Origin: Paenibacillus sp. FSL R7-0204
Lineage (GTDB): Bacteria > Bacillota > Bacilli > Paenibacillales > Paenibacillaceae
Assembly (NCBI RefSeq): GCF_038002225.1
Contig: NZ_JBBOCA010000001.1
Coordinates: forward strand, 2,604,001-2,668,000
DNA: 64,000 bases
Reading direction: 5' to 3'
Under the pieces are notes generated by a model. It ran no database searches and had not been told where the DNA came from. It saw only the letters and a program-made list of their open reading frames with translations. The translations under genes were made by a program, and so were the position numbers. This document shows, piece after piece, positions 1 through 64,000 of the stretch; within the stretch, counting starts at the first letter, position 1; the number at the start of each line of letters is the position of its first letter.

Positions 1-815
1 AAGAGCCGGTAGAAATATTTCATGTCGTAAATGCCGACCTCAAGGGCTACGGACTGTACGCCAAGCTTGGTGAACAAGAGCAGGAGGCAGCTGTATTTCA
101 TCCGGATTTCCTGGAAGATCTGGATGTAGGACCTGCCGGTCTTATTCTTGAGCAACCGCTGGAACTGGCGGGAGCTCATCGCAAGCTGGCGGCTCATCTC
201 ATTCAGTGTGATCCGCTCACTATAGTTACTGATCATATATAAGAGGACATCATGCAGCGGGTCATACTGAGTCCCCGGGCGTTCGGAGAAGGGAAGGTCT
301 GCAGCGGGCATAATCAGTTTCGCCAGCTCAAGCAGAGGCGGGTATAGCCGCTGCTCATCTATGGGCAGGCCAGGGTTTAGCATCGCGTGCAGCCGCCCGA
401 GCAGAAAGAGGATTTCCTTGTTCTTCTCCCTGTATCCGAACCATTGCCGCACCTCCAAAAGCTTCAGCAGCGGCAAGAGAACCTCTTCGGACAAGGGCCC
501 GGGCAGCTCTCTAAGCACCTTGTCAAGTCCGGGCCTGACCATACAATTCAGGATCAGCAGCGGCTCGGTACCGCTCAGATCCTGCGGATGAAAGACATGG
601 GATATCCCCGGCGGAATCACTATCACATCCCCCTGCGTTACCTGCATTTTATCCTCACCAGCCAGATGAATGCCTGTCCCTTGAACCACGTAGGCCAGCT
701 CTACGAAGTCGTGCTGATGACGAACGGAAGTGAACGTTTTTTGAGTCAGGAGCATCTGTACGGGTGAACAGGAGTCGAATAAATAATCCCCCGTGAATAC
801 CGGAAAAGCTTCCAT
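1..815 (-). CDS. AraC-family transcriptional regulator (3' end cut by window)
   Basis: Reads leftwards from an ATG at 815 preceded by AACGGAGGTTTGTTT, a good ribosome binding site, and runs off the window without a stop. The N-terminal half is a cupin-like sensor domain (HQHDFVELAYVVQGTG, then GDVIVIPPGISHVFHPQ), typical of sugar-sensing AraC proteins. The C-terminal half begins the helix-turn-helix pair (ITLNEMSRQLAMSSRQFQRL, then RMKYSCLLL). It is divergent from the ACP operon starting at 972, so it may control that operon, but this is inferred from position only. Confidence 0.85.
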   Translation of the reverse strand, partial: MEAFPVFTGDYLFDSCSPVQMLLTQKTFTSVRHQHDFVELAYVVQGTGIHLAGEDKMQVTQGDVIVIPPGISHVFHPQDLSGTEPLLILNCMVRPGLDKVLRELPGPLSEEVLLPLLKLLEVRQWFGYREKNKEILFLLGRLHAMLNPGLPIDEQRLYPPLLELAKLIMPAADLPFSERPGTQYDPLHDVLLYMISNYSERITLNEMSRQLAMSSRQFQRLLKNKTGRSYIQIFQEIRMKYSCLLLLFTKLGVQSVALEVGIYDMKYFYRL

Positions 816-971
816 AAACAAACCTCCGTTTCCTGCTTCCTTATGTTGGATGACTGGAATCCACCCTAGTATATCTCAATAATTTGGCGCATTCAACCAT
901 ATATTAACAACTTAAAATTTGGTATATTCATCCTATTCATTCCAATTATGCAACCTGAAAGGGGTAGACAC

Positions 972-1214
972 ATGCAGCAGAAAGTCATTGAGATTATCGC
1001 CGAAATCAAGGAGGAACCAGGCTTGCTTCAGACGCTCAGCGGAGCTTCTGATCTGACCCTGGACGCCGCACTTGACTCCCTGCAGATCATTAATTTTATT
1101 CTGAGAGTCGAGGATGAATTCAATATAGAGGTGGATTTTGACACCTTTGATCTGGAGCACCTGAAATCAGTGGACCGGTTCTCCGCTTATGTCGCCGGGC
1201 TTGCCGTTCAATGA
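972..1214 (+). CDS. Acyl carrier protein, stand-alone, 80 aa
   Basis: Small acidic protein with the phosphopantetheine attachment motif LDSLQI; the modified serine would be residue 36. The following helix (INFILRVEDEFNIEV) matches helix II/III of carrier proteins. The ATG at 972 is chosen over an in-frame ATG at 948 because AAAGGGG lies just upstream of 972. It is the first gene of an operon and overlaps the ATP-grasp gene by 4 bases (ATGA). A carrier protein directly coupled to an ATP-grasp ligase, with no ketosynthase or other fatty-acid genes nearby, suggests it carries an aminoacyl or acyl group in a dedicated pathway, as BtrI does for glutamate in butirosin synthesis. That parallel is inferred. 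Confidence 0.85.
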   Translation: MQQKVIEIIAEIKEEPGLLQTLSGASDLTLDAALDSLQIINFILRVEDEFNIEVDFDTFDLEHLKSVDRFSAYVAGLAVQ

Positions 1215-2551
1215 GGAACGCTGTGCACTGCGGCAGCCTGGAGTCGGAGCGGTACTGGCGGGAGGAGGATCTGGCCTCCTTGCCGGCCATTCCCGATGCG
1301 AAGGCGCTGGCTATCGTGCAGGCGATGGATGAAATGCTGTTTGTCTTTTGCGGGAGCGGCGATGTTCTCTTAACCCGCCAGGGGATGAACCGGGCCCAAT
1401 ATGACTATCTGCAATCGCTTGGTTATGCATTCAGCACCAATATGGATACGCTCAGTCTGGAGGCAGAGGAGTCTGTTCCCGCACAGACGGCGCTGAATGT
1501 ATTTGAACTGCTGAGCCGGATGGACGCCGGACAGGAACCGGACCGCTTAATACCGGAAGGAGCGTTGCTGGAGCCCTTTGCCGTGCTTCCAGGGACGCAG
1601 GAGGCGGTTAGCCGGTACAAGCTTTTGCCCACGTTGCCTAATGAAGAGATTGTACGGGCAGTGAATACCAAGAGCTATTCTACGGCGATGCGGGACAGGC
1701 TGGGGCTGCCGAATATTGCGGTAGTGGTCCACAGTATGGAGGAGCTGCTGCAATCGGGACAAGCGCTGCTGGAGAAAGGAGCTTTTCTGATCAAGGACGA
1801 GTATGGGGTATCCGGTAAAGGGAATCAGCTGGTGGATTCCGAGCGTATGCTGCGCCGGATGGCCGGGCATCTGGAGTCGAGCCGCAATCAGGGGAAAAGA
1901 ATCCGGTTTGTCCTCGAGCCGCTGCTGGACCGGGAGACAGACTTCTCCTGCCAGTTTCAGATTGATCCGGAAGGCCGGATCACCCTGTTGTCAGTTCAGC
2001 AGCTGGTGAACCAGGGCTTCGCCTTTGGAGAATCCCACTCTCCGCAGCCGTCTCTGCTGGACAAGCTGGATAAAGAAGCCTACTGGGAGACTATGAACAG
2101 CATAGGCCGGGAGCTGTACTCTGACGGATATTACGGCGAGGTATGTGTCGATTCGATGCTGCTGCGTGACGGAAGCCTGGCGCCTCTGGTAGAGATCAAT
2201 GCCCGCAAGTCGATGAGTCTGATTAAGCATCATGTCGACCGCCGGTTCAAGCAGGAGGGCATGCACACCTGCCTGATACAGGTGCCGCTGGCGGCTATGG
2301 GCAAGGTTCATTATGAGGAGCTGCTGGAGCGGATGGAGGAGTCGGGGAGTTTATTCTCGCTGGAGAAGGGGGAAGGGGTGATGCCCTTGACCTCAAGCGC
2401 ACTCCAGCCGCTGGACCTCTCCCGTGCTGCCGGTTCCACGAAGGGCAAGCTGTATGCGGCCCTGACTTACCGGAGTGAAGACAGCAAGCATAAGCTCATC
2501 CATACGCTGGACGAGTCTCTCATGCGCACAGGCTATACTATCCTGCGATAA
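1211..2551 (+). CDS. ATP-grasp ligase, probable acyl/aminoacyl-ACP ligase
   Basis: A 446-residue protein of the ATP-grasp fold. Visible features are a domain with the lead-in NTKSYSTAMRDRLGLP (about 155-170), a glycine-rich nucleotide loop DEYGVSGKGNQLVD (about 197-210), the hinge strand FVLEPLLDRETDFS, and the metal-binding end EVCVDSMLLRDG followed by LVEINARKSMS. The start codon overlaps the ACP stop by four bases, so the two are translationally coupled. Stand-alone ATP-grasp enzymes beside an ACP can load an amino acid onto the carrier; BtrJ with BtrI is the known example. The substrate here cannot be read from sequence. A peptide-ligase role is an alternative. Confidence 0.75.
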   Translation: MRNAVHCGSLESERYWREEDLASLPAIPDAKALAIVQAMDEMLFVFCGSGDVLLTRQGMNRAQYDYLQSLGYAFSTNMDTLSLEAEESVPAQTALNVFELLSRMDAGQEPDRLIPEGALLEPFAVLPGTQEAVSRYKLLPTLPNEEIVRAVNTKSYSTAMRDRLGLPNIAVVVHSMEELLQSGQALLEKGAFLIKDEYGVSGKGNQLVDSERMLRRMAGHLESSRNQGKRIRFVLEPLLDRETDFSCQFQIDPEGRITLLSVQQLVNQGFAFGESHSPQPSLLDKLDKEAYWETMNSIGRELYSDGYYGEVCVDSMLLRDGSLAPLVEINARKSMSLIKHHVDRRFKQEGMHTCLIQVPLAAMGKVHYEELLERMEESGSLFSLEKGEGVMPLTSSALQPLDLSRAAGSTKGKLYAALTYRSEDSKHKLIHTLDESLMRTGYTILR

Positions 2552-2567
2552 AGAAAGGAACCCTCCA

Positions 2568-3689
2568 ATGAATAACACCGTGACGATTCTATGCTCAGGC
2601 TTTGGCCTGGGCTTCTATGTCCCAGGTCTGCTGCTGGAACGCAAGTTAACCGCGCTGGGCCTCCAGGCGGAGATTGAGGTGTTTGAGACCTTAATGCCTG
2701 AGCGCAAAAAAGAACAGACAGACAACAGCCGCAGGGCTTACCAGCAGAGCTTTGCCGTAGCCCTGACCTCACAGAAAATACCGTCCGATATAAGAAGCAG
2801 CCTTGATCCCGCAGCCGTTGAACAACTGCTGCAGCAATGGAAGCAGGAGGAACGGCAGCACTTCATCGTCTTATCCGGGCACTGGGTGCATGTCATGGAC
2901 CAGTACCGTGAGCTGACGGGGGTGAGCGTCTATGCTGAGCTGCTGTATATTGACGCCGACCTGTCGCCATCGTGGAAGAATCTGCGCAGACTGAAGCCGG
3001 ATTACGCGGAAGGCTATCATGAAGTAAGCCTGTATGATTCGGGGAAGCAGGAGATTCTGTGCAGTATCGATGCCGGATCTGGGGAAGCACTGTCTGCTGC
3101 GGCGAGGAACGGGCGGTTAGTCGTTCATGGGGGCGGCTGGGGAATCGGAACCTTCCGTGAGAAGTTCGACGCGCTGGAGTCGGCGGGGTACGAGCTGGAT
3201 ATCGCCGCTTACAGCATTCAGGAGATTGGCGAGGCTATCCATGGAAGACGTTATTACATGAATGATCCGCAGTGGCGCACCTGGACGAAGGATGGCAACG
3301 GACAGTATACCTTCCCGCCGTTTGCAGAGGTAACCGGTAACCGGACTGGTCATTTCCCGCCCTGCCAGAGTTATGGGGAGGGGATGTTCGGAGTCATCCG
3401 GCAGGCATCCGCAGTCATCAGCAAGCCGGGCGGCGGCGCTTTGATTGATTCGCTGGCTTCGGGTACACCGCTGGTGCTGCTTGACCCCTTCGGCCCGCAT
3501 GAGAAGATCAACAGTGATCTGTGGGTCGGGCTTGGTTACGGCATCACATATGGGGAGTGGGCCGCTTCGGGATATGATGATGATGTACTGCGCAAGCTGG
3601 CGGATAACCTAAGAGCCGCCAGAGGCCAATACCCGGACTATGCGTCAAGCTATGCCGGACAATTATCCGCAGCAGGAGGGAGAAGCTAA
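2568..3689 (+). CDS. GT-B type glycosyltransferase-like protein
   Basis: A 373-residue protein beginning MNNTVTILCSGFGLGFYVPG, an N-terminal Rossmann-like strand-loop as in GT-B glycosyltransferases. The C-terminal half has VHGGGWGIG (near 185) and SKPGGGALIDSLASGTPLVL (about 285-305), the nucleotide-sugar binding loop seen in MurG/GT28 and MGT-like enzymes. The ATG at 2568 with AAGAAAGGAA upstream is preferred; an in-frame ATG at 2475 lies inside the previous gene. It sits 16 bases after the ATP-grasp gene and its stop overlaps the next start (TAATG). The likely role is adding a sugar to the pathway product. Donor and acceptor are unknown. Confidence 0.7.
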   Translation: MNNTVTILCSGFGLGFYVPGLLLERKLTALGLQAEIEVFETLMPERKKEQTDNSRRAYQQSFAVALTSQKIPSDIRSSLDPAAVEQLLQQWKQEERQHFIVLSGHWVHVMDQYRELTGVSVYAELLYIDADLSPSWKNLRRLKPDYAEGYHEVSLYDSGKQEILCSIDAGSGEALSAAARNGRLVVHGGGWGIGTFREKFDALESAGYELDIAAYSIQEIGEAIHGRRYYMNDPQWRTWTKDGNGQYTFPPFAEVTGNRTGHFPPCQSYGEGMFGVIRQASAVISKPGGGALIDSLASGTPLVLLDPFGPHEKINSDLWVGLGYGITYGEWAASGYDDDVLRKLADNLRAARGQYPDYASSYAGQLSAAGGRS

Positions 3690-4882
3690 TGCAGCCAACC
3701 AGCAGAGTGAGCCTGGACGAGCAGTCCTTCGAGGCATTGAAACGTACGATCAAGAATGTGGTGGTCCCGCACAGGGAACGCAAGCATGATCCCGGCTTCA
3801 AGACAGTGATGCCGGAGATTATGTCACTGAAGCTGACCAACCGCTGCAATCTCCGCTGCAAGCATTGCTATCAGTGGAATGAAGACGGCTACCATCATGA
3901 TATGGATACCGCCGAGCAGAACCTGGATATGGATCTGGGGATGATCAAGCGGCTGCTGGAGGAGACGGATGAAGCGCAGTCCCGCCTGTATTTATGGGGA
4001 GGGGAGCCGCTGTTTCACCGGCAGGCTAAAGAGATTCTGGAGCTGCTCAAGGAGCATCCCCGGGACACGACCATCTGTACCAATGCCTATATGATTCCGA
4101 AGTTTGAGGAGGAGTTGTGCGCGATCTCCGACAATCTGGAGCTGCTGATTCCGATTGAGGGCTTCGAGGATGAGCATGATTTCCTGCGCGGCAAAGGGTC
4201 CTTCAACAAGGTGGTCCAAAGTGTTGAACGGCTGCTGGAGCTGCGCGAGCAAGGCCGCTTCCGCGGCCGGATCTCTGTGCACAATGTCATCAATGATAAT
4301 ATGATCGGCAGATTGTACGAGCTGGTGGAATTTTTTGAAGAGAAGGGTGTGGATCTGGTCCTGCTCTGCTTCCCCTGGTATATCTCGGAAGACACCAGTC
4401 TTGCGATGGACCGCTTCTACGATGAACACTTCCAGTGGCTGGCCGAGCTTCCGCCGGATCACCGGAGCAGCTGGCACGCGTTCAAATACCATATCAAGCC
4501 GGAGAATATCACCAGACTGACCGATGACCTGCGGCGGATTAACAGCAATACCTGGAATAATACCCGAATCCGCTATCAGCCGGGTCTGGACTTTGATGAG
4601 ATTGAGGATTTCGTGGCCGGGAAGCCGATGGCGTCCCGCAGCACCTCCAAATGTCTGGCGCTCAGCACCCGGGTGGATATTGCCCCGAACGGGATGGTGA
4701 GTGCGTGTAAATTTTTTGGCGAGCTGGCTATTGGCAATGTGAAGGAGCAGACGCTGACAGACATATGGAATTCTACGCGTTATGACCGGCTGCGGCGGAT
4801 TCTGGATGAAGGCTTGTCCCCCGCCTGCTCCAAATGTAATGTGCTGTACTTGAACACCTATGCTGCGCTGGCTCAGGTATGA
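3689..4882 (+). CDS. Radical SAM enzyme with short SPASM/Twitch-like C-terminus
   Basis: A 397-residue radical SAM protein. The [4Fe-4S]-binding CxxxCxxC motif is NRCNLRCKHCYQW with cysteines 53, 57 and 60; WGGEPL (about 110) is the SAM-contacting GGE motif. The C-terminus has cysteines at about 322, 340, 380 and 383 in a C-x17-C ... CxxC pattern and then ends, so only four auxiliary cysteines are present. That would bind a single auxiliary cluster (Twitch-like) rather than the two of a full SPASM domain. BtrN, a radical SAM alcohol dehydrogenase of butirosin synthesis, also has one auxiliary cluster. It overlaps the oxidoreductase gene by four bases. Dehydrogenation, epimerisation or peptide modification are all possible. 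Confidence 0.85.
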   Translation: MQPTSRVSLDEQSFEALKRTIKNVVVPHRERKHDPGFKTVMPEIMSLKLTNRCNLRCKHCYQWNEDGYHHDMDTAEQNLDMDLGMIKRLLEETDEAQSRLYLWGGEPLFHRQAKEILELLKEHPRDTTICTNAYMIPKFEEELCAISDNLELLIPIEGFEDEHDFLRGKGSFNKVVQSVERLLELREQGRFRGRISVHNVINDNMIGRLYELVEFFEEKGVDLVLLCFPWYISEDTSLAMDRFYDEHFQWLAELPPDHRSSWHAFKYHIKPENITRLTDDLRRINSNTWNNTRIRYQPGLDFDEIEDFVAGKPMASRSTSKCLALSTRVDIAPNGMVSACKFFGELAIGNVKEQTLTDIWNSTRYDRLRRILDEGLSPACSKCNVLYLNTYAALAQV

Positions 4883-5904
4883 GCAGTGTGGCAGAGGTGC
4901 CAAGCTATAAGCTCGGCATTCTGGGCGCCTCGAATATTGCTGTTCCAGCGATGCTGGAGCCGGCACGGATGGTGGATAAGGTGAAAATTACGGCGATTGC
5001 CAACCGTACCTTGGCGAAAGCGGAGGCCATGGCTGAGGCGTACCAGATTCCCTATGTGGCAGGCAGTCTGGATGAGCTGCTGGAGCTAGACGAACTGGAT
5101 GGGGTGTATATTGCGCTCAGCAACGAGCTTCATGCGCAGTGGGCGATCCGGGCCTTGAATGCGGGCAAGCATGTCTTGGTGGAAAAGCCGATCTGTCTCC
5201 ATCCCGAAGAAGCGGAGCAGTTAAGGCTGGCGAAGAATCACCCTGCCGCCCCGAAGCTCACCGAGGGGCTGATGATTGCCTGTCACCCCTGGCAGAAGGC
5301 GATGAAGGGCATCGTCGATTCTGGCGAATTCGGCGCGCTGCGCAGGATCAGCACCCGGATCTCCGTTCCTGCCAAGAACGGGCATGCCGGGAATTACCGG
5401 AGTGTCAAGGCGAAGGGTGGCGGCGCTTTTGCCGATCTGGGCTGCTATTGGCTGCAGTTCGTGCAGACCCTTGCCTGTCTTCAGCCGGAGGAGATATTGG
5501 CGCAGTCGGCTTTTGACGGGCCGGATGGCTGCGACTGGACCTTTCAGGCGGCACTGCAATACAAGAGCGGGCTGAGGGCCGAGTGCCTCACTTCCTTCGA
5601 GCTGCCATTCCGGGCCTCGCACACCCTGTATTTCGACCATACCGTGCTGAGCGTCCCGGATTTCTTCCGGCCGGTCAAGGGGTTCTACAAGCTTAAAATC
5701 CGGCATGATCTGCCGGACAACCGCACTACCCTATGGGAATTCGCACCGCTGAACTATTATGTGGGCCAGCTGGAGGCTTTTGCGGCAATCATGAGCGGGC
5801 AACAGGCCGAGGGCCTGGACGCTACCTGGGAACGGGTGCAGCTGCAAGCCCGGATCATGGCCGAGGCGCAGCGGTGCCGGGTTTCTGAGGTGCTTCCACT
5901 ATAG
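4879..5904 (+). CDS. Gfo/Idh/MocA-family NAD(P)-dependent oxidoreductase
   Basis: A 341-residue protein. The N-terminal Rossmann motif is LGILGASNIAVPAML (about 12-26), followed by ANRTLAKAEAMAEAY for the cofactor ribose. The family EKP motif is in HVLVEKPICL near residue 97. The central GGGAFADLGCYWLQ segment replaces the usual GGG..DxGxH stretch and so carries Cys-Tyr where many members have His. Such enzymes oxidise or reduce sugar hydroxyls, inositols or imines. It is the last gene of the five-gene operon and is followed by a hairpin at 5954-5992. With the glycosyltransferase it could form or modify a sugar or cyclitol part of the product. Confidence 0.85.
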   Translation: MSSVAEVPSYKLGILGASNIAVPAMLEPARMVDKVKITAIANRTLAKAEAMAEAYQIPYVAGSLDELLELDELDGVYIALSNELHAQWAIRALNAGKHVLVEKPICLHPEEAEQLRLAKNHPAAPKLTEGLMIACHPWQKAMKGIVDSGEFGALRRISTRISVPAKNGHAGNYRSVKAKGGGAFADLGCYWLQFVQTLACLQPEEILAQSAFDGPDGCDWTFQAALQYKSGLRAECLTSFELPFRASHTLYFDHTVLSVPDFFRPVKGFYKLKIRHDLPDNRTTLWEFAPLNYYVGQLEAFAAIMSGQQAEGLDATWERVQLQARIMAEAQRCRVSEVLPL

Positions 5905-5953
5905 CGGTAATGCCTGCAAAGTGAGGCCATTGACAGCTGCAAATTCCAGGAAT

Positions 5954-5992
5954 AGCAAACAGCGACTCCCTTTGTGGGGGCCGCTGTTTGCT
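5954..5992 (+). terminator. Hairpin terminator after the ACP/radical-SAM operon
   Basis: An 11-bp perfect inverted repeat, AGCAAACAGCG and CGCTGTTTGCT, enclosing TCCC/GGGG inner pairing. There is no long T-run after it, so it may act as a Rho-independent terminator weakly or by stabilising the 3' end. Confidence 0.6.
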
Positions 5993-6035
5993 GTTCCACT
6001 ATATATCCGTCCGCTGGACCTGCTGGTAGTATCTT

Positions 6036-6230
6036 TAAATGGAAAAACTCCAACTATTCCGGCGCGAAGTCATGCAAACGGTGAAGCAGTTGGATAAACA
6101 ACACTTAATCTGGCGGAATTCGGAGCTTTGGAGGAAAGTAGTGAAATTACATGGAGAAAATCCATTTATTGTCCAAAGGTGAAACGTTTAGGGGATTTTA
6201 AGTGGAGGAAATCCAACTGCTTTGTTTGAA
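6036..6230. repeat. Palindromic repeats with 51-bp spacing (four units)
   Basis: The gene-free stretch between 5993 and 6286 contains palindromic cores at 6040-6052 (TGGAAAAACTCCA), 6091-6103 (degenerate, TGGATAAACAACA), 6152-6164 (TGGAGAAAATCCA) and 6203-6215 (TGGAGGAAATCCA). The first pair is 51 bp apart and the last pair is 51 bp apart; the middle gap is 61 bp. No coding frame with a plausible start crosses them. See the arrays at 9.9, 23.3, 30.5, 48.2, 51.4 and 61.1 kb for the same spacing. Confidence 0.7.
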
Positions 6231-6286
6231 TCCACCCCGCTGGAGGGTTCCCATAAGTAAGCCGAATGATGAAATAAGTGCCTCTA

Positions 6287-7075
6287 TTAGCGGTCCGGCA
6301 AGGAAGGGGAATTCTCTAACCAGGCACGCTCGTTGTTCAGCACATAGATCCCGAGTGCCTGCTCAAAGGACAAGCCATGATTATAGAAAGCCAGCATCTT
6401 CGCGGCGAAGCGCACACTCTTATCTGCGCTGGGCGATTGCAGGAGCTCTGTTGCCAGCTTACGGAAATTCTTCGGCTGGGCTTCTGCAGCACTGGCGGCA
6501 TCCAGCAGCCCTTTGTGGCTTGGAAAAAGCAGCCGGTTATACGCCAGAATCATCCGCCCGCTGAAAAAAATCAGTTGGCCCGCCGTATGAGCGAGCAGGT
6601 AGGCGTCATTTTTTTTGCCCGCTTCCTTGGCGAAATACAGCCCGTATAGATAGATCTGGGCGCAGAAGTCCCGCAAATTGCGCTCGCGGTTCTCCTCAGG
6701 ATAGACGGGAATCCGGGCCACCAGCTCACCCAGATCCGGGATTCTGGAGAATAGCACCTCTGCACCGGTAAAAGCATACCTCGTCGGCTCATTGCCACGG
6801 CGGGCGGCAAGCTCCAGAAACCGGCGGTTGATTACCTTGATATCGGCATATCCGCCCTCATAGGTGCTGACTTCGCGGTCCACATAGGAGAGCTTGTCGT
6901 TCCGCTCATATTCCGCATAGGCTTCATCGGTGAAGACCAGATGGACATCCACATCCGAGGTCTCGCTGGCAGTTCCCTTGGATACTGATCCGCTGGTGAT
7001 TGCCGCCAGACAAGAAGGGTCTTGCTCCATCTTCTCCGCCAGCTTCCCCAGCGTCTGTCTGTGGTGCGCGTACAT
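6287..7075 (-). CDS. Nucleotidyltransferase-domain protein
   Basis: A 262-residue protein with the polymerase-beta-type nucleotidyltransferase motif GSVSKGTASETSDVDVHLV: GS, then the metal-binding DxD. The rest is helical and has no other motif I recognise; it could be a small-molecule nucleotidylyltransferase of the kanamycin/streptomycin-modifying fold or a toxin-type enzyme. The ATG at 7075 is preferred because AAGGAGG lies 11 bases upstream. A TTG at 7123 would add 16 residues with a weaker site. It follows the MFS gene on the same strand with an 83-base gap, so the two may be co-transcribed. Confidence 0.75.
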   Translation of the reverse strand: MYAHHRQTLGKLAEKMEQDPSCLAAITSGSVSKGTASETSDVDVHLVFTDEAYAEYERNDKLSYVDREVSTYEGGYADIKVINRRFLELAARRGNEPTRYAFTGAEVLFSRIPDLGELVARIPVYPEENRERNLRDFCAQIYLYGLYFAKEAGKKNDAYLLAHTAGQLIFFSGRMILAYNRLLFPSHKGLLDAASAAEAQPKNFRKLATELLQSPSADKSVRFAAKMLAFYNHGLSFEQALGIYVLNNERAWLENSPSLPDR

Positions 7076-7158
7076 ATTGCGTTCAGCCTCCTTGAATGAA
7101 TTCTGCTGCGTTAAGCGTATCAATTGGACAGCTTCCCAGCTATGGTCAATTCAGACAT

Positions 7159-8505
7159 TCAGGCTCCCGCCTGCTCCGTCTTCCCCTGACCGTTCTGCTG
7201 CTCTGCAGCACCGCTGCTGAGCAAGCCTCTCCGTCCGGCGAGGGTAACCGCCAGAATAGCTGCACCGGAGACGAGCAGAATGAGCGAGCCGGGAAGCCGG
7301 TCGAGGAGGACTCCATAGAGCAGCATTCCGAGGGGAGCGATGGAACCGGCGATGCCCTCTACCAGACCGAATACGCGTCCTCGGTACTCTTCCTGGGTAG
7401 TCTGCTGCAGATAAACCTGAATCGGAATGTTAATAACCATAATCATGACGCCGATGAGGACCAGCAGCGGCAGGAAGAGAAGGAAGGTGGCATTCGGGGA
7501 GAAATCAAGCAGCAGAGGCACCGCCAGCGCGAGGAATAATACTCCCAGTGCGCTTAATCCTCCGAGGATCGGCTTCACCGGACTCTTGCTCTGGGGAAGT
7601 ACAGCAAGCAGCAGCGACATCAGAAGTACGCCTGCCGCCAGCATCGCTTCGAGGACTCCATATTGCTTGGGGGAGAGTCCGAGCGTCTGTACTGCAACGT
7701 AGGGCAGCACAACATTCAGGGCGACGATGAAGAAATTAATACAGAACACAATCCCCATCAGGGAGCGGAGGACCGGACGGCGGAGCACATAAGCGAAGCC
7801 TTCCTTCAGATTCGTGCGGACCCCGTCAACAGCAGTGCCCAGACGTTCTCGGAGCGGCTGGGGGTCTGCGGCTTCGGCAGGTTCAAGGGCAGCTTGAAGC
7901 CGTGGAATCGGCTTGTATCTCAGCATGCAGCCCATCACGGTCGAAACGGTGAAGCCTGCCGCATTCAGCAGCATGAAATCCTGAAGGGGAAGGAAGGCAT
8001 ACAGAAGACCGGCGAGAACCGGAGCCAGCAGGTGGCCAGCCGATCCGGCAATCTGATTCAGTGATCCGGCCCGCTGGACGGAGCCGCTGTCTACAAGCAT
8101 CATCATCGAGGAGGAGACTGAGATACTATAGAAGGTAGAGCAGATAGATAATAGAATGAGCGACAGATAGATAGTCCATAGGGACATTCCCTCCAGCGAG
8201 ACAAACAGAAAGACCAGGGACATAATCAGGGCACTGGCCAGGTCCGAGCCGATCAGCAGCCTGCGGCGGTTAACTCTGTCGGCGAGCACACCGGCGAAGG
8301 GGGACAGCAGGATACCGGGCAGCAGCCCGCACAGCAGTGTAACGGCGAAGCTGCTCCCTGACCCAGTCTCATTCAGAATGAACAGACCGGCTACGAAGGT
8401 GTACATACTGGAGCCGAGTACTGAGGCCAGCTTGCTGCTGAAGAAGAGGAATATGTTACGGTTAGTCGCTGCCTTATCATGGGTTGCGGATGTTATTTGA
8501 GACAT
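7159..8505 (-). CDS. MFS transporter (drug/macrolide-efflux-like)
   Basis: A 448-residue membrane protein with about 12 hydrophobic segments. The loop between segments 2 and 3, GVLADRVNRRRLLIGSDL, is the MFS motif A (GxLaDrxxRr) and is characteristic of the macrolide exporter-like subgroup. AAGGGAG precedes the ATG at 8505. It is divergent from the XRE-TPR regulator at 8679, and the shared 173-base gap holds a long inverted repeat that may be an operator for both. Export of a toxic compound is a reasonable guess; the substrate is unknown. Confidence 0.85.
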   Translation of the reverse strand: MSQITSATHDKAATNRNIFLFFSSKLASVLGSSMYTFVAGLFILNETGSGSSFAVTLLCGLLPGILLSPFAGVLADRVNRRRLLIGSDLASALIMSLVFLFVSLEGMSLWTIYLSLILLSICSTFYSISVSSSMMMLVDSGSVQRAGSLNQIAGSAGHLLAPVLAGLLYAFLPLQDFMLLNAAGFTVSTVMGCMLRYKPIPRLQAALEPAEAADPQPLRERLGTAVDGVRTNLKEGFAYVLRRPVLRSLMGIVFCINFFIVALNVVLPYVAVQTLGLSPKQYGVLEAMLAAGVLLMSLLLAVLPQSKSPVKPILGGLSALGVLFLALAVPLLLDFSPNATFLLFLPLLVLIGVMIMVINIPIQVYLQQTTQEEYRGRVFGLVEGIAGSIAPLGMLLYGVLLDRLPGSLILLVSGAAILAVTLAGRRGLLSSGAAEQQNGQGKTEQAGA

Positions 8506-8524
8506 AATAGCACTCCCTTGGTCG

Positions 8525-8601
8525 AAAGTTAAATTTAATTAAACTTATTGTATGAGCGAAAGATCGGAAATGCAACATAAAGTTTAATATAATTTAACTT
8601 T
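8525..8601. promoter_or_regulatory. AT-rich inverted repeat between divergent MFS and XRE genes
   Basis: The arm at 8525-8546 (AAAGTTAAATTTAATTAAAC and two more bases) and the arm at 8580-8601 are inverted copies with 20 of 22 positions matching. Each arm is itself partly symmetric around TTTAATTAAA-like sequence. The arms lie about 20 bases upstream of the MFS start and about 80 bases upstream of the XRE start. The placement fits an operator bound by the neighbouring helix-turn-helix protein; binding is inferred. Confidence 0.6.
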
Positions 8602-8678
8602 TGGGTAATTCCAGCTTTCTCTTAGGGTATAGGTAAGCTATACTGAAAAGAAAAGCTACCCGGAAAGTTGGCAAGCAA

Positions 8679-9884
8679 ATGACCACCAAACAAACTATCG
8701 GAGAGAAAGTCAAGCAATTGCGCAAGTCTAAGGGACTTACGCAGACGGACCTCGCCGGAGACCATATGACTAAGAGCATGCTGAGTCAAATCGAGAATGG
8801 ACGCGCCTTGCCCTCGATGAACAGCCTGCAAGTTCTGGCCGGCAGGCTGGGAGTTGATCCGGGCTACTTCCTCGAAGGCGAGGAGGAGGCTGAGCTGGCT
8901 CCGCTTGTCCGGGAGATGGAGGCCGAGTTCAAGGCGAAGAATTACAGGGAGGTCATCCAGCGGCTCCGGCCGCTCATGGAGCGTACGCTTCCGATGACGA
9001 TTGATGCTGCACGTCTGCTGGAGTTCTATGTAAGCTCCCTTTTCTATACAGGTGCCGGAGGCGGGGAAGCAGAGCTTGCGCGGGCAGCGCTGATCTATGA
9101 ACGCTTCGGCTTATTTGTGGAACGGGCGAAAGTGCAGTATATTTCCTATGCCCTGAATTTCGCACAGAGCAGATATGCCGAAGGGCTGGAGCTGATCCGC
9201 CGGGTCCGCAGGGAGTACGAGGCTAACAAGGTGGGGAATGATTTTATCTTTGAAATCGATCTTCATTATGCCGAGAGCATTAGCTTGTCTGCCCTGGGGG
9301 ATTATGCGGGAAGCCGTGAAGCTGCATTAGCGGCGCTTCAGGTGTCGCGGGAAGAGGGAATCTACTATATGACGGATCATCTGTACCGGGTGCTCGGGAT
9401 TCTGGCGCTGACCGAAGGAGAGACCTTGGCGGCAGAGGAGGCCTTGAAGAAGGCCAGAGCATTCGCAGAATTCAGCGAATCTCAGGATTCGCTGAAGCTG
9501 GTGGTGATCGGAGAGATCAGACTTGCGGTAGCTAAGGGAGAATACAGCAAGGTTCTTGCGCTGGCGGAGCAGTATCCGCAGGAGGATGAACAGTACGCGC
9601 CAAGCGTTCAGCTCATGTGCGGCATCGCCTGGGTTCATCTCGGCCAGGACGATGAAGCGCTGATCTGCCTGTCCAAGGCCGAGCCGGGTGATCAGGTCTA
9701 CCACCCGCTTGACCGCAGCAATCTGTTGACAGCTTATGCTTACCGGGCACAGATCTATATGCGCCGGGACATGAAGGAGGAAGCACTGCGGCTGTCCCAA
9801 TTCGCCTATGATCAGGTGAAGGAATACCCTTCTTCCATATACACCGAAATGATCAACAAAACTTACCGCGAGCTGCATAGTTAG
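8679..9884 (+). CDS. XRE-type regulator with TPR domain
   Basis: A 401-residue protein. Residues about 8-60 form a Cro/CI helix-turn-helix (IGEKVKQLRKSKGLTQTDLA, then MLSQIENGRALPSMNSLQ). The rest is a series of helical TPR-like repeats (for example ALLYERF, LTEGETLAAEEALKKARAFA, IAWVHLGQDDEALICLSKAE). This layout resembles RNPP peptide-responsive regulators (PlcR/NprR/Rap class), but I saw no small pheromone gene next to it. The Shine-Dalgarno is weak (GGAAAG). It probably regulates the divergent exporter through the inverted repeat at 8525-8601. Confidence 0.85.
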   Translation: MTTKQTIGEKVKQLRKSKGLTQTDLAGDHMTKSMLSQIENGRALPSMNSLQVLAGRLGVDPGYFLEGEEEAELAPLVREMEAEFKAKNYREVIQRLRPLMERTLPMTIDAARLLEFYVSSLFYTGAGGGEAELARAALIYERFGLFVERAKVQYISYALNFAQSRYAEGLELIRRVRREYEANKVGNDFIFEIDLHYAESISLSALGDYAGSREAALAALQVSREEGIYYMTDHLYRVLGILALTEGETLAAEEALKKARAFAEFSESQDSLKLVVIGEIRLAVAKGEYSKVLALAEQYPQEDEQYAPSVQLMCGIAWVHLGQDDEALICLSKAEPGDQVYHPLDRSNLLTAYAYRAQIYMRRDMKEEALRLSQFAYDQVKEYPSSIYTEMINKTYRELHS

Positions 9885-9886
9885 AT

Positions 9887-10065
9887 TGTATTTCCTGCAA
9901 TAGAAAAGGCATAGCTGACCGTAAAATGAGAGTCTAATGTATTTCATACAGTAGAATATTGTGTTTTGGATGAAAAATGGCCTTTTTTCAACGTTCCATT
10001 GTATGGAATACAACAGATTCTATTTCAAAGCCTTTTTTACAGCATTCCGTTGTACAAAATGCAGT
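9887..10065. repeat. 51-bp-spaced palindromes, two direct then two inverted
   Basis: Downstream of the XRE gene, the motif TGTATTTCCTGCAATAGAA starts at 9887 and TGTATTTCATACAGTAGAA starts at 9938, 51 bp apart. The same motif then occurs on the opposite strand at 9994-10012 (reverse complement TGTATTCCATACAATGGAA) and 10045-10063, again 51 bp apart. The cores are palindromes of the TGTAT-N3-ATACA type. No gene is present in this stretch. Confidence 0.75.
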
Positions 10066-10108
10066 TGCGATCGTTCCAGCGCCTACAGCATCCTAGCACA
10101 GTAAACAA

Positions 10109-10132
10109 CACCCGTGCTATTCCGCACGGGTG
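10109..10132. terminator. Hairpin CACCCGTGC/GCACGGGTG
   Basis: A 9-bp perfect GC-rich stem with a 6-base loop, followed by CCCTTCTG. It could terminate transcription coming from the XRE gene. The T-run is short, so the strength is uncertain. Confidence 0.55.
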
Positions 10133-10189
10133 CCCTTCTGCAATGGAATATAGGTTGAACTATAAATCTTCAGATAAAGGAGGGAGCGA

Positions 10190-10362
10190 CGGAGGAGATT
10201 TTGGAACTGTAGGAGCGTAGCGTCCGCCTGAAAGCTTTCCGCAGGAAAGCTCGCTTCGGAAGCATCAGCAGTTTCCGGATTTCTACCGCTTAGAGCGGCA
10301 TAAATCAAGAAATTTGGAAACAACAGCGGCCGGAAGTCCAAAATCTCCGCAGTGGCGACTAC
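10190..10362 (+). repeat. Dispersed structured element, copy 1
   Basis: The outer ends TTTTGGAACT (from 10199) and AGTCCAAAA (to 10343) can pair. Inside lie a hairpin AGCTTTCC-GCA-GGAAAGCT (10233-10251) and a long inverted repeat with arms 10271-10284 and 10308-10321 around CCGC-TTAGA-GCGG. A related element is at 23565-23700 with the same ends but different arm sequences. It lies between a hairpin and the 3' end of the solute-binding-protein gene. It is either a structured RNA or a miniature mobile repeat. Confidence 0.6.
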
Positions 10363-10403
10363 TCCTTTGATCTGTGCATTTTAGCTCAAGCTATCTGAAA
10401 TGC

Positions 10404-12158
10404 TTATTTGCTGGTCCACAACGCCACACGGTCCTGCACATACTTGGTATAGCCAGCTTCCATTTTCTTAACGCCGGCTTTTTCCAGATCGGCCATATAA
10501 TCATCCCAGATTTTATCGAATTCAGCCGGTTTGGCCAGAATCGCCTGCGGGATGCGTTTCCACGTAATATCCTTCATTTTATTACCCAAGATGGAGACTT
10601 CATCCTCACCAGGGATAGCAATGTTCCAGGCAGCGCCGTACGCTTTTTCCTTGAATTCTTCCTCTTTCGGGAACAGATCCTTCCAGGTCGTAGCTTTGTA
10701 AGCGGCCAGCGTCTCTTTCTCAACATCGCTATAGCCCAGCACCAGCTGCTCAGGGAAGTTCTTGGTGTAGTAGTTGCCCGTGGAATCCTTGGCACCGTCA
10801 CCATAGTGAACCATCATGTTCCAGTAGAAGCCAATGCCCGTTTCCTTCGTGAAGGCGGTATTGTCGTTATTAATGCGGTCCTGGACTTCCTGCGGAACTA
10901 CGCGTTTGCCGTTCTCCACTTTGTAGTGCTTGCCTTCAATTCCCCAGTTGTTCAAGATCTGACCTTCATCGGAGGCCAGGAAATCCAGGAACTTGATAGT
11001 CCGCACCGGATCGGGGTTGGTCGAGGAGATCGCGATGCCATAGCCGCCCATGAAGCCGGTAGGCCAGAAGCTGGTTTCCTTGTATTCATCCGTCAGAGTG
11101 ACCGGATAATGTCCATAGGTCTGTTCGAATTTGCCAGCTGTTTTGAGGGCTTGCTGCGCGTCATTGTAGTCCCAGTCCTGGTCAATCAGGCCAAGCACGC
11201 GTCCAGTCGCTACTTTGGCTTTGTACTGGTCATATTTCTGCACAAAGCTCTCCTTGTCAAGCAGGCCGATATCGTTCATGTGGTTCAGCCAGCGGAAATA
11301 TTCCTTCTCTTCCGGACGGCGGAAGTGGTAGATCGCTTCATGAGTCTCCTGATCGACGTAATATTCACCGTCATCGGAGCCGCCGGTAGTTGCTACCGCA
11401 GGGTTGGTTACGGAAATGTACATATGCCAGTCGTCTGCATTCAGCGAGACGCCGATGTTCTTGTTGCCGTTCTCATCGGTAGGGTGCTTATCCAGGTAAG
11501 CTTTAATGACGTTCTCATAATCCTTGACGGTCTTAATCTCCGGATATCCGGCTTCCTTCACGACCCGGTGCTGCAGCTCGAAGCCGCCGCCCGCTACGAA
11601 TTTCTTCTCATCCACCGCTGCCCAGGTCGGGATCGCGTAGATCGATTGGTCTTCGTTCGTGTACTTGGCCCGGGCCAGATTGTCACCCAGTACCCGCTTA
11701 ATATTAGGAGCATATTTATCAATGAGATCGGTCAGGTCAATTACAGCGCCGGCGTCCACCAGCTTCCCGATGTCGCCTTTAGCCGAGATAATGTCGGGAT
11801 AATCCCCGCCCGCTGCAATGAGAGCAATCTTCTGCTGCGGATCACCGACCGCGAATTCGGCATCGAGGGTGACGCCGGTCTTTTGCGTAATGACAGTGCT
11901 GACCTCATCCTTCATATTGTTCCAGTTCGGATTAGGGTCTTCCGCGAAGAAGGATAGTGTCAGGGGACTTAAGTCCTCAGCCGCCGCCGTAGCTTCAGCC
12001 GTTGCGGTGGCATTGCCGCTGTTCGTAGCCTTGGCCCCGGTATTCTCAGCCGTATTCTTGTTGCCGTTAGTATTGCCTCCGCCGCAGCCTGCCAGCACAC
12101 TAAGCAGCAAGGTCAGCACCATCAGCGCCACAACCGGTTTCGCCGTCTTTCTTGTCAT
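10404..12158 (-). CDS. Sugar ABC transporter solute-binding lipoprotein
   Basis: A 584-residue extracellular binding protein. The signal peptide ends in the lipobox LLSVLAGCGGG, so the mature protein is anchored at its cysteine, followed by a Gly/Asn/Ala/Thr-rich linker. The body has the family-1 binding-protein fold (LTLSFFAEDPNPNW, AAGGDYPDII, FLASDEGQILNNWGIEG). This long form (LplA/YtcQ type) goes with carbohydrate transporters of Paenibacillus. It is the last gene of the operon kinase, regulator, two permeases, binding protein. No ATPase is encoded here; such systems usually share an MsmX-type ATPase. Confidence 0.9.
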   Translation of the reverse strand: MTRKTAKPVVALMVLTLLLSVLAGCGGGNTNGNKNTAENTGAKATNSGNATATAEATAAAEDLSPLTLSFFAEDPNPNWNNMKDEVSTVITQKTGVTLDAEFAVGDPQQKIALIAAGGDYPDIISAKGDIGKLVDAGAVIDLTDLIDKYAPNIKRVLGDNLARAKYTNEDQSIYAIPTWAAVDEKKFVAGGGFELQHRVVKEAGYPEIKTVKDYENVIKAYLDKHPTDENGNKNIGVSLNADDWHMYISVTNPAVATTGGSDDGEYYVDQETHEAIYHFRRPEEKEYFRWLNHMNDIGLLDKESFVQKYDQYKAKVATGRVLGLIDQDWDYNDAQQALKTAGKFEQTYGHYPVTLTDEYKETSFWPTGFMGGYGIAISSTNPDPVRTIKFLDFLASDEGQILNNWGIEGKHYKVENGKRVVPQEVQDRINNDNTAFTKETGIGFYWNMMVHYGDGAKDSTGNYYTKNFPEQLVLGYSDVEKETLAAYKATTWKDLFPKEEEFKEKAYGAAWNIAIPGEDEVSILGNKMKDITWKRIPQAILAKPAEFDKIWDDYMADLEKAGVKKMEAGYTKYVQDRVALWTSK

Positions 12159-12235
12159 GAATAGAAACCCTCCCTTTGTCTGGTGAAATCACATTGTATT
12201 CACAGGCGTCAGCCTGAAGATACCGCTTAAGCAGA

Positions 12236-13135
12236 TTAGCTTTTAACCGAACCCAGCGTCATGCCTTTGACGAAATAGCGCTGCAGGAACGGATAGACAA
12301 TCAGAATGGGAACGGTGACGACAATGGTGATTGCCATTTTGACCGATTCCGGGGAGATCTGGGCCATGACCTCTGTCATATTGCGTCCGCGGAAATTATC
12401 CGCGTTGGTCGTGGTGCTCTGAATGACCTTCATCAGCTCGAATTGCAGCGTGGTCAGCGAGTCCTTCGAGCCGTTATACAGATAGGTGTCAATCCACGCA
12501 TTCCACTGGCCGACGGCCAGGAACAGGGCGATGGTTGCCAGCGCAGGCTTGGTCAGCGGCAGAATGACGCGCCAGTAGATGGTGAAGTCATTGGCTCCGT
12601 CCAGCTTGGCGGATTCCTGAAGAGCGTACGGCAGACCGTCGATGAAGGAGCGGATCACGAACACATTGAAGGCGCTCACCAGACCGGGCAGAACATACAC
12701 GCCGAAGGTGCCCATCATATGCAAATCTTTGATCAGAATGTAAAAGGGGATCAGCCCTCCCGATACATACATCGTCAGCGCCAGGAAGGTAGAGACGAAC
12801 TTGCGGGCCTGGAAGTCCACCCGGCTTAAGGTGAAGGCCAGCATGGAGGCACTGACCAGTCCGAGCAGAGTCCCGATAATCGTCCGCAGCACCGAAATTT
12901 TGAACCCGGTAATCAGGCCGGAGAAGGCGAAGATCGTCTCATAATTTTTGAAGGTGAACACCCGGGGGTAGATCGTAATCCCGCCTTTGATGCTGTCCGT
13001 CGAGTCATTGAAGGAGATCGCCAGCACGTTCAGAAAAGGGTACAGCGTAGCAACAGTTACCACCGTAATCGCCAGATAAACAACCAAATCGAAGATGCGG
13101 TCCGACCAGGAGGCCGCAGCGAGTTTTTTAATCAT
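12236..13135 (-). CDS. Carbohydrate ABC transporter permease (YtcP/LplC type)
   Basis: A 299-residue inner-membrane permease with six hydrophobic segments. The ATPase-contacting EAA loop is ESAKLDGANDFTIYWRVILP. The ending RYFVKGMTLGSVKS is typical of the second permease of LplBC-type transporters. GGAGGCCCTGCTC precedes the ATG. It is 12 bases downstream of the partner permease. Confidence 0.9.
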   Translation of the reverse strand: MIKKLAAASWSDRIFDLVVYLAITVVTVATLYPFLNVLAISFNDSTDSIKGGITIYPRVFTFKNYETIFAFSGLITGFKISVLRTIIGTLLGLVSASMLAFTLSRVDFQARKFVSTFLALTMYVSGGLIPFYILIKDLHMMGTFGVYVLPGLVSAFNVFVIRSFIDGLPYALQESAKLDGANDFTIYWRVILPLTKPALATIALFLAVGQWNAWIDTYLYNGSKDSLTTLQFELMKVIQSTTTNADNFRGRNMTEVMAQISPESVKMAITIVVTVPILIVYPFLQRYFVKGMTLGSVKS

Positions 13136-13147
13136 GAGCAGGGCCTC

Positions 13148-14104
13148 CTATATGATGCTTTCCTTGGTTATTTTTTTGAAGATGCCGTTGGCCGTAAAGA
13201 GCAGAATCACACTCACCACGGAGTTGAAGATATTAATCGCCGTCCCGAAGGAGAACCGTCCCATCCCCAGCCCGTAATTCAGCGCATACAGGTCAAGGGT
13301 CTGCGAGTAGTCACGCACCAGATTGTTGCCGAGCAGGAACTGCTTCTCGAACCCGATGCTGATCAGATGGCCGATGGACATAATCAGCAGGATCACGATG
13401 GTACCCCGGATTCCCGGAAAAGTGATATGACGCACCTGCTGGAGCCGGCTGGCTCCGTCCACCCTAGCTGCCTCGTACAGCTCAGGCCCGATGCCCGAGA
13501 TGGCGGCAAGATAGATAATGGTATTCCAGCCCGTCTCCTTCCAGACATCCGATGCGGTAACAATGCCCCAGAACAGATTGCCTTTGGCCATGAACTGGAT
13601 CGGTTCACTGATGATATGAAGGCCCATTAGCAGGTCATTGACTGCGCCGTTGTCCGTGGAGAGCATCTTAGTGATGATCCCTGCGGCGACCACCCAGGAC
13701 ACAAAATGCGGCAGATACGACACCGTCTGAACGAAGCGCTTCAGCACCTGCAGCCGTACCTCATTCAGCAGAATGGCGAAGATGATCGGAATGATAAAGC
13801 CTGCCAGCAGTCCCATGATACTCATGGCCAGCGTATTGCGCAGGGCGTTGAAGAATTGCTCATCCTGGAACAGCTCCCGGAAGTACTGGAGGCCGACCCA
13901 TTTTTGCTCGAAAAAGGATTTGCCCGGCTTATACTTCTGGAAGGCCATCATCCACCCCCATAACGGAAGATAACTGAAGACAAAGGCCCAGAGGACAAAA
14001 GGAACAGCCATCATATAGAGGTATTTCTGCTGCCGGAATTTCCCCCAGAAGCTGGAGGAGGATTTCTTCGGCTCCGGCTTCATCGCGGTGGTAATCGCTT
14101 TCAT
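13148..14104 (-). CDS. Carbohydrate ABC transporter permease (LplB type)
   Basis: A 318-residue permease with six hydrophobic segments; the loop EAARVDGASRLQQVRHITFP is its EAA motif. The N-terminal region (YLYMMAVPFVLWAFVFSYLP, then GWMMAFQKYKPG) is typical of LplB-like proteins that import oligosaccharides. AAGGAGGGACATAA lies directly upstream of the start. It is the first transport gene after the two-component genes of the same operon. Confidence 0.9.
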   Translation of the reverse strand: MKAITTAMKPEPKKSSSSFWGKFRQQKYLYMMAVPFVLWAFVFSYLPLWGWMMAFQKYKPGKSFFEQKWVGLQYFRELFQDEQFFNALRNTLAMSIMGLLAGFIIPIIFAILLNEVRLQVLKRFVQTVSYLPHFVSWVVAAGIITKMLSTDNGAVNDLLMGLHIISEPIQFMAKGNLFWGIVTASDVWKETGWNTIIYLAAISGIGPELYEAARVDGASRLQQVRHITFPGIRGTIVILLIMSIGHLISIGFEKQFLLGNNLVRDYSQTLDLYALNYGLGMGRFSFGTAINIFNSVVSVILLFTANGIFKKITKESII

Positions 14105-14191
14105 TTATGTCCCTCCTTCGATATAGCTTTATCATAATCTGCCGCCAGGCCGGGAAACACCCGAAGATTTAAGTGTAAAAACAGGGAGAAA

Positions 14192-15784
14192 TCAGTCCTT
14201 TTCGTAAGCGCTTTCTGAAAAATCATTCTCCGGCTCCTTTCTCCGGTATGCGGAGGGGGAAATGCCTGCGATTTTTTTGAACTTCTCACGGAAATAATCG
14301 ACATCGCTGAAGCCGACGCTGCTGGCTGCCTGATGGATTTTGCAGCCCTGGTCCAGCAGCTCCTTGGCCTTCTCAATACGGATCGTATCCAGATAAGTGT
14401 TGAAGGAGCAGCCCATAGTGTTCTTGAACAGCTTCCCAAGATAGGCACTGCTATAGGTGAACACACCGGCCAGCGTCTCCAGCTTCAGATTCTCGTCATA
14501 GTGCCGGTGGATCAGATCGACCATCCGCTTCATCAGGACATCCATATCGTCGCGGATAATCCCGCCAGCGTATTCCTCCAGCAGACCTGTGATATAGCGC
14601 TGGAGCTGGGGGAGGGAGGTATGCCTGTAGATCTGCTGAATCTGCTCCTCCATCCGGCTCTGCGCAGCGCTAAGCTCCTTATAATGAACGGAGAGCTTGC
14701 CGGACATGGAGGTGACGGCCCGGACATAATAGGATTTCACCGCCATCTCGGATAAGCCCGCAGCAGCCATGAGGTCCCCTGCTTCCTGGATCAGGGCAGA
14801 GATTACGCTCAGATTGCCGGTATCCAGAGCGAAATACAGCCGGTCCATCACGGGAGCGAGCCTGCTCTCCGTATCCTGGGGGTTCGCAGGCAGCCCCTGC
14901 TTCAGCTTAAGGGAATCAGGGCCGATCATCCCCGGCTCATCATAGAAGAAGTGATCCTTCATCCGCGCCAGCGCCGACTGATGGGAGACCGGCAGCTCGG
15001 ACAGACTGTCCACCATATCCCCGGCGGTGATGATGCACTCCAGTCCCTCTGCGGCAGCAGCTTCACGGATCTGCTGGGCCATACGTTTGCTTACCAGTTC
15101 CTTCTGGTAAGAGGGCTGCAGCAGCACCCCGAGATAAGAATCGAGCGCGAAAACGATACCCCAGCGGTTGTCCTCGAAGCTGGACGTCAGCCCGGACTTG
15201 ACACTACTGGAAGGTCCGTTGTCCGCATGATCCTGCAGCAGGAGCCGGATCAGCACGATTTGGTAGGAATCCCAGAGCAGCCCCGCTTCCAGCGCCGACT
15301 CCATCAGCGCGGGGGCGGGATGCAGACTGCTCTCCATCAGCAGCGACTGAACCAGCATCTCCCGGCTCCAGACCTTAACAGCCTCATGATTCTTGCGGTG
15401 TGCCTGCCGCGCATCCAGTATGGTGGACAGGCCGGTAAGATACAGCTGCAATTCCTCCTCATCGACGGGTTTAAGCAGGTAGTTATCGATATTGTAAGAC
15501 ATCGCACGCTTGGCATAACTGAAGTCGGCGTAGCCGCTCAATATAAGAATATGCAGCTCCTCATGATCCTCCCGCAGCTCGCCGATCAGCTCCAGTCCGT
15601 CCTTCCCGGGCATACGGATATCCACAATCATCAGGTCCGGGGAATACAGCTTAGCCTTATGCCTGGCTTCAACCGCATTGGCTGCTGTATCTACCACCCG
15701 GTAGCCGAGGCTCTCCCAATCCAGCAGAGTGGCAAGTCCTTCGCGGATAGACAATTCATCATCAACAATTAACACACTATACAT
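14192..15784 (-). CDS. YesN-type response regulator (receiver + AraC domain)
   Basis: A 530-residue regulator. The receiver domain begins SVLIVDDELSIREGLATLLD with the phospho-acceptor Asp in DLMIVDIRMPGKDG (about 54) and the Lys in YLLKPVDEEE. The middle 250 residues are a linker domain. The C-terminal AraC pair is LETLAGVFTYSSAYLGKLFK and VGFSDVDYFREKFKKIAGIS. The ATG at 15784 is chosen because AAGGAG lies eight bases upstream; an upstream in-frame GTG would overlap that site. It overlaps the kinase gene by eight bases and probably activates the downstream transporter genes. Confidence 0.9.
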   Translation of the reverse strand: MYSVLIVDDELSIREGLATLLDWESLGYRVVDTAANAVEARHKAKLYSPDLMIVDIRMPGKDGLELIGELREDHEELHILILSGYADFSYAKRAMSYNIDNYLLKPVDEEELQLYLTGLSTILDARQAHRKNHEAVKVWSREMLVQSLLMESSLHPAPALMESALEAGLLWDSYQIVLIRLLLQDHADNGPSSSVKSGLTSSFEDNRWGIVFALDSYLGVLLQPSYQKELVSKRMAQQIREAAAAEGLECIITAGDMVDSLSELPVSHQSALARMKDHFFYDEPGMIGPDSLKLKQGLPANPQDTESRLAPVMDRLYFALDTGNLSVISALIQEAGDLMAAAGLSEMAVKSYYVRAVTSMSGKLSVHYKELSAAQSRMEEQIQQIYRHTSLPQLQRYITGLLEEYAGGIIRDDMDVLMKRMVDLIHRHYDENLKLETLAGVFTYSSAYLGKLFKNTMGCSFNTYLDTIRIEKAKELLDQGCKIHQAASSVGFSDVDYFREKFKKIAGISPSAYRRKEPENDFSESAYEKD

Positions 15785-17567
15785 AGGAATCACTCCTTAA
15801 AGGGATGGCGAAGCTGATCTGGGTGCCGTATCCGCTCTGGCTGGCCAGAACCAGGCCGCATTCCGGGCCGTAGGTCAGCTTCAGCCGCAGATGGATGTTG
15901 CGCATTCCGATACTGTGGGTCTCATAGTCATCGTTGTTGTCCAGCATCTGCCGCAGCTCTGCGAGCCGGGCCGGCGAGATTCCGGTTCCGTTATCGGAGA
16001 CCTGAACCTTAAGTATGGCTTCCTCCACCCGGATATCTACCCGGACCATTCCGCCGTCCATCCGGTCCTCCAGGCCGTGAATGACACAATTCTCCACCAG
16101 CGGCTGAATAATAAGCGGCGGAATCCTTAGGGTATTCGCTGCCGGATCTACATACAGCTCGTAGGCGAGCCGGTCATTGTAGCGGAATTTCTGGATAACC
16201 AGGTAGCAGTTCACGGTCTCCAGCTCACTTTGCAGGGTGATTCGGCCTCCGCCGACCTCTAAGTTTTTGCGCATCATCTTGCCCAGCAGCCGGACAACCT
16301 GCGCAATATCGGTCTGGCCGCGGGTATGGGCCTTCATCCGGATCGACTCCAGGGCATTGAACAGAAAATGGGGATTGATCTGGCTGGCCATCATTTTGAA
16401 TTTGATCTCATTCTGCTTCAGCAGGATGGCATTCTTCTGTAGGTTGGACTCCTGTACCTCGCTCATCAGGTCGTTGACATTGCGGACCATGTGGTTGAAT
16501 TGCCGGGCCAGCTGGCCGATCTCATCTTTGCCGTCGATCACCAGCCGGGCTTCCAGATTCCCGGAAGCGACCTTGGAGATATGCTTGCTGAGATGCAGCA
16601 TGCGTCCGGTGAGCAGGCGGGAGAAGTAGTAGATTAGGATGATTGCAAGAATTAGGGAGGAGATAATGACGGAAGTCGCCAGGGAAATAATCCGGTTGGG
16701 CTCACTCACAATACTTTCTACCGAGAAAATAGAGATGATCCGCAGGCTGTTCAGGCTGCCCTCAGGATGCCAGTCGTCGATCAGCATTTTGAAGGACTGC
16801 CCGTCAATCGTGATGTCCGCAGGCCCGTGCCCGGCAAGGGTGGACAGCGGCTTAAGGTTGATTTCATGCAGCGACTTGCCGAGGGTGCCCGCCCGGTTGG
16901 AGGCGACAATATTGTCATTCTCATCGACGATAAAGGTCTCGAAGGTCTCCTGCTTCAGGATGCTGCTGAGCTGATCCGAATTGACATTCACGACCAGTAC
17001 ACCGGTTGTGCGCTGCTTGAGGAAGTCGACCTTGCGGATCAGGCTGAGATAATACTGGCCGTTCCGGCTGTCAGGAATGTAACTCCAGAACGCCAGCCCC
17101 TTCTGGGCGAGGGCGAGCTGGTACCACGGCTCCCGGGTAACCGTTTCGTCGGCCTGGAGGAATTCCCAGTTGTTAAGCACCGTCGGGTTGTCGATATACA
17201 GCCGGATGCTGGAGACCTCTTTGTACAGGCGGACGAAATCCCGGAAGTCGGGATAATCCCAATAGGCCTGCACCACATCATAGACTGATTCGTACCGGTG
17301 ATTCGCGGCCTCCTCCAGCCGGCTGTCATTGGACAGGCGGTAGACGATATCCACCGGAATGTTCAGCATCTCGCTGGTCCGTTTTTTCACCCGGTCGACA
17401 TTCGCCGTAATCTGCTTCAGCGCATTATTCATCGCCATATTCCGCAGTTCACTGGTCAGGAACACCCCCACAATGAGTACCGGAATCAGGACAACACTGC
17501 CGAAGGAGAGGAAGAGCTTGGTCCTGAGCTTCAGGTTGTTCATGAAGGTGATGATACGGGTATACAC
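15777..17567 (-). CDS. YesM-type sensor histidine kinase
   Basis: A 596-residue membrane kinase starting at GTG (GGAGGGG nine bases upstream). It has an N-terminal transmembrane segment (LFLSFGSVVLIPVLIVGVFL), an extracellular Cache-like sensor of about 240 residues, a second membrane segment near 300, a HAMP domain (RLLTGRMLHLSKHISKVASG), the phospho-acceptor QINPHFLFNALESI and a HATPase domain (PLVENCVIHGLED, VSDNGTGI). It heads the transporter operon and likely senses the sugar outside the cell. A catabolite-control-like site lies just upstream at 17594-17609. Confidence 0.9.
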   Translation of the reverse strand: MYTRIITFMNNLKLRTKLFLSFGSVVLIPVLIVGVFLTSELRNMAMNNALKQITANVDRVKKRTSEMLNIPVDIVYRLSNDSRLEEAANHRYESVYDVVQAYWDYPDFRDFVRLYKEVSSIRLYIDNPTVLNNWEFLQADETVTREPWYQLALAQKGLAFWSYIPDSRNGQYYLSLIRKVDFLKQRTTGVLVVNVNSDQLSSILKQETFETFIVDENDNIVASNRAGTLGKSLHEINLKPLSTLAGHGPADITIDGQSFKMLIDDWHPEGSLNSLRIISIFSVESIVSEPNRIISLATSVIISSLILAIILIYYFSRLLTGRMLHLSKHISKVASGNLEARLVIDGKDEIGQLARQFNHMVRNVNDLMSEVQESNLQKNAILLKQNEIKFKMMASQINPHFLFNALESIRMKAHTRGQTDIAQVVRLLGKMMRKNLEVGGGRITLQSELETVNCYLVIQKFRYNDRLAYELYVDPAANTLRIPPLIIQPLVENCVIHGLEDRMDGGMVRVDIRVEEAILKVQVSDNGTGISPARLAELRQMLDNNDDYETHSIGMRNIHLRLKLTYGPECGLVLASQSGYGTQISFAIPLRSDSYV

Positions 17568-17593
17568 GAATGAAATCCCCTCCGTAGCACATT

Positions 17594-17609
17594 TGTAATA
17601 ACGCTTACA
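17594..17609 (-). promoter_or_regulatory. Possible CcpA cre site upstream of the kinase gene
   Basis: On the minus strand, TGTAAGCGTTATTACA is a 16-base palindrome; its first 14 bases match the cre consensus TGWAANCGNTNNCA except at one position. It lies about 27 bases upstream of the GTG start of the sensor kinase. Catabolite repression of a sugar transporter operon would be expected. Confidence 0.5.
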
Positions 17610-17810
17610 ATAGAGTATAGCGCGAAACCGTCAGCCAATATATGTCATGAAAATATTTTTTTGAAAAACAATATGGAAAGTCCCATCCCCTCCCAATACG
17701 AAATATACCTAAAATCCTGCAACCCTGACTGAACTTTGAAGCCTTATGATGAGGAAAGTAATGAAATATAATAATGATATTAGAAAAATTGGAGGAGAAG
17801 AGGGAAGGAG

Positions 17811-19703
17811 ATGGCCAGCATCAGGAGCTCGGCAGGGAAGTTGAAAAGGTGGTTTGCTGATTTATCCATTCATATGAAGTTAATCGGGGCGTATATTGTC
17901 ATTATTCTAGTCCCGGTCATTGTGATCTCTAACTATTTGTTTGCTGATTTCTATCAGGATACGGTCGATGACATCATTGAAGAGAACCGCTACCAGATCC
18001 ATAACGAGAAGCAGGCGATCATGAGCAAGCTTAAGGTGATGGAAAAGTCATTCTATATGCTCATTTCAGACCGGAGCCTGGGGGAGTATGTAACCGCTGA
18101 AACGGAGCCCGGAGTGAATGAGATTAAGCAATTTCAGGACTATTCGTTAAATTACTTACAGAGCGTGTTGTTTAATAATCCCAATATTGCGAGTGTCCGT
18201 TTCTTCGTCAATAATCCGCGGGTCAGTGAACTATGGCCGATTATTTATCAGGAAGAACGGATTAAGGCCAGCCCCTTTTATACGAAATTGATGAATCAGA
18301 AGGATAATGCCTTATGGGAGATCCAGCCGGAGGATACTATATTCGAGGATACCGGTCCGCTGGTAGATGAACAGTCAAGCCCCATGGTCTCCTTGGCGGT
18401 TAGAAGTAACTTGGCCAACAAGCAGCACATTGGTATTGTCAAAGTAGAAATGCGGATTGAGGATCTTTTTGACAAGGCGTATAACAACAGCAGGGAGCGC
18501 GATTCAAGGTTCTTCATTCTGGATCAGCAGGACAAATTGTACATGAGCAGCATGGACCCGCTCCCTGGGTTGAATGAAGCTCAGATCCTGGAGACTGCCG
18601 TTAAGGTTAAGCAGGGAAGCGGTTCGTCCTTGTTATTTTCAGCGGGGGGTGAGGATTTCCTGTATCTCCTGGAGCCCATCGACCGCTTACATGTGGATCT
18701 GGTTAACGTCATTTCTCTGCACAGCACTTATTCCAAAATCGACAGCACCAGAAACAGAGTTATTCTGATCATCGTTCTTCTGCTGGTTCTGCTTGCGGTC
18801 ATTACTTACTGGATTCAATCAATTGTTCTGAAAAAGCTGCATGTCTTACGGGATTCGATGCAGAAGGTCCGCAAGGGTGACTTTCAGGTGGAGATCGATG
18901 TGCAGGGCGGTGATGAGATCGGTGAGCTGGCGCGCCACTTCAGGGAGATGCTGGGCACCATCAATGGCTTGATTGCGGAAGCTGTACAGCGCAGCGCTGC
19001 CACCAAAGAAGCGGAGCTTCAGGCTTTACGCAATCAGATCGATGCCCATTTCCTGTACAACACCCTGGAGAATTTGAAAATGCTCGCTGAGGTTGAGGGC
19101 CAATACACCGTATCGGATGCACTTACTTCACTCGGCAGCATTATGCGTTACAATCTTAGATGGACTGGCGATACTGTGCAGCTGGCAGACGAGTTGAAGC
19201 ATATTCAGCATTACATCTCGATCATGAACATCCGTTACGATGAGAAGCTTAAGGTTGAGATTCATGCAGAAGACAGATTCCATGCTCATGAATTGTTGAA
19301 AATGTCCCTGCAGCCCATCGTTGAGAATGCGTTGAAGCACGGGATGTATTCCGCTCTGATGCGTGGTGACGGGCTGATAATCAATGTACATGCGTATGCG
19401 GATGATCAATTCTTTTACATAGAGGTAACTGATAACGGGATCGGAATTCCAGCGGATGGGCTAAGGCAGTTGAATCACAAGTTGATCATGAGTGACGAAG
19501 AATTTAATCAATTAATGCAGGAGACAGCCGGCTTTAGCACAGGGCACAACGGGATCGGCCTGCGTAATGTGAATCAGCGCATCCGGCTGCATTATGGGGA
19601 GGATTATGGAATTTGCGTAGAGAGCAGGCAGAGAAGTTATACCAAAGTAAGGGTTAAGCTGCCTTTGTTGACATCGGTTAGAGGAGGAATGCAGAGCCTA
19701 TGA
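17811..19703 (+). CDS. Sensor histidine kinase, YesM type (second pair)
   Basis: A 630-residue kinase with transmembrane helices near residues 22-45 (LIGAYIVIILVPVIVISNYL) and about 320-340 (VILIIVLLLVLLAVITYWIQ), a large extracellular sensor between them, a HAMP domain (LHVLRDSMQKVRKGDFQVEI), the phospho-acceptor box IDAHFLYNTLENLKM and ATP-binding motifs PIVENALKHGM and VTDNGIGIP. The ATG lies directly behind a purine-rich stretch (GGAGGAGAAGAGGGAAGGAG). It overlaps its regulator by four bases. The pair reads away from the kinase/regulator/transporter operon. No transporter follows it, so its target is unclear; GntP at 20663 is the nearest candidate. Confidence 0.9.
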   Translation: MASIRSSAGKLKRWFADLSIHMKLIGAYIVIILVPVIVISNYLFADFYQDTVDDIIEENRYQIHNEKQAIMSKLKVMEKSFYMLISDRSLGEYVTAETEPGVNEIKQFQDYSLNYLQSVLFNNPNIASVRFFVNNPRVSELWPIIYQEERIKASPFYTKLMNQKDNALWEIQPEDTIFEDTGPLVDEQSSPMVSLAVRSNLANKQHIGIVKVEMRIEDLFDKAYNNSRERDSRFFILDQQDKLYMSSMDPLPGLNEAQILETAVKVKQGSGSSLLFSAGGEDFLYLLEPIDRLHVDLVNVISLHSTYSKIDSTRNRVILIIVLLLVLLAVITYWIQSIVLKKLHVLRDSMQKVRKGDFQVEIDVQGGDEIGELARHFREMLGTINGLIAEAVQRSAATKEAELQALRNQIDAHFLYNTLENLKMLAEVEGQYTVSDALTSLGSIMRYNLRWTGDTVQLADELKHIQHYISIMNIRYDEKLKVEIHAEDRFHAHELLKMSLQPIVENALKHGMYSALMRGDGLIINVHAYADDQFFYIEVTDNGIGIPADGLRQLNHKLIMSDEEFNQLMQETAGFSTGHNGIGLRNVNQRIRLHYGEDYGICVESRQRSYTKVRVKLPLLTSVRGGMQSL

Positions 19704-20536
19704 GACAGCTGCTGATTGTAGATGATGAGAAGAATATCCGGTGCGGGCTACGGGCCATGATTGAGCGGGGGGCTGCAGGGCGTTATGATATCCACTTGGC
19801 TTGTGACGCCTTTGAGGCCCTGGACATGATCGCATCAATGAAAATAGAAATTCTGATTACGGACATTCGTATGCCCGAGTTGGATGGAATTGGCTTGATT
19901 AAGAAGCTTCAGGAGTTCAGGCCAAGGCCGGCCATTGTAATTGTGAGCGGGTATGATGATTTCTCGTATGCCAGAGCCGCTATCCGTTATGAAGTGAATG
20001 AGTACCTGCTCAAGCCGGTCATTCGTGAGGAATTAGCTGAAGTGCTGGAGCGGATTGAAGAGGAGCTTAATGTTCAGGACAGTAATCTTCACCCTGGCAT
20101 GGAGCAGCTTTATACGGTCTGTGAGCAAGCGGAAGTTACAGTGGATGATGCATTTCTGCAGCCTACTTCCGATATCATACCCATACAGAAGGAAAATGAG
20201 GGGATAGAGCGTGCCCTGCAATACATCCACGACAATTATTCGCATAACATCAATATGATGATGGTTTCAAGCAAAGTATCCTTTAACTACTCCTATTTCA
20301 GCCAGGCTTTCCGGGACTACACCGGAGAGAATTTTGTAAGCTATCTGAAGCAGCTGCGGATCAATAAGGCGAAGGAGCTGCTGAGGGATACGGAGGATAG
20401 AATCTATGAAATAGCCGGCAGGTCAGGCTTCGGGAACACCAAGAATTTTAATAGAGTATTCAGAGAAAGCGAAGGCGTAAGCCCGCTGGAGTACCGAAAT
20501 CAGCAAAAGCTGTTAACCACACTGATGGAGCAATGA
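19700..20536 (+). CDS. Response regulator with AraC output, short form
   Basis: A 278-residue regulator: receiver domain (LLIVDDEKNIRCGLRAMIER, phospho-Asp in LITDIRMPELDG near 55, Lys in YLLKPVIREE) joined by a short linker to the AraC domain (INMMMVSSKVSFNYSYFSQA, then AGRSGFGNTKNFNRVFRESE). It is about half the length of the YesN-type regulator at 14192 because it lacks the long middle domain. The start overlaps the kinase stop (ATGA). Confidence 0.9.
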   Translation: MRQLLIVDDEKNIRCGLRAMIERGAAGRYDIHLACDAFEALDMIASMKIEILITDIRMPELDGIGLIKKLQEFRPRPAIVIVSGYDDFSYARAAIRYEVNEYLLKPVIREELAEVLERIEEELNVQDSNLHPGMEQLYTVCEQAEVTVDDAFLQPTSDIIPIQKENEGIERALQYIHDNYSHNINMMMVSSKVSFNYSYFSQAFRDYTGENFVSYLKQLRINKAKELLRDTEDRIYEIAGRSGFGNTKNFNRVFRESEGVSPLEYRNQQKLLTTLMEQ

Positions 20537-20662
20537 TCCCGTACAACCCCTAATCCGTTGGTCACTTGCACAATGCATTTCGTCCGTTCATCAATATTCT
20601 TTTCCTCCCCCGAGACCTTATAATGAGAGCGTGTTCAACAAGTTGTTAGGGGGAACTTTGAA

Positions 20663-21964
20663 ATGGAAGGATTAATCATTGGTTGGTATGGAGCGCTTGC
20701 AGGACTGGCAATTGCCATTATTCTGATCCTGAAGAAATTAAATCCGGTCTACGCTCTGTTCCTGGGTGCCATTGCAGGGGCGCTGATCGGCGGAGCCAAT
20801 CTCGAACAGACCGTGAGTGTTCTTGTAAGCGGTACGCAAAGTGTAATGGGCACGGTGCTGCGGGTGCTGGCCGCCGGTGTGCTGGCGGGTGTGATGATGG
20901 AGTCGGGTGCGGCTGAAGCCATAGCCCAGGCTATTGTCCGAAAGTTCGGCGGAAGCAAGGCCATTCTGGCCCTCGCGCTGGCCACGATGGTCATTACGGC
21001 AATGGGCGTATTCATCCCGGTAGCGGTGCTGATTGTGGCTCCGATTGCTTTATCTGTAGGCAACAAAATGGAGATCTCGAAGCTGGCGTTGCTGCTGGCC
21101 TTGTCGGGCGGGGGGAAGGCAGGTAATATTATCTCACCGAATCCGAATACGATTGCTGCTGCGCGCGGCTTTGAGCTTGATCTTAGCCATGTCATGTTGG
21201 CAGGCGTAATCCCGGCAATCTGCGGATTAATTGTAACCGTTATCTTAGCCACTCTGCTGAAGAAAAAAGGTGTCATGGTTACCCCGGCAGAAGCGGCGAA
21301 CGGGACAGACAACGCGAATACGGCCGCTTACCCGCCGCTCAGCAGAGCGATTGTGGCTCCGCTCGTGGCCATCGTCCTGCTCATGATTAACCCGATCGGC
21401 TCCATCTCCGGGATCGAAGCGTTGACCAAGCTTAAGGTGGACGCGCTCTATATTCTGCCGCTGGCAGGAATTATCGGGATGCTGGCGATGGGGCAGGGCA
21501 ACAAGGTGCTGCAATATACGTCCTCGGGCCTAAGCAAAATGACAGCGACCGTCCTGATCCTGATCGGGGCTGGCGGCATTGCCGGTCTGATCTCTGCTTC
21601 CGATCTGTCCGCCCAGGTGGTGCATCTGATTGAGCTGTCCGGGATTTCCGGGACGTTCCTGGCACCGATCTCCGGGATACTGATGGCTGCGGCTACCGCC
21701 TCAACATCCACGGGTGTTATTGTCGCTACCGGCTCCTTCGGGCAGGCCATTCTGAATATGGGCACCGCTCCGCTGGCTGCCGCTGTGATGGTTCATACCG
21801 GAGCTACGGTCATCGACTCGCTGCCGCAGGGCACTTACTTCCATGTCACGGCGGACAGTATGAAAATGTCAATCAAGCAGCGCATGGGGCTCATCCCGTA
21901 TGAGGCCATCGTTGGCGGCACGATGACGATTGTGGCTACGCTGGTTTACGGATTTTTACTTTAA
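20663..21964 (+). CDS. GntP-family gluconate/organic-acid permease
   Basis: A 433-residue protein with about 12 hydrophobic segments. It has GntP features such as the Gly-rich segment ALSGGGKAGNIISPNPNTIA and a C-terminal MVHTGATVIDSLPQGTYFHV. AGGGGGAACTTTGAA precedes the ATG, and a TATAAT box at 20619-20624 is a possible -10. It lies 27 bases before the glycerate kinase gene, so the substrate may be glycerate, gluconate or a related sugar acid taken up by proton symport. Confidence 0.85.
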   Translation: MEGLIIGWYGALAGLAIAIILILKKLNPVYALFLGAIAGALIGGANLEQTVSVLVSGTQSVMGTVLRVLAAGVLAGVMMESGAAEAIAQAIVRKFGGSKAILALALATMVITAMGVFIPVAVLIVAPIALSVGNKMEISKLALLLALSGGGKAGNIISPNPNTIAAARGFELDLSHVMLAGVIPAICGLIVTVILATLLKKKGVMVTPAEAANGTDNANTAAYPPLSRAIVAPLVAIVLLMINPIGSISGIEALTKLKVDALYILPLAGIIGMLAMGQGNKVLQYTSSGLSKMTATVLILIGAGGIAGLISASDLSAQVVHLIELSGISGTFLAPISGILMAAATASTSTGVIVATGSFGQAILNMGTAPLAAAVMVHTGATVIDSLPQGTYFHVTADSMKMSIKQRMGLIPYEAIVGGTMTIVATLVYGFLL

Positions 21965-21991
21965 GATCAATATTATAGATGAGGTGTGGAA

Positions 21992-23137
21992 ATGAGAGAG
22001 AGAACCTTTGTGCTGGCGCCGGATTCCTTCAAGGAGAGCATGACCGCGAAAGAAGTATGTACAGCGATGGAGGCCGGACTCCGCAAGATTTACCCTGAAG
22101 CCACTTACATCCATGTTCCGATGGCTGACGGCGGGGAGGGGACCGTACAGTCCCTTGTCGACGCTTCCGGCGGAGACATTCATTATCTGGAAGTTGCAGG
22201 ACCGCTGGGACAGCCGGTGACGGCACAATTCGGCATTCTAGGTGACGGCCAGACGGCTGCCATCGAGATGGCTTCGGCGAGCGGCATTCAGCGGGTGGAC
22301 AAGGCGGAGCGGAATCCGCTGATCACCACCACCTATGGGACGGGCGAGCTGATTCTGGAATGTCTGAACCGTGGTATCCGCAAAATCATCATTGGCATCG
22401 GCGGCAGCGCCACCAATGACGGCGGTGCCGGAATGGCCGAAGCGCTTGGCGCCAGATTCCTCGATGAAGCTGGGAGCGTACTTCCGCGCGGCGGCGGCAG
22501 CCTCGGGCGGCTGGCGAGTGTTGATGTTAGCGGGCTTGATGCGAGACTGCAGCAGGTTCAGCTCATCGTTGCCTGCGATGTGACCAATCCGCTCTGCGGG
22601 GAGCAGGGGGCTTCAGCCGTATTCGGTCCGCAAAAAGGGGCCACACCCGACATGGTGCAGCAGCTTGACGCCAATCTGGCCCATTATGCGGCGGTGGTAA
22701 AGCAGCAGCTTCACAAGGATGTCCGAGACCTTCCCGGAGCCGGCGCAGCGGGGGGGCTGGGCGCGGGTCTGATGATCTTCACACAGGCCACGCTGCAGAA
22801 GGGAATCAAGATCGTGATTGAATACACAGGGCTTCAGCAGAAGCTGGAGCAGGCGGACTTCGTCTTCACCGGAGAAGGCGGGATTGACTTCCAGACCAAA
22901 TTCGGCAAAACGCCGTACGGCGTAGCAAGCACCGCCAAGGCCAGCGGTAAAAAAGTCATTGCCCTGGCGGGTTATATCGGCGAGGGAATCGAGACGCTCT
23001 ACGCCGAAGGAATCGACGCCGTCTTCGGCATCGTTCCCGGGGCTTCGAGCCTGGAGAAGCTGCTGGCTGACGGCCCTGCCAATGTCGAACGGACCTGCGA
23101 GAATATTGCCAGGCTGCTGAAGCTCAGCGGGCAGTAA
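21992..23137 (+). CDS. Glycerate kinase
   Basis: A 381-residue glycerate kinase type 1 (GarK/GlxK family), phosphorylating D-glycerate with ATP. Motifs are APDSFKESMTAKEVC at the N-terminus, VPMADGGEGTVQSLVDA, GIGGSATNDGGAGMAEALGA and the C-terminal TGEGGIDFQTKFGKTPYGVA. The ATG at 21992 follows GATGAGG by seven bases; a GTG six bases earlier is too close to that site. It is the second gene of the permease-kinase operon and ends before a strong hairpin at 23240. The CdaR regulator encoded convergently at 23740 is the expected controller. Confidence 0.92.
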   Translation: MRERTFVLAPDSFKESMTAKEVCTAMEAGLRKIYPEATYIHVPMADGGEGTVQSLVDASGGDIHYLEVAGPLGQPVTAQFGILGDGQTAAIEMASASGIQRVDKAERNPLITTTYGTGELILECLNRGIRKIIIGIGGSATNDGGAGMAEALGARFLDEAGSVLPRGGGSLGRLASVDVSGLDARLQQVQLIVACDVTNPLCGEQGASAVFGPQKGATPDMVQQLDANLAHYAAVVKQQLHKDVRDLPGAGAAGGLGAGLMIFTQATLQKGIKIVIEYTGLQQKLEQADFVFTGEGGIDFQTKFGKTPYGVASTAKASGKKVIALAGYIGEGIETLYAEGIDAVFGIVPGASSLEKLLADGPANVERTCENIARLLKLSGQ

Positions 23138-23239
23138 GGTTAGTTAAGTGAATGGAGCAGCGGAGTTTAATGTAGCGGAACTTAGTGAATAGCAGAGGTA
23201 AGTGAATATTGGAATGTAGCTAATAGTTGCGTTGCATAG

Positions 23240-23274
23240 AATTGCCCCGGTGGATATGATCCTCCGGGGCAATT
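23240..23274 (+). terminator. Rho-independent terminator after glycerate kinase
   Basis: An 11-bp perfect stem AATTGCCCCGG/CCGGGGCAATT with a 13-base loop, followed by GCTTTTATTAA. Confidence 0.8.
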
Positions 23275-23318
23275 GCTTTTATTAATGGGGTGCCGCAACC
23301 CTACTCCCAAGTAAGAAG

Positions 23319-23494
23319 TGGAAAAAGAGCATTTAATTTCTCTGAAATCTTATAGTTGAGGATTTTAGATGGAAAAAGTACAACTGCTTAGCCGGAAACC
23401 TGCGTTTGGCGGGAGCTGGGCTGAATTAAATGCCCTTTTTCCAATTAAATTCCTCAGCGTACCCATCAGCCGGAAATTAGATGTACTTAATCCA
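23319..23494. repeat. 51-bp-spaced repeats, two direct then two inverted
   Basis: The core TGGAAAAAGAGCA starts at 23319 and TGGAAAAAGTACA at 23370, 51 bp apart. The inverted forms TGCCCTTTTTCCA (23431-23443) and TGTACTTAATCCA (23482-23494) follow, also 51 bp apart. The architecture is the same as at 9887-10065. The 602-base gap between glycerate kinase and cdaR holds the terminator, these repeats and the structured element at 23565, but no gene. Confidence 0.75.
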
Positions 23495-23564
23495 CCTATG
23501 ATCATGCTGAAATTTTAGCTTATAGAAGAAGCACTTAAGAAATTAACAAAAAGCAAAAAGAAGC

Positions 23565-23700
23565 GGAGGGGAAATTTGGAACTGGAGGAGCGTTAGCGAC
23601 CGCCTTTGTGTTTGGATTTCTACCGCGAGGAGCGTTTGAAATCAGGAAATCCAAACACAAGAGCGGCCGGAAGTCCAAATGTTCACCGCAGCGACGACCA
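23565..23700 (+). repeat. Dispersed structured element, copy 2
   Basis: Shares with 10190-10362 the outer ends (TTTGGAACTG near 23575 and GGCCGGAAGTCCAAA near 23665-23679), GGAGCG(T)TAGCG, GGATTTCTACCGC and a CCGCAG.GCGAC tail. The internal arms 23606-23620 and 23646-23660 form a perfect 15-bp inverted repeat whose sequence differs from copy 1 while pairing is kept. Copy 1's extra hairpin is missing here. Like copy 1, it ends close to the 3' end of a minus-strand gene. Confidence 0.6.
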
Positions 23701-23739
23701 GGCTTTGAGTTCTAATCGCAAGTGCTTCTTTTATAGTAT

Positions 23740-24768
23740 CTACTTATACAGCGCCAGCAGCTCATGCGTAAGCTCGAAGAGCTGCAGCAGGTTCCTCGGG
23801 TCCTTGCCGGTGACGCTCTCGATCCGCTTCAGACGGTATTGCAGCGTATTGCGGTGGATGTTCAGCTGCTCAGCCGTCTGCGAGACACTGCAATTGTGAT
23901 TGATGAAGCTGCGGAGTGTCTCCAGCAGATCGGCGGTATCCTCCAGCTTGATTGCCGTGCCGGGCTTGTCTGACAGCTTCGCCTGACTAAGCTTTACCAG
24001 GAATTCTGCATCCTCGTAGCTGATCGATTGCCCCGCAGGGCGGAGTGCTAGAAGAACGCCGAGGGCAGCCTTGGCCTGACGGTAGCCCTCCGCGATACTG
24101 GCCTCCAGCCGGCCCGAGGCCAGCAGGAGCTGCGGCTGATTATGCAGCAGCTCTGCAATTAGCCGGCTGCAATCCGGCCGGCTCTGGACCAGGATTACCC
24201 ATGTATCCCCGTCGAGCTGGAAGGACGGATGCAGGAACAATAGCTTTGCCTCATCAAGCTCTGGCTGCACATGCTTGAGATACAGCACGGTGGTCTTCTG
24301 CAGAAGGTCGATCTGATAGGCCGCGGCTTCTTTTCGCAGCTTCTGGGAGTACGCTCCCTGATGGTCAAGGAGCATCTCCAGCAGAGCCTTCTTGCGACTC
24401 ACTTCGCTGGCCAGATGCTCCAGCGTGTTTCTTTGTTCAATGAGCAGCGATACCGTGGTCCTCACGATATTGCAGAAGGGCCGGACCTCTTCCGGGCTGC
24501 CGGAGATTCCGATTACACCTACGCGGGTATTGCCGATGACAATCGGTTCGTTGGTGCCCTTTTTCTCATATCGCCCGTCCTCCATGACTTCGACCCTGTG
24601 CCCGGTGGACAGTGCCTCAACAGCCCCCTGATGAACGGTACCGACCCTTGCCCTATGCCCGCTGCCGATGATGATCCCCTGATCGTTCATGATGTTAATG
24701 TTATAGGGGATGTCCATCATCATCTTGTCTACAATCTCCTGCGCCTGCTTCTCCGATAGCTGAAACAA
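23740..24768 (-). CDS. cdaR: CdaR-family sugar-diacid/glycerate regulator
   Basis: A 342-residue protein with the diacid-recognition domain at the N-terminus (AQEIVDKMMMDIPYNINIMN, GIIIGSGHRARVGTVHQGA, VIGNTRVGVIGISGSPEEV) and a PucR-type helix-turn-helix at the C-terminus (SVSQTAEQLNIHRNTLQYRL). TTG is the start, nine bases after AAGGAGG. CdaR proteins activate glucarate, galactarate and glycerate genes in response to diacids or glycerate. The convergent position next to the permease-glycerate kinase operon fits that role. Confidence 0.9.
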   Translation of the reverse strand: MFQLSEKQAQEIVDKMMMDIPYNINIMNDQGIIIGSGHRARVGTVHQGAVEALSTGHRVEVMEDGRYEKKGTNEPIVIGNTRVGVIGISGSPEEVRPFCNIVRTTVSLLIEQRNTLEHLASEVSRKKALLEMLLDHQGAYSQKLRKEAAAYQIDLLQKTTVLYLKHVQPELDEAKLLFLHPSFQLDGDTWVILVQSRPDCSRLIAELLHNQPQLLLASGRLEASIAEGYRQAKAALGVLLALRPAGQSISYEDAEFLVKLSQAKLSDKPGTAIKLEDTADLLETLRSFINHNCSVSQTAEQLNIHRNTLQYRLKRIESVTGKDPRNLLQLFELTHELLALYK

Positions 24769-24923
24769 CCGGAACTCCCTCCTTATCTTGAGCGGGTAAC
24801 CGCCTATATTGCCTCTACTTCACTCATTGTGCATCTGAACAAAATTATAGTCCAACCTTCACCACGAAGAAAGGAGGAACCTCACGAGGCAGTTTACACG
24901 GAACCGTGCAAGAAGCTGTACCC

Positions 24924-24948
24924 AAAAAGCCAGCCCCAATGCGGGCTG
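24924..24948 (-). terminator. Rho-independent terminator after the DapA-family gene
   Basis: Reading on the minus strand, CAGCCC-GCATTG-GGGCTG is followed by GCTTTTT. It lies about 60 bases beyond the stop codon of the aldolase-type gene. Nothing else is visible in 24769-25010. Confidence 0.65.
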
Positions 24949-25010
24949 ACCTTAATAGAAGGGGGGATTTTGAAAAATAAGAATGGATGAGTCCGCGCTA
25001 TAAATATCGC

Positions 25011-25925
25011 TTACCCTTGGGCAATACCTGCCCGGCTGAAAATAAACTTCAGCTTCTCCTCATGCTCCGCACTCCATACCCCAGGCGAAGCCAGGCTGAA
25101 GGTGGATACCGGAACACCCGACAAGCGGACAGCTTCCTTGATCGAAGCGATGAACGGGTCATCGATGGCATACAGGGCCGGAATTTCAACGATCTGCCGG
25201 TTGAACTGCAGGACGCCTGCCAGATCTCCCTTTTTGAAGCTGTCATACACGCCGAGCATCAGCTGCGGAGCGAAGTTCGCACTGGCAGCGATCGCCCCGT
25301 CTCCTCCGGCAGCCAGCGTAGGCAGCAAATATTCGTCGAAGCCGCAGAAGACGGAGAAGTCCGGACTAACCGCCTTCACCTGCATGATCATCTGGCGGAT
25401 GTGGCTAAGCTGGTCCACGGTATCCTTGATGCCGAGTACATTCGGATAATGTGCTGCAAGGCGGGCCACGAAGGCCGGAGTCAGATCCTGGCCGGTCATG
25501 GCCGGGAAGTTGTACAGCATGAGCGGTACATCGACCGCTTCCAGCACAGCGGCATAATGCGCGAACAGGGCGTCCCCGTTCAGCTTGTAGTAATACGGAT
25601 TCATAATGACGATGCCGGTAGCTCCATGCTCAGCAGCATGGCGGGAGAGCCGGAGGGTCTCAGGGGCCGTGTTGCTGCCGGTGCCGATCCAGGCCGGAAG
25701 ACGGCCATTCGTATATTCCAGGCATAGCTCTGCGATCTCTTCACGCTGCTCTGCGGTGAACAGGGTGAATTCTCCGGCCGTTCCAAGGAAGAACAGACCG
25801 TGAACCCCTTTGGCGATCAGGCTGTCGATGAGCAGCTTCATTCCGTCACGGTCGAATTTCCCGGTGGAATCCAGAATGGTCGGGACGGGAGGAATGACAC
25901 CTGCATTCGGGTGGCTAAGTTTCAT
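25011..25925 (-). CDS. DapA-family aldolase/synthase, probable 2-keto-3-deoxy sugar acid aldolase
   Basis: A 304-residue TIM-barrel protein of the dihydrodipicolinate synthase family. Motifs are GVHGLFFLGTAGEFTLFTAE (pyruvate-binding GTxGE), YNFPAMTGQDL (catalytic Tyr) and VLGIKDTVDQ (Schiff-base Lys). True dapA genes usually sit with lysine genes; this one is beside an IclR regulator and a sugar-acid dehydratase. It is therefore more likely to cleave 2-keto-3-deoxy-pentonate or -hexonate to pyruvate plus an aldehyde. KDG aldolase, KDX aldolase and keto-deoxy-sugar dehydratase cannot be separated by eye. Confidence 0.8.
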   Translation of the reverse strand: MKLSHPNAGVIPPVPTILDSTGKFDRDGMKLLIDSLIAKGVHGLFFLGTAGEFTLFTAEQREEIAELCLEYTNGRLPAWIGTGSNTAPETLRLSRHAAEHGATGIVIMNPYYYKLNGDALFAHYAAVLEAVDVPLMLYNFPAMTGQDLTPAFVARLAAHYPNVLGIKDTVDQLSHIRQMIMQVKAVSPDFSVFCGFDEYLLPTLAAGGDGAIAASANFAPQLMLGVYDSFKKGDLAGVLQFNRQIVEIPALYAIDDPFIASIKEAVRLSGVPVSTFSLASPGVWSAEHEEKLKFIFSRAGIAQG

Positions 25926-26021
25926 TTTATTTTTGCCTCCTGGTTTGGTATTATAAACATATGATTATTATAGTGAACTTGGAAGGCTTAATCAATGGAT
26001 TTATGAGAGGGGAATGAAGGT

Positions 26022-26780
26022 GTGGACCAGAAGTACTGGGTTCCGGCATTGGAACGGGCTGATCTGATTCTTAAGGCCATCTCAAGACAGACCGGAGCGC
26101 TCAAAATGACAGATCTCTGCGAGGAGACCGGCATTAACAAAAGCTCGATGTTCTCGCTGCTGCGCACAATGGAGACTCTGGGATGGGTGGTGAAGGATGC
26201 GGGCGAGAGGTATGTGCTTGGCGCCGGGATCTCCTATTATAATACCGTCTATAATGATTCGCTTAAGCAGAATATGAATCTGGTAGAGCGGTTTCTGGCA
26301 GAGTCGGTGCAGAGTGTCGGGGCGGTGGGGGAGACCTTTCAGCTGTCGGTGCTGGACCGCGATGAGATTATTTACCTGGCCAAGCAGGAGGGGCAATCCC
26401 TGGTAAGGCTGGAGTCCAGCCCCGGGATGCGGTTTCCGGCACATGCGACGGCGATGGGCAAGATGATGCTGGCGCTGCTGCCGGAGGGGGAGCTGGAACG
26501 GCGTTATCCGGGTAAAATGCTGCCTGCGGTCACTGCCCGCACGCTCACAGACTGGTCTAAGTTCATAGCAGCCCTGGCAGCGATTCGTAAGACCGGCTAT
26601 GCGCTGGATCAGGAGGAGATTATCCAAGGCATCAGTTGTGTGGCAGCGCCGGTTCTGGATGCCTCAGGCAAGGCTGTTGCCGCTGTCAGCACTTCGATGC
26701 TTCAGCATGCATTCGAGGCGAAGCGGGAGATTGCGCTGCGGGAGGTAAAGGCGCTGGCAGTGAAGCTCTCGTTGTCTTAG
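26022..26780 (+). CDS. IclR-family transcriptional regulator
   Basis: A 252-residue protein with an N-terminal winged helix (ALKMTDLCEETGINKSSMFS, LLRTMETLGWVV) and the IclR effector domain (RLESSPGMRFPAHATAMGKM, GYALDQEEIIQGISCVAAPV). It starts at GTG, nine bases after GAGGGG. It is divergent from the aldolase gene and 50 bases upstream of the dehydratase, so it probably controls both. Confidence 0.9.
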   Translation: MDQKYWVPALERADLILKAISRQTGALKMTDLCEETGINKSSMFSLLRTMETLGWVVKDAGERYVLGAGISYYNTVYNDSLKQNMNLVERFLAESVQSVGAVGETFQLSVLDRDEIIYLAKQEGQSLVRLESSPGMRFPAHATAMGKMMLALLPEGELERRYPGKMLPAVTARTLTDWSKFIAALAAIRKTGYALDQEEIIQGISCVAAPVLDASGKAVAAVSTSMLQHAFEAKREIALREVKALAVKLSLS

Positions 26781-26830
26781 CTTAGGCATCCGGGCAAGAA
26801 CATTCATTCTGAGGGAGAGAAGGGGTTACT

Positions 26831-28810
26831 GTGAAATTGACCGTACAAGAGATTATGAAGGAAGACATCATTGAAGCTGTTCCGGTACATACGGCTGCGG
26901 AAGGGCCGGCAGGTCAGCTGCCGATCACCGGGGAGGTGCTGCGGAATGCGCCGAGCGGAGAGATTTTTGGCATGACTCAGAACGCGGGCATGGGCTGGAA
27001 TCCGCTGCTGCTGAACCGGCCCCAGTATCTGATTCTCGGAACGATGGGCGGCATCCGGCGCGAGGACGGCACTCCGCTGGCGCTCGGATATCATACCGGT
27101 CACTGGGAGATCGGCGTGATGATGGAGGAGATTGCGGAGGAGCTTACCGCAAATGAGGGAATTCCGTTCGCCGGATATGTCAGCGATCCCTGTGACGGCC
27201 GTTCCCAGGGAACCACAGGCATGTTCGATTCCCTGCCTTACCGCAATGATGCGGCCATCGTGCTGCGGCGGCTGATCCGTTCACTCCCTACCCGTAAGGG
27301 TGTGCTTGGCGTAGCTACCTGCGACAAAGGCTTACCCGCCATGCTGCTGGCCCTTGCCGGGATGCACAAGCTGCCGGGCATCATCGTTCCCGGCGGCGTG
27401 ACTTTGCCTCCTATAGAGGGAGAGGACGCAGGTAAGGTGCAGAGCATCGGGGCTCGCTACAGCAACGGGGAGCTGTCCCTGGAGGAAGCGGCAGATCTCG
27501 GCTGCCGGGCCTGTGCGACGCCGGGCGGCGGCTGTCAGTTCCTCGGCACCGCCGCAACCGCCCAGGTGATTGCGGAGGCATTGGGCATGGCGCTGCCGCA
27601 TTCGGCCCTGTCTCCTTCGGGGCAGCCGATCTGGAAGAACATCGGCCGCCAGTCGGCCCGGGCCCTTCAGCATCTGGATCAGAACGGAATCGTGATGAGT
27701 GACATTCTGACAGATCAGTCGATCCAGAATGCCATGGTGCTGCACGCTGCCTTCGGCGGCTCTACGAATCTGCTGCTGCATCTGCCGGCCATCGCCCATG
27801 CCGCCGGGCTGAAGGTTCCGACCGTTGAGGACTGGAACCGGGTGAACCGGATGGTTCCGCGCCTGGTCAGTGTATTGCCGAATGGACCAGTGCCTCACCC
27901 CACAATCCGGGTGTTCCTTGCAGGGGGAGTTCCTGAGGTCATGCTGCATTTGCGCAAGCTGGGACTGATTGACGAGTCCGTGCTGACGGTGACCGGACGG
28001 ACACTGGGCGAGAATCTGGACTGGTGGGAGAGCTCGCAGCGGCGGACCGATCTGCGTCAGCGGCTGCTGGAAGCAGATGGTGTAGACCCGGATTCTGTCA
28101 TTATGAGCCCGGAGGAAGCGAAGCGCCAGGGGATGGCGTCTACTATGACGTTCCCTATCGGCAATCTCTGCCCCGAAGGTGCAGTCATCAAATCGGCAGC
28201 CATTGACCCAGCCGTTCTGGACAGCGAGGGCGTCTATCGCCATACCGGACGAGTGAAGGTGTTCACCACCGAGAGAGCCGCCATCCGCAGCATCAAGCTG
28301 GGTATGGTCCAAGCGGGGGATATTCTGGCCGTCATCGGCCGCGGGCCGAGCGGAACGGGGATGGAGGAGACCTACCAGCTCACCTCGGCGCTCAAGCATC
28401 TGCCGTACGGCAAATATGTCACGCTGATCACGGATGCCCGCTTCTCCGGCGTCTCCACAGGTGCCTGCATCGGCCACATGGGGCCGGAAGCGCTGGCCGG
28501 CGGCCCGCTCGGCAAGCTTCGTGATAATGACTGGGTAGAAGTGCGGATTGATACGGTGAACTTGGAAGGAAGCGTGAACCTGGTGGGCGAGGGAGATGAG
28601 CCGCTGACCAAGGAAGCGGGGATGCTGATTCTGGCTTCGCGGACACCGCATCCGGGCCTGGCGGTAGATCCGGGCCTGCCGGAGGATACCCGGCTGTGGG
28701 CTGCGCTTCAAGCAGCCAGCGGCGGAACCTGGAAGGGCTGTATCTACGATACTGACAAAATCATTGCCTTACTGGAAGCAGGACGGCAAGCATTGGAGGA
28801 GAAACTATGA
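26831..28810 (+). CDS. Sugar-acid dehydratase of the IlvD/Edd superfamily (YjhG/YagF type)
   Basis: A 659-residue Fe-S dehydratase. The cluster cysteines lie in [34 protein letters not shown] and [18 protein letters not shown]. The C-terminal region has [11 protein letters not shown] and [21 protein letters not shown] (shown here across two segments). Length and motifs match the YjhG/YagF group, which dehydrates D-xylonate to 2-keto-3-deoxy-D-xylonate. GTG start after AGAAGGGG. It overlaps the GH43 gene by four bases, linking xylose release to xylonate breakdown. I see no xylose dehydrogenase in the window. Confidence 0.85.
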
Positions 28811-30390
28811 GCCGAAATCTGATTCATAATCCCATTCTGCGCGGATTTCATCCCGACCCGTCGATCTGCCGGGCTGGAGATGACTATTACATCGCCACCT
28901 CAACCTTTGAGTGGTTCCCCGGTGTGCGGATTCATCATTCGCGCGATCTGGTGAACTGGCGGCCGCTGACCTATGCGCTGACCCGCAGCTCGCAGCTTAA
29001 TATGGAGGGGGACCCTGATTCCGGCGGCATCTGGGCACCTTGCCTCACGTACGACAATGGACTCTTTTATCTGATCTATACCGATGTCAAAAGCCGCCAG
29101 GGTGCCTTCAAAGATACACCAAACTATCTGGTGACAGCCGAGAATATTGAAGGCCCCTGGTCTGAGCCGGTCTATCTGAACAGCAGCGGCTTCGACCCCT
29201 CGCTGTTCCATGATGAGGACGGGCGCAAATGGCTGGTCAATATGCTGTGGGATCACCGCACCGGCCGCAACAGCTTCGCCGGGATTGTGCTCCAGGAATA
29301 TTCGGTGGAAGAGCAGCGCCTGATCGGCCCGGTTACTAACATCTACAAAGGAACGGAGCTGAAGCTGACCGAAGGCCCGCACCTGTACAGGAAGGACGGC
29401 TGGTATTATCTGATTACCGCTGAGGGCGGTACGCAGTATGATCATGCGGTAACGGTAGCCCGCGCGAAGCAGATTGAAGGTCCTTACGAGACCGCTCCCG
29501 TTAATCCGCTGCTGACCTCTGCAGGACACCCCGAGCTTGCGCTGCAAAAAGCAGGCCATGCCAGCCTGGTCGAGACGCAGACCGGCGAATGGTACATGGT
29601 CCATCTGTGCGGCCGTCCGGTCAAGGACAAGTATTGCAATCTGGGCCGGGAGACGGCGATTCAGCGCGCCATATTTACGGAAGACGGCTGGCTGGCCTTG
29701 TCCGGGGGCGGAAATGCTCCATCGCTGACGGTGGAAGGCCCGGATCTTCCGGCGCATCCTTTTGCGCCAGCCGCTTCTCGCGACGACTTCGAGGCCCCGC
29801 AGCTGGATGTCCGCTGGAGCACCTTGCGGGTGCCTGCGGACGAATCCTGGCTCTCACTTCAGGAGCGTCCGGGATACCTGCGCCTGCGTGGCAGGGAATC
29901 TATGAGCTCCATGCACCGTCAGAGCCTGGTCGCCCTGCGCCAGCAAGCCTTCCGTTGCAGCGCTGAGACCTCGGTGGACTTCGAGCCGCAGCATTTCCAG
30001 CAGATGGCCGGCCTGATCGTCTATTACGATACGATGGATTACCTCTATCTGCGGATCACGCACGATGAAGTCCTTGGCCGAACTCTGGGACTCATCCGCT
30101 CCAAGGATGGAGTCTTTGAAGACACTCTGACGCCTGAAGTCCCGCTGCCAGCCGGAGCAAGTGTAGCACTCAAGGTCGTCATTGACGGCGAATTCGCCCA
30201 GTTCTATTACAGCACCGGCGGCTCCGATTGGGAGAAGATCGGCCCGGCTCTGGAAATCTACCATCTGTCCGATGATTTCCCGGCTTACATCCGCTTCACC
30301 GGCACTTTCATCGGCATGTGCGCCCAGGACCTCAGCGGCACGCTGCATCCGGCGGATTTCGATTACTTTGAGTATCTGGAGCAGGAGTAG
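28807..30390 (+). CDS. GH43 beta-xylosidase/arabinofuranosidase
   Basis: A 527-residue intracellular enzyme (no signal peptide). The five-bladed propeller spans about 1-310 with the catalytic base Asp17 (HPDPSI), the transition-state modulator Asp130 (GFDPSLF) and the acid Glu189 (TEGPHLY). The C-terminal beta-sandwich (about 325-525, with [16 protein letters not shown] and [20 protein letters not shown]) is that of XynB-type beta-xylosidases. Its start overlaps the dehydratase stop. It would release xylose from imported xylo-oligosaccharides. Confidence 0.9.
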
Positions 30391-30462
30391 GGCGTTCAGT
30401 AGCTGTAGCATCGAAGATGATGCTTCAATAAAACTAAGGCTCTAAAGGAAAACTAGCGGAAT

Positions 30463-30660
30463 GAACAACTGAAAGGGAAAAATCCCTTTGAATTCACCAA
30501 AAGTGAGCGGGAGGCGGAAATGAGAGGTATAAATCCCACTGATTTATCCAGATACGCGCTAACTAAGTAAATGAAGAGGACAAGTGCCCCTGAATCAGGG
30601 GAAAGTTGGCTAAACGGGCAAATAAAGAGCACAAGTGCCCCTGAATTCGCCGGAAGCGGG
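30463..30660. repeat. 51-bp palindromic repeat array, four units
   Basis: The cores GGGAAAAATCCC (30475-30486), GGTATAAATCCC (30526-30537), GGACAAGTGCCC (30578-30589) and GCACAAGTGCCC (30629-30640) follow each other at 51, 52 and 51 bp. Each is followed by a TGAATT-like tail, and units 3 and 4 also contain CCCCTGAATCAGGGG-type symmetry. The unit is homologous to that of the 11-unit array at 51.4-52.0 kb. The 471-base gap holds this array and the uxuB terminator. Confidence 0.75.
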
Positions 30661-30780
30661 CCAACTCCGCAGTCTAATGTAATTTGTGCAGCAGAACGCA
30701 ACACTTAGCTAAGCGGACCGGTTTATACTCTAACTTCCCCGCCACCGGCCATCCCTGCAACCCTGTAACGCTCACCACCC

Positions 30781-30823
30781 AAAAAAGGCCAAGCCCTCCT
30801 TATTCAAGGAGAGCCTGGCCTTT
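30781..30823 (-). terminator. Rho-independent terminator of the uxuA-uxuB operon
   Basis: On the minus strand an 18-bp stem (AAAGGCCAGGCTCTCCTT against AAGGAGGGCTTGGCCTTT) with a 4-base loop ends in six T residues. Confidence 0.8.
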
Positions 30824-30861
30824 CTACTTATGTTCGCGTGTTCGCGCACAACCGCCCACAC

Positions 30862-32478
30862 TCAGGCCGTATACTTCTCCAGCGTAGCCCTTACTGCGCC
30901 CGGACCAGCCAGCATCTCGGTGAACATAGCCTCTATAGTCCCGCCTAGTCCGGCGGCGTACAGGTCTACGCCGAAGATAGCTTTATCCTCCAGCACCGCG
31001 CGCACCTTCAAGGCCTGCTGCGCATCCGCGCCCAGAGCAACGCCTTCAAGCCGCGCTTGCAGCGATTCCAGTAGCGGGTCAGGGCTCAGCGTGAACGCAG
31101 CGCCTTCATCGTTCACGCCGAGCAGGTACCGGCACCACGCTGCAATCGCCAGCGGGATCGCCGTTAACTGGGCCGGGTCGAGATCCCCGCGCCGGATATA
31201 CGACTTGATCGTCTCGCCGAAGCGGATGCCGACCTTCTGCGAGGTATCCGTAGCAATCCGCTGAGGAGTGTCCGGGATGAACGGGTTGGCGAACCGTTCC
31301 TGCAGCACCTCGTCCAGGAATTGCTTCGGACTCAGGATGCCGGGATCGACAACAACGGGCAGGCCTTCCTTGTAGCCGATAGTCTCGACAAGCTTCCGAA
31401 GCGTAGCATCCTGCATCTCATCGGCGATCAGCGTGTAGCCGAGCAGACAGCCAGTTACCGCCAGTGCCGTATGCAGCGGGTTGAGGCAGGTAGTTACCTT
31501 CATCGTCTCCACCTTGTTAACCGTGTCGCGGTCCGTGAAGATCACACCGGCTGCTTCAAGCGCCGGACGGCCGTTCGTGAATTTGTCCTCAATGACCAGG
31601 TACTCGCTGATCTCCGCATTTACGAAGGGAGCGGTGTACGTATTCTTGGAGGTAACGATCACATCCATGCCGCCGATGCCCTGTTCCAGCAATGCTGCCT
31701 GGACGGATTCGGACGGGCGCGGGGTGATTTTGTCGATCATGGACAGCGGGAAGGTGATCTTCTGCTCATCCTCCAGGTAAGCCACGAACCCTTCCTCGAC
31801 ATGGCCCTTCGCGGCCCATTCCTTGGCGATCGTAACCATGCCGTTCTTCAGCTTGTCGCCGTTATGCGAGCAGTTGTCCATGCTGACGAAGGTCATCGGG
31901 TACTGGCCCTTCAGGTAACGCTTGTAGGCGAAGGAAGCCACGATGCTCATCGCATGAACCGGATGCTCCGGCCCGCCGACGATGTCCTTCTGCACAATGC
32001 CCAGATACTGTCCGTCCGGTCCCGTCAGGGAGTAGCCCTTCTCCGTAATCGTGAAGCTCGCCATCTGCAGGCTGGGATTCTCGAAAATCTCAGTCAGGCG
32101 GCTGTAGTCCGCTTCCCTCGTCTTGTCTGCCGTGATGCCTTCGACGATGCTGCTGACGATCCGCTTCTGGAAGTCGCCTGCCGCATTCATCAGCACGAGT
32201 AGGGTCAGATTGTCGTAAGGCTTGTAGACCTTGTCGATCATCTCGAAGTCGAAGGTCTCGGCGGCGATAATGCCGGTGTCAGCCTTGCCGCTGTCCAGCA
32301 GCTTCTGGTGCGCATTCGCCACGAAGCCTCTGAAAATATTGCCCGCCCCGAAGTGAACCCACTCCGGCTTCTTTAACGTATTCTGCGCGACCGCTGCGAA
32401 GTCGAACTTTGGCAGCTCTACCCCTGCGGCTTCCCAGGCTGCGCGCTCCTCCATGCTGCTTCTGTTCAGACTCAGCAT
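30862..32478 (-). CDS. uxuB: Fructuronate reductase (mannitol dehydrogenase family)
   Basis: A 538-residue NAD-dependent long-chain dehydrogenase. WVHFGAGNIFRGFVANAHQK at about 40-60 is the Rossmann entry, FVSMDNCSHNGDKLKNGMV carries the family Asp-Asn pair, and TCLNPLHTALAVTGCLLGYT contains the substrate-site NPLH. It reduces D-fructuronate to D-mannonate, reversibly. It starts directly after the uxuA stop (TAA-ATG), so the two form one operon. Tagaturonate reductase (UxaB) is an alternative, but the UxuA partner favours UxuB. Confidence 0.88.
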   Translation of the reverse strand: MLSLNRSSMEERAAWEAAGVELPKFDFAAVAQNTLKKPEWVHFGAGNIFRGFVANAHQKLLDSGKADTGIIAAETFDFEMIDKVYKPYDNLTLLVLMNAAGDFQKRIVSSIVEGITADKTREADYSRLTEIFENPSLQMASFTITEKGYSLTGPDGQYLGIVQKDIVGGPEHPVHAMSIVASFAYKRYLKGQYPMTFVSMDNCSHNGDKLKNGMVTIAKEWAAKGHVEEGFVAYLEDEQKITFPLSMIDKITPRPSESVQAALLEQGIGGMDVIVTSKNTYTAPFVNAEISEYLVIEDKFTNGRPALEAAGVIFTDRDTVNKVETMKVTTCLNPLHTALAVTGCLLGYTLIADEMQDATLRKLVETIGYKEGLPVVVDPGILSPKQFLDEVLQERFANPFIPDTPQRIATDTSQKVGIRFGETIKSYIRRGDLDPAQLTAIPLAIAAWCRYLLGVNDEGAAFTLSPDPLLESLQARLEGVALGADAQQALKVRAVLEDKAIFGVDLYAAGLGGTIEAMFTEMLAGPGAVRATLEKYTA

Positions 32479-33555
32479 TTACTTGGCCCCCTTGGCATTC
32501 TCCAGGCTGTCCCATACGCCGAGCAGATACATGATGCCCATCGCTCTGTCGTAGAGGCCATAGCCCGGACGGCAGTTCTTTTCCTCGCCCCAGAGATGTC
32601 TGCCATGGTCCGGACGCACATAACCGGTGAAGCCGCTCTCATGATACGCCTTGACAACCTCAGCAACATCTACGCTGCCGTCGCGTCCGCGGTGGGATAC
32701 CTCAATGAAGTCCCCGTTATCGAACACCTTCACATTGCGGATATGGGCAAAATAAATCCGGTCATTGAACTCGCGGATCATCGCCGGCAGATCATTCTCC
32801 GGGTTGGTGCCGAGCGAGCCGGTGCAGAAGGTCAGGCCGTTATACGGGCTGTCCACCATGTCCAGGAAGCGGCGGATCGTATCGCGGCTGCGGATAATGC
32901 GCGGCAGTCCGAAGATCGGCCAGGCCGGATCATCGGGGTGAATTGCCATTTTGATATCCACTTCTTCACATACCGGAATGATGCGCTCCAGGAAATACTT
33001 CAGGTTGTCGAACAGTTTATCCTCAGTAACGTCAGCATAAGCCGCGAACAGCTCATCCAGCTTGGCCAAGCGCTCCGGCTCCCAGCCGGGCATCGTGAAT
33101 TGTCCGGCACCCTTCAGGATGCGGTCCACCATCTCACGCGGATTATCGGTAATGGCAGCCTTTTCATAAAAGAGTGCATTCGATCCGTCCGGGAGCTCCT
33201 TGTACAGCTCGGTACGGGTCCAGTCGAACACCGGCATGAAGTTGTAGCAGATGACCTTGACGCCAACCTTGGCGAGCTTGCGGATTGTATCGATATAGAT
33301 GTCAATATATTTGTCGCGGGACGGCAGTCCGATCTTGATATCATCATGAACGTTGACGCTTTCAACAACCGCTGTGCTGAAGCCCTTGGCTGTGATCTGA
33401 TCGGCAACCTTCTGGATTTCTTCCATTTCCCAGACCTCACCGGCCACCTTGTGGTGCAGCGACCAGACGATGCCCATAACGCCCGGGATTTGACGGATGT
33501 GGTCAAGGGTGATGTTGTCGTTGCCCTCGCCGTACCATCTCCAAGTCATATTCAT
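32479..33555 (-). CDS. uxuA: Mannonate dehydratase
   Basis: A 358-residue TIM-barrel enzyme converting D-mannonate to 2-keto-3-deoxygluconate. It starts MNMTWRWYGEGNDNITLDHI; WYGE is the hallmark N-terminus. Further motifs are ICYNFMPVFDWTRTEL, DIKMAIHPDDP, FCTGSLGTNPEND and YFAHIRNVK with metal ligands. The ATG at 33555 is preferred: AAGGAGG lies nine bases upstream, whereas an ATG at 33561 would be only three bases from it. Length matches the Gram-positive form of about 358 residues. The GntR operator at 33657 lies upstream. Confidence 0.93.
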   Translation of the reverse strand: MNMTWRWYGEGNDNITLDHIRQIPGVMGIVWSLHHKVAGEVWEMEEIQKVADQITAKGFSTAVVESVNVHDDIKIGLPSRDKYIDIYIDTIRKLAKVGVKVICYNFMPVFDWTRTELYKELPDGSNALFYEKAAITDNPREMVDRILKGAGQFTMPGWEPERLAKLDELFAAYADVTEDKLFDNLKYFLERIIPVCEEVDIKMAIHPDDPAWPIFGLPRIIRSRDTIRRFLDMVDSPYNGLTFCTGSLGTNPENDLPAMIREFNDRIYFAHIRNVKVFDNGDFIEVSHRGRDGSVDVAEVVKAYHESGFTGYVRPDHGRHLWGEEKNCRPGYGLYDRAMGIMYLLGVWDSLENAKGAK

Positions 33556-33656
33556 TGTCATTTTCCTCCTTAAGTAAGATAAGCATAAATACAAATGATA
33601 ACCATCCGAAGCCTTGTGACAATTGACCTTATAGAACCAGCGTTACATGTGGCATA

Positions 33657-33672
33657 ATCTTGTATACAAGAT
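33657..33672. promoter_or_regulatory. Perfect 16-bp GntR operator between uxuA and the GntR gene
   Basis: ATCTTGTATACAAGAT is a perfect palindrome in the gap between the divergent uxuA and GntR genes. Nearly the same sequence occurs at 35698-35713, before the alpha-glucuronidase gene. The TTGTATACAA-type core resembles hexuronate regulator sites of the UxuR/ExuR group. The neighbouring GntR protein is the likely ligand. Confidence 0.8.
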
Positions 33673-33782
33673 TCGATTCGTAATGATCATAGATTATGCG
33701 TACATCTTTGTCAATGAAATTCATATCCCTTTTCTATATAATGGGGGGAAGAACAATCCCGAACAGAAAGTTGGTCTATTCC

Positions 33783-34436
33783 ATGACTTCCAAAAAAGAA
33801 ATAATGGCCTACCTCAAGCAGGAGATTCTCTCCCTTGAGCTGAAGCCGGGGGCGATGATCAGTGAGACGGCTCTATCCGAGCGCTTCCAGCTGTCGCGGA
33901 CGCCGATTCGTGATGTGCTGAAGCAGCTGTCCCTGGAGCAATACGTCGATATCTATCCCAAAAAAGGCAATCTCGTATCCTACATAGACCTGGAGTCCGT
34001 GGAACAGATTATCTACCTGCGCAATGTGCTGGAGAAGGAAATTATGAAATCGCTGGCCGGGAATATCCCGCTAAAAGGGCTGCATGAGCTGAGGGACAAC
34101 CTTGCGCAGCAGCAGAAATGTATCGAGCAGGCGGAGGGGGCGGAGGTGTTCCTGCAGCTCGATGACCAGTTCCACCGCACGATGTTCGGCTTGGCCGGGC
34201 GTGAATTCCTGTGGGGTGTGCTCCAGCAGTTCAATGTGCACTACATCCGCTACCGCAAGCTGCATATGCTGAAGGACGAGAAGCTGGCGGCGATTCAGCA
34301 GGAGCATCAGCAGCTTCTGGATTATATCGTGCAGGGCGACACCGCGGGGATCGACGAGCTGCTGCACCACCATCTGCGGGCGGATATCGATTCCAACAAC
34401 CTCCAGGAGCATTTCGCCACGTATATCAAAAAATAG
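33783..34436 (+). CDS. GntR-family (FCD) regulator, hexuronate type
   Basis: A 217-residue protein with winged helix (LKPGAMISETALSERFQLSR, TPIRDVLKQLSLEQYVDIYP) and FCD effector domain with metal-type histidines (DDQFHRTMF, HHHLRADID). In-frame ATGs at 33696 and 33741 exist, but TATAAT at 33735-33740 looks like a promoter -10, so the ATG at 33783 is chosen. The ribosome site is weak. It likely represses uxuAB, itself and the glucuronidase operon through the shared 16-bp palindromes. Confidence 0.8.
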   Translation: MTSKKEIMAYLKQEILSLELKPGAMISETALSERFQLSRTPIRDVLKQLSLEQYVDIYPKKGNLVSYIDLESVEQIIYLRNVLEKEIMKSLAGNIPLKGLHELRDNLAQQQKCIEQAEGAEVFLQLDDQFHRTMFGLAGREFLWGVLQQFNVHYIRYRKLHMLKDEKLAAIQQEHQQLLDYIVQGDTAGIDELLHHHLRADIDSNNLQEHFATYIKK

Positions 34437-34461
34437 GGCGGGCCTTCATCAAGCCCCGCCC
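34436..34461. terminator. GC-rich hairpin at the end of the GntR gene
   Basis: GGGCGGG and CCCGCCC pair across a 12-base loop; the first arm begins in the stop codon. No T-run follows on the plus strand, so function is uncertain. Confidence 0.45.
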
Positions 34462-34552
34462 GCAATAGCGCAAAAAACCCGCCCTCATCATCCATGAGTG
34501 CAGGCTTTTACTAAAAATATAAGAACTTATATGTTGCACACGATAACTTATC

Positions 34553-34620
34553 CTTCTATTTCTCGCTGAAACGGTACCGTCCTTTAAAAGGACGGCGAAG
34601 CCGCTTCTACTTGATATAAG
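34553..34620. repeat. Nested-hairpin dispersed repeat, copy 1
   Basis: The inner hairpin CCGTCCTTTAAAAGGACGG (34577-34595) sits within AACGG...GCCG and a CTATTTCTCGCTG / CTACTTGATA frame. A related element with altered but still pairing arms is at 61748-61819. It lies between the convergent GntR and AraC genes and could act as a bidirectional terminator. Confidence 0.6.
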
Positions 34621-34625
34621 GTTGT

Positions 34626-35549
34626 TCAGGCTTCGTGCTCTGCCCAGCTCCTGTCCTCGCGGTATTCCCGCGGCGACTTGCCGCTCCAGCGCTTGAACTG
34701 TCTGCTGAAATGGGCGATATCGCGGTAGCCGAGCAGGCCCGATATCTGGCTGACCGTCAAGCTGTGGTCATCCAGCAGCACCTTGGCCTCATGCAGTATC
34801 TGCTCAGAGAGGTAGACGCGGGGGGAGAGGCCGAATACCTGGCGGAAGACCCGGTAGCAGTGCGAGGGGCTGATCCCCAGCTCAGCGGCGATGTCGTCAA
34901 CGCCATAATGGCTGTCATAGGGCACCTCCTGCTTGAACTGCTGATAGATCAGGCTTTGGAGGCGGCTGCGGATTTGGTGGGCCAGCTCGATTCGCTCATA
35001 AGTACCCGGAGAGGAATTGTCAGCCTCCAGGGAGAAGACCTCCCAGAGCTGGGCGAACAGCTCGAAGACGGCGGACTGCAGCCTCATGCGCTGGGAGATC
35101 GTGATGCTGCCGGAGCCGGAGGTGGAAATCTCCACCAGCCTGCTGAGGAGCGGTCCTAATCTGTGGGCAACATTGCTCTCTGAGGTGAACAATACATGAT
35201 TCAGCCGGCTGAGAAGTGAAATGAACAGCTTGTCATCGATATCGAAATGGATGCAGAAATAGGTGAAGGCTCCGCCGTTTCCGCTGCGGCTGGAATGGAT
35301 ATCGCCCGGCCTCAAGAGGACCAGATCCCCGGCGCGCTGGAGATAGCTGTGGTTGTTGACCGTGAGCTGCTGCTCCCCTTCAAGCACATAATTGAATTCG
35401 TATTGGGGATGGGCGTGCTGCGGATAATCCCATTCCCCGCTCACCTTGCGCAGATGCATGCCGAACAGGTTGAGCGTGGTTTTCACATCCGGGATGATAG
35501 TTTCACTAAGGCTTTGCCCCGGGACAGGCGGTTCAAAAGCTGCAACCAA
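34626..35549 (-). CDS. AraC-family regulator
   Basis: A 307-residue protein with a cupin sensor domain (YPQHAHPQYEFNYVLEGEQQ, GDLVLLRPGDIHSSRSG) and C-terminal helix-turn-helix pair (VDDIAAELGISPSHCYRVFR, VSQISGLLGYRDIAHFSRQF). The start is taken as TTG at 35549, eight bases after AGGGGG. A longer frame opens at a TTG at 35654 but crosses the palindrome at 35601 and lacks a clear site. It is divergent from the alpha-glucuronidase gene, a probable target. Confidence 0.8.
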   Translation of the reverse strand: MVAAFEPPVPGQSLSETIIPDVKTTLNLFGMHLRKVSGEWDYPQHAHPQYEFNYVLEGEQQLTVNNHSYLQRAGDLVLLRPGDIHSSRSGNGGAFTYFCIHFDIDDKLFISLLSRLNHVLFTSESNVAHRLGPLLSRLVEISTSGSGSITISQRMRLQSAVFELFAQLWEVFSLEADNSSPGTYERIELAHQIRSRLQSLIYQQFKQEVPYDSHYGVDDIAAELGISPSHCYRVFRQVFGLSPRVYLSEQILHEAKVLLDDHSLTVSQISGLLGYRDIAHFSRQFKRWSGKSPREYREDRSWAEHEA

Positions 35550-35600
35550 TAGGATCGCCCCCTGATACTTTGCGTTCTCTTGATAGGGATGTACACTTGT

Positions 35601-35616
35601 TATTAGTATACAGGAT
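35601..35616. promoter_or_regulatory. Degenerate copy of the GntR palindrome
   Basis: TATTAGTATACAGGAT shares the GTATACA-GAT core with the 33657 and 35698 sites. It lies just upstream of the AraC start and about 110 bases before the glucuronidase gene. Confidence 0.5.
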
Positions 35617-35697
35617 TCTGCTTGATTTGGGTAAATATTAGCGTGATTTGACAATGTTCCGGGGCTGCGGCTGCGTGGTAGGATGAACCTGAATGAA

Positions 35698-35713
35698 ATC
35701 TAGTATACAAGAT
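35698..35713. promoter_or_regulatory. GntR operator before alpha-glucuronidase
   Basis: ATCTAGTATACAAGAT differs by one base from the perfect palindrome at 33657-33672. It ends 15 bases before the chosen start of the GH67 gene, a position suited to repression. Confidence 0.75.
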
Positions 35714-35728
35714 GTATGCGGAGGAGAT

Positions 35729-37819
35729 ATGGACATGAGACAACAATCCGGGAATGAGTATGCTGCACAATATGACAGCGGATACAATGCGTGGTTAAGC
35801 TATCCTAAGCTTCAACAAGGCCCCCTATATAAGCAATATGTGAAATGGTGCGGAGCGGTATCCGTTACGGAAGGCGGGGAGACCATCCAGGCTGCACTTC
35901 AGGAATGGACAAGAGGCATTGCCTCGCTATTGGACCTTGAGGCTGTCTCCAAGCCGCAGCCGGAAGAATTCGGTGTGGCCTTCGGCACCTTCACGGGTGA
36001 TCATCCGCTGATCCAGGGCTTGTTCGAGGACAAGACGGTCCAAGCTTTGGGAGCAGAAGGATTCGCCATTCGTACCAGCCAGTCCCGTAAATGCATTGCT
36101 GTAGGGGCTTCTTCCCAGGCAGGTGTGTTATACGGCGTCTTCCATCTTCTGCGCCTGATCGCCAGCGGCAAGGATATCGGGAATCTGGATGAAGTAGTGA
36201 ATCCTGTGAATTCGTTGCGGATGATTAATCACTGGGATAATTTCGACGGCAGTGTGGAGCGCGGCTATTCCGGCAGATCCTTCCTGTATGAGAATAACCA
36301 GTTCACGAAGGATATGGATAGAATTACAGACTATGCGCGGCTGATGTCTACCGCCGGCATTAACGCAATAGCGATCAACAATGTTAACGTTCATGCACTT
36401 GAGACGCTGTTTATCTCTACCTATCTGCCGGATGTGGCGAGAATCGCTGATATCTTCCGCATCTATGGCATCCGCCTGTACCTGAGCGTGAACTTCGCCG
36501 GGCCTATGCATGAAGGGGAAGTCGGCAGTGCAGATCCGCTGGATGCAGGCGTGCGGGAATGGTGGAAGTCAAGAGCGGCCGACATCTATGCCGCTATTCC
36601 CGATTTCGGCGGCTTCGTGGTCAAGGCTGATTCGGAGAACCGGCCCGGCCCGTTCACTTACGGGCGGAACCATGCAGACGGGGCCAACATGCTGGCCGAA
36701 GCCCTGGAGCCTTATGGCGGCATCGTCATCTGGCGCTGCTTTGTATACAACTGCAAGCAGGACTGGCGTGACCGCAAGACAGACCGGGCCAGAGCGGCTT
36801 ATGACCATTTCAAGCCGCTGGACGGCCAGTTCCATGATAACGTCATTCTGCAGATCAAGAACGGCCCGATGGATTTCCAGGTCAGAGAGCCGGTATCTCC
36901 GCTCTTCGGCGCACTGGAACGGACTAACCATGTGATCGAATTCCAGATCGCCCAGGAGTACACAGGACAGCAGCGTCATGTCTGCTATCTCGTTCCGCAA
37001 TGGAAAGAGATTATGGAGTTCGACACACAGGCTAAGGGCGGAACAGCGCCGGTGAAGCGGATCGTTGACGGATCGCTGTGGGGCAACCGCCTGAGCGGCA
37101 TTGCGGCGGTATCCAATGTGGGTAATGACCGGAACTGGACCGGCCATCTGCTGGCCCAGGCGAATCTCTACGGCTTCGGCCGGCTGGCCTGGAATCCTGA
37201 GCTGAGCGCGGAAGAGATTGCGGAAGAGTGGATCGCCTTGACGTTCGGTACAGACACCGCAGTAGCCGGGGTAATCAGCCGGATTCTGCTGAATTCCTGG
37301 GAGATCTATGAATCTTATACCTCGCCGCTTGGCGTAGGCTGGATGATCAATCCCGAGCATCACTACGGCCCGAATGTGGACGGTTATGAATATTCGATGT
37401 GGGGCACCTACCACTATGCCGATCATCAGGGCATCGGGGTAGACCGTACCGTGAATACCGGTACCGGCTACAGCGCGCAGTACATGGGCAGCAACGCATT
37501 GCGTTATGATTCGCTGGAGGACTGCCCGGATGAGCTGCTGCTGTTCTTCCATCATGTACCGTACACTCATGTGCTGCATTCCGGCAAAACCGTGATTCAG
37601 CATATCTACGATACGCATTTCGAAGGTGCAGAACGTGCCGAAGGGCTGCTGGACGCATGGGGCGGACTGAAGGGCAGCATCGCAGACGGCCTGTACACTC
37701 AGGTGGAAGAACGACTTAAGGGGCAGGCGGTTCATGCCAAGGAATGGCGTGACCAGATTAATACGTATTTCTACCGCAAGAGCGGAATTGCAGATGCATT
37801 AAGCCGGACCATCTATTAA
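35729..37819 (+). CDS. Alpha-glucuronidase, GH67
   Basis: A 696-residue intracellular enzyme that removes 4-O-methylglucuronic acid from xylo-oligosaccharide ends. GH67 features are [20 protein letters not shown] (acid Glu in DSE), [20 protein letters not shown] (base Asp) and [15 protein letters not shown] (base Glu). The C-terminal helical part has [20 protein letters not shown]. There is no signal peptide. GGAGGAG precedes two close ATGs at 35729 and 35735; either may be used, and an ATG at 35693 overlaps the operator. Released glucuronate would feed UxuA/UxuB. A Nif3-like gene follows 44 bases later. Confidence 0.93.
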
Positions 37820-37863
37820 GTTAGAACGGACCATTTGAGTAACATCGAGGAGGATAAGATCTC

Positions 37864-38658
37864 ATGGCACTGACTTTCAGTGATGTGATGGAACACTTGA
37901 ATGCAGGGGTACAGCTGCCCGTGAATACGGTGGATAAGCTTGCGCCGGACACTGCGGGAACAGAAGTGCAGGGAATCGTGACTGCCTTCGCCGCTTCGCA
38001 GTATGTAGTGGAGCAGGCGGTCCGGCTTGGCGCCAACCTGGTGATCACGCATGAAGGTGTATTTTATAGCCACCAAGGACACGGGAGCGCGCTGGAGCAG
38101 GATTCCGTCTACCGGCAGAAGTCTGCGCTGATTACAAGCAGCGGGGTAGGTATCTACCGCTTCCATGACACGATACACCGCTATACACTGGACGGAATCG
38201 TGGAAGGGCTGCTACAGGAGCTGGATTGGGAGCAATATATAGAGCGGCATCTGCCTGAGGTATCGATCCTCACTATTCCTGATATGACCGTTTCGGAGGC
38301 TGCTGCATATGTGAAGCGGAAGCTGAACATTCCCTATGTACGCGTTGCCGGGAACCTCTCTGCTACATGCTCCAGGGTGGGGGTGCTGGTGGGTTTCCGG
38401 GGGAACGGCAGTACGGTCATCCCGATGTATGAGCAGGAGTCGCTTGATCTGGTCATCGCCGGTGAAGGCTTCGAATGGGAGGTGCCTGAGTATATCCGGG
38501 ATGCGGTCCGGCAGGGCAAGGACAGGTCACTCATCATGCTCGGGCATGCCGAGAGCGAAGCGCCGGGAATGAAGCTGCTGGCAGAGCGGCTGAGCCGGCA
38601 GTTCCCGGATGTGCCGGTGCACTTCATTCCGGAGCAGCCAGTGTTTCAAATCCTATAA
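37864..38658 (+). CDS. Nif3-like dinuclear metal protein
   Basis: A 264-residue member of the NIF3/YbgI/YqfO family. The metal-binding signature is LVITHEGVFYSHQGHGSALE, later GEGFEWEVPEYIRDA and MLGHAESEAPGMKLLAERL. The molecular function of this family is not settled. Its position directly after a GH67 gene (GAGGAGG upstream of the start) is unusual and suggests a role in glucuronoxylan use, such as hydrolysing or isomerising a sugar derivative. That role is inferred from context only. Confidence 0.85.
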   Translation: MALTFSDVMEHLNAGVQLPVNTVDKLAPDTAGTEVQGIVTAFAASQYVVEQAVRLGANLVITHEGVFYSHQGHGSALEQDSVYRQKSALITSSGVGIYRFHDTIHRYTLDGIVEGLLQELDWEQYIERHLPEVSILTIPDMTVSEAAAYVKRKLNIPYVRVAGNLSATCSRVGVLVGFRGNGSTVIPMYEQESLDLVIAGEGFEWEVPEYIRDAVRQGKDRSLIMLGHAESEAPGMKLLAERLSRQFPDVPVHFIPEQPVFQIL

Positions 38659-38670
38659 TTAGCGTAGTTT

Positions 38671-38714
38671 AGAGATATCCCGAACTGCCTGCCACGGCAG
38701 TTTGGGATATCTCT
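38671..38714. terminator. Strong hairpin after the Nif3-like gene
   Basis: AGAGATATCCC and GGGATATCTCT pair perfectly, with an inner ACTGCC/GGCAGT stem, followed by TTGTACTTG. Confidence 0.7.
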
Positions 38715-38814
38715 TTGTACTTGTTTCGGAAACTATGATTTCCTTCTATTGTGGATAAGATGTGTTACAGCGACATATGGACCGAATATATGTGAAAAAC
38801 AGTAATTTATAGGT

Positions 38815-38880
38815 TTTGGGGTCCCCGCAAAGTACCTGAGTTATCATCGAAGCTAAATCCCCACTTTGTGGGGTTATTTT
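38815..38880. ncRNA. Double-hairpin element with alternative pairings
   Basis: CCCCGCAAAGT (38822-38832) can pair with ACTTTGTGGGG (38865-38875), or the latter region can fold alone as CCCCA-CTTTG-TGGGG followed by TTATTTT. Mutually exclusive folds ending in a U-run resemble an attenuator or a small RNA terminator, yet no plus-strand gene follows. The neighbouring gene is convergent, so a small stand-alone RNA or a simple terminator are both possible. No clear promoter was found. Confidence 0.35.
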
Positions 38881-38881
38881 G

Positions 38882-39895
38882 TCAGGGGCCGTCCTGCCTC
38901 CGCCGCTCATTCTCCATCAGAATATCCTTGATGGTGTTAGCGTCCTTCTTATCTGCGATCAGGATGCCTTCGGGACCGGCTATGGCAACTATGCCGGAGA
39001 CCCCAATGACATGCAGCGGCACCTCCAGCTCGTTAATAAGGTAACTGTCTCCGCATTCTCCCCATAGCCCGCCTACTCCAATGACCTGTGATGGCAGCCG
39101 GGCCGTCAGCGTATCCCAGCTTCCCAGGTCGGACCATTCCCCTTCATGCCTTACGACAATAGCCTTGGTACTGCGTTCTGCCACTTCCTTGTCGAAGCTG
39201 CGCACCGGGAGCTCTGGATAAAGTGCGTTCAATGCTGCGAATTCTACAGGCAGGTCCAGCCTCTCCAGATGCTCCAGCAGGAAGCTCAGCCGCGCAGCGA
39301 ATACCCCGCAATTCCATAAGGCCTTCTCCTGCATCAGCTCCAGGGCTTTAACCTTATCCGGTTTCTCTGCAAAAGATAATACCGGAGCATACCCGCAAGC
39401 GTCCTCCTGTGACGGGACGATATAACCGTATTGCTCTGAGGGATAAGAAGGCCTCGTTCCAAGCAGGAGGAGTTCGGCCTCAGAATCGGCCAGAATAGCC
39501 TCGAATTGATGGAACTGGCGAAAGAAATCATCATCCGCGTACATGTCAGCCGGAGCGATACAGATGATGTCCTCCGGCTGTGCCTTTCCTGCTGCAAGCA
39601 AGTGCAGCGCGCCTAACGCTGCAGCAGTAAAGGTGCCGCGCTTGCACGGCTCTCCAAGTACCGGATAATGGCTCCCGGTATACCGCTGCGTGAGGGCCAC
39701 CTGCTCCTGATGGGCCACGAGCAACAGGGATTCATCCAGTCCGGCCTGACTGAGCTGACGGCATACCCGCCCGAGCATGGATTCTGTGCCCCCGCCCGGT
39801 GCAGGCAGCAGCTGCAGGAACATCTTGGAGCGGATGCTGCCGGACAGGGGCCACAGCCGCTGGCCGGAGCCGCCGCACAGAAGAACAGTATGCAT
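38882..39895 (-). CDS. Mannose-1-phosphate guanylyltransferase
   Basis: A 337-residue sugar nucleotidyltransferase forming GDP-mannose. VLLCGGSGQRLWPLS is the GTP-binding loop, followed by SKMFLQLLP. IAPADMYADDDFF has the metal-binding acid, and FAEKPDKVKA and LWNCGVFAARLSFL line the mannose site. It lacks the C-terminal phosphomannose isomerase domain of long ManC proteins. Start ATG at 39895 (a TTG just before is possible), with AAGGAGG upstream. It follows a glycosyltransferase-like gene by 15 bases. Confidence 0.88.
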   Translation of the reverse strand: MHTVLLCGGSGQRLWPLSGSIRSKMFLQLLPAPGGGTESMLGRVCRQLSQAGLDESLLLVAHQEQVALTQRYTGSHYPVLGEPCKRGTFTAAALGALHLLAAGKAQPEDIICIAPADMYADDDFFRQFHQFEAILADSEAELLLLGTRPSYPSEQYGYIVPSQEDACGYAPVLSFAEKPDKVKALELMQEKALWNCGVFAARLSFLLEHLERLDLPVEFAALNALYPELPVRSFDKEVAERSTKAIVVRHEGEWSDLGSWDTLTARLPSQVIGVGGLWGECGDSYLINELEVPLHVIGVSGIVAIAGPEGILIADKKDANTIKDILMENERRRQDGP

Positions 39896-39910
39896 CAATA
39901 TCTTGCCTCC

Positions 39911-40726
39911 TTAAGGCTTGCCCGGAGTGGAGTATCCCTTGCGCTGATGGAAAGAGAGCGAACGGTAAGACCCGGCGTACTTCCGGATTTGCGCCTCAGT
40001 CAGCGAGCCCGCCGGGGTCTTCAGCGCTTTATTATTGGCATTCTTGAGCAGCACAGAGGTACGGTTTGCGCTGTACACGTAGTTGGCATAAGTCTCGAAT
40101 TCGGAGAAGCCGAACTGCCGCTTCTTGTTGATAGAGTGCAGAATAGCTGCGTGCCAGGACATGCCGTGGCGGGCTGCAATTTTTCGTTTGAGACTGGACA
40201 GCTTCGCGGAATCAAACAGCATGTAGTGAGTCACGAATGACTTGGGTGAAGGCGCAGGGGCACCGAGCAGCTTGCGGTAGGTGCGGAAATACTCCGGCTG
40301 GCTCCAGTTGCGGCAATAGAAGATACTTTTCCCGCCGGAACGGAAGCGATGGGGCCGGATGAGCACTGTATCTGCATCAATGACCAGGAAATACTTCTCG
40401 CGGCACACCTGATCCCCATTCATCTTGAGCAGCTGCTGATACAGCCAGCCTGACCGGTTCCAGCGTGAGGAGGAATAGCGGATCGCTTTTTTGGTGAACG
40501 GCAGGACGGTGGTTTCATTGACGAAGACGCAAGCTTTCCGGGAGCACAGCTGTCTGATTCTACTATTCTCCGGTGAGACAATATAGATATTGCTGATAGG
40601 GTGCTGGACATAACGGCGAAGACTATCAATCACATAAGGGAGGGTGGCGAGATCTTTTTCGATAGCAGGAATCAGGATGTCGATCGGTGGAGCGCTTGAG
40701 GTTACACTTACGGCAGCAACGGACAT
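39911..40726 (-). CDS. Glycosyltransferase-like protein (DUF6492-like)
   Basis: A 271-residue soluble protein starting with IDILIPAIEKDLATLPYVID, the entry strand of a GT-A fold. YFLVIDADTVLIRP is a DxD-type metal/nucleotide motif, and FVTHYMLFD and RHGMSWHAAILHSINKKRQF are conserved-looking later segments. The start at 40726 is preferred because GGAG lies nine bases upstream. Co-transcription with the GDP-mannose enzyme suggests a surface or spore polysaccharide role. The family assignment is by resemblance only. Confidence 0.65.
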   Translation of the reverse strand: MSVAAVSVTSSAPPIDILIPAIEKDLATLPYVIDSLRRYVQHPISNIYIVSPENSRIRQLCSRKACVFVNETTVLPFTKKAIRYSSSRWNRSGWLYQQLLKMNGDQVCREKYFLVIDADTVLIRPHRFRSGGKSIFYCRNWSQPEYFRTYRKLLGAPAPSPKSFVTHYMLFDSAKLSSLKRKIAARHGMSWHAAILHSINKKRQFGFSEFETYANYVYSANRTSVLLKNANNKALKTPAGSLTEAQIRKYAGSYRSLSFHQRKGYSTPGKP

Positions 40727-40945
40727 GTGATTCATCTCCATACATATATTGACATTTGAGCGTCTTCACTAGGGTATGCCTGCGTAGCTGTGATGGAGAG
40801 GGCAATCATCCTGCACCAAGTTAATCTTTTCATACGGGGCAAATAATATATTCCATGGCACCTCCACCGGCATAGGATGCAGTGAATATGTAACTTTATG
40901 TAAATTGGGAGCGGTGGCTCCCATCCCGGACAGGAGAGTGCATAA

Positions 40946-41701
40946 GTGACAGCTAAAAAGGTTCAATCAGGTCAGAGCAAATGGTATAAGACACAACTGC
41001 TGCTTAAGAACGAGACCATTAAGGGGTTCATCCCCGATACCCGGAGATTTAACAGGCGTAATCTGGAGCAGATGATACACGGGTATGGAATGATCTATAT
41101 CAAGCCGGAACGGGGAACGTATGGCATGGGCGTGATCCGCGCGGAGCGGAGGGACCGGCAGGGATACGTGTATCAGTATGAGGAGACCGTACGCCGGTTC
41201 TCTACGTTTGAGGCTTTTCATCACAGTCTGGCGACAAGAATCGGCAAGAGGAGCTATCTGCTGCAAAAAGGCATCCACCTGCTGAAGCATCACGGGCGCC
41301 GCTTCGATATCCGGGTGATGGTGCAGCTCAGTCCCAAGGGCGTATGGGAAGCTACCGGAATTATCGGGCGGCTCGGGCACCCGCGCAAAATTGTGACCAA
41401 TTACCACAGCGGCGGCAAACCGACCGCAGTAGAGCATTTGCTCTCCACCCATCTGTCTGCGCAGCAGCTTGTGCAGCTTAAGGGGGAAATGAACCGGCTG
41501 GGCACACGCATAGCGCAGCAGCTGAAAAAGACTTATCCGCACCACCGGCAATTCGGTGTAGATGTCGGACTAGACCACTCACTGAAGCCGTGGATCATTG
41601 AAGTGAATATGAATCCCGATCCCTACATTTTTAATCAGCTGAAGGATAAATCCATGTACCGCAGAGTGATGCGTTACCGGCGTTTGGGCTTGACCAAATA
41701 A
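40946..41701 (+). CDS. YheC/YheD-family ATP-grasp protein
   Basis: A 251-residue protein of the YheC/YheD group, associated with endospore coats in Bacillus. ATP-grasp elements are MIYIKPERGTYGMGVIRAER, RRFDIRVMVQLSPKGVW, GVDVGLDHSLKPWIIEVNMN and the metal-binding ENMN-type end. It starts at GTG nine bases after AGGAG. It is divergent from the glycosyltransferase gene, making a likely spore-surface neighbourhood. The chemical reaction of the family is unknown. Confidence 0.85.
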   Translation: MTAKKVQSGQSKWYKTQLLLKNETIKGFIPDTRRFNRRNLEQMIHGYGMIYIKPERGTYGMGVIRAERRDRQGYVYQYEETVRRFSTFEAFHHSLATRIGKRSYLLQKGIHLLKHHGRRFDIRVMVQLSPKGVWEATGIIGRLGHPRKIVTNYHSGGKPTAVEHLLSTHLSAQQLVQLKGEMNRLGTRIAQQLKKTYPHHRQFGVDVGLDHSLKPWIIEVNMNPDPYIFNQLKDKSMYRRVMRYRRLGLTK

Positions 41702-41708
41702 TAAGATA

Positions 41709-41755
41709 TGCCAAAGGAAGGCCTGCCAAGCTGCACAAGGCCTTTCTTCGGCATA
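41709..41755. terminator. Long imperfect hairpin after the YheC/YheD gene
   Basis: TGCCAAAGGAAGGCCT pairs with AGGCCTTTCTTCGGCA except at two positions, separated by about 12 bases. Confidence 0.5.
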
Positions 41756-41962
41756 AGCTGTGCTGTTCACCCGTACTCCGGCATAGCTAAATCCCGCTGT
41801 CTTATAGTAAAATAAGATGAAATTAATGACATAGAAGTTATTGTATGCTAGACAGAGGTTAGGCCTTGTGTCTGGCGGGCAATAATAAGCGGAAAAGGTG
41901 GCTGGACAAGCTCATGAGAAAAAGTGTTGTATTTAAAGCGGTTTCATGTTACTTTATAGTCA

Positions 41963-41978
41963 ATAAAAACGTTTTTAT
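41963..41978. promoter_or_regulatory. LacI operator upstream of its own gene
   Basis: ATAAAAACGTTTTTAT is a perfect 16-bp palindrome with a central CG, ending 17 bases before the LacI start. An identical copy lies at 43066-43081 before the transporter operon. Confidence 0.85.
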
Positions 41979-41995
41979 CAAAAAGGAACATTGAT

Positions 41996-43015
41996 ATGGC
42001 TAAGATAACGATCAAAGATGTCGCGCGGGAAGCCGGGGTCTCCATCTCGACAGTCTCCAACGCCCTGAATGATGTAGATGTGCTGAGCCCGGAGACCAAA
42101 GCCCATATTCTGAAGGTGGCGCAGCGCCTGAATTACGTTCCGAATCTGAACGGCAAGCTGCTGAAATCAGGGACCACGAAGATGCTGGGGTTCTTCACAA
42201 CAAGTGTATCCGGTCCATACTTCTACAAGCTGGTAGAATCCATGTCCCGTCAGTGCGACCGCCTGGGCTATGGCCTGAATGTATTCGTCACCAAGGACAA
42301 ACATGTCATTATGAGCAATATCCTCGGACGGCGGGTAGATGGTGTCATTATCTATGAGGAGCTGGGGATCGACGAGCAGGACATTGCCGCTATGAAGAAA
42401 GACAAGATCAAGGCGGTGTTTCTGGATCGGGTGCTGGAGGATGAAGGGATGGGCAGCATTATCTTTGATTCCTACGAATCAGGCTATGAGGCTACGAAGT
42501 ATTTAATCAGCCTGGGGCATAAGCGGATTGCCTATATCTCCGGCGTGGATACGATGTTTGACAGCGTGCAGCGGAAGGAAGGCTATCTGGCCGCGCTGCG
42601 TGAATACCAGCTTCCGGTGGAGGAGGATTTTATCCTTCAGGGGTATTTTGAGGAGGACAGCACCTTTAATGCCGTGAAGTCTTACCTCCGTCTGCATCCC
42701 GCACGAGTCCCTGATGCCTTCCTGGCCGGCAATGATATCAGTGCAATGGGCTGTATCCAAGCGCTCAAGAGCTATGGTTATGAAGTGCCGCAGGATGTCA
42801 GCGTGATGGGCTTCGATGATATTGATATCGCCCCTTATTATTCGCCGCCGCTTACGACGGTAAGGAATCAGATTGCAAGACAGGGCATGCTGGCGATTGA
42901 TCATCTGGTCCGCATGATTCAGGACAAGGAGCAGGGCGCAGCCCAGAAGCTGCAGGGTGAACTGGTCGTAAGAGGCTCAAGTCATGTGAAGCTGGAGCGG
43001 AAGGACCGCAGATAG
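41996..43015 (+). CDS. LacI-family regulator of the ABC-GH30 operon
   Basis: A 339-residue LacI/GalR repressor. The helix-turn-helix is TIKDVAREAGVSISTVSNAL with hinge region LNYVPNLNGKLLKSG. The periplasmic-binding-like domain includes TKMLGFFTTSVSGPYFYKL and VPQDVSVMGFDDIDIAPYYS. AAGGAACATTGAT precedes the ATG. Identical 16-bp palindromes flank it, so it probably represses itself and the downstream transporter and glycosidase genes. Confidence 0.93.
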   Translation: MAKITIKDVAREAGVSISTVSNALNDVDVLSPETKAHILKVAQRLNYVPNLNGKLLKSGTTKMLGFFTTSVSGPYFYKLVESMSRQCDRLGYGLNVFVTKDKHVIMSNILGRRVDGVIIYEELGIDEQDIAAMKKDKIKAVFLDRVLEDEGMGSIIFDSYESGYEATKYLISLGHKRIAYISGVDTMFDSVQRKEGYLAALREYQLPVEEDFILQGYFEEDSTFNAVKSYLRLHPARVPDAFLAGNDISAMGCIQALKSYGYEVPQDVSVMGFDDIDIAPYYSPPLTTVRNQIARQGMLAIDHLVRMIQDKEQGAAQKLQGELVVRGSSHVKLERKDRR

Positions 43016-43055
43016 AGGGCGGCGGGTGAAACTGATTTTACAGGAGGGGGATTTT

Positions 43056-43148
43056 TTGCGCCAAAATAAAAACGTTTTTATTAACTTGAGCACCAATGTG
43101 AGCACCATCTGGATATCTCAATGGAGAGGGGGACAAGATCATGAATAA
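43056..43148 (+). CDS. Possible 30-codon leader ORF overlapping permease start
   Basis: A GGAGGGGG site at 43043-43050 has no annotated start after it except a TTG at 43056. That frame runs 30 codons and stops at 43148, overlapping the first permease codons (ATGAATAA). The operator palindrome lies within it. It may be a coupling leader, or the ribosome-like site may be chance. Confidence 0.25.
   Translation: MRQNKNVFINLSTNVSTIWISQWRGGQDHE
43066..43081. promoter_or_regulatory. LacI operator before the ABC transporter operon
   Basis: Second exact copy of ATAAAAACGTTTTTAT, 60 bases upstream of the permease start and inside a possible 30-codon leader frame. Confidence 0.85.
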
Positions 43149-44136
43149 AACATCAGCGTCTGCAACATCAGCTTCCATCCCGCCAGCGATCCCGCCGTCC
43201 GCCAAGAAGCCCATGGGTCAGCGGATCAAAGAATTTGTAACCGATTACAAAAGACAGTGGGAGATTCAGTCGATGGTGCTGCCAGGCATTATTTTCATGA
43301 TTATTTTCTGCTACATACCAATCTACGGGCTGACGATTGCTTTTAAGAATTACACGGTCATCGATACCTTATCCACTGCACCCTGGGTGGGACTGGATAA
43401 TTTCAGGATTATTCTATCGGACGAATATTTCTGGGATGCGGTCGTCAATACGCTGGGCATCAGCTTCTTGAAGCTTGGGGTCGGGTTCATCATTCCAATT
43501 ATTCTCGCCATTATGATCTATGAGCTGAACATGGGCCGCTTCAAAAAATTCGTCCAGACGATTTCCTATCTGCCGCATTTCCTGTCGTGGATCGTATTAG
43601 GCGGGATGCTGATCACCTGGTTCTCTACTTCCGGCTTGTTCAATGAGCTGCTGCTGAATCTCGGGCTGATCTCGAAGCCGTCCAACATCCTGCTGGATGC
43701 AGGGAAGTACTGGTGGATTGCCACGCTGTCGGATATTTGGAAGGAAGCCGGATGGGGCACGATTCTGTATCTGGCCATTATGGCTAAGATCGACCCCACC
43801 TACTACGAAGCGGCCCGGATTGATGGAGCCGGCCGGCTGCGTCAGATCTGGAATATCACCCTTCCGAACATGAAGGCGATCATCAGCCTGAATCTGATTT
43901 TGACGGTAAGCGGCCTGCTCGGCTCGAATCTGGATCAGACGCTTGTACTGATGAACTCGCAGAACCGGGAGAAAGCAGAGGTCATCAACTCTTATGTCTA
44001 CCGCATGGGGATGACGCAGGGCGATTTCTCTTATGCTACGGCTGTCGGCCTCGGTGTCTCCATTGTGTCGGTAATCCTGCTGCTTATGGCCAACAAGGTC
44101 ACCAGTAAATTGAACGATAATCAATCCGTGTTGTAG
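43141..44136 (+). CDS. Carbohydrate ABC transporter permease (LplB type)
   Basis: A 331-residue permease with six membrane segments (MVLPGIIFMIIFCYIPIYGL at the first) and the EAA loop YEAARIDGAGRLRQIWNITL. A Ser/Ala/Pro-rich N-terminal tail precedes the first helix. GGAGAGGGGGACAAGATC precedes the ATG. It is the first gene of the transporter operon under the LacI operator at 43066. Confidence 0.9.
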   Translation: MNKTSASATSASIPPAIPPSAKKPMGQRIKEFVTDYKRQWEIQSMVLPGIIFMIIFCYIPIYGLTIAFKNYTVIDTLSTAPWVGLDNFRIILSDEYFWDAVVNTLGISFLKLGVGFIIPIILAIMIYELNMGRFKKFVQTISYLPHFLSWIVLGGMLITWFSTSGLFNELLLNLGLISKPSNILLDAGKYWWIATLSDIWKEAGWGTILYLAIMAKIDPTYYEAARIDGAGRLRQIWNITLPNMKAIISLNLILTVSGLLGSNLDQTLVLMNSQNREKAEVINSYVYRMGMTQGDFSYATAVGLGVSIVSVILLLMANKVTSKLNDNQSVL

Positions 44137-44149
44137 AGGGGGCGCTAGC

Positions 44150-45037
44150 GTGAATCGGAAGGTCATACGGGAAGGTCTCGACAGCCGGATCTTTGATGCG
44201 GTGAATAAGGTGCTGTTGGTCTGCTTCATGGTTATTATCCTCGTTCCCTTATGGAACGTAATTATCTCCTCCCTTAGTTCGGGCAGGGCGCTGGCCGAGG
44301 GCGGATTCATCTTCTGGTCCAAAGAATTCTCGCTGGAGAATTACCGGGCGGTCTTCAATGACAGCACGATTGGTCAATCCTTCGTTGTCTCGGTCGCCAA
44401 GACGTTCATCGGGGTGATCACCCACGTGTTCTTTTGCGCAATGATCGGCTACGGCCTCAGCAAAAGATACATCCGCGGCCGCAAGCTGTATGTAGCGATG
44501 GGCGTGATCACGATGTTTTTCTCCGGCGGAATGATTCCGACGTATCTGCTGATCAAATCGCTCGGGCTGTTGAACAGCTTCTGGGTGTATATTATCCCCG
44601 CATTATTCAGCTATTACGATGTGGTGATTCTGATGAACTTTTTCCGGAACGTGCCGGATTCACTGGAGGAGTCAGCCAAGATTGACGGCGCAGGCGACTG
44701 GCATATTTTCCTCAAAATCTTCATTCCGCTGTCCATGCCCGCGATGGCAACCATCGCCCTGTTCAACGGGGTGGGACAATGGAACGACTTCATGACCACG
44801 AAGCTGTATATCACCGATCAGGCGCTCTACCCGCTGCAGATGAAGCTGTATGAGATCATTGTGCAGTCGCAGACCCAGTCCATGCAGAATATCGGAGGCT
44901 CTGTCGTCATTGAGACCACTACCAAAGGAGTTCAGCTGGCAACCATTGTCATTACCACACTGCCGATTGTTGCGATGTATCCCATTCTTCAGCGGTACTT
45001 CATCTCCGGCATGATGCTGGGGGCAGTCAAGGAGTAG
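44150..45037 (+). CDS. Carbohydrate ABC transporter permease (YtcP/LplC type)
   Basis: A 295-residue permease. EESAKIDGAGDWHIFLKIFI is the EAA loop, and the protein ends RYFISGMMLGAVKE, the usual tail of this permease class. GTG start after GAGGGGGCG, 13 bases beyond the partner permease. Confidence 0.9.
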   Translation: MNRKVIREGLDSRIFDAVNKVLLVCFMVIILVPLWNVIISSLSSGRALAEGGFIFWSKEFSLENYRAVFNDSTIGQSFVVSVAKTFIGVITHVFFCAMIGYGLSKRYIRGRKLYVAMGVITMFFSGGMIPTYLLIKSLGLLNSFWVYIIPALFSYYDVVILMNFFRNVPDSLEESAKIDGAGDWHIFLKIFIPLSMPAMATIALFNGVGQWNDFMTTKLYITDQALYPLQMKLYEIIVQSQTQSMQNIGGSVVIETTTKGVQLATIVITTLPIVAMYPILQRYFISGMMLGAVKE

Positions 45038-45070
45038 AAGAGGTTCACTACATTATAGGAGGTCAAGAAG

Positions 45071-46711
45071 ATGATCAAGATGACTAAAGTTCTCGGCACA
45101 AAAACGCTTAAACCCGCGCTGCTCCTGATGGCGGCTATGCTGGTGGCGGCAGGCTGCAGCTCGGGCGGCGGCTCCACTAAGGCGGTAGAGGTGTCCCTGG
45201 ACAACCGGTATACGGTAGACCCGGAGACTCCGGCCTGGCAGCTGGATAAGAAGAGCGAGACTACGGACTTAACCTGGTATGTGAACGCGGACTGGTGGAA
45301 TACAGATTTCGGCAAGGATGTAGTCACCAAGAAAATCAAAGAGGATCTGAACATCAACATCAAGTTCATTACCGGGGACGATACGAAGCTGAATACGTTC
45401 TTCGCGGGCGGCGATATGCCGGATCTGCTGACGATTTTTGATTCCAATTCCCCGGTTGTGCAAAAGGCCGCCACCTGGGCGCTTCCGCTCAATGAGCTGG
45501 CGGAGAAGTATGATCCGTATTTCAATAAGGTGGCCGCTGCCGACACGCTGAACTGGTTCCAGCTGAAGGACGGCAAAACCTACGGTTATCCGAACTATTC
45601 CAATACACAGGCGGATTATGACAGCGGCAATATTCCGGCGAAGACGGCTTTTGTCATCCGCAAGGATGTGTATGAAGCGCTGGGCAGCCCTGACTTTGGG
45701 ACCCCGGAAGCCTTCAGGAAGTCTATGAGTGAGATTAAGGCCAAGTTCCCGGACATGATCCCCTTCGGGTTCAACGCAATTGGGGAAGGGACCGGCTCGC
45801 TCGGGGATGCGCTGCAGGATTTCATCGGCGTTCCGCTGGAGACGGAGGACGGCAAGTTCTACAACCGCAATCTGGATGAGGATTATCTGACTTGGCTGCG
45901 GACGCTGAATGCGGTTTACAGAGACGGGGCGATCAGTGATGACAGCTTCGCCGATGACGGTACAGGTTTTGAGGAAAAGGTGAAATCCGGCAAATATGCG
46001 GCCATGCTGCTCGACGGTACGCCTCAGCAGGGCGGCAATCTGCAGATCTTCATGAGTGCTAATCCAGGTAAGGAGTATATGGCTGTTGACGGGCCGCAGA
46101 GCACGCAAGGACATCAGCCGACCCTCAATCAATCCGGGATTACCGGCTGGATGATCAATTACATCACCAAGAATTGCAAGGACCCGGCTAAAGCGATTCA
46201 GATCTTCACGTATCTGCTGAGCGAAGAAGGACAGAAGCTGATGAACTACGGAATTGAAGGCGTGACGTATAAATCGAACCCGGACGGTACAGTTGAGCTG
46301 CTGCCGGAAGTGAAGGACCTGCAGCTGAATAATGCGGATAAGTTCAAGAAGGATTACCGGATGGGCGAATTCATGTTCTTCGGACATGACCGCCACAAGG
46401 CGCTGAGCAAGGATGCGTTCCCCGAGTCGATCAAGCAGATGCAGGAATGGGGCAAGGGCAAGCTGAAGCCGCATTTCATCCTGGAGAATATTAACCCCGA
46501 TCAGGGGACGGCGGAGGCCCGCGGCCAGACGGCCATTAATACGAACTGGAACACCACGCTGGTCAGCATGATCCGTGCCAAGGACGAGGCTACTTTTGAC
46601 AGTACGCTGGCCGATCATAAAGCATTCCTCGACAAGAACAACTGGAGCAAGATTGTGGAGATCCGCAGCGAGAAGATGAAGGCCAACAAGGAAAAGCTGG
46701 GCATTAAGTAG
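45071..46711 (+). CDS. Sugar ABC transporter solute-binding lipoprotein
   Basis: A 546-residue LplA/YtcQ-type binding protein. The signal peptide ends in the lipobox AAMLVAAGCSSGGG, so it is lipid-anchored outside the membrane. Body motifs are FFAGGDMPDLLTIFDSNSPV and TYLLSEEGQKLMNYGIEGVT. AGGAGGTCAAGAAG lies upstream. A hairpin in the gap to the GH30 gene may keep binding-protein expression higher than the glycosidase. Confidence 0.92.
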   Translation: MIKMTKVLGTKTLKPALLLMAAMLVAAGCSSGGGSTKAVEVSLDNRYTVDPETPAWQLDKKSETTDLTWYVNADWWNTDFGKDVVTKKIKEDLNINIKFITGDDTKLNTFFAGGDMPDLLTIFDSNSPVVQKAATWALPLNELAEKYDPYFNKVAAADTLNWFQLKDGKTYGYPNYSNTQADYDSGNIPAKTAFVIRKDVYEALGSPDFGTPEAFRKSMSEIKAKFPDMIPFGFNAIGEGTGSLGDALQDFIGVPLETEDGKFYNRNLDEDYLTWLRTLNAVYRDGAISDDSFADDGTGFEEKVKSGKYAAMLLDGTPQQGGNLQIFMSANPGKEYMAVDGPQSTQGHQPTLNQSGITGWMINYITKNCKDPAKAIQIFTYLLSEEGQKLMNYGIEGVTYKSNPDGTVELLPEVKDLQLNNADKFKKDYRMGEFMFFGHDRHKALSKDAFPESIKQMQEWGKGKLKPHFILENINPDQGTAEARGQTAINTNWNTTLVSMIRAKDEATFDSTLADHKAFLDKNNWSKIVEIRSEKMKANKEKLGIK

Positions 46712-46725
46712 GCAAGGCGCAAGGG

Positions 46726-46748
46726 AGGGCCCGTTTTGGGCCCTTTTA
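46726..46748 (+). terminator. Intra-operon hairpin between binding protein and GH30
   Basis: AGGGCCC-GTTTT-GGGCCCT followed by TTTATATAAG. Its position inside an operon suggests partial termination. Confidence 0.65.
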
Positions 46749-46772
46749 TATAAGAAGATGGAGGGATAACAC

Positions 46773-48119
46773 ATGCGGGAAATGATCATGTACCAGTCCA
46801 GCGGAGAGGACCGGCTGTTCGTGGAACAGCCCGCTGCGGCGCTGCCGCAGACTCCTGCTGGTAGAGTTACGGTCACCATTGACATTGATGCGAGTAAGAC
46901 CTATCAGGAGATGGATGGCTTCGGGGCTTCCTTCACCGACTCGGCCGCCTACCTGATCCATCAGGTGCTGGGCGCAGAGCAGCGGACGGAGGTGATGCGG
47001 AAGCTGTTCGATCCGCAGGCGGGCATCGGCCTGTCCTTCCTGCGTAATCCCATGGGCGCCTCGGATTATGCCAGAACGGTCTACAGCTATAACGATATGC
47101 CTGAAGGCGGGAGCGATCCAGAGTTGGCCGGATTCTCCATCGCCCACGATGAAGCGGATATCATTCCTCTGGTGCAGGAGGCACTCAGGCTTAATCCTGA
47201 GCTGAAGCTGATGGCTTCGCCTTGGAGTGCACCGGGCTGGATGAAGACCAGCGGCTCGATGATCGCCGGGCGGCTGAAGCCGGAGCATTACGGAGTCTAT
47301 GCGGATTATTTTGTCCGCTATATTCAGGCCTATGCCGCTCATGGCTTATCTATCTATGCTGTCACTGTGCAGAACGAGCCGCTCTATGAGCCGCAGCATT
47401 ATCCCAGTATGCTGATGCTGCCGGAGGAGCAGCGGGAGTTCATCCGGGACTATCTGAAGCCTGCGTTCAGGCAGCACGGGCTGGCCGCCAAAATCTTCTG
47501 TTACGACCATAACTGGGACCGGCCGGATTATCCGCTGTCTGTGCTGGAGGAAGCCGCAGCAGACGTGGACGGCGTAGCCTGGCACTGGTATGGGGGTGCG
47601 GCGTCTGCCCAGTCGGAGGTGCTGTCGGCCTACCCGGATCAAGAGGTCCATTTCACCGAAGGCTCCGGCGGGGAATGGATTCCCCCGTTCGAGCAGGCCT
47701 TCTCCAATGTGATGCGTACGGGAATTGAGATTCTGCGGAATCACAGCAAATCATTCGTGCTATGGAATATGGCCTTGGATGAGCAGAACGGCCCTACTGT
47801 GCCCGGCTTCGGGGAGAGCACCTGCCGCGGGGTAGTGACGGTCAACCAGCAGACCCGGGAGCTGACCTATACCCTGGACTATTATGCACTGGCACATTTC
47901 AGCAAGGTGATCCGCCCCGGGGCGCTGCGCCTGGAGTCTGCGGCGAGCCGGGAGCATCTGCGTTCGGTTGCCTTCCGCAACGCGGACGGCTCGCTAGCGG
48001 TCGTCCTGTTCAATGACGGAGAGACCCCGGAGACCGTGGCTGTGCGGCTGGAGGGGGAGGGATTGTTGACCGTTCATATCGCTCCGAAGGGTGCGGTTTC
48101 GGTGAAGGTGGGCGTGTAA
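46773..48119 (+). CDS. Glycoside hydrolase family 30
   Basis: A 448-residue (beta/alpha)8 enzyme with C-terminal beta-sandwich and no signal peptide. EMDGFGASFTDSAAYLI is the N-terminal signature; the acid/base Glu is in TVQNEPLYEPQHYPSM and the nucleophile Glu in VHFTEGSGGEWI. GH30 members hydrolyse beta-1,6-glucan, glucosylceramide, beta-xylosides or glucuronoxylan. The short intracellular form beside a sugar importer suggests action on an imported oligosaccharide. Subfamily is not determined. Confidence 0.9.
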   Translation: MREMIMYQSSGEDRLFVEQPAAALPQTPAGRVTVTIDIDASKTYQEMDGFGASFTDSAAYLIHQVLGAEQRTEVMRKLFDPQAGIGLSFLRNPMGASDYARTVYSYNDMPEGGSDPELAGFSIAHDEADIIPLVQEALRLNPELKLMASPWSAPGWMKTSGSMIAGRLKPEHYGVYADYFVRYIQAYAAHGLSIYAVTVQNEPLYEPQHYPSMLMLPEEQREFIRDYLKPAFRQHGLAAKIFCYDHNWDRPDYPLSVLEEAAADVDGVAWHWYGGAASAQSEVLSAYPDQEVHFTEGSGGEWIPPFEQAFSNVMRTGIEILRNHSKSFVLWNMALDEQNGPTVPGFGESTCRGVVTVNQQTRELTYTLDYYALAHFSKVIRPGALRLESAASREHLRSVAFRNADGSLAVVLFNDGETPETVAVRLEGEGLLTVHIAPKGAVSVKVGV

Positions 48120-48146
48120 GAGGAAGTAACGGTTTAGTGTAGACGA

Positions 48147-48191
48147 AGACATAGGCTGCCGGGATTATTCCGGGCAACCTATGTCTTTTTT
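48147..48191 (+). terminator. Rho-independent terminator after GH30
   Basis: AGACATAGG and CCTATGTCT pair, with an inner TGCC-GGG/CCGGGCA stem; a run of six T residues follows. Confidence 0.8.
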
Positions 48192-48211
48192 GGAGAGAAG
48201 TGTGATGGTGA

Positions 48212-48355
48212 TTGGGCGGAATGTGTGCGGAAAACCGGATACAATGCGCTGTCATGAGGGTGGGCGATCCAAATGTAATCGAAAAACCGATTACAATGCG
48301 CTGTCGCGAGACAGGTGAGCCGACTGTAATCGAAAAACCGATTACAGTCGGTCAA
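48212..48355. repeat. 51/52-bp palindromic repeat array, three units
   Basis: Hairpins of the form TGTAATCG-AAAAAC-CGATTACA recur with their AAAACC centres at 48231, 48283 and 48334, i.e. 52 and 51 bp apart. The first unit is degenerate, and the first two share the tail ATGCGCTGTC. A related pair lies at 61076-61140. Confidence 0.75.
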
Positions 48356-48369
48356 CGCGATTTTTCTAA

Positions 48370-49377
48370 TTACTGATTACCTTTGAAAATGCCCGCGATC
48401 TCATCCAGCAGCCGGTCGAGGGTAATCGGGTCATCGAAGTTATACTTGCTGTCGAAGGTATATACGCGGCCTTCTTTGACGGCGGGAATCGCCTTCCATA
48501 AGCCGCTGTCCATCAGCGCACTCTGTCTTGCAGCCGTCTTGCTGCTGGTGTCGGTCAGGAGGAACATATGCTTCCCGATATACTGTGGCAGCACCTCGTC
48601 GGAGATGGTTACGAACCGTTCGCCGGCATCGACCAGCTTCTGTACGCCTTCTGCCGGCTTGAAGCCAAGCTGTCCGTACAGCGTTTCGTTCAGACCTTTG
48701 CCGCCCATAATGTACAGCTCGGAGCCAAGCACCAGCAGGGAGGTGGCTGTATCCCCTTCGGTCAGGTTGAGCTGCTTCTTCACGGAGGCAACCTTCGCCT
48801 GATAATCCTTGAACCAGCGGTCCGCAGCTTCCGTACGGCCGAACAGGTCAGCGAGTTGCCGGACACGCTCTTCGGTCGGGAAGGTGCCGTCAAGTCCTAC
48901 CACCACGGTTGGCGCGATCTTGCTTAACGCTTCAATACCGGTCTCATCCCAGTCGTCAAAGATAATCAGGTCCGGTGACAAGGCAAGGATCTTCTCGGAG
49001 GAGAACGGATATCCGATGTCCTCGATCCCTTCGAGCAGATCGGGGTAAGCCACCTGAGTGCCGATGACGCTTAACGAAGCTCCCGCAGGCTTAATCCCGA
49101 GCGCCAGCAGGTCACCCGGATTACTGCCAACATACACAATTTTCTGAGGATCGGCGGGGATTTCAACCTCCCGTTTCTTGTAATCCGTATACTTCCGTGT
49201 TGCAGCAGCTTCCGTGACAGCCGCCGGGCTGGCTTCAGGAGCTAAGGTTGGTTGATTTGTAGCGGCGGGTGTTGTGGGAGTGGACGCAGCCGTATTGTCC
49301 GGCTTGCCGCAGGAAGCCAGAATCAAGGTGAAGAGAAGCAGAATTAACGGGAGTACTAATTTTTTGAGGCTTGGCAT
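48370..49377 (-). CDS. Iron-siderophore ABC transporter binding lipoprotein
   Basis: A 335-residue FeuA/FecB-like protein. The signal peptide has lipobox LFTLILASCGKP, followed by a Thr/Ala/Pro-rich linker. The body carries REVEIPADPQKIVYVGSNPG and LALSPDLIIFDDWDETGIEA, the two-lobed helical-backbone metal-receptor fold. The ATG at 49377 is chosen (AAAGGAG eight bases upstream); an in-frame ATG at 49431 overlaps the Fur box. No permease or ATPase gene is adjacent, so it must work with transporter parts encoded elsewhere. Confidence 0.9.
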   Translation of the reverse strand: MPSLKKLVLPLILLLFTLILASCGKPDNTAASTPTTPAATNQPTLAPEASPAAVTEAAATRKYTDYKKREVEIPADPQKIVYVGSNPGDLLALGIKPAGASLSVIGTQVAYPDLLEGIEDIGYPFSSEKILALSPDLIIFDDWDETGIEALSKIAPTVVVGLDGTFPTEERVRQLADLFGRTEAADRWFKDYQAKVASVKKQLNLTEGDTATSLLVLGSELYIMGGKGLNETLYGQLGFKPAEGVQKLVDAGERFVTISDEVLPQYIGKHMFLLTDTSSKTAARQSALMDSGLWKAIPAVKEGRVYTFDSKYNFDDPITLDRLLDEIAGIFKGNQ

Positions 49378-49415
49378 GTGCAGTGCTCCTTTAGAAGGTA
49401 TGTAGTTAATGAATA

Positions 49416-49430
49416 TGATAATCATTATCA
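49416..49430. promoter_or_regulatory. Fur box
   Basis: TGATAATCATTATCA is a perfect 7-1-7 Fur site about 40 bases upstream of the iron-binding-protein start; iron repression is expected. Confidence 0.9.
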
Positions 49431-49625
49431 TTTAATTATGATAGAGAGGAATAGCCGTGTTGTCAATCTCTAAGTTGGTCTGATCCGAGGTAATTAGGGG
49501 ACAATCAGAACTCTTTTCTCATTGGAAAAAAATAACTGTAAGCCAATTTACAGCCGAAGAGAAGCACCCGCCGCTATAAAATGATAGAATAATAGTCATA
49601 GTCTTATACAGGGAGTGAATTTCTT

Positions 49626-50141
49626 ATGAAAAAGATTGCTGCCGGCGTCATTGCCGGAGCGATACTGATGGTGGGTGCGCAGGCGCTGGGCGCTTCTGCA
49701 ACACTGGTAGGAAAGGCCATTCAGGCGGAGTATACGGTAAATGTGTATGGGAAGAAGCTGGCCGATCCGGCCATTGTCATTGATGGCAAGAGCTACGCGC
49801 CCGTACGGGCGATTGGCGAATTGGCCGGGTTCAAAGTGACGGTGAAGGGCAAAACGATTAGCCTGGATGATAAAGGACAACCGGCGCCTCCGTTGTCCGA
49901 CGAGAGAAGCTCGCTGGTTGGTCCAGTGCCGGTGACTACGCCAGATCCTGCTTTGACTGCGGCCAAGAGCAAAATTGATATTATTGACGAGAAGATTGAT
50001 AGTGTGGTCACTAACATCCTGACGACCAGCAGCCTGCTGAAGACGAGTCCCGGCAATGCCGAGCTCAAGCAGAAGCTGGAGCAGTACAAGGAAGAATACG
50101 CAGACCTGCTGAAGCAAAAGGACCAGGAACTGCAGCGATAA
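49626..50141 (+). CDS. Secreted stalk-domain (copper amine oxidase N-like) protein
   Basis: A 171-residue protein with a signal peptide (MKKIAAGVIAGAILMVGAQA) and one copper-amine-oxidase-N/stalk domain (VIDGKSYAPVRAIGELAGFK, VTVKGKTISLDD). Next is a Ser/Pro/Thr linker, then a C-terminal Lys/Glu-rich coiled coil with KLEQYKEEYADLLKQKDQEL. Such domains are common at Paenibacillus cell surfaces and do not imply oxidase activity. GGGAGTGAATTTCTT precedes the ATG. It is a single gene ended by a strong terminator. Confidence 0.85.
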   Translation: MKKIAAGVIAGAILMVGAQALGASATLVGKAIQAEYTVNVYGKKLADPAIVIDGKSYAPVRAIGELAGFKVTVKGKTISLDDKGQPAPPLSDERSSLVGPVPVTTPDPALTAAKSKIDIIDEKIDSVVTNILTTSSLLKTSPGNAELKQKLEQYKEEYADLLKQKDQELQR

Positions 50142-50148
50142 AAAAGGT

Positions 50149-50195
50149 GCCCCGTAGCCATGAATGAGGTTGATCAGGGGCTGCGGGGCTTTTTT
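50149..50195 (+). terminator. Rho-independent terminator after the stalk-domain gene
   Basis: GCCCCGTAGCC pairs with GGCTGCGGGGC (one G-U) across 19 bases and is followed by six T residues. Confidence 0.85.
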
Positions 50196-50229
50196 GTGCG
50201 GATGCGGATAGAGACGCTATACATTATTT

Positions 50230-50245
50230 TATAACACGTGTTATA
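50230..50245. promoter_or_regulatory. LacI operator upstream of its own gene (second LacI)
   Basis: TATAACACGTGTTATA is a perfect 16-bp palindrome 23 bases before the LacI start. The 14-bp core recurs at 52008-52021 before alpha-mannosidase. Confidence 0.85.
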
Positions 50246-50268
50246 CTTCCCTTGAGGTGCTGAAAAGT

Positions 50269-51315
50269 ATGAGCAAAAAAAGAGTAACCAGCTTCGATGT
50301 AGCTAAAAGGGCGGGCGTGTCGCGCAGCGTAGTCTCTGCGGTGCTGAATGATACGCCCGGCATTGGCGTTGGAGCCGATACGCGCGAGGCTGTGCTGGAG
50401 GCCATCCGTGAGCTGAATTATCATGTGGATGCCGGTGCTCGCAGCATGAAGACGGGCAGGAGCATGACGCTTGCCGCTTATGGGGATACGCGCCATCCGC
50501 TGTTCATCCGGCTGCTGGAAGGGATGCAGCGGGAGTGTGAGCTGGGCGGGTATCACATCCTGCTCTGTTCCCCGCGCCCCAAGGGGAATGCGGGCGGCAG
50601 GGCCGAGCTGCTGGAATTGTATCACCAGCGGAAGATTGACGGGATAGTTACCCTGGACCACACCAGCTACAAGGATGGGGAGTGGGCTTCCCGTGTCAGC
50701 GCTGCCGTAGTCCCCTACGTCTCCGTGGAAGGATATGCGGAAGTGCCGGGTGTACACTCTGTACTGGCTGATTATTCAGGCAGTGTAGAGACCGCAATGA
50801 ATTATTTGATGCGGGAAGGCACGGCACAGCAGCCGGGGCCGGTCTACGCCGAGGTATATCATGCGCTTGACACGGATAACTGGGCGGAGCGGAACCGCCG
50901 GGAAGCCTATGCAAGCTGGTGTACATCGCACGGGCTGGAGCCGGTGATCATTCGTTTGGAGGAGCATGGCGGCGAGTGGGCAGATTGTCTCCAGAGGCTT
51001 ACGGCGGGCAGCGGCCAGCCGTCTGCGCCGCTCCTGGTTAACTGGTCGAGCGCGATCCCTGACCTGTACCGGGCTGCTCATAAGCTGGGCCTGCGGATCG
51101 GCGAAGACCTGCGTATTATGGCAGCAGACAACACGATTCAAGGCGACCGGCTCAGCCTGCCCTCCTTAAGCTGCGTAGAGATCCCCTATGTGAGTATGGG
51201 GGAGGAAGCCGTCCGCTGCTTGCTCGCGCAGATGAGCGGAGGGAACGGGAATAAGGCTGGTCAGGCCGAGAAAATCTGGCTCCCGGCTGTGTTGAGGGCA
51301 GGGGAAAGCGCGTAA
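50269..51315 (+). CDS. LacI-family regulator of alpha-mannosidase
   Basis: A 348-residue repressor. The helix-turn-helix is TSFDVAKRAGVSRSVVSAVL with hinge LNYHVDAGARSMKTGR. The ligand domain has TLAAYGDTRHPLFIRLLEGM, KIDGIVTLDHTSY and LSCVEIPYVSMGEEAVRCLL. The ATG at 50269 is preferred over a GTG at 50257 that overlaps the ribosome site. It shares an operator with the GH38 gene 0.7 kb downstream. The gap between them is filled with tandem repeats. Confidence 0.9.
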   Translation: MSKKRVTSFDVAKRAGVSRSVVSAVLNDTPGIGVGADTREAVLEAIRELNYHVDAGARSMKTGRSMTLAAYGDTRHPLFIRLLEGMQRECELGGYHILLCSPRPKGNAGGRAELLELYHQRKIDGIVTLDHTSYKDGEWASRVSAAVVPYVSVEGYAEVPGVHSVLADYSGSVETAMNYLMREGTAQQPGPVYAEVYHALDTDNWAERNRREAYASWCTSHGLEPVIIRLEEHGGEWADCLQRLTAGSGQPSAPLLVNWSSAIPDLYRAAHKLGLRIGEDLRIMAADNTIQGDRLSLPSLSCVEIPYVSMGEEAVRCLLAQMSGGNGNKAGQAEKIWLPAVLRAGESA

Positions 51316-51407
51316 ATCATGGTGCAAGTAAAACTAAAATGTTAGCTGTTGGAGGTATTGGAGATATTCCGGTTGGTGGCATGGAGTGCGCCGGGTGGGC
51401 TGGAAAG

Positions 51408-51985
51408 TGGGCTGGAGAGGGATAAATCCCTCTGGCAAGGCTGAAAGTGAGCTGGAAGCTGGAAAGGGGGCTGGAGAGGGATAAATCCCTCTGGCAAGGC
51501 TGAAAGTGAGCTGGAAGCTGGAATGAGAGTGATAGATCCCTTTAATTTTGCTGAAAATGGGCTGGGAGCTGGAATGAGAGGGATAAATCCCTTTGAATTG
51601 GCTGAAAATGGGCTGGGAGCTGGAATGAGAGGGATAAATCCCTTTGAGTTGGCTGAAAATGGGCTGGAAGCTGGAATGAGAGGGATAAATCCCTTTAAGT
51701 TGGCTGGAAATGGGCTGGATGTGCTACTTGAGGTGAGCTAGATGAGCGAAAGAGGAGCACTAGTGCACCTGAATTTCTAGAAAGTTGGCTAGGCGAGCGA
51801 ATGAGGAGCACTAGTGCACTTGAATTTCTAGAAAGTTGGCTAGATGAGCGAAAGAGGAGCACTAGTGCACTTGAATTTCTAGAAAGTTGGCTAGATGAGC
51901 CAATGAGGAGCATAAGTGCACCTGAATTTCTAGAAAGTTGGCTAGGCGCAGGAATGAGGAGCACAAGTGCACCTGATCTCCGCCC
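51408..51985. repeat. 11-unit tandem array with 51-bp period and two palindrome types
   Basis: Six units carry GGGATAAATCCC-type cores at 51419, 51478, 51529, 51580, 51631 and 51682 (spacing 59, then four times 51). Five units carry GCACTAGTGC-type cores at 51757, 51808, 51859, 51910 and 51961 (all 51). Units of both types align across GAATGAG, TTGAATT and GCT-GAAA-TGGGCT. Because 51 is a multiple of three, the array has long open frames, but they lack initiation sites and are judged non-coding. The rest of 51316-52041 holds only the operator. Confidence 0.85.
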
Positions 51986-52007
51986 GCCCACCACTTTTGC
52001 CTGCTTA

Positions 52008-52021
52008 ATAACACGTGTTAT
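52008..52021. promoter_or_regulatory. LacI operator before alpha-mannosidase
   Basis: ATAACACGTGTTAT, the same core as at 50230-50245, ends 20 bases before the GH38 start. Confidence 0.85.
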
Positions 52022-52041
52022 AACAAAGGAGGAGAACGGAT

Positions 52042-55000
52042 ATGTTCTGGACAGAAGAGAAGCTTGGCGCGCGGTTGAGAGAGCTTGAGGGGTACCGGTA
52101 CCGTGAGCGGATTGAGTTAGAGGAGTGGCAGGTTACTGAAGATCTGGAGGGGGCTAACGGTGCTTACCCGCCCGTACTTGACGGGGACAGGAAGTTGCGG
52201 ACCGGGGAGCATTGGACCGGCTATGATGCTTATCTGTGGCTGCACCGCAAGGTAACCGTGCCTGCCGAATGGCAGGGGAAACGTGTTGTCGGGCTGTTCG
52301 ATTTCGGGCGCACCGGCGGGGGCAATAACAGCGGGTTCGAATCGCTGCTGTACCTGGACGGGAAGCCTTATCAGGGCGTGGACTCCAACCATCAGGAGGT
52401 ATTCCTGGAAGACGGCGCGGCCGGCCGGGAGCTGGAGCTCACGTTCCGCTTATGGTCGGGTCTGAACGGTGACGGGCAGCTGATCCCGCAGGAGCACAAG
52501 ATCAAGCGGGCGGAGCTGGCCTATCTGGATGAGTCCGCTGACAATCTCTATTATACCGGCCGGGCTGCGCTGGGTACGATCAAGCAGCTACAAGACAGCC
52601 AAATTCAGAAGCATGAGTTGCTAACTGCCTTGAACAAGGCCTTCAACCTGCTGGACTGGTCCAGACCCGGAAGCGCTGCGTTCTATGCCTCAGTTCAGGA
52701 GGCCGAGTCAAGCCTGCTCGCAGACCTGTCCCGGCTGGAGCAGGAGCATCCCGTAACGGTAACCGCCATCGGCCATACACACATCGATGTGGCCTGGCTG
52801 TGGCGGCTTACCCACACCCGGGAGAAAGCGGCCCGCTCCTTCTCCACCGTACTGCGGCTGATGAAGGAGTTCCCGGAGTACATTTTTTTGCAGACCCAGC
52901 CTCAGCTCTATGCCTATATCAAGCAGGATTACCCGGAAATTTACAGTGAGATCAAAGAGCGTGTAGAGGAAGGCCGCTGGGAAGCCGGAGGGGCAATGTG
53001 GCTGGAAGCGGACTGCAATCTGACGAGCGGTGAGTCGCTGGTGCGGCAGATTCTGTACGGGACAAAGTTTTTCCGTGAGGAGTTCGGGGTGGACTGCAAA
53101 TACCTGTGGCTGCCGGATGTGTTCGGGTATAGCTGGGCGCTGCCGCAGATTCTGCGCAAGTCAGGCATTGATACCTTCATGACCACCAAGATCAGCTGGA
53201 GCCAGTACAACCGGATGCCGCATGATACGTTCCAATGGAGAGGGATTGACGGCAGCGAGGTGCTGACCCACTTCATCACCACACCGGAGGGACCGGATTC
53301 GGGGGCCTGGTATTACACCTATAACGGCCTGATCGAGCCTTTCTCTGTGCAGGGCATCTGGGAACAGTACCGGGACAAGAACCTGAACCGTGAGCTGCTG
53401 TTGTCCTATGGTTACGGGGACGGGGGCGGCGGTGTGAACCGTGAGATGCTGGAGATGCGGCGGCGGCTGGATACGATGCCGGGTCTTCCGCAGGTGAAGA
53501 CGGGCCGGGCAGCGGAGTACTTCGAGCGTCTCCATGAGACGATAGATGCTACGGAGGAGTATGTGCATACCTGGGACGGGGAGCTATATCTGGAGTACCA
53601 CCGGGGAACTTATACCAGCCAGGCCTATAATAAAAAAATGAACCGCAAGCTGGAGCTGCTGTACCGCGAAGCGGAATGGCTGCAGATGCTCTGGGCGGCG
53701 GAGAGTGGAGGATTCAGCCAGTATCCGGCGGACTCGCTCCTCGAAGGCTGGCAGACCATTCTGCGCAACCAATTCCACGATATTATTCCCGGATCCTCCA
53801 TACATGAAGTGTATCAGGATTCCCGGGTGGAATATGCCGAAGCAGAGCAGCTTGGCCTGGCGGCACGGACCGCGGCTGTGGAGGGACTTGTCGGTCTCGC
53901 GTTTACGTCTGCTGCAGATTCGCTTTCAGCGCATGATGGTCTCGCATCTGTCCCTGCCGAGGATTCGCCTGCGGAACTTGTCAGTCCCCCGCCTGCGGCG
54001 CAAGATGACCTCCCTCCGGCGGAAGCCCCGGTGCAGACAGAATATACGCTGTTTAACAGCGCATTCTTCACTGCTCCCCGGCTGGCAACTGTGCCTCATG
54101 ATGCAGAGAATGCTGTCTGGACAGACGCCGAAGGTAACCGGCTGACTGCACAGCGCTCCGGCGGGCATTGGCTGGTGGAGACGGCGGTGGTCCCAGCGAT
54201 GGGCAGTACAGTGATTGTTGCCGCTGAGTCTGGCGGTTCCGAAGCCGCTCAGCCGGAATCCTCCGTTCCATTCCACTGGCAGGATTCCACACTAACCACT
54301 CCTTATTATATTCTGGAGTGGAATGGATCTGGACAGCTTAGCAGGGTCTTCGACCGCAGCGCCGCACGCGAGGTGCTGGCACCGGGCGAATGCGGCAATG
54401 TACTCCAAGTGTTTGAGGATAAGCCGAAGATGTTTGATGCCTGGGATATCGATCTGTACTATCAGGAGAAGATGCGGATCATCAGCGATCTGCGCTCCGT
54501 CAAGCTGACCGAATGCGGCCCGCTCCAGGCGGTGCTGGAATTCGTCTGGAGCTATATGGATTCTACCATTATCCAGAAGGTCAAGGTGTATGCCGGAAGT
54601 GCACGGATTGATTTCGAGACCTGCGTAGACTGGCATGAGCAGCATCAGCTACTGAAGGCGGCATTCCCGGTGGCCGTGCGGGCGACGGAAGCGACCTATG
54701 ATATCCAGTTCGGCAATGTGAAGCGGCCAACTCACTGGAATACTAGCTGGGATTATGCGCGGTTCGAGAGCGTGGGTCATCAGTGGGCCGATCTGTCGGA
54801 GCGGGGCTACGGGGTCAGCCTGCTGAACGACTGTAAATACGGCTATGACATCAAGGATCATACGATGCGGCTGTCGCTGATCAAATCGGCAACCAGCCCC
54901 GACCGGCTGGCGGACCAGGGCGAGCACAACTTTACGTATGCCCTGCTTCCGCATGAAGGGGATTGGGTGGCTGCGGGTACAGTACAGGAAGCGTGGGCGC

Positions 55001-55314
55001 TGAACCAGCCGCTTTTGGCCGTGGAAGGAGCCTACTCCGCGGGAGCCGGCAAATCCCTGATCACCTGCGATGCCCCGAACATTGCCATCGATGCCGTGAA
55101 GCTGGCGGAAGACGGCAGCGGCTGTATCGTCCGGCTGCATGAGTTCACCGGAACACGCTGCGCGGTGAATGTCAGCAGCCATTATGCTGTCTCCTCCTGG
55201 CAGCTGCGCGATCTGATGGAACGCCCGCTGGACACAGAAGCAGTAGAAGGTCCAGCGATCCGGCTTGATTTCAAGCCTTATGAGATCCATACGGTTCATT
55301 TGACTTTTGCCTGA
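52042..55314 (+). CDS. Alpha-mannosidase, GH38
   Basis: A 1090-residue intracellular enzyme. The GH38 domain has the zinc ligand motif IGHTHIDVAWLWRLTHTREK (about 240), the nucleophile Asp region LWLPDVFGYSWALPQIL (about 358), WYTYNGLIEPF-like substrate segments, and NQFHDIIPGSSIHEVY (about 575). An acidic Ser/Ala/Pro-rich insert at about 625-675 separates the helical domain from the beta-sandwich C-terminus. AAAGGAGGAGAACGGAT precedes the ATG. Operator sharing with the LacI gene upstream suggests induction by a mannose-containing sugar. Confidence 0.93.
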   Translation: MFWTEEKLGARLRELEGYRYRERIELEEWQVTEDLEGANGAYPPVLDGDRKLRTGEHWTGYDAYLWLHRKVTVPAEWQGKRVVGLFDFGRTGGGNNSGFESLLYLDGKPYQGVDSNHQEVFLEDGAAGRELELTFRLWSGLNGDGQLIPQEHKIKRAELAYLDESADNLYYTGRAALGTIKQLQDSQIQKHELLTALNKAFNLLDWSRPGSAAFYASVQEAESSLLADLSRLEQEHPVTVTAIGHTHIDVAWLWRLTHTREKAARSFSTVLRLMKEFPEYIFLQTQPQLYAYIKQDYPEIYSEIKERVEEGRWEAGGAMWLEADCNLTSGESLVRQILYGTKFFREEFGVDCKYLWLPDVFGYSWALPQILRKSGIDTFMTTKISWSQYNRMPHDTFQWRGIDGSEVLTHFITTPEGPDSGAWYYTYNGLIEPFSVQGIWEQYRDKNLNRELLLSYGYGDGGGGVNREMLEMRRRLDTMPGLPQVKTGRAAEYFERLHETIDATEEYVHTWDGELYLEYHRGTYTSQAYNKKMNRKLELLYREAEWLQMLWAAESGGFSQYPADSLLEGWQTILRNQFHDIIPGSSIHEVYQDSRVEYAEAEQLGLAARTAAVEGLVGLAFTSAADSLSAHDGLASVPAEDSPAELVSPPPAAQDDLPPAEAPVQTEYTLFNSAFFTAPRLATVPHDAENAVWTDAEGNRLTAQRSGGHWLVETAVVPAMGSTVIVAAESGGSEAAQPESSVPFHWQDSTLTTPYYILEWNGSGQLSRVFDRSAAREVLAPGECGNVLQVFEDKPKMFDAWDIDLYYQEKMRIISDLRSVKLTECGPLQAVLEFVWSYMDSTIIQKVKVYAGSARIDFETCVDWHEQHQLLKAAFPVAVRATEATYDIQFGNVKRPTHWNTSWDYARFESVGHQWADLSERGYGVSLLNDCKYGYDIKDHTMRLSLIKSATSPDRLADQGEHNFTYALLPHEGDWVAAGTVQEAWALNQPLLAVEGAYSAGAGKSLITCDAPNIAIDAVKLAEDGSGCIVRLHEFTGTRCAVNVSSHYAVSSWQLRDLMERPLDTEAVEGPAIRLDFKPYEIHTVHLTFA

Positions 55315-55329
55315 CGCACATCTAAAAGA

Positions 55330-55387
55330 CCGCCATTTTGGCAGGGGAGTTTTCATACACCCTGCCGAAATTGGCGGCCTTTTTTAT
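55330..55387. terminator. Bidirectional terminator between GH38 and ABC-F genes
   Basis: CCGCCATTTTGGCAGGG pairs with CCCTGCCGAAATTGGCGG. The plus strand ends in CCTTTTTTATT, and the minus strand in TTTTAGA. Confidence 0.8.
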
Positions 55388-55407
55388 TAAATACTTTTCC
55401 TGTACTC

Positions 55408-57153
55408 TTACATCAGCTTAATCAGTTCTTCCAGCTCAGCAACCAGACTTTTGGCAAGCTCGAAATTATTATCCTTCAGCGCCAGTTCTACCCGGGTTTC
55501 GGCTGCTTTCTTCTTCTGCTCCAGCTCCAGATAGTCTTTATCGAAATGCCGGGCATAAATCATCTTCTTGAATTTTTTGATCGTCATTTTGCGGACCGTC
55601 TTATCGTCAATAATCAGCACATAGTCCATCCCGTTGACCACGGAGTAGAAGTCATGCGAGATCATAAGAATCGCGCCCTTGTACTCCTGGATGGCTTGGT
55701 CCAGCGCGATTTGCGTGTAGGTGTCCAGATGGCTGGTCGGCTCGTCGAGCAGCAGGACATTGGCCTTCAGAGCAGACACCTTGGCCAGCTGTAACAAATT
55801 CTTTTCGCCGCCGGACAGGGCTGCTATTCTCTGGTTCACGATCTCGCCTTCAAAGCCGTAGCCTGCCAGATGGGAGCGGATCTCATCATACGTAGCCATC
55901 CCGGCCTCGATGAATTCTTCGAGCAGGGTGCTCGAATCCGTCAGCACTTCGCCTTGAAGCTGGGACAGATAAGCTACCGCAGCCTCCGGGCTGAGGGTTA
56001 TAGAGTCGTGCCGGCCCCGCGCGATATCGCGCAGCAGGGTTGTTTTGCCGGTACCGTTCGGACCGATCAGGGCGACTTTATCGCCAGCATTCAGCTCGAA
56101 GCTAACCTTGTCCAGCAGCAGCTCATCGAAGGCCGCCCGGTAATCCTGGACTGTCACTACAGGAGCATCAGTGTCCTGCGGCTCATGCACCATCCCCAAA
56201 TGAATCAGCGGCTGCTTAATGTCCACGAACGGCGCTTTGATTCTGCGGGCCTCCAGTCTTTCCTGGAACTTCACTCTCGCTTTCAGCGCCCTCCCTCTGG
56301 AGGCTTCTGAATTATACGTGGCGATCGCCCGGAGGTTGTCGATGATGTTCTCGTTGCGTTCAATCTCTTCCTGTTCGGCGAGGGCCAGCTCCTGCAGCTC
56401 TATTTTGGTCTGAAGCAGGGAGAGGTTGTATTCCAGATACCGGCCGTCAAACTCCTGAAGCTCCTTATTTTCCAGATGAATAATCTTATTAAAACAATGG
56501 TTAAGCAAATAACGGTTGTGCGTAACCACCAGCAGAATTCCCTTATGGGAGTTAATCAATTGCCGGAGCGCATTCAGGTTCTCGAAGTCCAGGAATACAT
56601 CCGGCTCATCCATAATCAGGAAGTCAGGACGGTTCAGCATTTCCTTCATGACCTGAACGAGCTTGAATTCCCCGCCGCTCAGCTCGGATACCTTGAGATC
56701 CCTGCGCTTCATGAGGTCTGCCAGATTCAGCTTTTTATGAATAAGGCTCTCGTAATCATCTCCGCCCAAGGCCTCAAAAGCGTCCAGAGCCAGTTGATAC
56801 TTCTCCAGCAGCGGCTCAATATCCGCCGAGGTCTCCATCTCAGTGCAGATGAGCTGTATTTCCTCCTGTAGCTTAATGAAGGGTCCGGCTATATATTCAA
56901 ACACGGTGGTGCCTAGCGACAAGTCCGGCTTGGCGAACTGGCTGACATACCCGATGCTGCAATCAGGCTCCATTTCAATGCTGCCGTCGAACAAATATCT
57001 GTCCCGGTCCATCAGGATGTCGATCAGGGTGCTTTTTCCGCTGCCGCTGGTTCCGATAAAAGCGCAATGCTGCGCCTCTTCGAGCGTAAACGAAATGTCA
57101 GTGTAGAGCTCTTTTTGCGGGAAGGAGAAGGACAGGTGTTGAACTTTAATCAT
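55408..57153 (-). CDS. ABC-F ATPase (ribosome-associated)
   Basis: A 581-residue soluble protein with two ABC domains. The first has Walker A IGTSGSGKSTLIDIL, signature SELSGGEFKLVQV and Walker B FLIMDEPDVFLD. The second has IGPNGTGKTTLLRDI, IAALSGGEKNLLQLAKV and VLLLDEPTSHLD. They are joined by a charged linker of about 80 residues and followed by a C-terminal coiled coil (YLELEQKKKAAETRVELALK). ABC-F proteins act on the ribosome as translation factors or antibiotic-protection proteins. Which type this is cannot be read by eye. ATG at 57153 after AGAAAGG; longer frames lack a site. Confidence 0.88.
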   Translation of the reverse strand: MIKVQHLSFSFPQKELYTDISFTLEEAQHCAFIGTSGSGKSTLIDILMDRDRYLFDGSIEMEPDCSIGYVSQFAKPDLSLGTTVFEYIAGPFIKLQEEIQLICTEMETSADIEPLLEKYQLALDAFEALGGDDYESLIHKKLNLADLMKRRDLKVSELSGGEFKLVQVMKEMLNRPDFLIMDEPDVFLDFENLNALRQLINSHKGILLVVTHNRYLLNHCFNKIIHLENKELQEFDGRYLEYNLSLLQTKIELQELALAEQEEIERNENIIDNLRAIATYNSEASRGRALKARVKFQERLEARRIKAPFVDIKQPLIHLGMVHEPQDTDAPVVTVQDYRAAFDELLLDKVSFELNAGDKVALIGPNGTGKTTLLRDIARGRHDSITLSPEAAVAYLSQLQGEVLTDSSTLLEEFIEAGMATYDEIRSHLAGYGFEGEIVNQRIAALSGGEKNLLQLAKVSALKANVLLLDEPTSHLDTYTQIALDQAIQEYKGAILMISHDFYSVVNGMDYVLIIDDKTVRKMTIKKFKKMIYARHFDKDYLELEQKKKAAETRVELALKDNNFELAKSLVAELEELIKLM

Positions 57154-57235
57154 AGGACTACCTTTCTGTGTAGCTGGAATGGAGTTTACCGTTGATAGCC
57201 TAACACTATTTCCTGATAACATCAATGATTCCGCG

Positions 57236-58144
57236 TTAAAGTTGTTCCTCCGGATTCACCGCTTCAATCTGTTTCCTTCCCGATGTTTGCCGGTAGATCC
57301 CCGGTGTGGTGCCGATAATCCGCTTGAAAACCAGATTGAACGTTGACGGATCGCGGTAGCCTACCTGCTCTGCAATGAGGTGAACGGGCGAATTGGGCTG
57401 CTGGACCAGCAGCAGACAGCTTTTCTGAATCCGGACGTTCTGCAGGTACCGGTAGAAGTTCTGCCCGGTATGCGCCTTGAACAGCCGCTGAAGATGCCGT
57501 TCACTCCAGTCGAAGCTGCGTGAGAGATGCGTCAGGGTAATCTCCTGCACATAGTTCAGGTGGACATAATTCAGAATCTGCAAAAATTGCGTCTGCTTGC
57601 CCAGCGGAAACTGAATCTCATCATGCTCCAGCCTGTAGATACTGATCAGAAGTTGAATGAACAGGGTCAGCAAATAGCTGTCCGAGCCGCTCTGCGGCAG
57701 GTGAAGCTCACGGTGAAGCGCCAGAAACAGGTTCTCTATGGAACCATTCAGATCCGTCAGGGAGAAGGAATGCAGCCGTTGTTCTCTGATCTGCTTCAGG
57801 TAGGAGGCAATCGGCGGGTCTTGAATCACGCAGGCAAGACGGTCCAGCAGCTCCGGCTTAAACAAACAATTGTACACGACGAGCGGCTCACGCAGAGAGC
57901 TGGGTGAAGACGGACGGAAGACATGGGACACGCCGACAGGAATGAAGTGCAGCTGGCCCTTGCCGGTCGGGTGAGCCTTCTGGCCGATATAATGAAATCC
58001 TTTGCCCTCGGCCACGAAGGTCAGCTCCATGAAGTCATGGGAGTGAAGCGGAAGATCATAGGTCTCGGTAGCGCGGTTCACATATAACAGGAGATTGCCC
58101 CGGAAGAAATACTCCCCTTTTAGCGTATGGTTGGCCGAATCCAT
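57236..58144 (-). CDS. AraC-family regulator
   Basis: A 302-residue protein with cupin domain (LPLHSHDFMELTFVAEGKGF, GQLHFIPVGVSHVFRPS) and helix-turn-helix pair (ITLTHLSRSFDWSERHLQRL, IAEQVGYRDPSTFNLVFKRI). GGAGGAGGGAACTG precedes the ATG. It is divergent from the rhamnosidase gene and is probably its rhamnose- or oligosaccharide-responsive activator. Confidence 0.92.
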   Translation of the reverse strand: MDSANHTLKGEYFFRGNLLLYVNRATETYDLPLHSHDFMELTFVAEGKGFHYIGQKAHPTGKGQLHFIPVGVSHVFRPSSPSSLREPLVVYNCLFKPELLDRLACVIQDPPIASYLKQIREQRLHSFSLTDLNGSIENLFLALHRELHLPQSGSDSYLLTLFIQLLISIYRLEHDEIQFPLGKQTQFLQILNYVHLNYVQEITLTHLSRSFDWSERHLQRLFKAHTGQNFYRYLQNVRIQKSCLLLVQQPNSPVHLIAEQVGYRDPSTFNLVFKRIIGTTPGIYRQTSGRKQIEAVNPEEQL

Positions 58145-58300
58145 CAGTTCCCTCCTCCAGATGGCATAAAGTCCTTTTTACCCCGGTGAAATGTCCATAT
58201 TGCAGGTCATGCAAACCATGCGGAATCCTATAATTGTAATAGAAAGCGCATCATATATACAGGTATACAGGATTAATCCTAAAAAAGTGAGGTGTATTCA

Positions 58301-60973
58301 ATGATAGCTATCCAAAAACCGCGAGTGGAGTACCAGGAGAATCCGCTGGGACTGGATATCCGCTTACCGAGAATCAGCTGGCAGGTGCATGCGGATGAGC
58401 GGGATGTGAGGCAGCAGGCGTATCAATTACAGGTGGCAGGCGCGGCGGATTTCGGGAGCGTGTGGTGGGATTCGGGCAGAGTGGAGTCCGGGGACTCCCT
58501 GCACATTGAGCTGAAGGAGCTGGAGCTGCAGTCCAGGACGCGTTATTATTACCGGGTGAAAATATGGGATCAGCATAATCGTCCCACGGAATGGTCCGAA
58601 GCGGCCTGGTGGGAGATGGGGCTGCTCTCGCCGGAGGAGTGGACCGCAGAATGGATTACGGCTCCGCTGGCCTGCCTTGCGGAAGATGCGGAGCAAAGTC
58701 CGCTGCTGCGCGGCTGCTTCCAGGTGGACCGGCCGCTCGCCCGGGCCCGGATCTATGTGACCAGTCTCGGGCTGTACGAGCTGGAGCTGAACGGAGTGCG
58801 GGTTGGAGATACTTATCTTAATCCTGGTTGGACCAGTTACAGCCACCGCCTGCAGTATCAGACGTATGATGTAACGGAACAACTGGTGGTTGGAGACAAT
58901 GTGGCCGGAGCTTGGCTCGGGAACGGCTGGTACAAAGGGAATCTCGGCTGGGAGCACAGGAAGCATATCTATGGCAACCGCACAGCGCTGCTGTTGCAGC
59001 TTCATCTCACCTATGAGGACGGCACGGAGCAGATCATAGGGAGCGGTCCGCAGTGGAAGGTGTTGCCCGGCCCGCTGCTGATGTCGGAGCTGTATCACGG
59101 GGAGATCTATGACGCCCGCCTGGCGCAGCACGGCTTCAGCCTGCCGGGGTATGACGACAAGCAGTGGCTGGCTGCGGAGATTCTTCCGTATGCCAAGAAT
59201 ATTCTGCTTGCACAGGAGAACGATCCGGTCCGGGCGGTCCAGGAATTGGCACCTGTTGCTCTCATCTGCACTCCGGCGGGGGAGACGGTGCTCGATATGG
59301 GCCAGAATATGGTCGGCTGGCTGCGGTTCACCGTAGATGGTCCGGCGGGTCAGGAATATCAGCTGCGGCATTTCGAGGTGCTGGATCAGCAGGGGAATGT
59401 ATATACCGAGAACCTGCGGACAGCCAGGCAGACCGTTACTTATATCACCGGAGGCGGGGGCCGGGAGAGCTTCCAGCCGCGTTTTACTTTCCAGGGCTTC
59501 CGGTATGTCCAGCTGATCGGCTTCCCGGACCCGCTGGATCTGCAGGACTTCACAGGCGTGGTGCTGCATTCCGATATGGAACCAACCGGCACCTTCACCT
59601 GCTCCAACCCACTGCTGAATCAGCTCCAGCACAACATCCTGTGGGGTCAAAAAGGGAATTTCGTCGATGTGCCAACCGACTGCCCGCAGCGCGATGAACG
59701 GCTCGGGTGGACCGGGGACGCGCAGATGTTCATCCGTACGGCGGCATATCTGATGAATGTGGCACCTTTTTTCAGCAAATGGCTGGGGGACTTGGCAGCG
59801 GATCAGCGAGAGGATGGAGGAGTTCCCTACGTGATTCCGCATGTATTGGGGGAGGAGGCACATTCCTCTGCGGCGTGGGGTGATGCAGCGGTCATTTGTC
59901 CGTGGACGATCTACCAGTGTTATGGGGATAAGCGGATTCTGGAGCAGCAGTACAGTAGTATGCAGGGCTGGGTGGAGTATATCCGCCGGCAGGGAAGCGG
60001 GGGGTTGCTGTGGAATACCGGCGTCCACTTCGGAGATTGGCTGGGCCTAGATGCCAAGGCGGACAGTCATGTGGGTGCTACGGACCGGAATTATATCGCA
60101 ACTGCCTTCTATGCTTATTCGGTCCAGCTGATGGCAAAAACGGCGAAGGTGCTGGGCCGGGCAGAAGATGTGGAGAAGTACTCGCAGCTTCATCACCGGG
60201 TCAGGGATGCGTTCAACCAAGCGTATATCCAACCAGCGGGGGAGGAAGGCCCGGCTACCCAAACAGCCTGTGTGCTGGCGTTGATGTTCGGACTAGTGGA
60301 GGGGAGTGCAAAGGACCGCACGGTAGCGAGACTTATACAGCTGCTGGAAGCGAGCGGGTATCACCTTACGACCGGCTTTGTTGGCACGCCTTACTTAAAT
60401 CCGGTGCTGGCGGATGCGGGGCATTACGAGGCTGCCTACAAGCTGCTGCTCCAGACGGACTATCCATCCTGGCTGTATCCGATTACCCGCGGCGCAACTA
60501 CGATCTGGGAGCACTGGGACGGAATTAAGGAAGACGGAAGCTTCTGGAGCAAGGAGATGAATTCCTTCAACCATTATGCTTACGGGGCAGTAGGGGACTT
60601 CCTGTACCGCTATGTGGCCGGGATCGAGCAGACAGAGGAAGGGCCGGGCTATAAGCAGTTCCTGATCCAGCCGCATCCGGGAGGCGGGCTCACCTCGGTT
60701 GCCGCCAGTCTGGAATCCATGTACGGGACGATCCGTTCTGAATGGACAATAGACTCTTCGAAAATCGGGTTGACCGCCGTGGTTCCCCCCAATACCTCGG
60801 CTACGGTGCTGTTGCCGGATGCCTTGCTGGCTGAAGTATCGGAGAGTGGGATGCGGAATGGACAGCCGCTTGAGCAGGTTCCCGGCATTCATTTCGCTGA
60901 GCAGCTGGCACAGGTGGTGAAGGTTACACTCGGCTCCGGGGAATACAGATTCCAGTATCCTTTGCAGAAGTAA
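58301..60973 (+). CDS. Alpha-L-rhamnosidase, GH78
   Basis: An 890-residue intracellular enzyme. The N-terminal beta-sandwich domains include QVDRPLARARIYVTSLGLYE and GDTYLNPGWTSYSHRLQYQT. The (alpha/alpha)6 catalytic domain carries the signature TDCPQRDERLGWTGDAQMF (about 465) with its acid residues, and later TTIWEHWDGIKEDGSFWSKE with the second Glu. The ATG at 58301, eight bases after GTGAGG, is preferred over a GTG at 58292. A TATAAT box is at 58229-58234. The gap also has GTATACAGGAT, identical to part of the site at 35601. Confidence 0.93.
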   Translation: MIAIQKPRVEYQENPLGLDIRLPRISWQVHADERDVRQQAYQLQVAGAADFGSVWWDSGRVESGDSLHIELKELELQSRTRYYYRVKIWDQHNRPTEWSEAAWWEMGLLSPEEWTAEWITAPLACLAEDAEQSPLLRGCFQVDRPLARARIYVTSLGLYELELNGVRVGDTYLNPGWTSYSHRLQYQTYDVTEQLVVGDNVAGAWLGNGWYKGNLGWEHRKHIYGNRTALLLQLHLTYEDGTEQIIGSGPQWKVLPGPLLMSELYHGEIYDARLAQHGFSLPGYDDKQWLAAEILPYAKNILLAQENDPVRAVQELAPVALICTPAGETVLDMGQNMVGWLRFTVDGPAGQEYQLRHFEVLDQQGNVYTENLRTARQTVTYITGGGGRESFQPRFTFQGFRYVQLIGFPDPLDLQDFTGVVLHSDMEPTGTFTCSNPLLNQLQHNILWGQKGNFVDVPTDCPQRDERLGWTGDAQMFIRTAAYLMNVAPFFSKWLGDLAADQREDGGVPYVIPHVLGEEAHSSAAWGDAAVICPWTIYQCYGDKRILEQQYSSMQGWVEYIRRQGSGGLLWNTGVHFGDWLGLDAKADSHVGATDRNYIATAFYAYSVQLMAKTAKVLGRAEDVEKYSQLHHRVRDAFNQAYIQPAGEEGPATQTACVLALMFGLVEGSAKDRTVARLIQLLEASGYHLTTGFVGTPYLNPVLADAGHYEAAYKLLLQTDYPSWLYPITRGATTIWEHWDGIKEDGSFWSKEMNSFNHYAYGAVGDFLYRYVAGIEQTEEGPGYKQFLIQPHPGGGLTSVAASLESMYGTIRSEWTIDSSKIGLTAVVPPNTSATVLLPDALLAEVSESGMRNGQPLEQVPGIHFAEQLAQVVKVTLGSGEYRFQYPLQK

Positions 60974-61018
60974 ACAGAGTGTAGACGGGGCATATCAGCG
61001 ACTGATAATGCTGCGATG

Positions 61019-61053
61019 CAGAGCCCTCGGGAGTACGGGGCTCTGTTTCTTTG
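61019..61053 (+). terminator. Terminator after rhamnosidase
   Basis: CAGAGCCC and GGGCTCTG pair across 11 bases, followed by TTTCTTTGTTG. Confidence 0.75.
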
Positions 61054-61071
61054 TTGTGCTGGAAAGTGCGA

Positions 61072-61145
61072 ATACATTGTGCCGGTGCTAGGGTGTGCGG
61101 GCCGAATGTAGGCGAAAAACCGAACACAATGTGCCGGTGCGGACG
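61072..61145. repeat. 52-bp repeat pair related to the 48.2-kb array
   Basis: The tail ATTGTGCCGGTGC (61076-61088) recurs as AATGTGCCGGTGC (61128-61140), 52 bp apart. Between them is TGTAGGCGAAAAACCGAACA, resembling the GAAAAACC hairpin centre at 48281. Apart from this and the terminator, 60974-61314 shows nothing else. Confidence 0.6.
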
Positions 61146-61314
61146 TAGGTTGGCTGCTTAAATGACAACTAAGCTGTGTTCACTTGTGTTTCTTCTCCCA
61201 ATCTCTCCGCCCATTCCCCTCTCCTGCCGCTTGCATTCCCTCCACATAAGGGTTATCATAGACAAGTGAAGTCTGTAATTGCGGACATAGTCCATAGGTA
61301 AGGTGGAATAACAC

Positions 61315-61716
61315 ATGAAATACTCCAAAGCAACGAACTACGCCCTGCACACGATGCTGTTCCTGGTGGCGCACACTCCCGATAAGCCGATCGGTGTGCA
61401 GCAGCTAGCCGAGCGGCAGAATGTATCGCCTACGTATTTATCCAAGATTCTGACCAAGCTGGTCAAGGCGGGGCTGATTGAATCCGCATCTGGAGCCAAT
61501 GGCGGGTATCGTCTGCGGCGCAAGGGGGACGAAATCTCGTTCCTGGATATCATCCATGCCATTGAAGGCACAGCGTCGCTGTTCGACTGCACTCTGGACC
61601 ATCCCAGTCAGTGTCTGATTCAGCAGGAGATGGTTAAGGCCGAAGGGCAGATGGAGGATTATCTGCGTAACAAAATGATGTCTGAGCTTGCCGGGAAGAT
61701 GCTGGCCAGCCATTAA
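61315..61716 (+). CDS. Rrf2-family transcriptional regulator
   Basis: A 133-residue protein. The winged helix is KATNYALHTMLFLVAHTPDK, VQQLAERQNVSPTYLSKILT and LVKAGLIESASGANGGYRLR. Two cysteines (near 93 and 101, in FDCTLDHPSQCLI) lie where Fe-S-binding Rrf2 members have three, so cluster binding is possible but unproven. The methyltransferase gene follows after 172 bases. Confidence 0.9.
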   Translation: MKYSKATNYALHTMLFLVAHTPDKPIGVQQLAERQNVSPTYLSKILTKLVKAGLIESASGANGGYRLRRKGDEISFLDIIHAIEGTASLFDCTLDHPSQCLIQQEMVKAEGQMEDYLRNKMMSELAGKMLASH

Positions 61717-61747
61717 GCTGTGGCATCATGCCGTGTCATTCTGTGTG

Positions 61748-61819
61748 CTGCTATTTCCCGCTGTAACGGATACCGTCCCTTTAGGGACGGTATAGCCGTT
61801 GCAACTTAGCGGGTATTAT
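61748..61819. repeat. Nested-hairpin dispersed repeat, copy 2
   Basis: The inner hairpin TACCGTCCC-TTTA-GGGACGGTA (61771-61792) is enclosed by AACGG/CCGTT and CCCGCT/AGCGGG stems. It matches 34553-34620 in frame and in the CTATTT(C)CGCTG lead-in but with different, still-pairing arms. It lies in the gap between the Rrf2 and methyltransferase genes. Confidence 0.6.
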
Positions 61820-61888
61820 AGATATTCAAAGCCTGTTAAGCCTGTGTAATTGTCGTGCGATTAATACATCAGAGAGGATGAATTATTG

Positions 61889-62821
61889 ATGAATAACGGA
61901 TTGTTCGATGCAAGCGTATGGGAGAAGGCCTGGAAGGAAGATCCCAAGGCAATGGCTAACAAGTTCAAGGCGATGGGCATGAACCCGCACACGAGCTTCG
62001 ATCATAAAGCGGATGTGTTCAATGAAGAGGTCTTCAGCAGTGCCGGGCGGGACCGGAGCGAGCGGATTATCGGCTGGATGGAAGGCCAGGGCGTGGACTT
62101 TAACGGGTTGACGGTTCTCGATGTGGGCGCGGCTGTGGGCGGGTTCACGGTTCCTTTTATCGAGCGGGGGGCCAAGGTTACAGCAGTAGAGCCTAATGTT
62201 CCCTTAGCGGAGCTGTTCCTGAAGAACACTGCCGGAGCGGCTCCCGGACAGGTGGAGCTGGTGCACGAAGCGTTCGAGAATATCGACATTGCCGCACGCG
62301 GCTGGCTGGGTGCCTTCGATCTGGTCTTCGTGTCCATGTGTCCGGCGGTCTTTGACTGGGAGAGCACGGAGAAGGTGATCAGCTGTGCCCGGCAATACTG
62401 CTATATCAGTACCTCGGCAGGTGTGCAGGAGCATAGTCTGATGAATGAAGTGCTGCCGCTGCTAACGGGCCGGGAGGTTCATGCGGAGTCCTCGGATATG
62501 GCTTATCTGACTCAATTATTATATTTGAAGGGCTATTCCTATGAGATGATCATTACCCGCGAAGCGAAAAGCAAGGAGCTGTCCTTGGAAGCAGCAGCCG
62601 CTGAGGTGATGGAGATGCTGCCGCTGCATCATCTGGACGGGGGAGAGACTACCCGCAAGGCGGTTACAGACTATTTGCACACGGCCTACCCGCAGCAGAA
62701 AGTCGTTGTCCGCCAAGGCGGACGGTTCGGCAAAGTGCTGATTAAGCTGCAAGATCTGAATATGTACAGCCGGGCCGCTGCCGGAATGTCCGGGAAATCT
62801 GCCGATTCTGTGAAGCGTTGA
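61889..62821 (+). CDS. Class I SAM-dependent methyltransferase
   Basis: A 310-residue protein. Motif I is LTVLDVGAAVGGFTVPFIER (SAM-binding GxGxxG variant), motif II VTAVEPNVPLAELF, and LVFVSMCPAVFDW is the post-II strand with the catalytic region. The C-terminal third is helical. Either the ATG at 61889 or a TTG just before could start it (GAGAGG upstream). Proximity to an Rrf2 regulator hints at redox- or metal-linked control; the substrate is unknown. Confidence 0.85.
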   Translation: MNNGLFDASVWEKAWKEDPKAMANKFKAMGMNPHTSFDHKADVFNEEVFSSAGRDRSERIIGWMEGQGVDFNGLTVLDVGAAVGGFTVPFIERGAKVTAVEPNVPLAELFLKNTAGAAPGQVELVHEAFENIDIAARGWLGAFDLVFVSMCPAVFDWESTEKVISCARQYCYISTSAGVQEHSLMNEVLPLLTGREVHAESSDMAYLTQLLYLKGYSYEMIITREAKSKELSLEAAAAEVMEMLPLHHLDGGETTRKAVTDYLHTAYPQQKVVVRQGGRFGKVLIKLQDLNMYSRAAAGMSGKSADSVKR

Positions 62822-62933
62822 ACCGTAGCGCGCCATCCCTTGTACATGAGATTGTCTTTCTTGGGAAAGATGCTATCATAGAGAATAGGTCCCTGCGCGG
62901 GATCTATTTTCTTATATAGGAGGACTGAGGGCT

Positions 62934-63005
62934 ATGAGCAGGAACAAGCGTATTTTCGAGCATGACCTGATGAAGAAGGTAGGTGAAATCTACTATGAGC
63001 CATAG
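62934..63005 (+). CDS. Possible 23-aa leader peptide coupled to Gre-like gene
   Basis: ATG at 62934 follows AGGAGG by ten bases and opens a 23-codon frame (MSRNKRIFEHDLMKKVGEIY...) whose TAG overlaps the start region of the next gene (ATGAGCCATAG). The good ribosome site is otherwise unused. It may be a translated coupling leader, or the remains of a longer N-terminus. Confidence 0.4.
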   Translation: MSRNKRIFEHDLMKKVGEIYYEP

Positions 63006-63423
63006 TCTCAGAACAGTTTCTTTGCGCGAGGAGCTGGTGCAGCAGCTGGTCTATCTCGATGAGCATAAATTCTCTATTCTGGACAGGGGAACATGGGAGT
63101 CTCCGGCTGAGCGGGCAGAGGTACAGGCGATGATCAAAAGCTACCAGGAGACGGTGGAGCGCATTCTGTCCGGTGACAACGATGTGATTGAGCGTTCTAT
63201 GGTACTGGTCGGTTCCCGGGTATCGCTGCGGATCGGGCAGGAGACGCTGAAGGATATGTACCGGATTGTAATTCCTGGTGAAGCTGAGCTGGATGAATTC
63301 TGTATTTCACTCTGGTCGCCTATGGGCAGGGGGCTGATTCTGGGGTGTCCGGGCGAGACGGTAACGATTCAGACCCCGTTCGGCAGCGATGAAGTCTTGA
63401 TTCTTGATAATAGGTACGAGTGA
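62995..63423 (+). CDS. GreA/GreB C-terminal-domain protein
   Basis: A 142-residue protein. Its C-terminal half (MVLVGSRVSLRIGQETLKDM, YRIVIPGEAELDEFCISLWS, PMGRGLILGCPGETVTIQTP) matches the FKBP-like domain of GreA/GreB transcript cleavage factors. The N-terminal 60 residues are shorter than a full Gre coiled coil and lack its acidic tip, so it may bind RNA polymerase without stimulating cleavage. It overlaps the possible leader frame at 62934. Confidence 0.8.
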   Translation: MSHSLRTVSLREELVQQLVYLDEHKFSILDRGTWESPAERAEVQAMIKSYQETVERILSGDNDVIERSMVLVGSRVSLRIGQETLKDMYRIVIPGEAELDEFCISLWSPMGRGLILGCPGETVTIQTPFGSDEVLILDNRYE

Positions 63424-63439
63424 AGCTGATTGCTGACAA

Positions 63440-63486
63440 AAAGAGGCGTCCCTGATCATCCTGCGATGATGGGGGACGCCTCTTTG
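63440..63486. terminator. Bidirectional terminator between Gre-like gene and nadE
   Basis: AAAGAGGCGTCCC and GGGACGCCTCTTT pair perfectly, with an inner GATCATC/GATGAT stem. A- and T-runs flank it on both sides. Confidence 0.85.
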
Positions 63487-63514
63487 CCTTCGGCCCTGTT
63501 GCTGCGGCCAGGAG

Positions 63515-64000
63515 CTACAGTTCTTCGATTTCCTGCAGCCAGAGCGCGGCAGAAGCATCGCTTGGCATGCGCCAGTCGCCGCGCGGCGAGAGGCTGACCG
63601 TACCGACCTTCGGTCCGTCCGGCAGGCAGGAACGCTTGAACTGCTGGGTGAAGAAGCGGGTGACGAACACCTTCAGCCAGGCGGTTAGCTGCTCCTTGGG
63701 ATAAGCACCGCCGAAGGCGTGCTGGGCGAGGTAGAGCATTTTGCCGGGAGAAGCGCCAGTACGCAGCATGTAATAGAGGAAGAAGTCATGCACAATGTAA
63801 GGCCCCAGAATATTCTCGGTCAGCTGGACAATCTCTCCGGTTGCCGAAGGCGGCAGCAGCTCCGGGCTGATTCCGGTCTCGATAATGCTGTAGAGGTATT
63901 TGTTCACCGTCTCGTCGGCTTCATGGTCCGCATACCAGGCGACAACATACTGGATCAGCGTCTTCGGAATGCCCGAATTCACGCTGTACATTGACATATG
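63515..64000 (-). CDS. nadE: NAD+ synthetase, C-terminal part (cut by window)
   Basis: About 160 residues of the C-terminus; the gene continues beyond 64000. The segment FTQQFKRSCLPDGPKVGTVS followed by SPRGDWRMPSDA is the conserved end of glutamine-dependent NAD+ synthetase (NadE), which amidates nicotinic acid adenine dinucleotide. The ATG codons near 63997 are probably internal. Stop at 63515 after QEIEEL. Confidence 0.9.
   Translation of the reverse strand, partial: HMSMYSVNSGIPKTLIQYVVAWYADHEADETVNKYLYSIIETGISPELLPPSATGEIVQLTENILGPYIVHDFFLYYMLRTGASPGKMLYLAQHAFGGAYPKEQLTAWLKVFVTRFFTQQFKRSCLPDGPKVGTVSLSPRGDWRMPSDASAALWLQEIEEL

Follow-up and report, generated by a model that had tools for sequence, protein, structure and literature searches.

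Palindromic arrays in the window

Short intergenic palindromes with fixed spacings of 51/52 bp and 61/62 bp were confirmed in the window, i.e. the whole stretch of 64,000 nucleotides analysed, and the phenomenon is wider than a preceding reading of the sequence alone had it. The arrays may well form part of a superfamily of mobile repeats that lie outside genes and carry phased double-stranded palindromes for a putative dimeric DNA-binding protein. The sequence-only reading had listed palindromes at seven loci, and site matrices and profile hits located them at all seven (Table 1). The constant spacing of 51 bp, sometimes 52, which it claimed was found, but at three loci one of the spacings is 61/62 bp. 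The palindromes, described as different at most loci, do vary in sequence, but the loci represent four families rather than seven unrelated sequences: A (48.2 and 61.1 kb), B (30.5 and 51.4 kb), C (6.0 and 23.3 kb) and D (9.9 kb).

Table 1. Phased palindromes in the window (positions and spacings in bp).
Feature	Position	Strand	Sites or units	Spacing	Remarks
Family C four-palindrome element	6035..6220	none	6035-6057, 6086-6108, 6147-6169, 6198-6220	51-61-51	symmetric site matrix
Gap of the 6.0-kb family C element	5905-6286				convergent
Family D four-palindrome element	9882..10068	none	9882-9904, 9933-9955, 9995-10017, 10046-10068	51-62-51	related copies in L298, L078, L082 and L090; more distant in L296
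Family C four-palindrome element	23314..23499	none	23314-23336, 23365-23387, 23426-23448, 23477-23499	51-61-51	
Family B tandem array	30470..30661	+ (leading strand)	four units, GGGATAAATCCC-like and GCACAAGTGC-like	51	
Family A tandem array	48219..48351	+	three units, TGTAATCG-AAAAAC-CGATTACA	52 and 51	
Family B array	51415..51979	+	6 GGGATAAATCCC-type profile hits followed by 5 of GCACTAGTGC type (11 in all)		
Family A	61069..61139	+	one full and one partial unit	52	after terminator-like hairpin (by eye)

Two designs were distinguished: families A and B form tandem arrays at 51/52 bp, and C and D are variants of a discrete element in which four palindromes are spaced 51-61/62-51. In the array at 51.4-52.0 kb, the spacing is 51 bp inside each sub-array, save one of 59 bp in the first (GGGATAAATCCC type), and ~74 bp separates the two. 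The array at 48.2 kb lies directly 3' of a terminator-like hairpin with a T-run (by eye). Array edges are degenerate.

Spacing in the genome, the genus and the order

A lag spectrum was calculated for 925 gaps between genes, each 80 bp or longer, from 2.064 Mb of the 7.6-Mb contig (27% of the genome). The 51-bp autocorrelation peak implied by the sequence-only reading was present: 36 gaps repeat at lag 51 (two of which, L050 and L285, are genes missed by the gene caller, judged by eye), 8 at 52, 17 at 102, 15 at 153 and 7 at 154, and each remaining lag from 20 to 160 was found in at most 6 gaps (Markov control 0.0-0.2). Hairpin centres were paired 38 times at 51 bp (6.6 expected) and 29 times at 102 bp (5.2 expected). 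Their peak at 62 bp is partly another repeat, ATATAAGAATTTATAT ... CCGTCCTTTAAAAGGACGG, hence the 62-bp claim rests on the searches with symmetric matrices and with TGTA-N5-TACA. Using the symmetric site matrices, 86 of 90 adjacent sites in the own genome were 51, 61 or 62 bp apart, and all 23 clusters of at least four sites contain 51-61/62-51 (17 exactly 51-62-51, 4 exactly 51-61-51, 2 longer). The reversed-sequence control gave 138 sites and zero clusters. A 41-bp spacing class obtained with an asymmetric matrix was gone once centred symmetric matrices were used and is not claimed.

To cover relatives, two TGTA-N5-TACA sites were searched with any spacing from 41 to 71 bp allowed. This pattern matched 54 of 100 genomes of the genus and, in the order, 88 of 296 genomes from 16 of 48 genera, whereas the backward control gave at most 2 matches in any genome. 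Pairs among the matches listed, many of which are copies of one another and therefore not independent trials, were spaced at 50-52 or 60-62 bp in 94 of 95 cases in the genus and at 50-52 or 61-63 bp in 81 of 82 cases outside it, 68 of these 82 coming from the single genus g176. Complete four-site elements were found in g176 (G599, 52-62-52; G625, 51-62-51).

Mobility and variation among relatives

D copies are dispersed and 80-89% identical, which fits the self-propagating repeat family that had been among the earlier suggestions. Their similarity stops abruptly on the left and, on the right, ~35-40 bp past the fourth site; no evident target duplication was seen in the flanks inspected by alignment. 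Presence or absence differs among relatives at 6.0, 23.3 and 60.97 kb. The 23.3-kb element is matched at the syntenic position in G088, G114 and G087, and is absent in G113, G115, G101 and G112. Arrays are gained and lost between species with flanks ~85-95% identical, and the 48.2-kb array has 1 to 6 units in the window and five relatives (by eye). At 30.5 kb, sister gaps carry different palindromes, as had been envisaged: GGGATAAATCCC/GCACAAGTGC types in the own genome, G115 and G101, and GTGTATAAATGCAC/GCATTAATG in G087, G113 and G112 (by eye). Since the flanking terminators differ, the two sets may be separate arrivals.

Placement and orientation

In the own genome, profile arrays of families A, B, C and E occupy 24 of 123 convergent, 23 of 556 co-directional and 0 of 167 divergent gaps. 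C/D clusters of at least two sites lie in convergent (18), co-directional (14) or divergent (1) gaps, inside called genes (3) or at stretch edges (4). In other species, 2 of 77 array gaps are divergent. The scarcity in promoter gaps, the 51-62-51 element and the replication orientation all go beyond the sequence-only reading.

Families A, B and E are oriented with replication in 46 of 47 profile gaps (20:1 in convergent gaps); four C-only gaps (of 51) were left out because C is symmetric, and their inclusion brings the ratio to 50:1 for all gaps and to 23:1 for convergent ones. Both lag-lag gaps are likewise oriented with replication. L060 is an exception, and L117 and L155 have the array on both strands within one gap. 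Using whole-genome patterns, 32 of 32 family B matches and, for family A, 100 of the 100 matches listed (of 268) follow replication. A query with the Bacillus subtilis dif site had no match in the own genome, so that GC skew alone places its terminus at 3.73-3.78 Mb. C/D elements have no orientation. In G007, 64 of 65 matches would fit a single origin and a single terminus. G063 has 40 plus-strand matches, all before 3.96 Mb, and 11 minus-strand matches. Array direction in other species agrees with the 8-kb GC skew, a noisy strand guide, in 62 of 77 gaps and disagrees in 15. In G011, G025 and G022, arrays at one place oppose the local skew, and G028 has 3 plus-strand versus 53 minus-strand matches, with a plus pair at 5.31 Mb between minus matches at 4.63 and 5.82 Mb.

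Ter, KOPS/SRS and Chi are replication-polar sites and provide models for a host function, in which asymmetric arrays would act on forks or DNA translocases and selection would fix their direction. The counts for A, B and E, both lag-lag gaps and the distributions in G007 and G063 speak for such sites. We nevertheless regard them as rather unlikely, as arrays come and go between species with similar flanks, the families differ widely in sequence, C/D elements are unoriented, and the exceptions named above (L060, L117, L155, the 15 of 77 gaps, G011/G025/G022 and G028) run counter to a fixed direction.

Palindrome arms and Y1 transposases

Arm pairs were compared in 76 clustered D sites: 502 of 760 match, versus 514 expected if independent; the mismatches are G.T (80), A.C (78) and others (100). 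Being independent, D arms resemble double-stranded protein sites and not hairpins. That TG and A are invariant in D is not independent evidence, since the D matrix itself selects the conserved half-site. Family A arms have 2213 matches of 2789 versus 2153 expected, the excess originating from one column pair, and the arms of B and B2 have 225 and 267 matches (222 and 260 expected). Family A retains an asymmetric A-rich centre, and the main families A and B give better folds than shuffled sequences on either strand; thus, a single-stranded role may exist for these two and for E. Between the two B types both arms differ, which a hairpin would equally explain.

The Y1 transposase domain PF01797 had no match in 11 of 25 family-A genomes and 1 to 12 matches in the other 14, the own included. 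Genomes lacking it but containing family A are, e.g., G112 (337 family A matches, single contig), G109 (117), G119 (97) and G063 (51); the known REP/RAYT machinery is therefore not required. By locus, the IS200/605-type genes of the own genome are on the leading strand in seven cases and on the lagging strand in one, and, by eye, the three own Y1 loci read have the look of IS605 elements carrying TnpB. One alternative is a REP/BIME-like hairpin that forms in single-stranded DNA and is copied on the lagging-strand template by an enzyme acting on single strands, Y1 (RAYT-like) or other. It would fit this 7:1 distribution, the replication orientation and the hairpin-forming extragenic units in tandem and inverted arrangements. 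However, the genomes without PF01797, the IS605-like appearance of the loci read and the missing covariation of D arms make this explanation unlikely, and under it there would be no reason for the precise length of linkers to be important.

Constraint on geometry

That spacing is kept while sequence changes, as the sequence-only reading had it, is borne out by family A: 340 of 350 hairpin pairs are at 51/52 bp (267 at 51, 73 at 52, 6 at 50 and four others; a few pairs were counted twice, some fetched loci overlapping), and the linkers have a pairwise identity of only 45%. Neighbouring A units differ by 28 length changes versus 1512 substitutions (0.019) and 61 non-array pairs of ordinary gaps by 82 versus 1011 (0.081), so that length changes are ~4-fold rarer in family A. 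Baseline pairs were kept only if their lengths were within 60 bp and their divergence was <35%, which lowers the baseline share of length changes. The 9.9-kb element has 21, 25, 29 and 39 differences of 185 positions to L298, L078, L082 and L090, respectively; for these 114 substitutions ~9 length changes were expected and none was seen. The more distant L296 also aligns without gaps. Compared with G087, the 23.3-kb element has one length change where about two were expected, hence this locus alone is no proof of a length constraint. The rare length changes in family A and the order-wide recurrence argue for geometry being under constraint.

Neutral slippage of tandem repeats, 51 bp being an accident of descent, would account for the copy number differences between orthologous gaps at 48.2 kb and the degenerate edges. 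It is improbable, as several families in many genera have the same spacing, length changes are too few, the orientation in the own genome is near-strict and the four-site design is fixed. Structured 3' transcripts or terminator-like RNA deserve slightly less credence again: arrays do sit downstream of genes and the folding of A and B is better than that of shuffles on both strands, but many A arrays come after a terminator-like hairpin (by eye), orientation in convergent gaps follows replication, covariation is absent in D and little elsewhere, and Rfam gave 0 matches at gathering score in the window. A protein-coding repeat (51 bp = 17 codons) was rejected because spacings of 52, 59 and 62 bp break the frame and the 30.5-kb array contains stops (by eye).

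Comparison with known systems

REP, REPIN and BIME are extragenic palindromes with RAYT, found in enterobacteria and Pseudomonas. The present repeats are likewise dispersed, extragenic and promoter-avoiding (in the own genome, no divergent gap with a profile array and one divergent C/D cluster), occur single, inverted and in tandem at gene 3' ends, and have many families per clade. They differ in the family-A genomes without Y1, in the spacing locked to 51/52 and 61/62 bp, in tandem forms following replication and in D arms without covariation. BOX, RUP and CIR are MITE-like elements with short dispersed copies, defined ends and presence/absence differences. These features are shared (the defined ends by D copies), and the four internal phased sites and a geometry common to several genera are distinct. 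No target duplication or terminal repeat was evident in the flanks inspected. In sopC, the centromere-type array of the F plasmid, every tandem unit spans a few helical turns and contains a palindrome to which a dimer binds. Palindromic units of few helical turns are found here as well, with dimer binding putative and suggested by geometry and arm independence; however, they occupy many chromosomal loci in several sequence families, and the search for a partner protein covered Y1 alone.

The STAR elements of staphylococci are an intergenic motif with 40-44 bp spacers in tandem units of ~50 bp, variable in unit number and with spacers distinct per locus (PMC3532100). The arrays share the intergenic ~50-bp units, variable number and locus-specific spacers, but STAR retains one motif (PMC3532100) and the arrays have several families. 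The 14-mer STAR motif had 0 matches in G000 and nine, with four strand changes, in G414, a genome of the class; STAR membership was rejected.

Interpretation

Among the three ideas of the sequence-only reading, a dimeric protein is supported best, by geometry and independent D arms. Taken as a whole, its interpretation is partly supported: selection on geometry finds support, as does the dimeric protein, self-propagation is partly right, and a structured transcript is not supported. The spacings of 51/52 bp and 61/62 bp would correspond to about five and six helical turns, respectively; this whole-turn reading needs 10.2-10.3 bp per turn, slightly less than the 10.5 usual for free B-DNA. One dimer of the putative DNA-binding protein would occupy each palindrome, and whole-turn spacing would bring adjacent dimers onto one DNA face, giving a complex of fixed size. 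Wrongly spaced copies would remain unbound and hence be neither copied nor kept. Spread or survival of asymmetric arrays would be tied to fork passage, which would fix their direction. We slightly prefer a mobilising complex, i.e. a selfish element, to one organising the host chromosome.

More tentatively, the arrays could be an order-wide class of nucleoprotein sites with diverse palindromes and one geometry (5-6-5 or 5-5-5... turns), read by related dimeric proteins or one relaxed protein sensing spacing and not sequence, the asymmetric form being fork-polar. A literature search found no description of such phased palindrome arrays. Bacterial intergenic repeats are usually classed by sequence; here, the geometry is kept across genera and the sequence is not. 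Such conservation is indicative of a DNA-binding system that the literature search left without a name, and predicts a protein that binds 51-62-51 in preference to copies shifted by half a turn. The tandem forms, directed along replication, provide an entry to the way forks mould families of repeats, or to a putative fork-polar site. As copy number varies between species at the same gap, the arrays might serve as typing markers.

Genome-wide 51-bp signal and repeat families

The analysis covered 27% (2.064 Mb) of the 7.6-Mb contig on which the window occupies bases 2,604,001-2,668,000: the window itself and 100 other 20-kb stretches of the organism's own genome. Genes were predicted with a simple script based on codon scores. 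Gaps of ≥ 80 bp (n = 925) were scored for a 40-bp stretch identical to itself in at least 27 of 40 positions at a given lag. The sequence-only reading had proposed intergenic palindromes at a constant 51-bp spacing, and a genome-wide 51-bp peak between genes was indeed found: 36 of the 925 gaps were positive at lag 51 and 8 at lag 52, with none in the Markov control. Two of the 36 were, by eye, genes overlooked by the gene caller. Families A, B and E are tandem arrays. The two forms of family B have common flanks and different palindromes.

Repeat families and other elements, with their positions (L, sequence stretch read; G, genome)
Feature	Motif	Position	Remarks
Family A	TGTAATCG-AAAAAC-CGATTACA	window, 48.2 and 61.1 kb	268 genome places at ≤ 3 mismatches; backward control 0
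Family B	AATGA-(GGGATAAATCCC or GCACTAGTGC)-TGAATT	window, 30.5 and 51.4 kb	
Family C	TGGA-N5-TCCA	window, 6.0 and 23.3 kb	
Family D	TGTA-N5-TACA	window, 9.9 kb	
Family E	TCCTGCA-N5-TGCA		spacings 51 (15) and 52 (11)
Further palindromic family	CGGACTGAG... / CGGACTGAGAATCCGCTATT	L049:13756-14589; L312:10912-11440	period near 50 bp
Separate interspersed element	GGAGGGAGCGACGGAGGAGATTTTGGAACTGTAGGAGCG...	window, 10180-10400 and 23570-23720	~200 bp; G087, G113, G115 and G101 also have it in the orthologous 9.9-kb gap
Another dispersed element	ATATAAGAATTTATAT-like, paired with CCGTCCTTTAAAAGGACGG	L032, L035, L048, L287, L089, L315	~61-62 bp apart
STAR-like 14-mer		G498:C1:1609306-1609621	six tandem copies at 60-61 bp; other family of the class
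Collagen-like repeat gene		L050:13116-14380	internal period 51 bp; false positive in the array scan

Spacing of the tandem arrays

Neighbouring family A units came from the own genome, from five relatives and from 80 loci listed for the same repeat, some of which overlap. The 350 pairs were spaced at 51 bp (267), 52 bp (73), 50 bp (6) or other distances (four). The earlier claim that spacing is kept while sequence varies held: unique 19-nt linkers were 45% identical pairwise, and 340 of 350 pairs lay at 51 or 52 bp. Length changes per substitution were 0.019 between neighbouring A units (28 to 1512) and 0.081 (82 to 1011) for 61 pairs of orthologous gaps that lack arrays and were chosen beforehand for similar length. 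In arrays of ≥ 2 units, edges tended to coincide with hairpin borders; linker-like sequence continued past the last unit at 17% of edges on the downstream side and 29% on the upstream side, compared with 80% inside arrays and 0% in background.

The four-palindrome element

Families C and D are a single element type. Neighbouring sites, detected with centred symmetric matrices, were 51, 61 or 62 bp apart in 86 of 90 cases, and all 23 clusters of ≥ 4 sites contained the pattern 51-61/62-51. Three such clusters in 400 kb from relatives were each 51-62-51; the reversed-sequence control gave no cluster of ≥ 4 C/D sites. The 9.9-kb copy has relatives at four sampled loci (80-89% identity) with zero length changes between the outer sites. 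The 23.3-kb copy was found at the syntenic place in G088 (97% identity), G114 (89%) and G087 (85%; middle spacing 62, versus 61 in the window). It was absent from G113, G115, G101 and G112, where the gap measures 60-83 bp and carries a terminator-like hairpin.

Double-stranded site or hairpin

For 76 D sites, 502 arm matches were observed versus 514 expected, so the arms vary independently, and G.T mismatches (80) were about as frequent as A.C (78), the pattern of a double-stranded site with degenerate half-sites. Arms were also nearly independent (observed/expected) in A (2213/2153), B (225/222) and B2 (267/260). The pooled C/D set gave 779/757, the excess falling in two columns that distinguish C from D. 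Folding energy was better on the complement for A and on the leading strand for B, and thus singled out no one strand; a hairpin role is possible for A, B and E.

Placement relative to genes and replication

Profile arrays occupied 24 of 123 convergent, 23 of 556 co-directional and 0 of 167 divergent gaps of the own genome (convergent versus divergent, p = 3e-10). C/D clusters were convergent (18), co-directional (14), divergent (1) or within called genes (3). Divergent gaps made up 2 of 77 array gaps in other species. By eye, many A arrays begin directly past the terminator-like hairpin of a leading-strand gene.

GC skew placed the origin at ~0.15-0.26 Mb and the terminus at 3.73-3.78 Mb. Of 47 gaps with family A, B or E, 46 had the array reading along the leading strand; the sole exception (L060, 3.72 Mb) lies within ~55 kb of the skew switch. 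Transcription sets no preference in convergent gaps; there, A/B/E orientation with versus against replication was 20:1 (two-sided binomial, ~2e-5), or 23:1 when C-only gaps were included (p = 3e-6). Arrays in two gaps between lagging genes were again oriented with replication, and 64 of 65 matches in G007 were consistent with one origin and one terminus. Contrary to this rule, L117 and L155 carry array units on both strands inside one gap. In other species, 15 of 77 gaps contradict the 8-kb skew, and in G011, G025 and G022 the arrays at one place run counter to local skew. Family A in G028 had 3 plus and 53 minus matches, with a plus pair between minus matches, whereas the own genome and G007 divide nearly evenly between the strands. 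C and D, being symmetric, lack a direction. The direction of the tandem forms would require an additional replication-tied step.

Distribution among genomes

Two TGTA-N5-TACA sites at a free distance of 41-71 bp (chance expectation ~0.05 per 7-Mb genome) were found in 54 of 100 genus genomes and in 88 of 296 order genomes (16 of 48 genera). Since the backward control reached up to 2 matches per genome, a genome with just one or two proves little by itself. Among the matches listed, many of them related copies, 94 of 95 pairs in the genus (94 from five genomes) and, in other genera, 81 of 82 (68 from one genus, g176) lay at five or six turns ± one base. The exact family A pattern occurred in 25 of 100 genus genomes, four of them with just one or two matches. 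Among the named records listed for the same repeat, most were Paenibacillus (P. tritici, P. piscarius, P. phytohabitans, P. silagei, P. tepidiphilus and others); a Bacteroidales MAG and Neiella had single matches.

Probable mobility and overall reading

Among the papers listed by a full-text search of PMC, with most subscription journals outside its coverage, none was seen to describe these repeats. STAR elements of staphylococci (PMC3532100) were among the known systems used as comparison.

The Y1 transposase profile PF01797 had ten matches at eight loci in the own genome; the three loci read looked IS605-like by eye. The IS200/605-type (Y1_Tnp) loci were in leading orientation seven times and lagging once, a bias that agrees with the known lagging-template transposition. 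Among the 25 family A genomes, 14 had 1 to 12 PF01797 matches and 11 had none, among them the single-contig genome G112 with 337 exact A matches. The repeats can therefore do without the known REP/RAYT engine, at least at present.

Whole-turn geometry that stays fixed, linkers that drift and arms that vary independently together favour a nucleoprotein complex that would form on double-stranded DNA. Dispersed copies, and presence or absence among close species, point to elements that are probably mobile. Such a phased complex and mobility are compatible in a single picture, in which copying or retention of the element would depend on a correctly phased complex.
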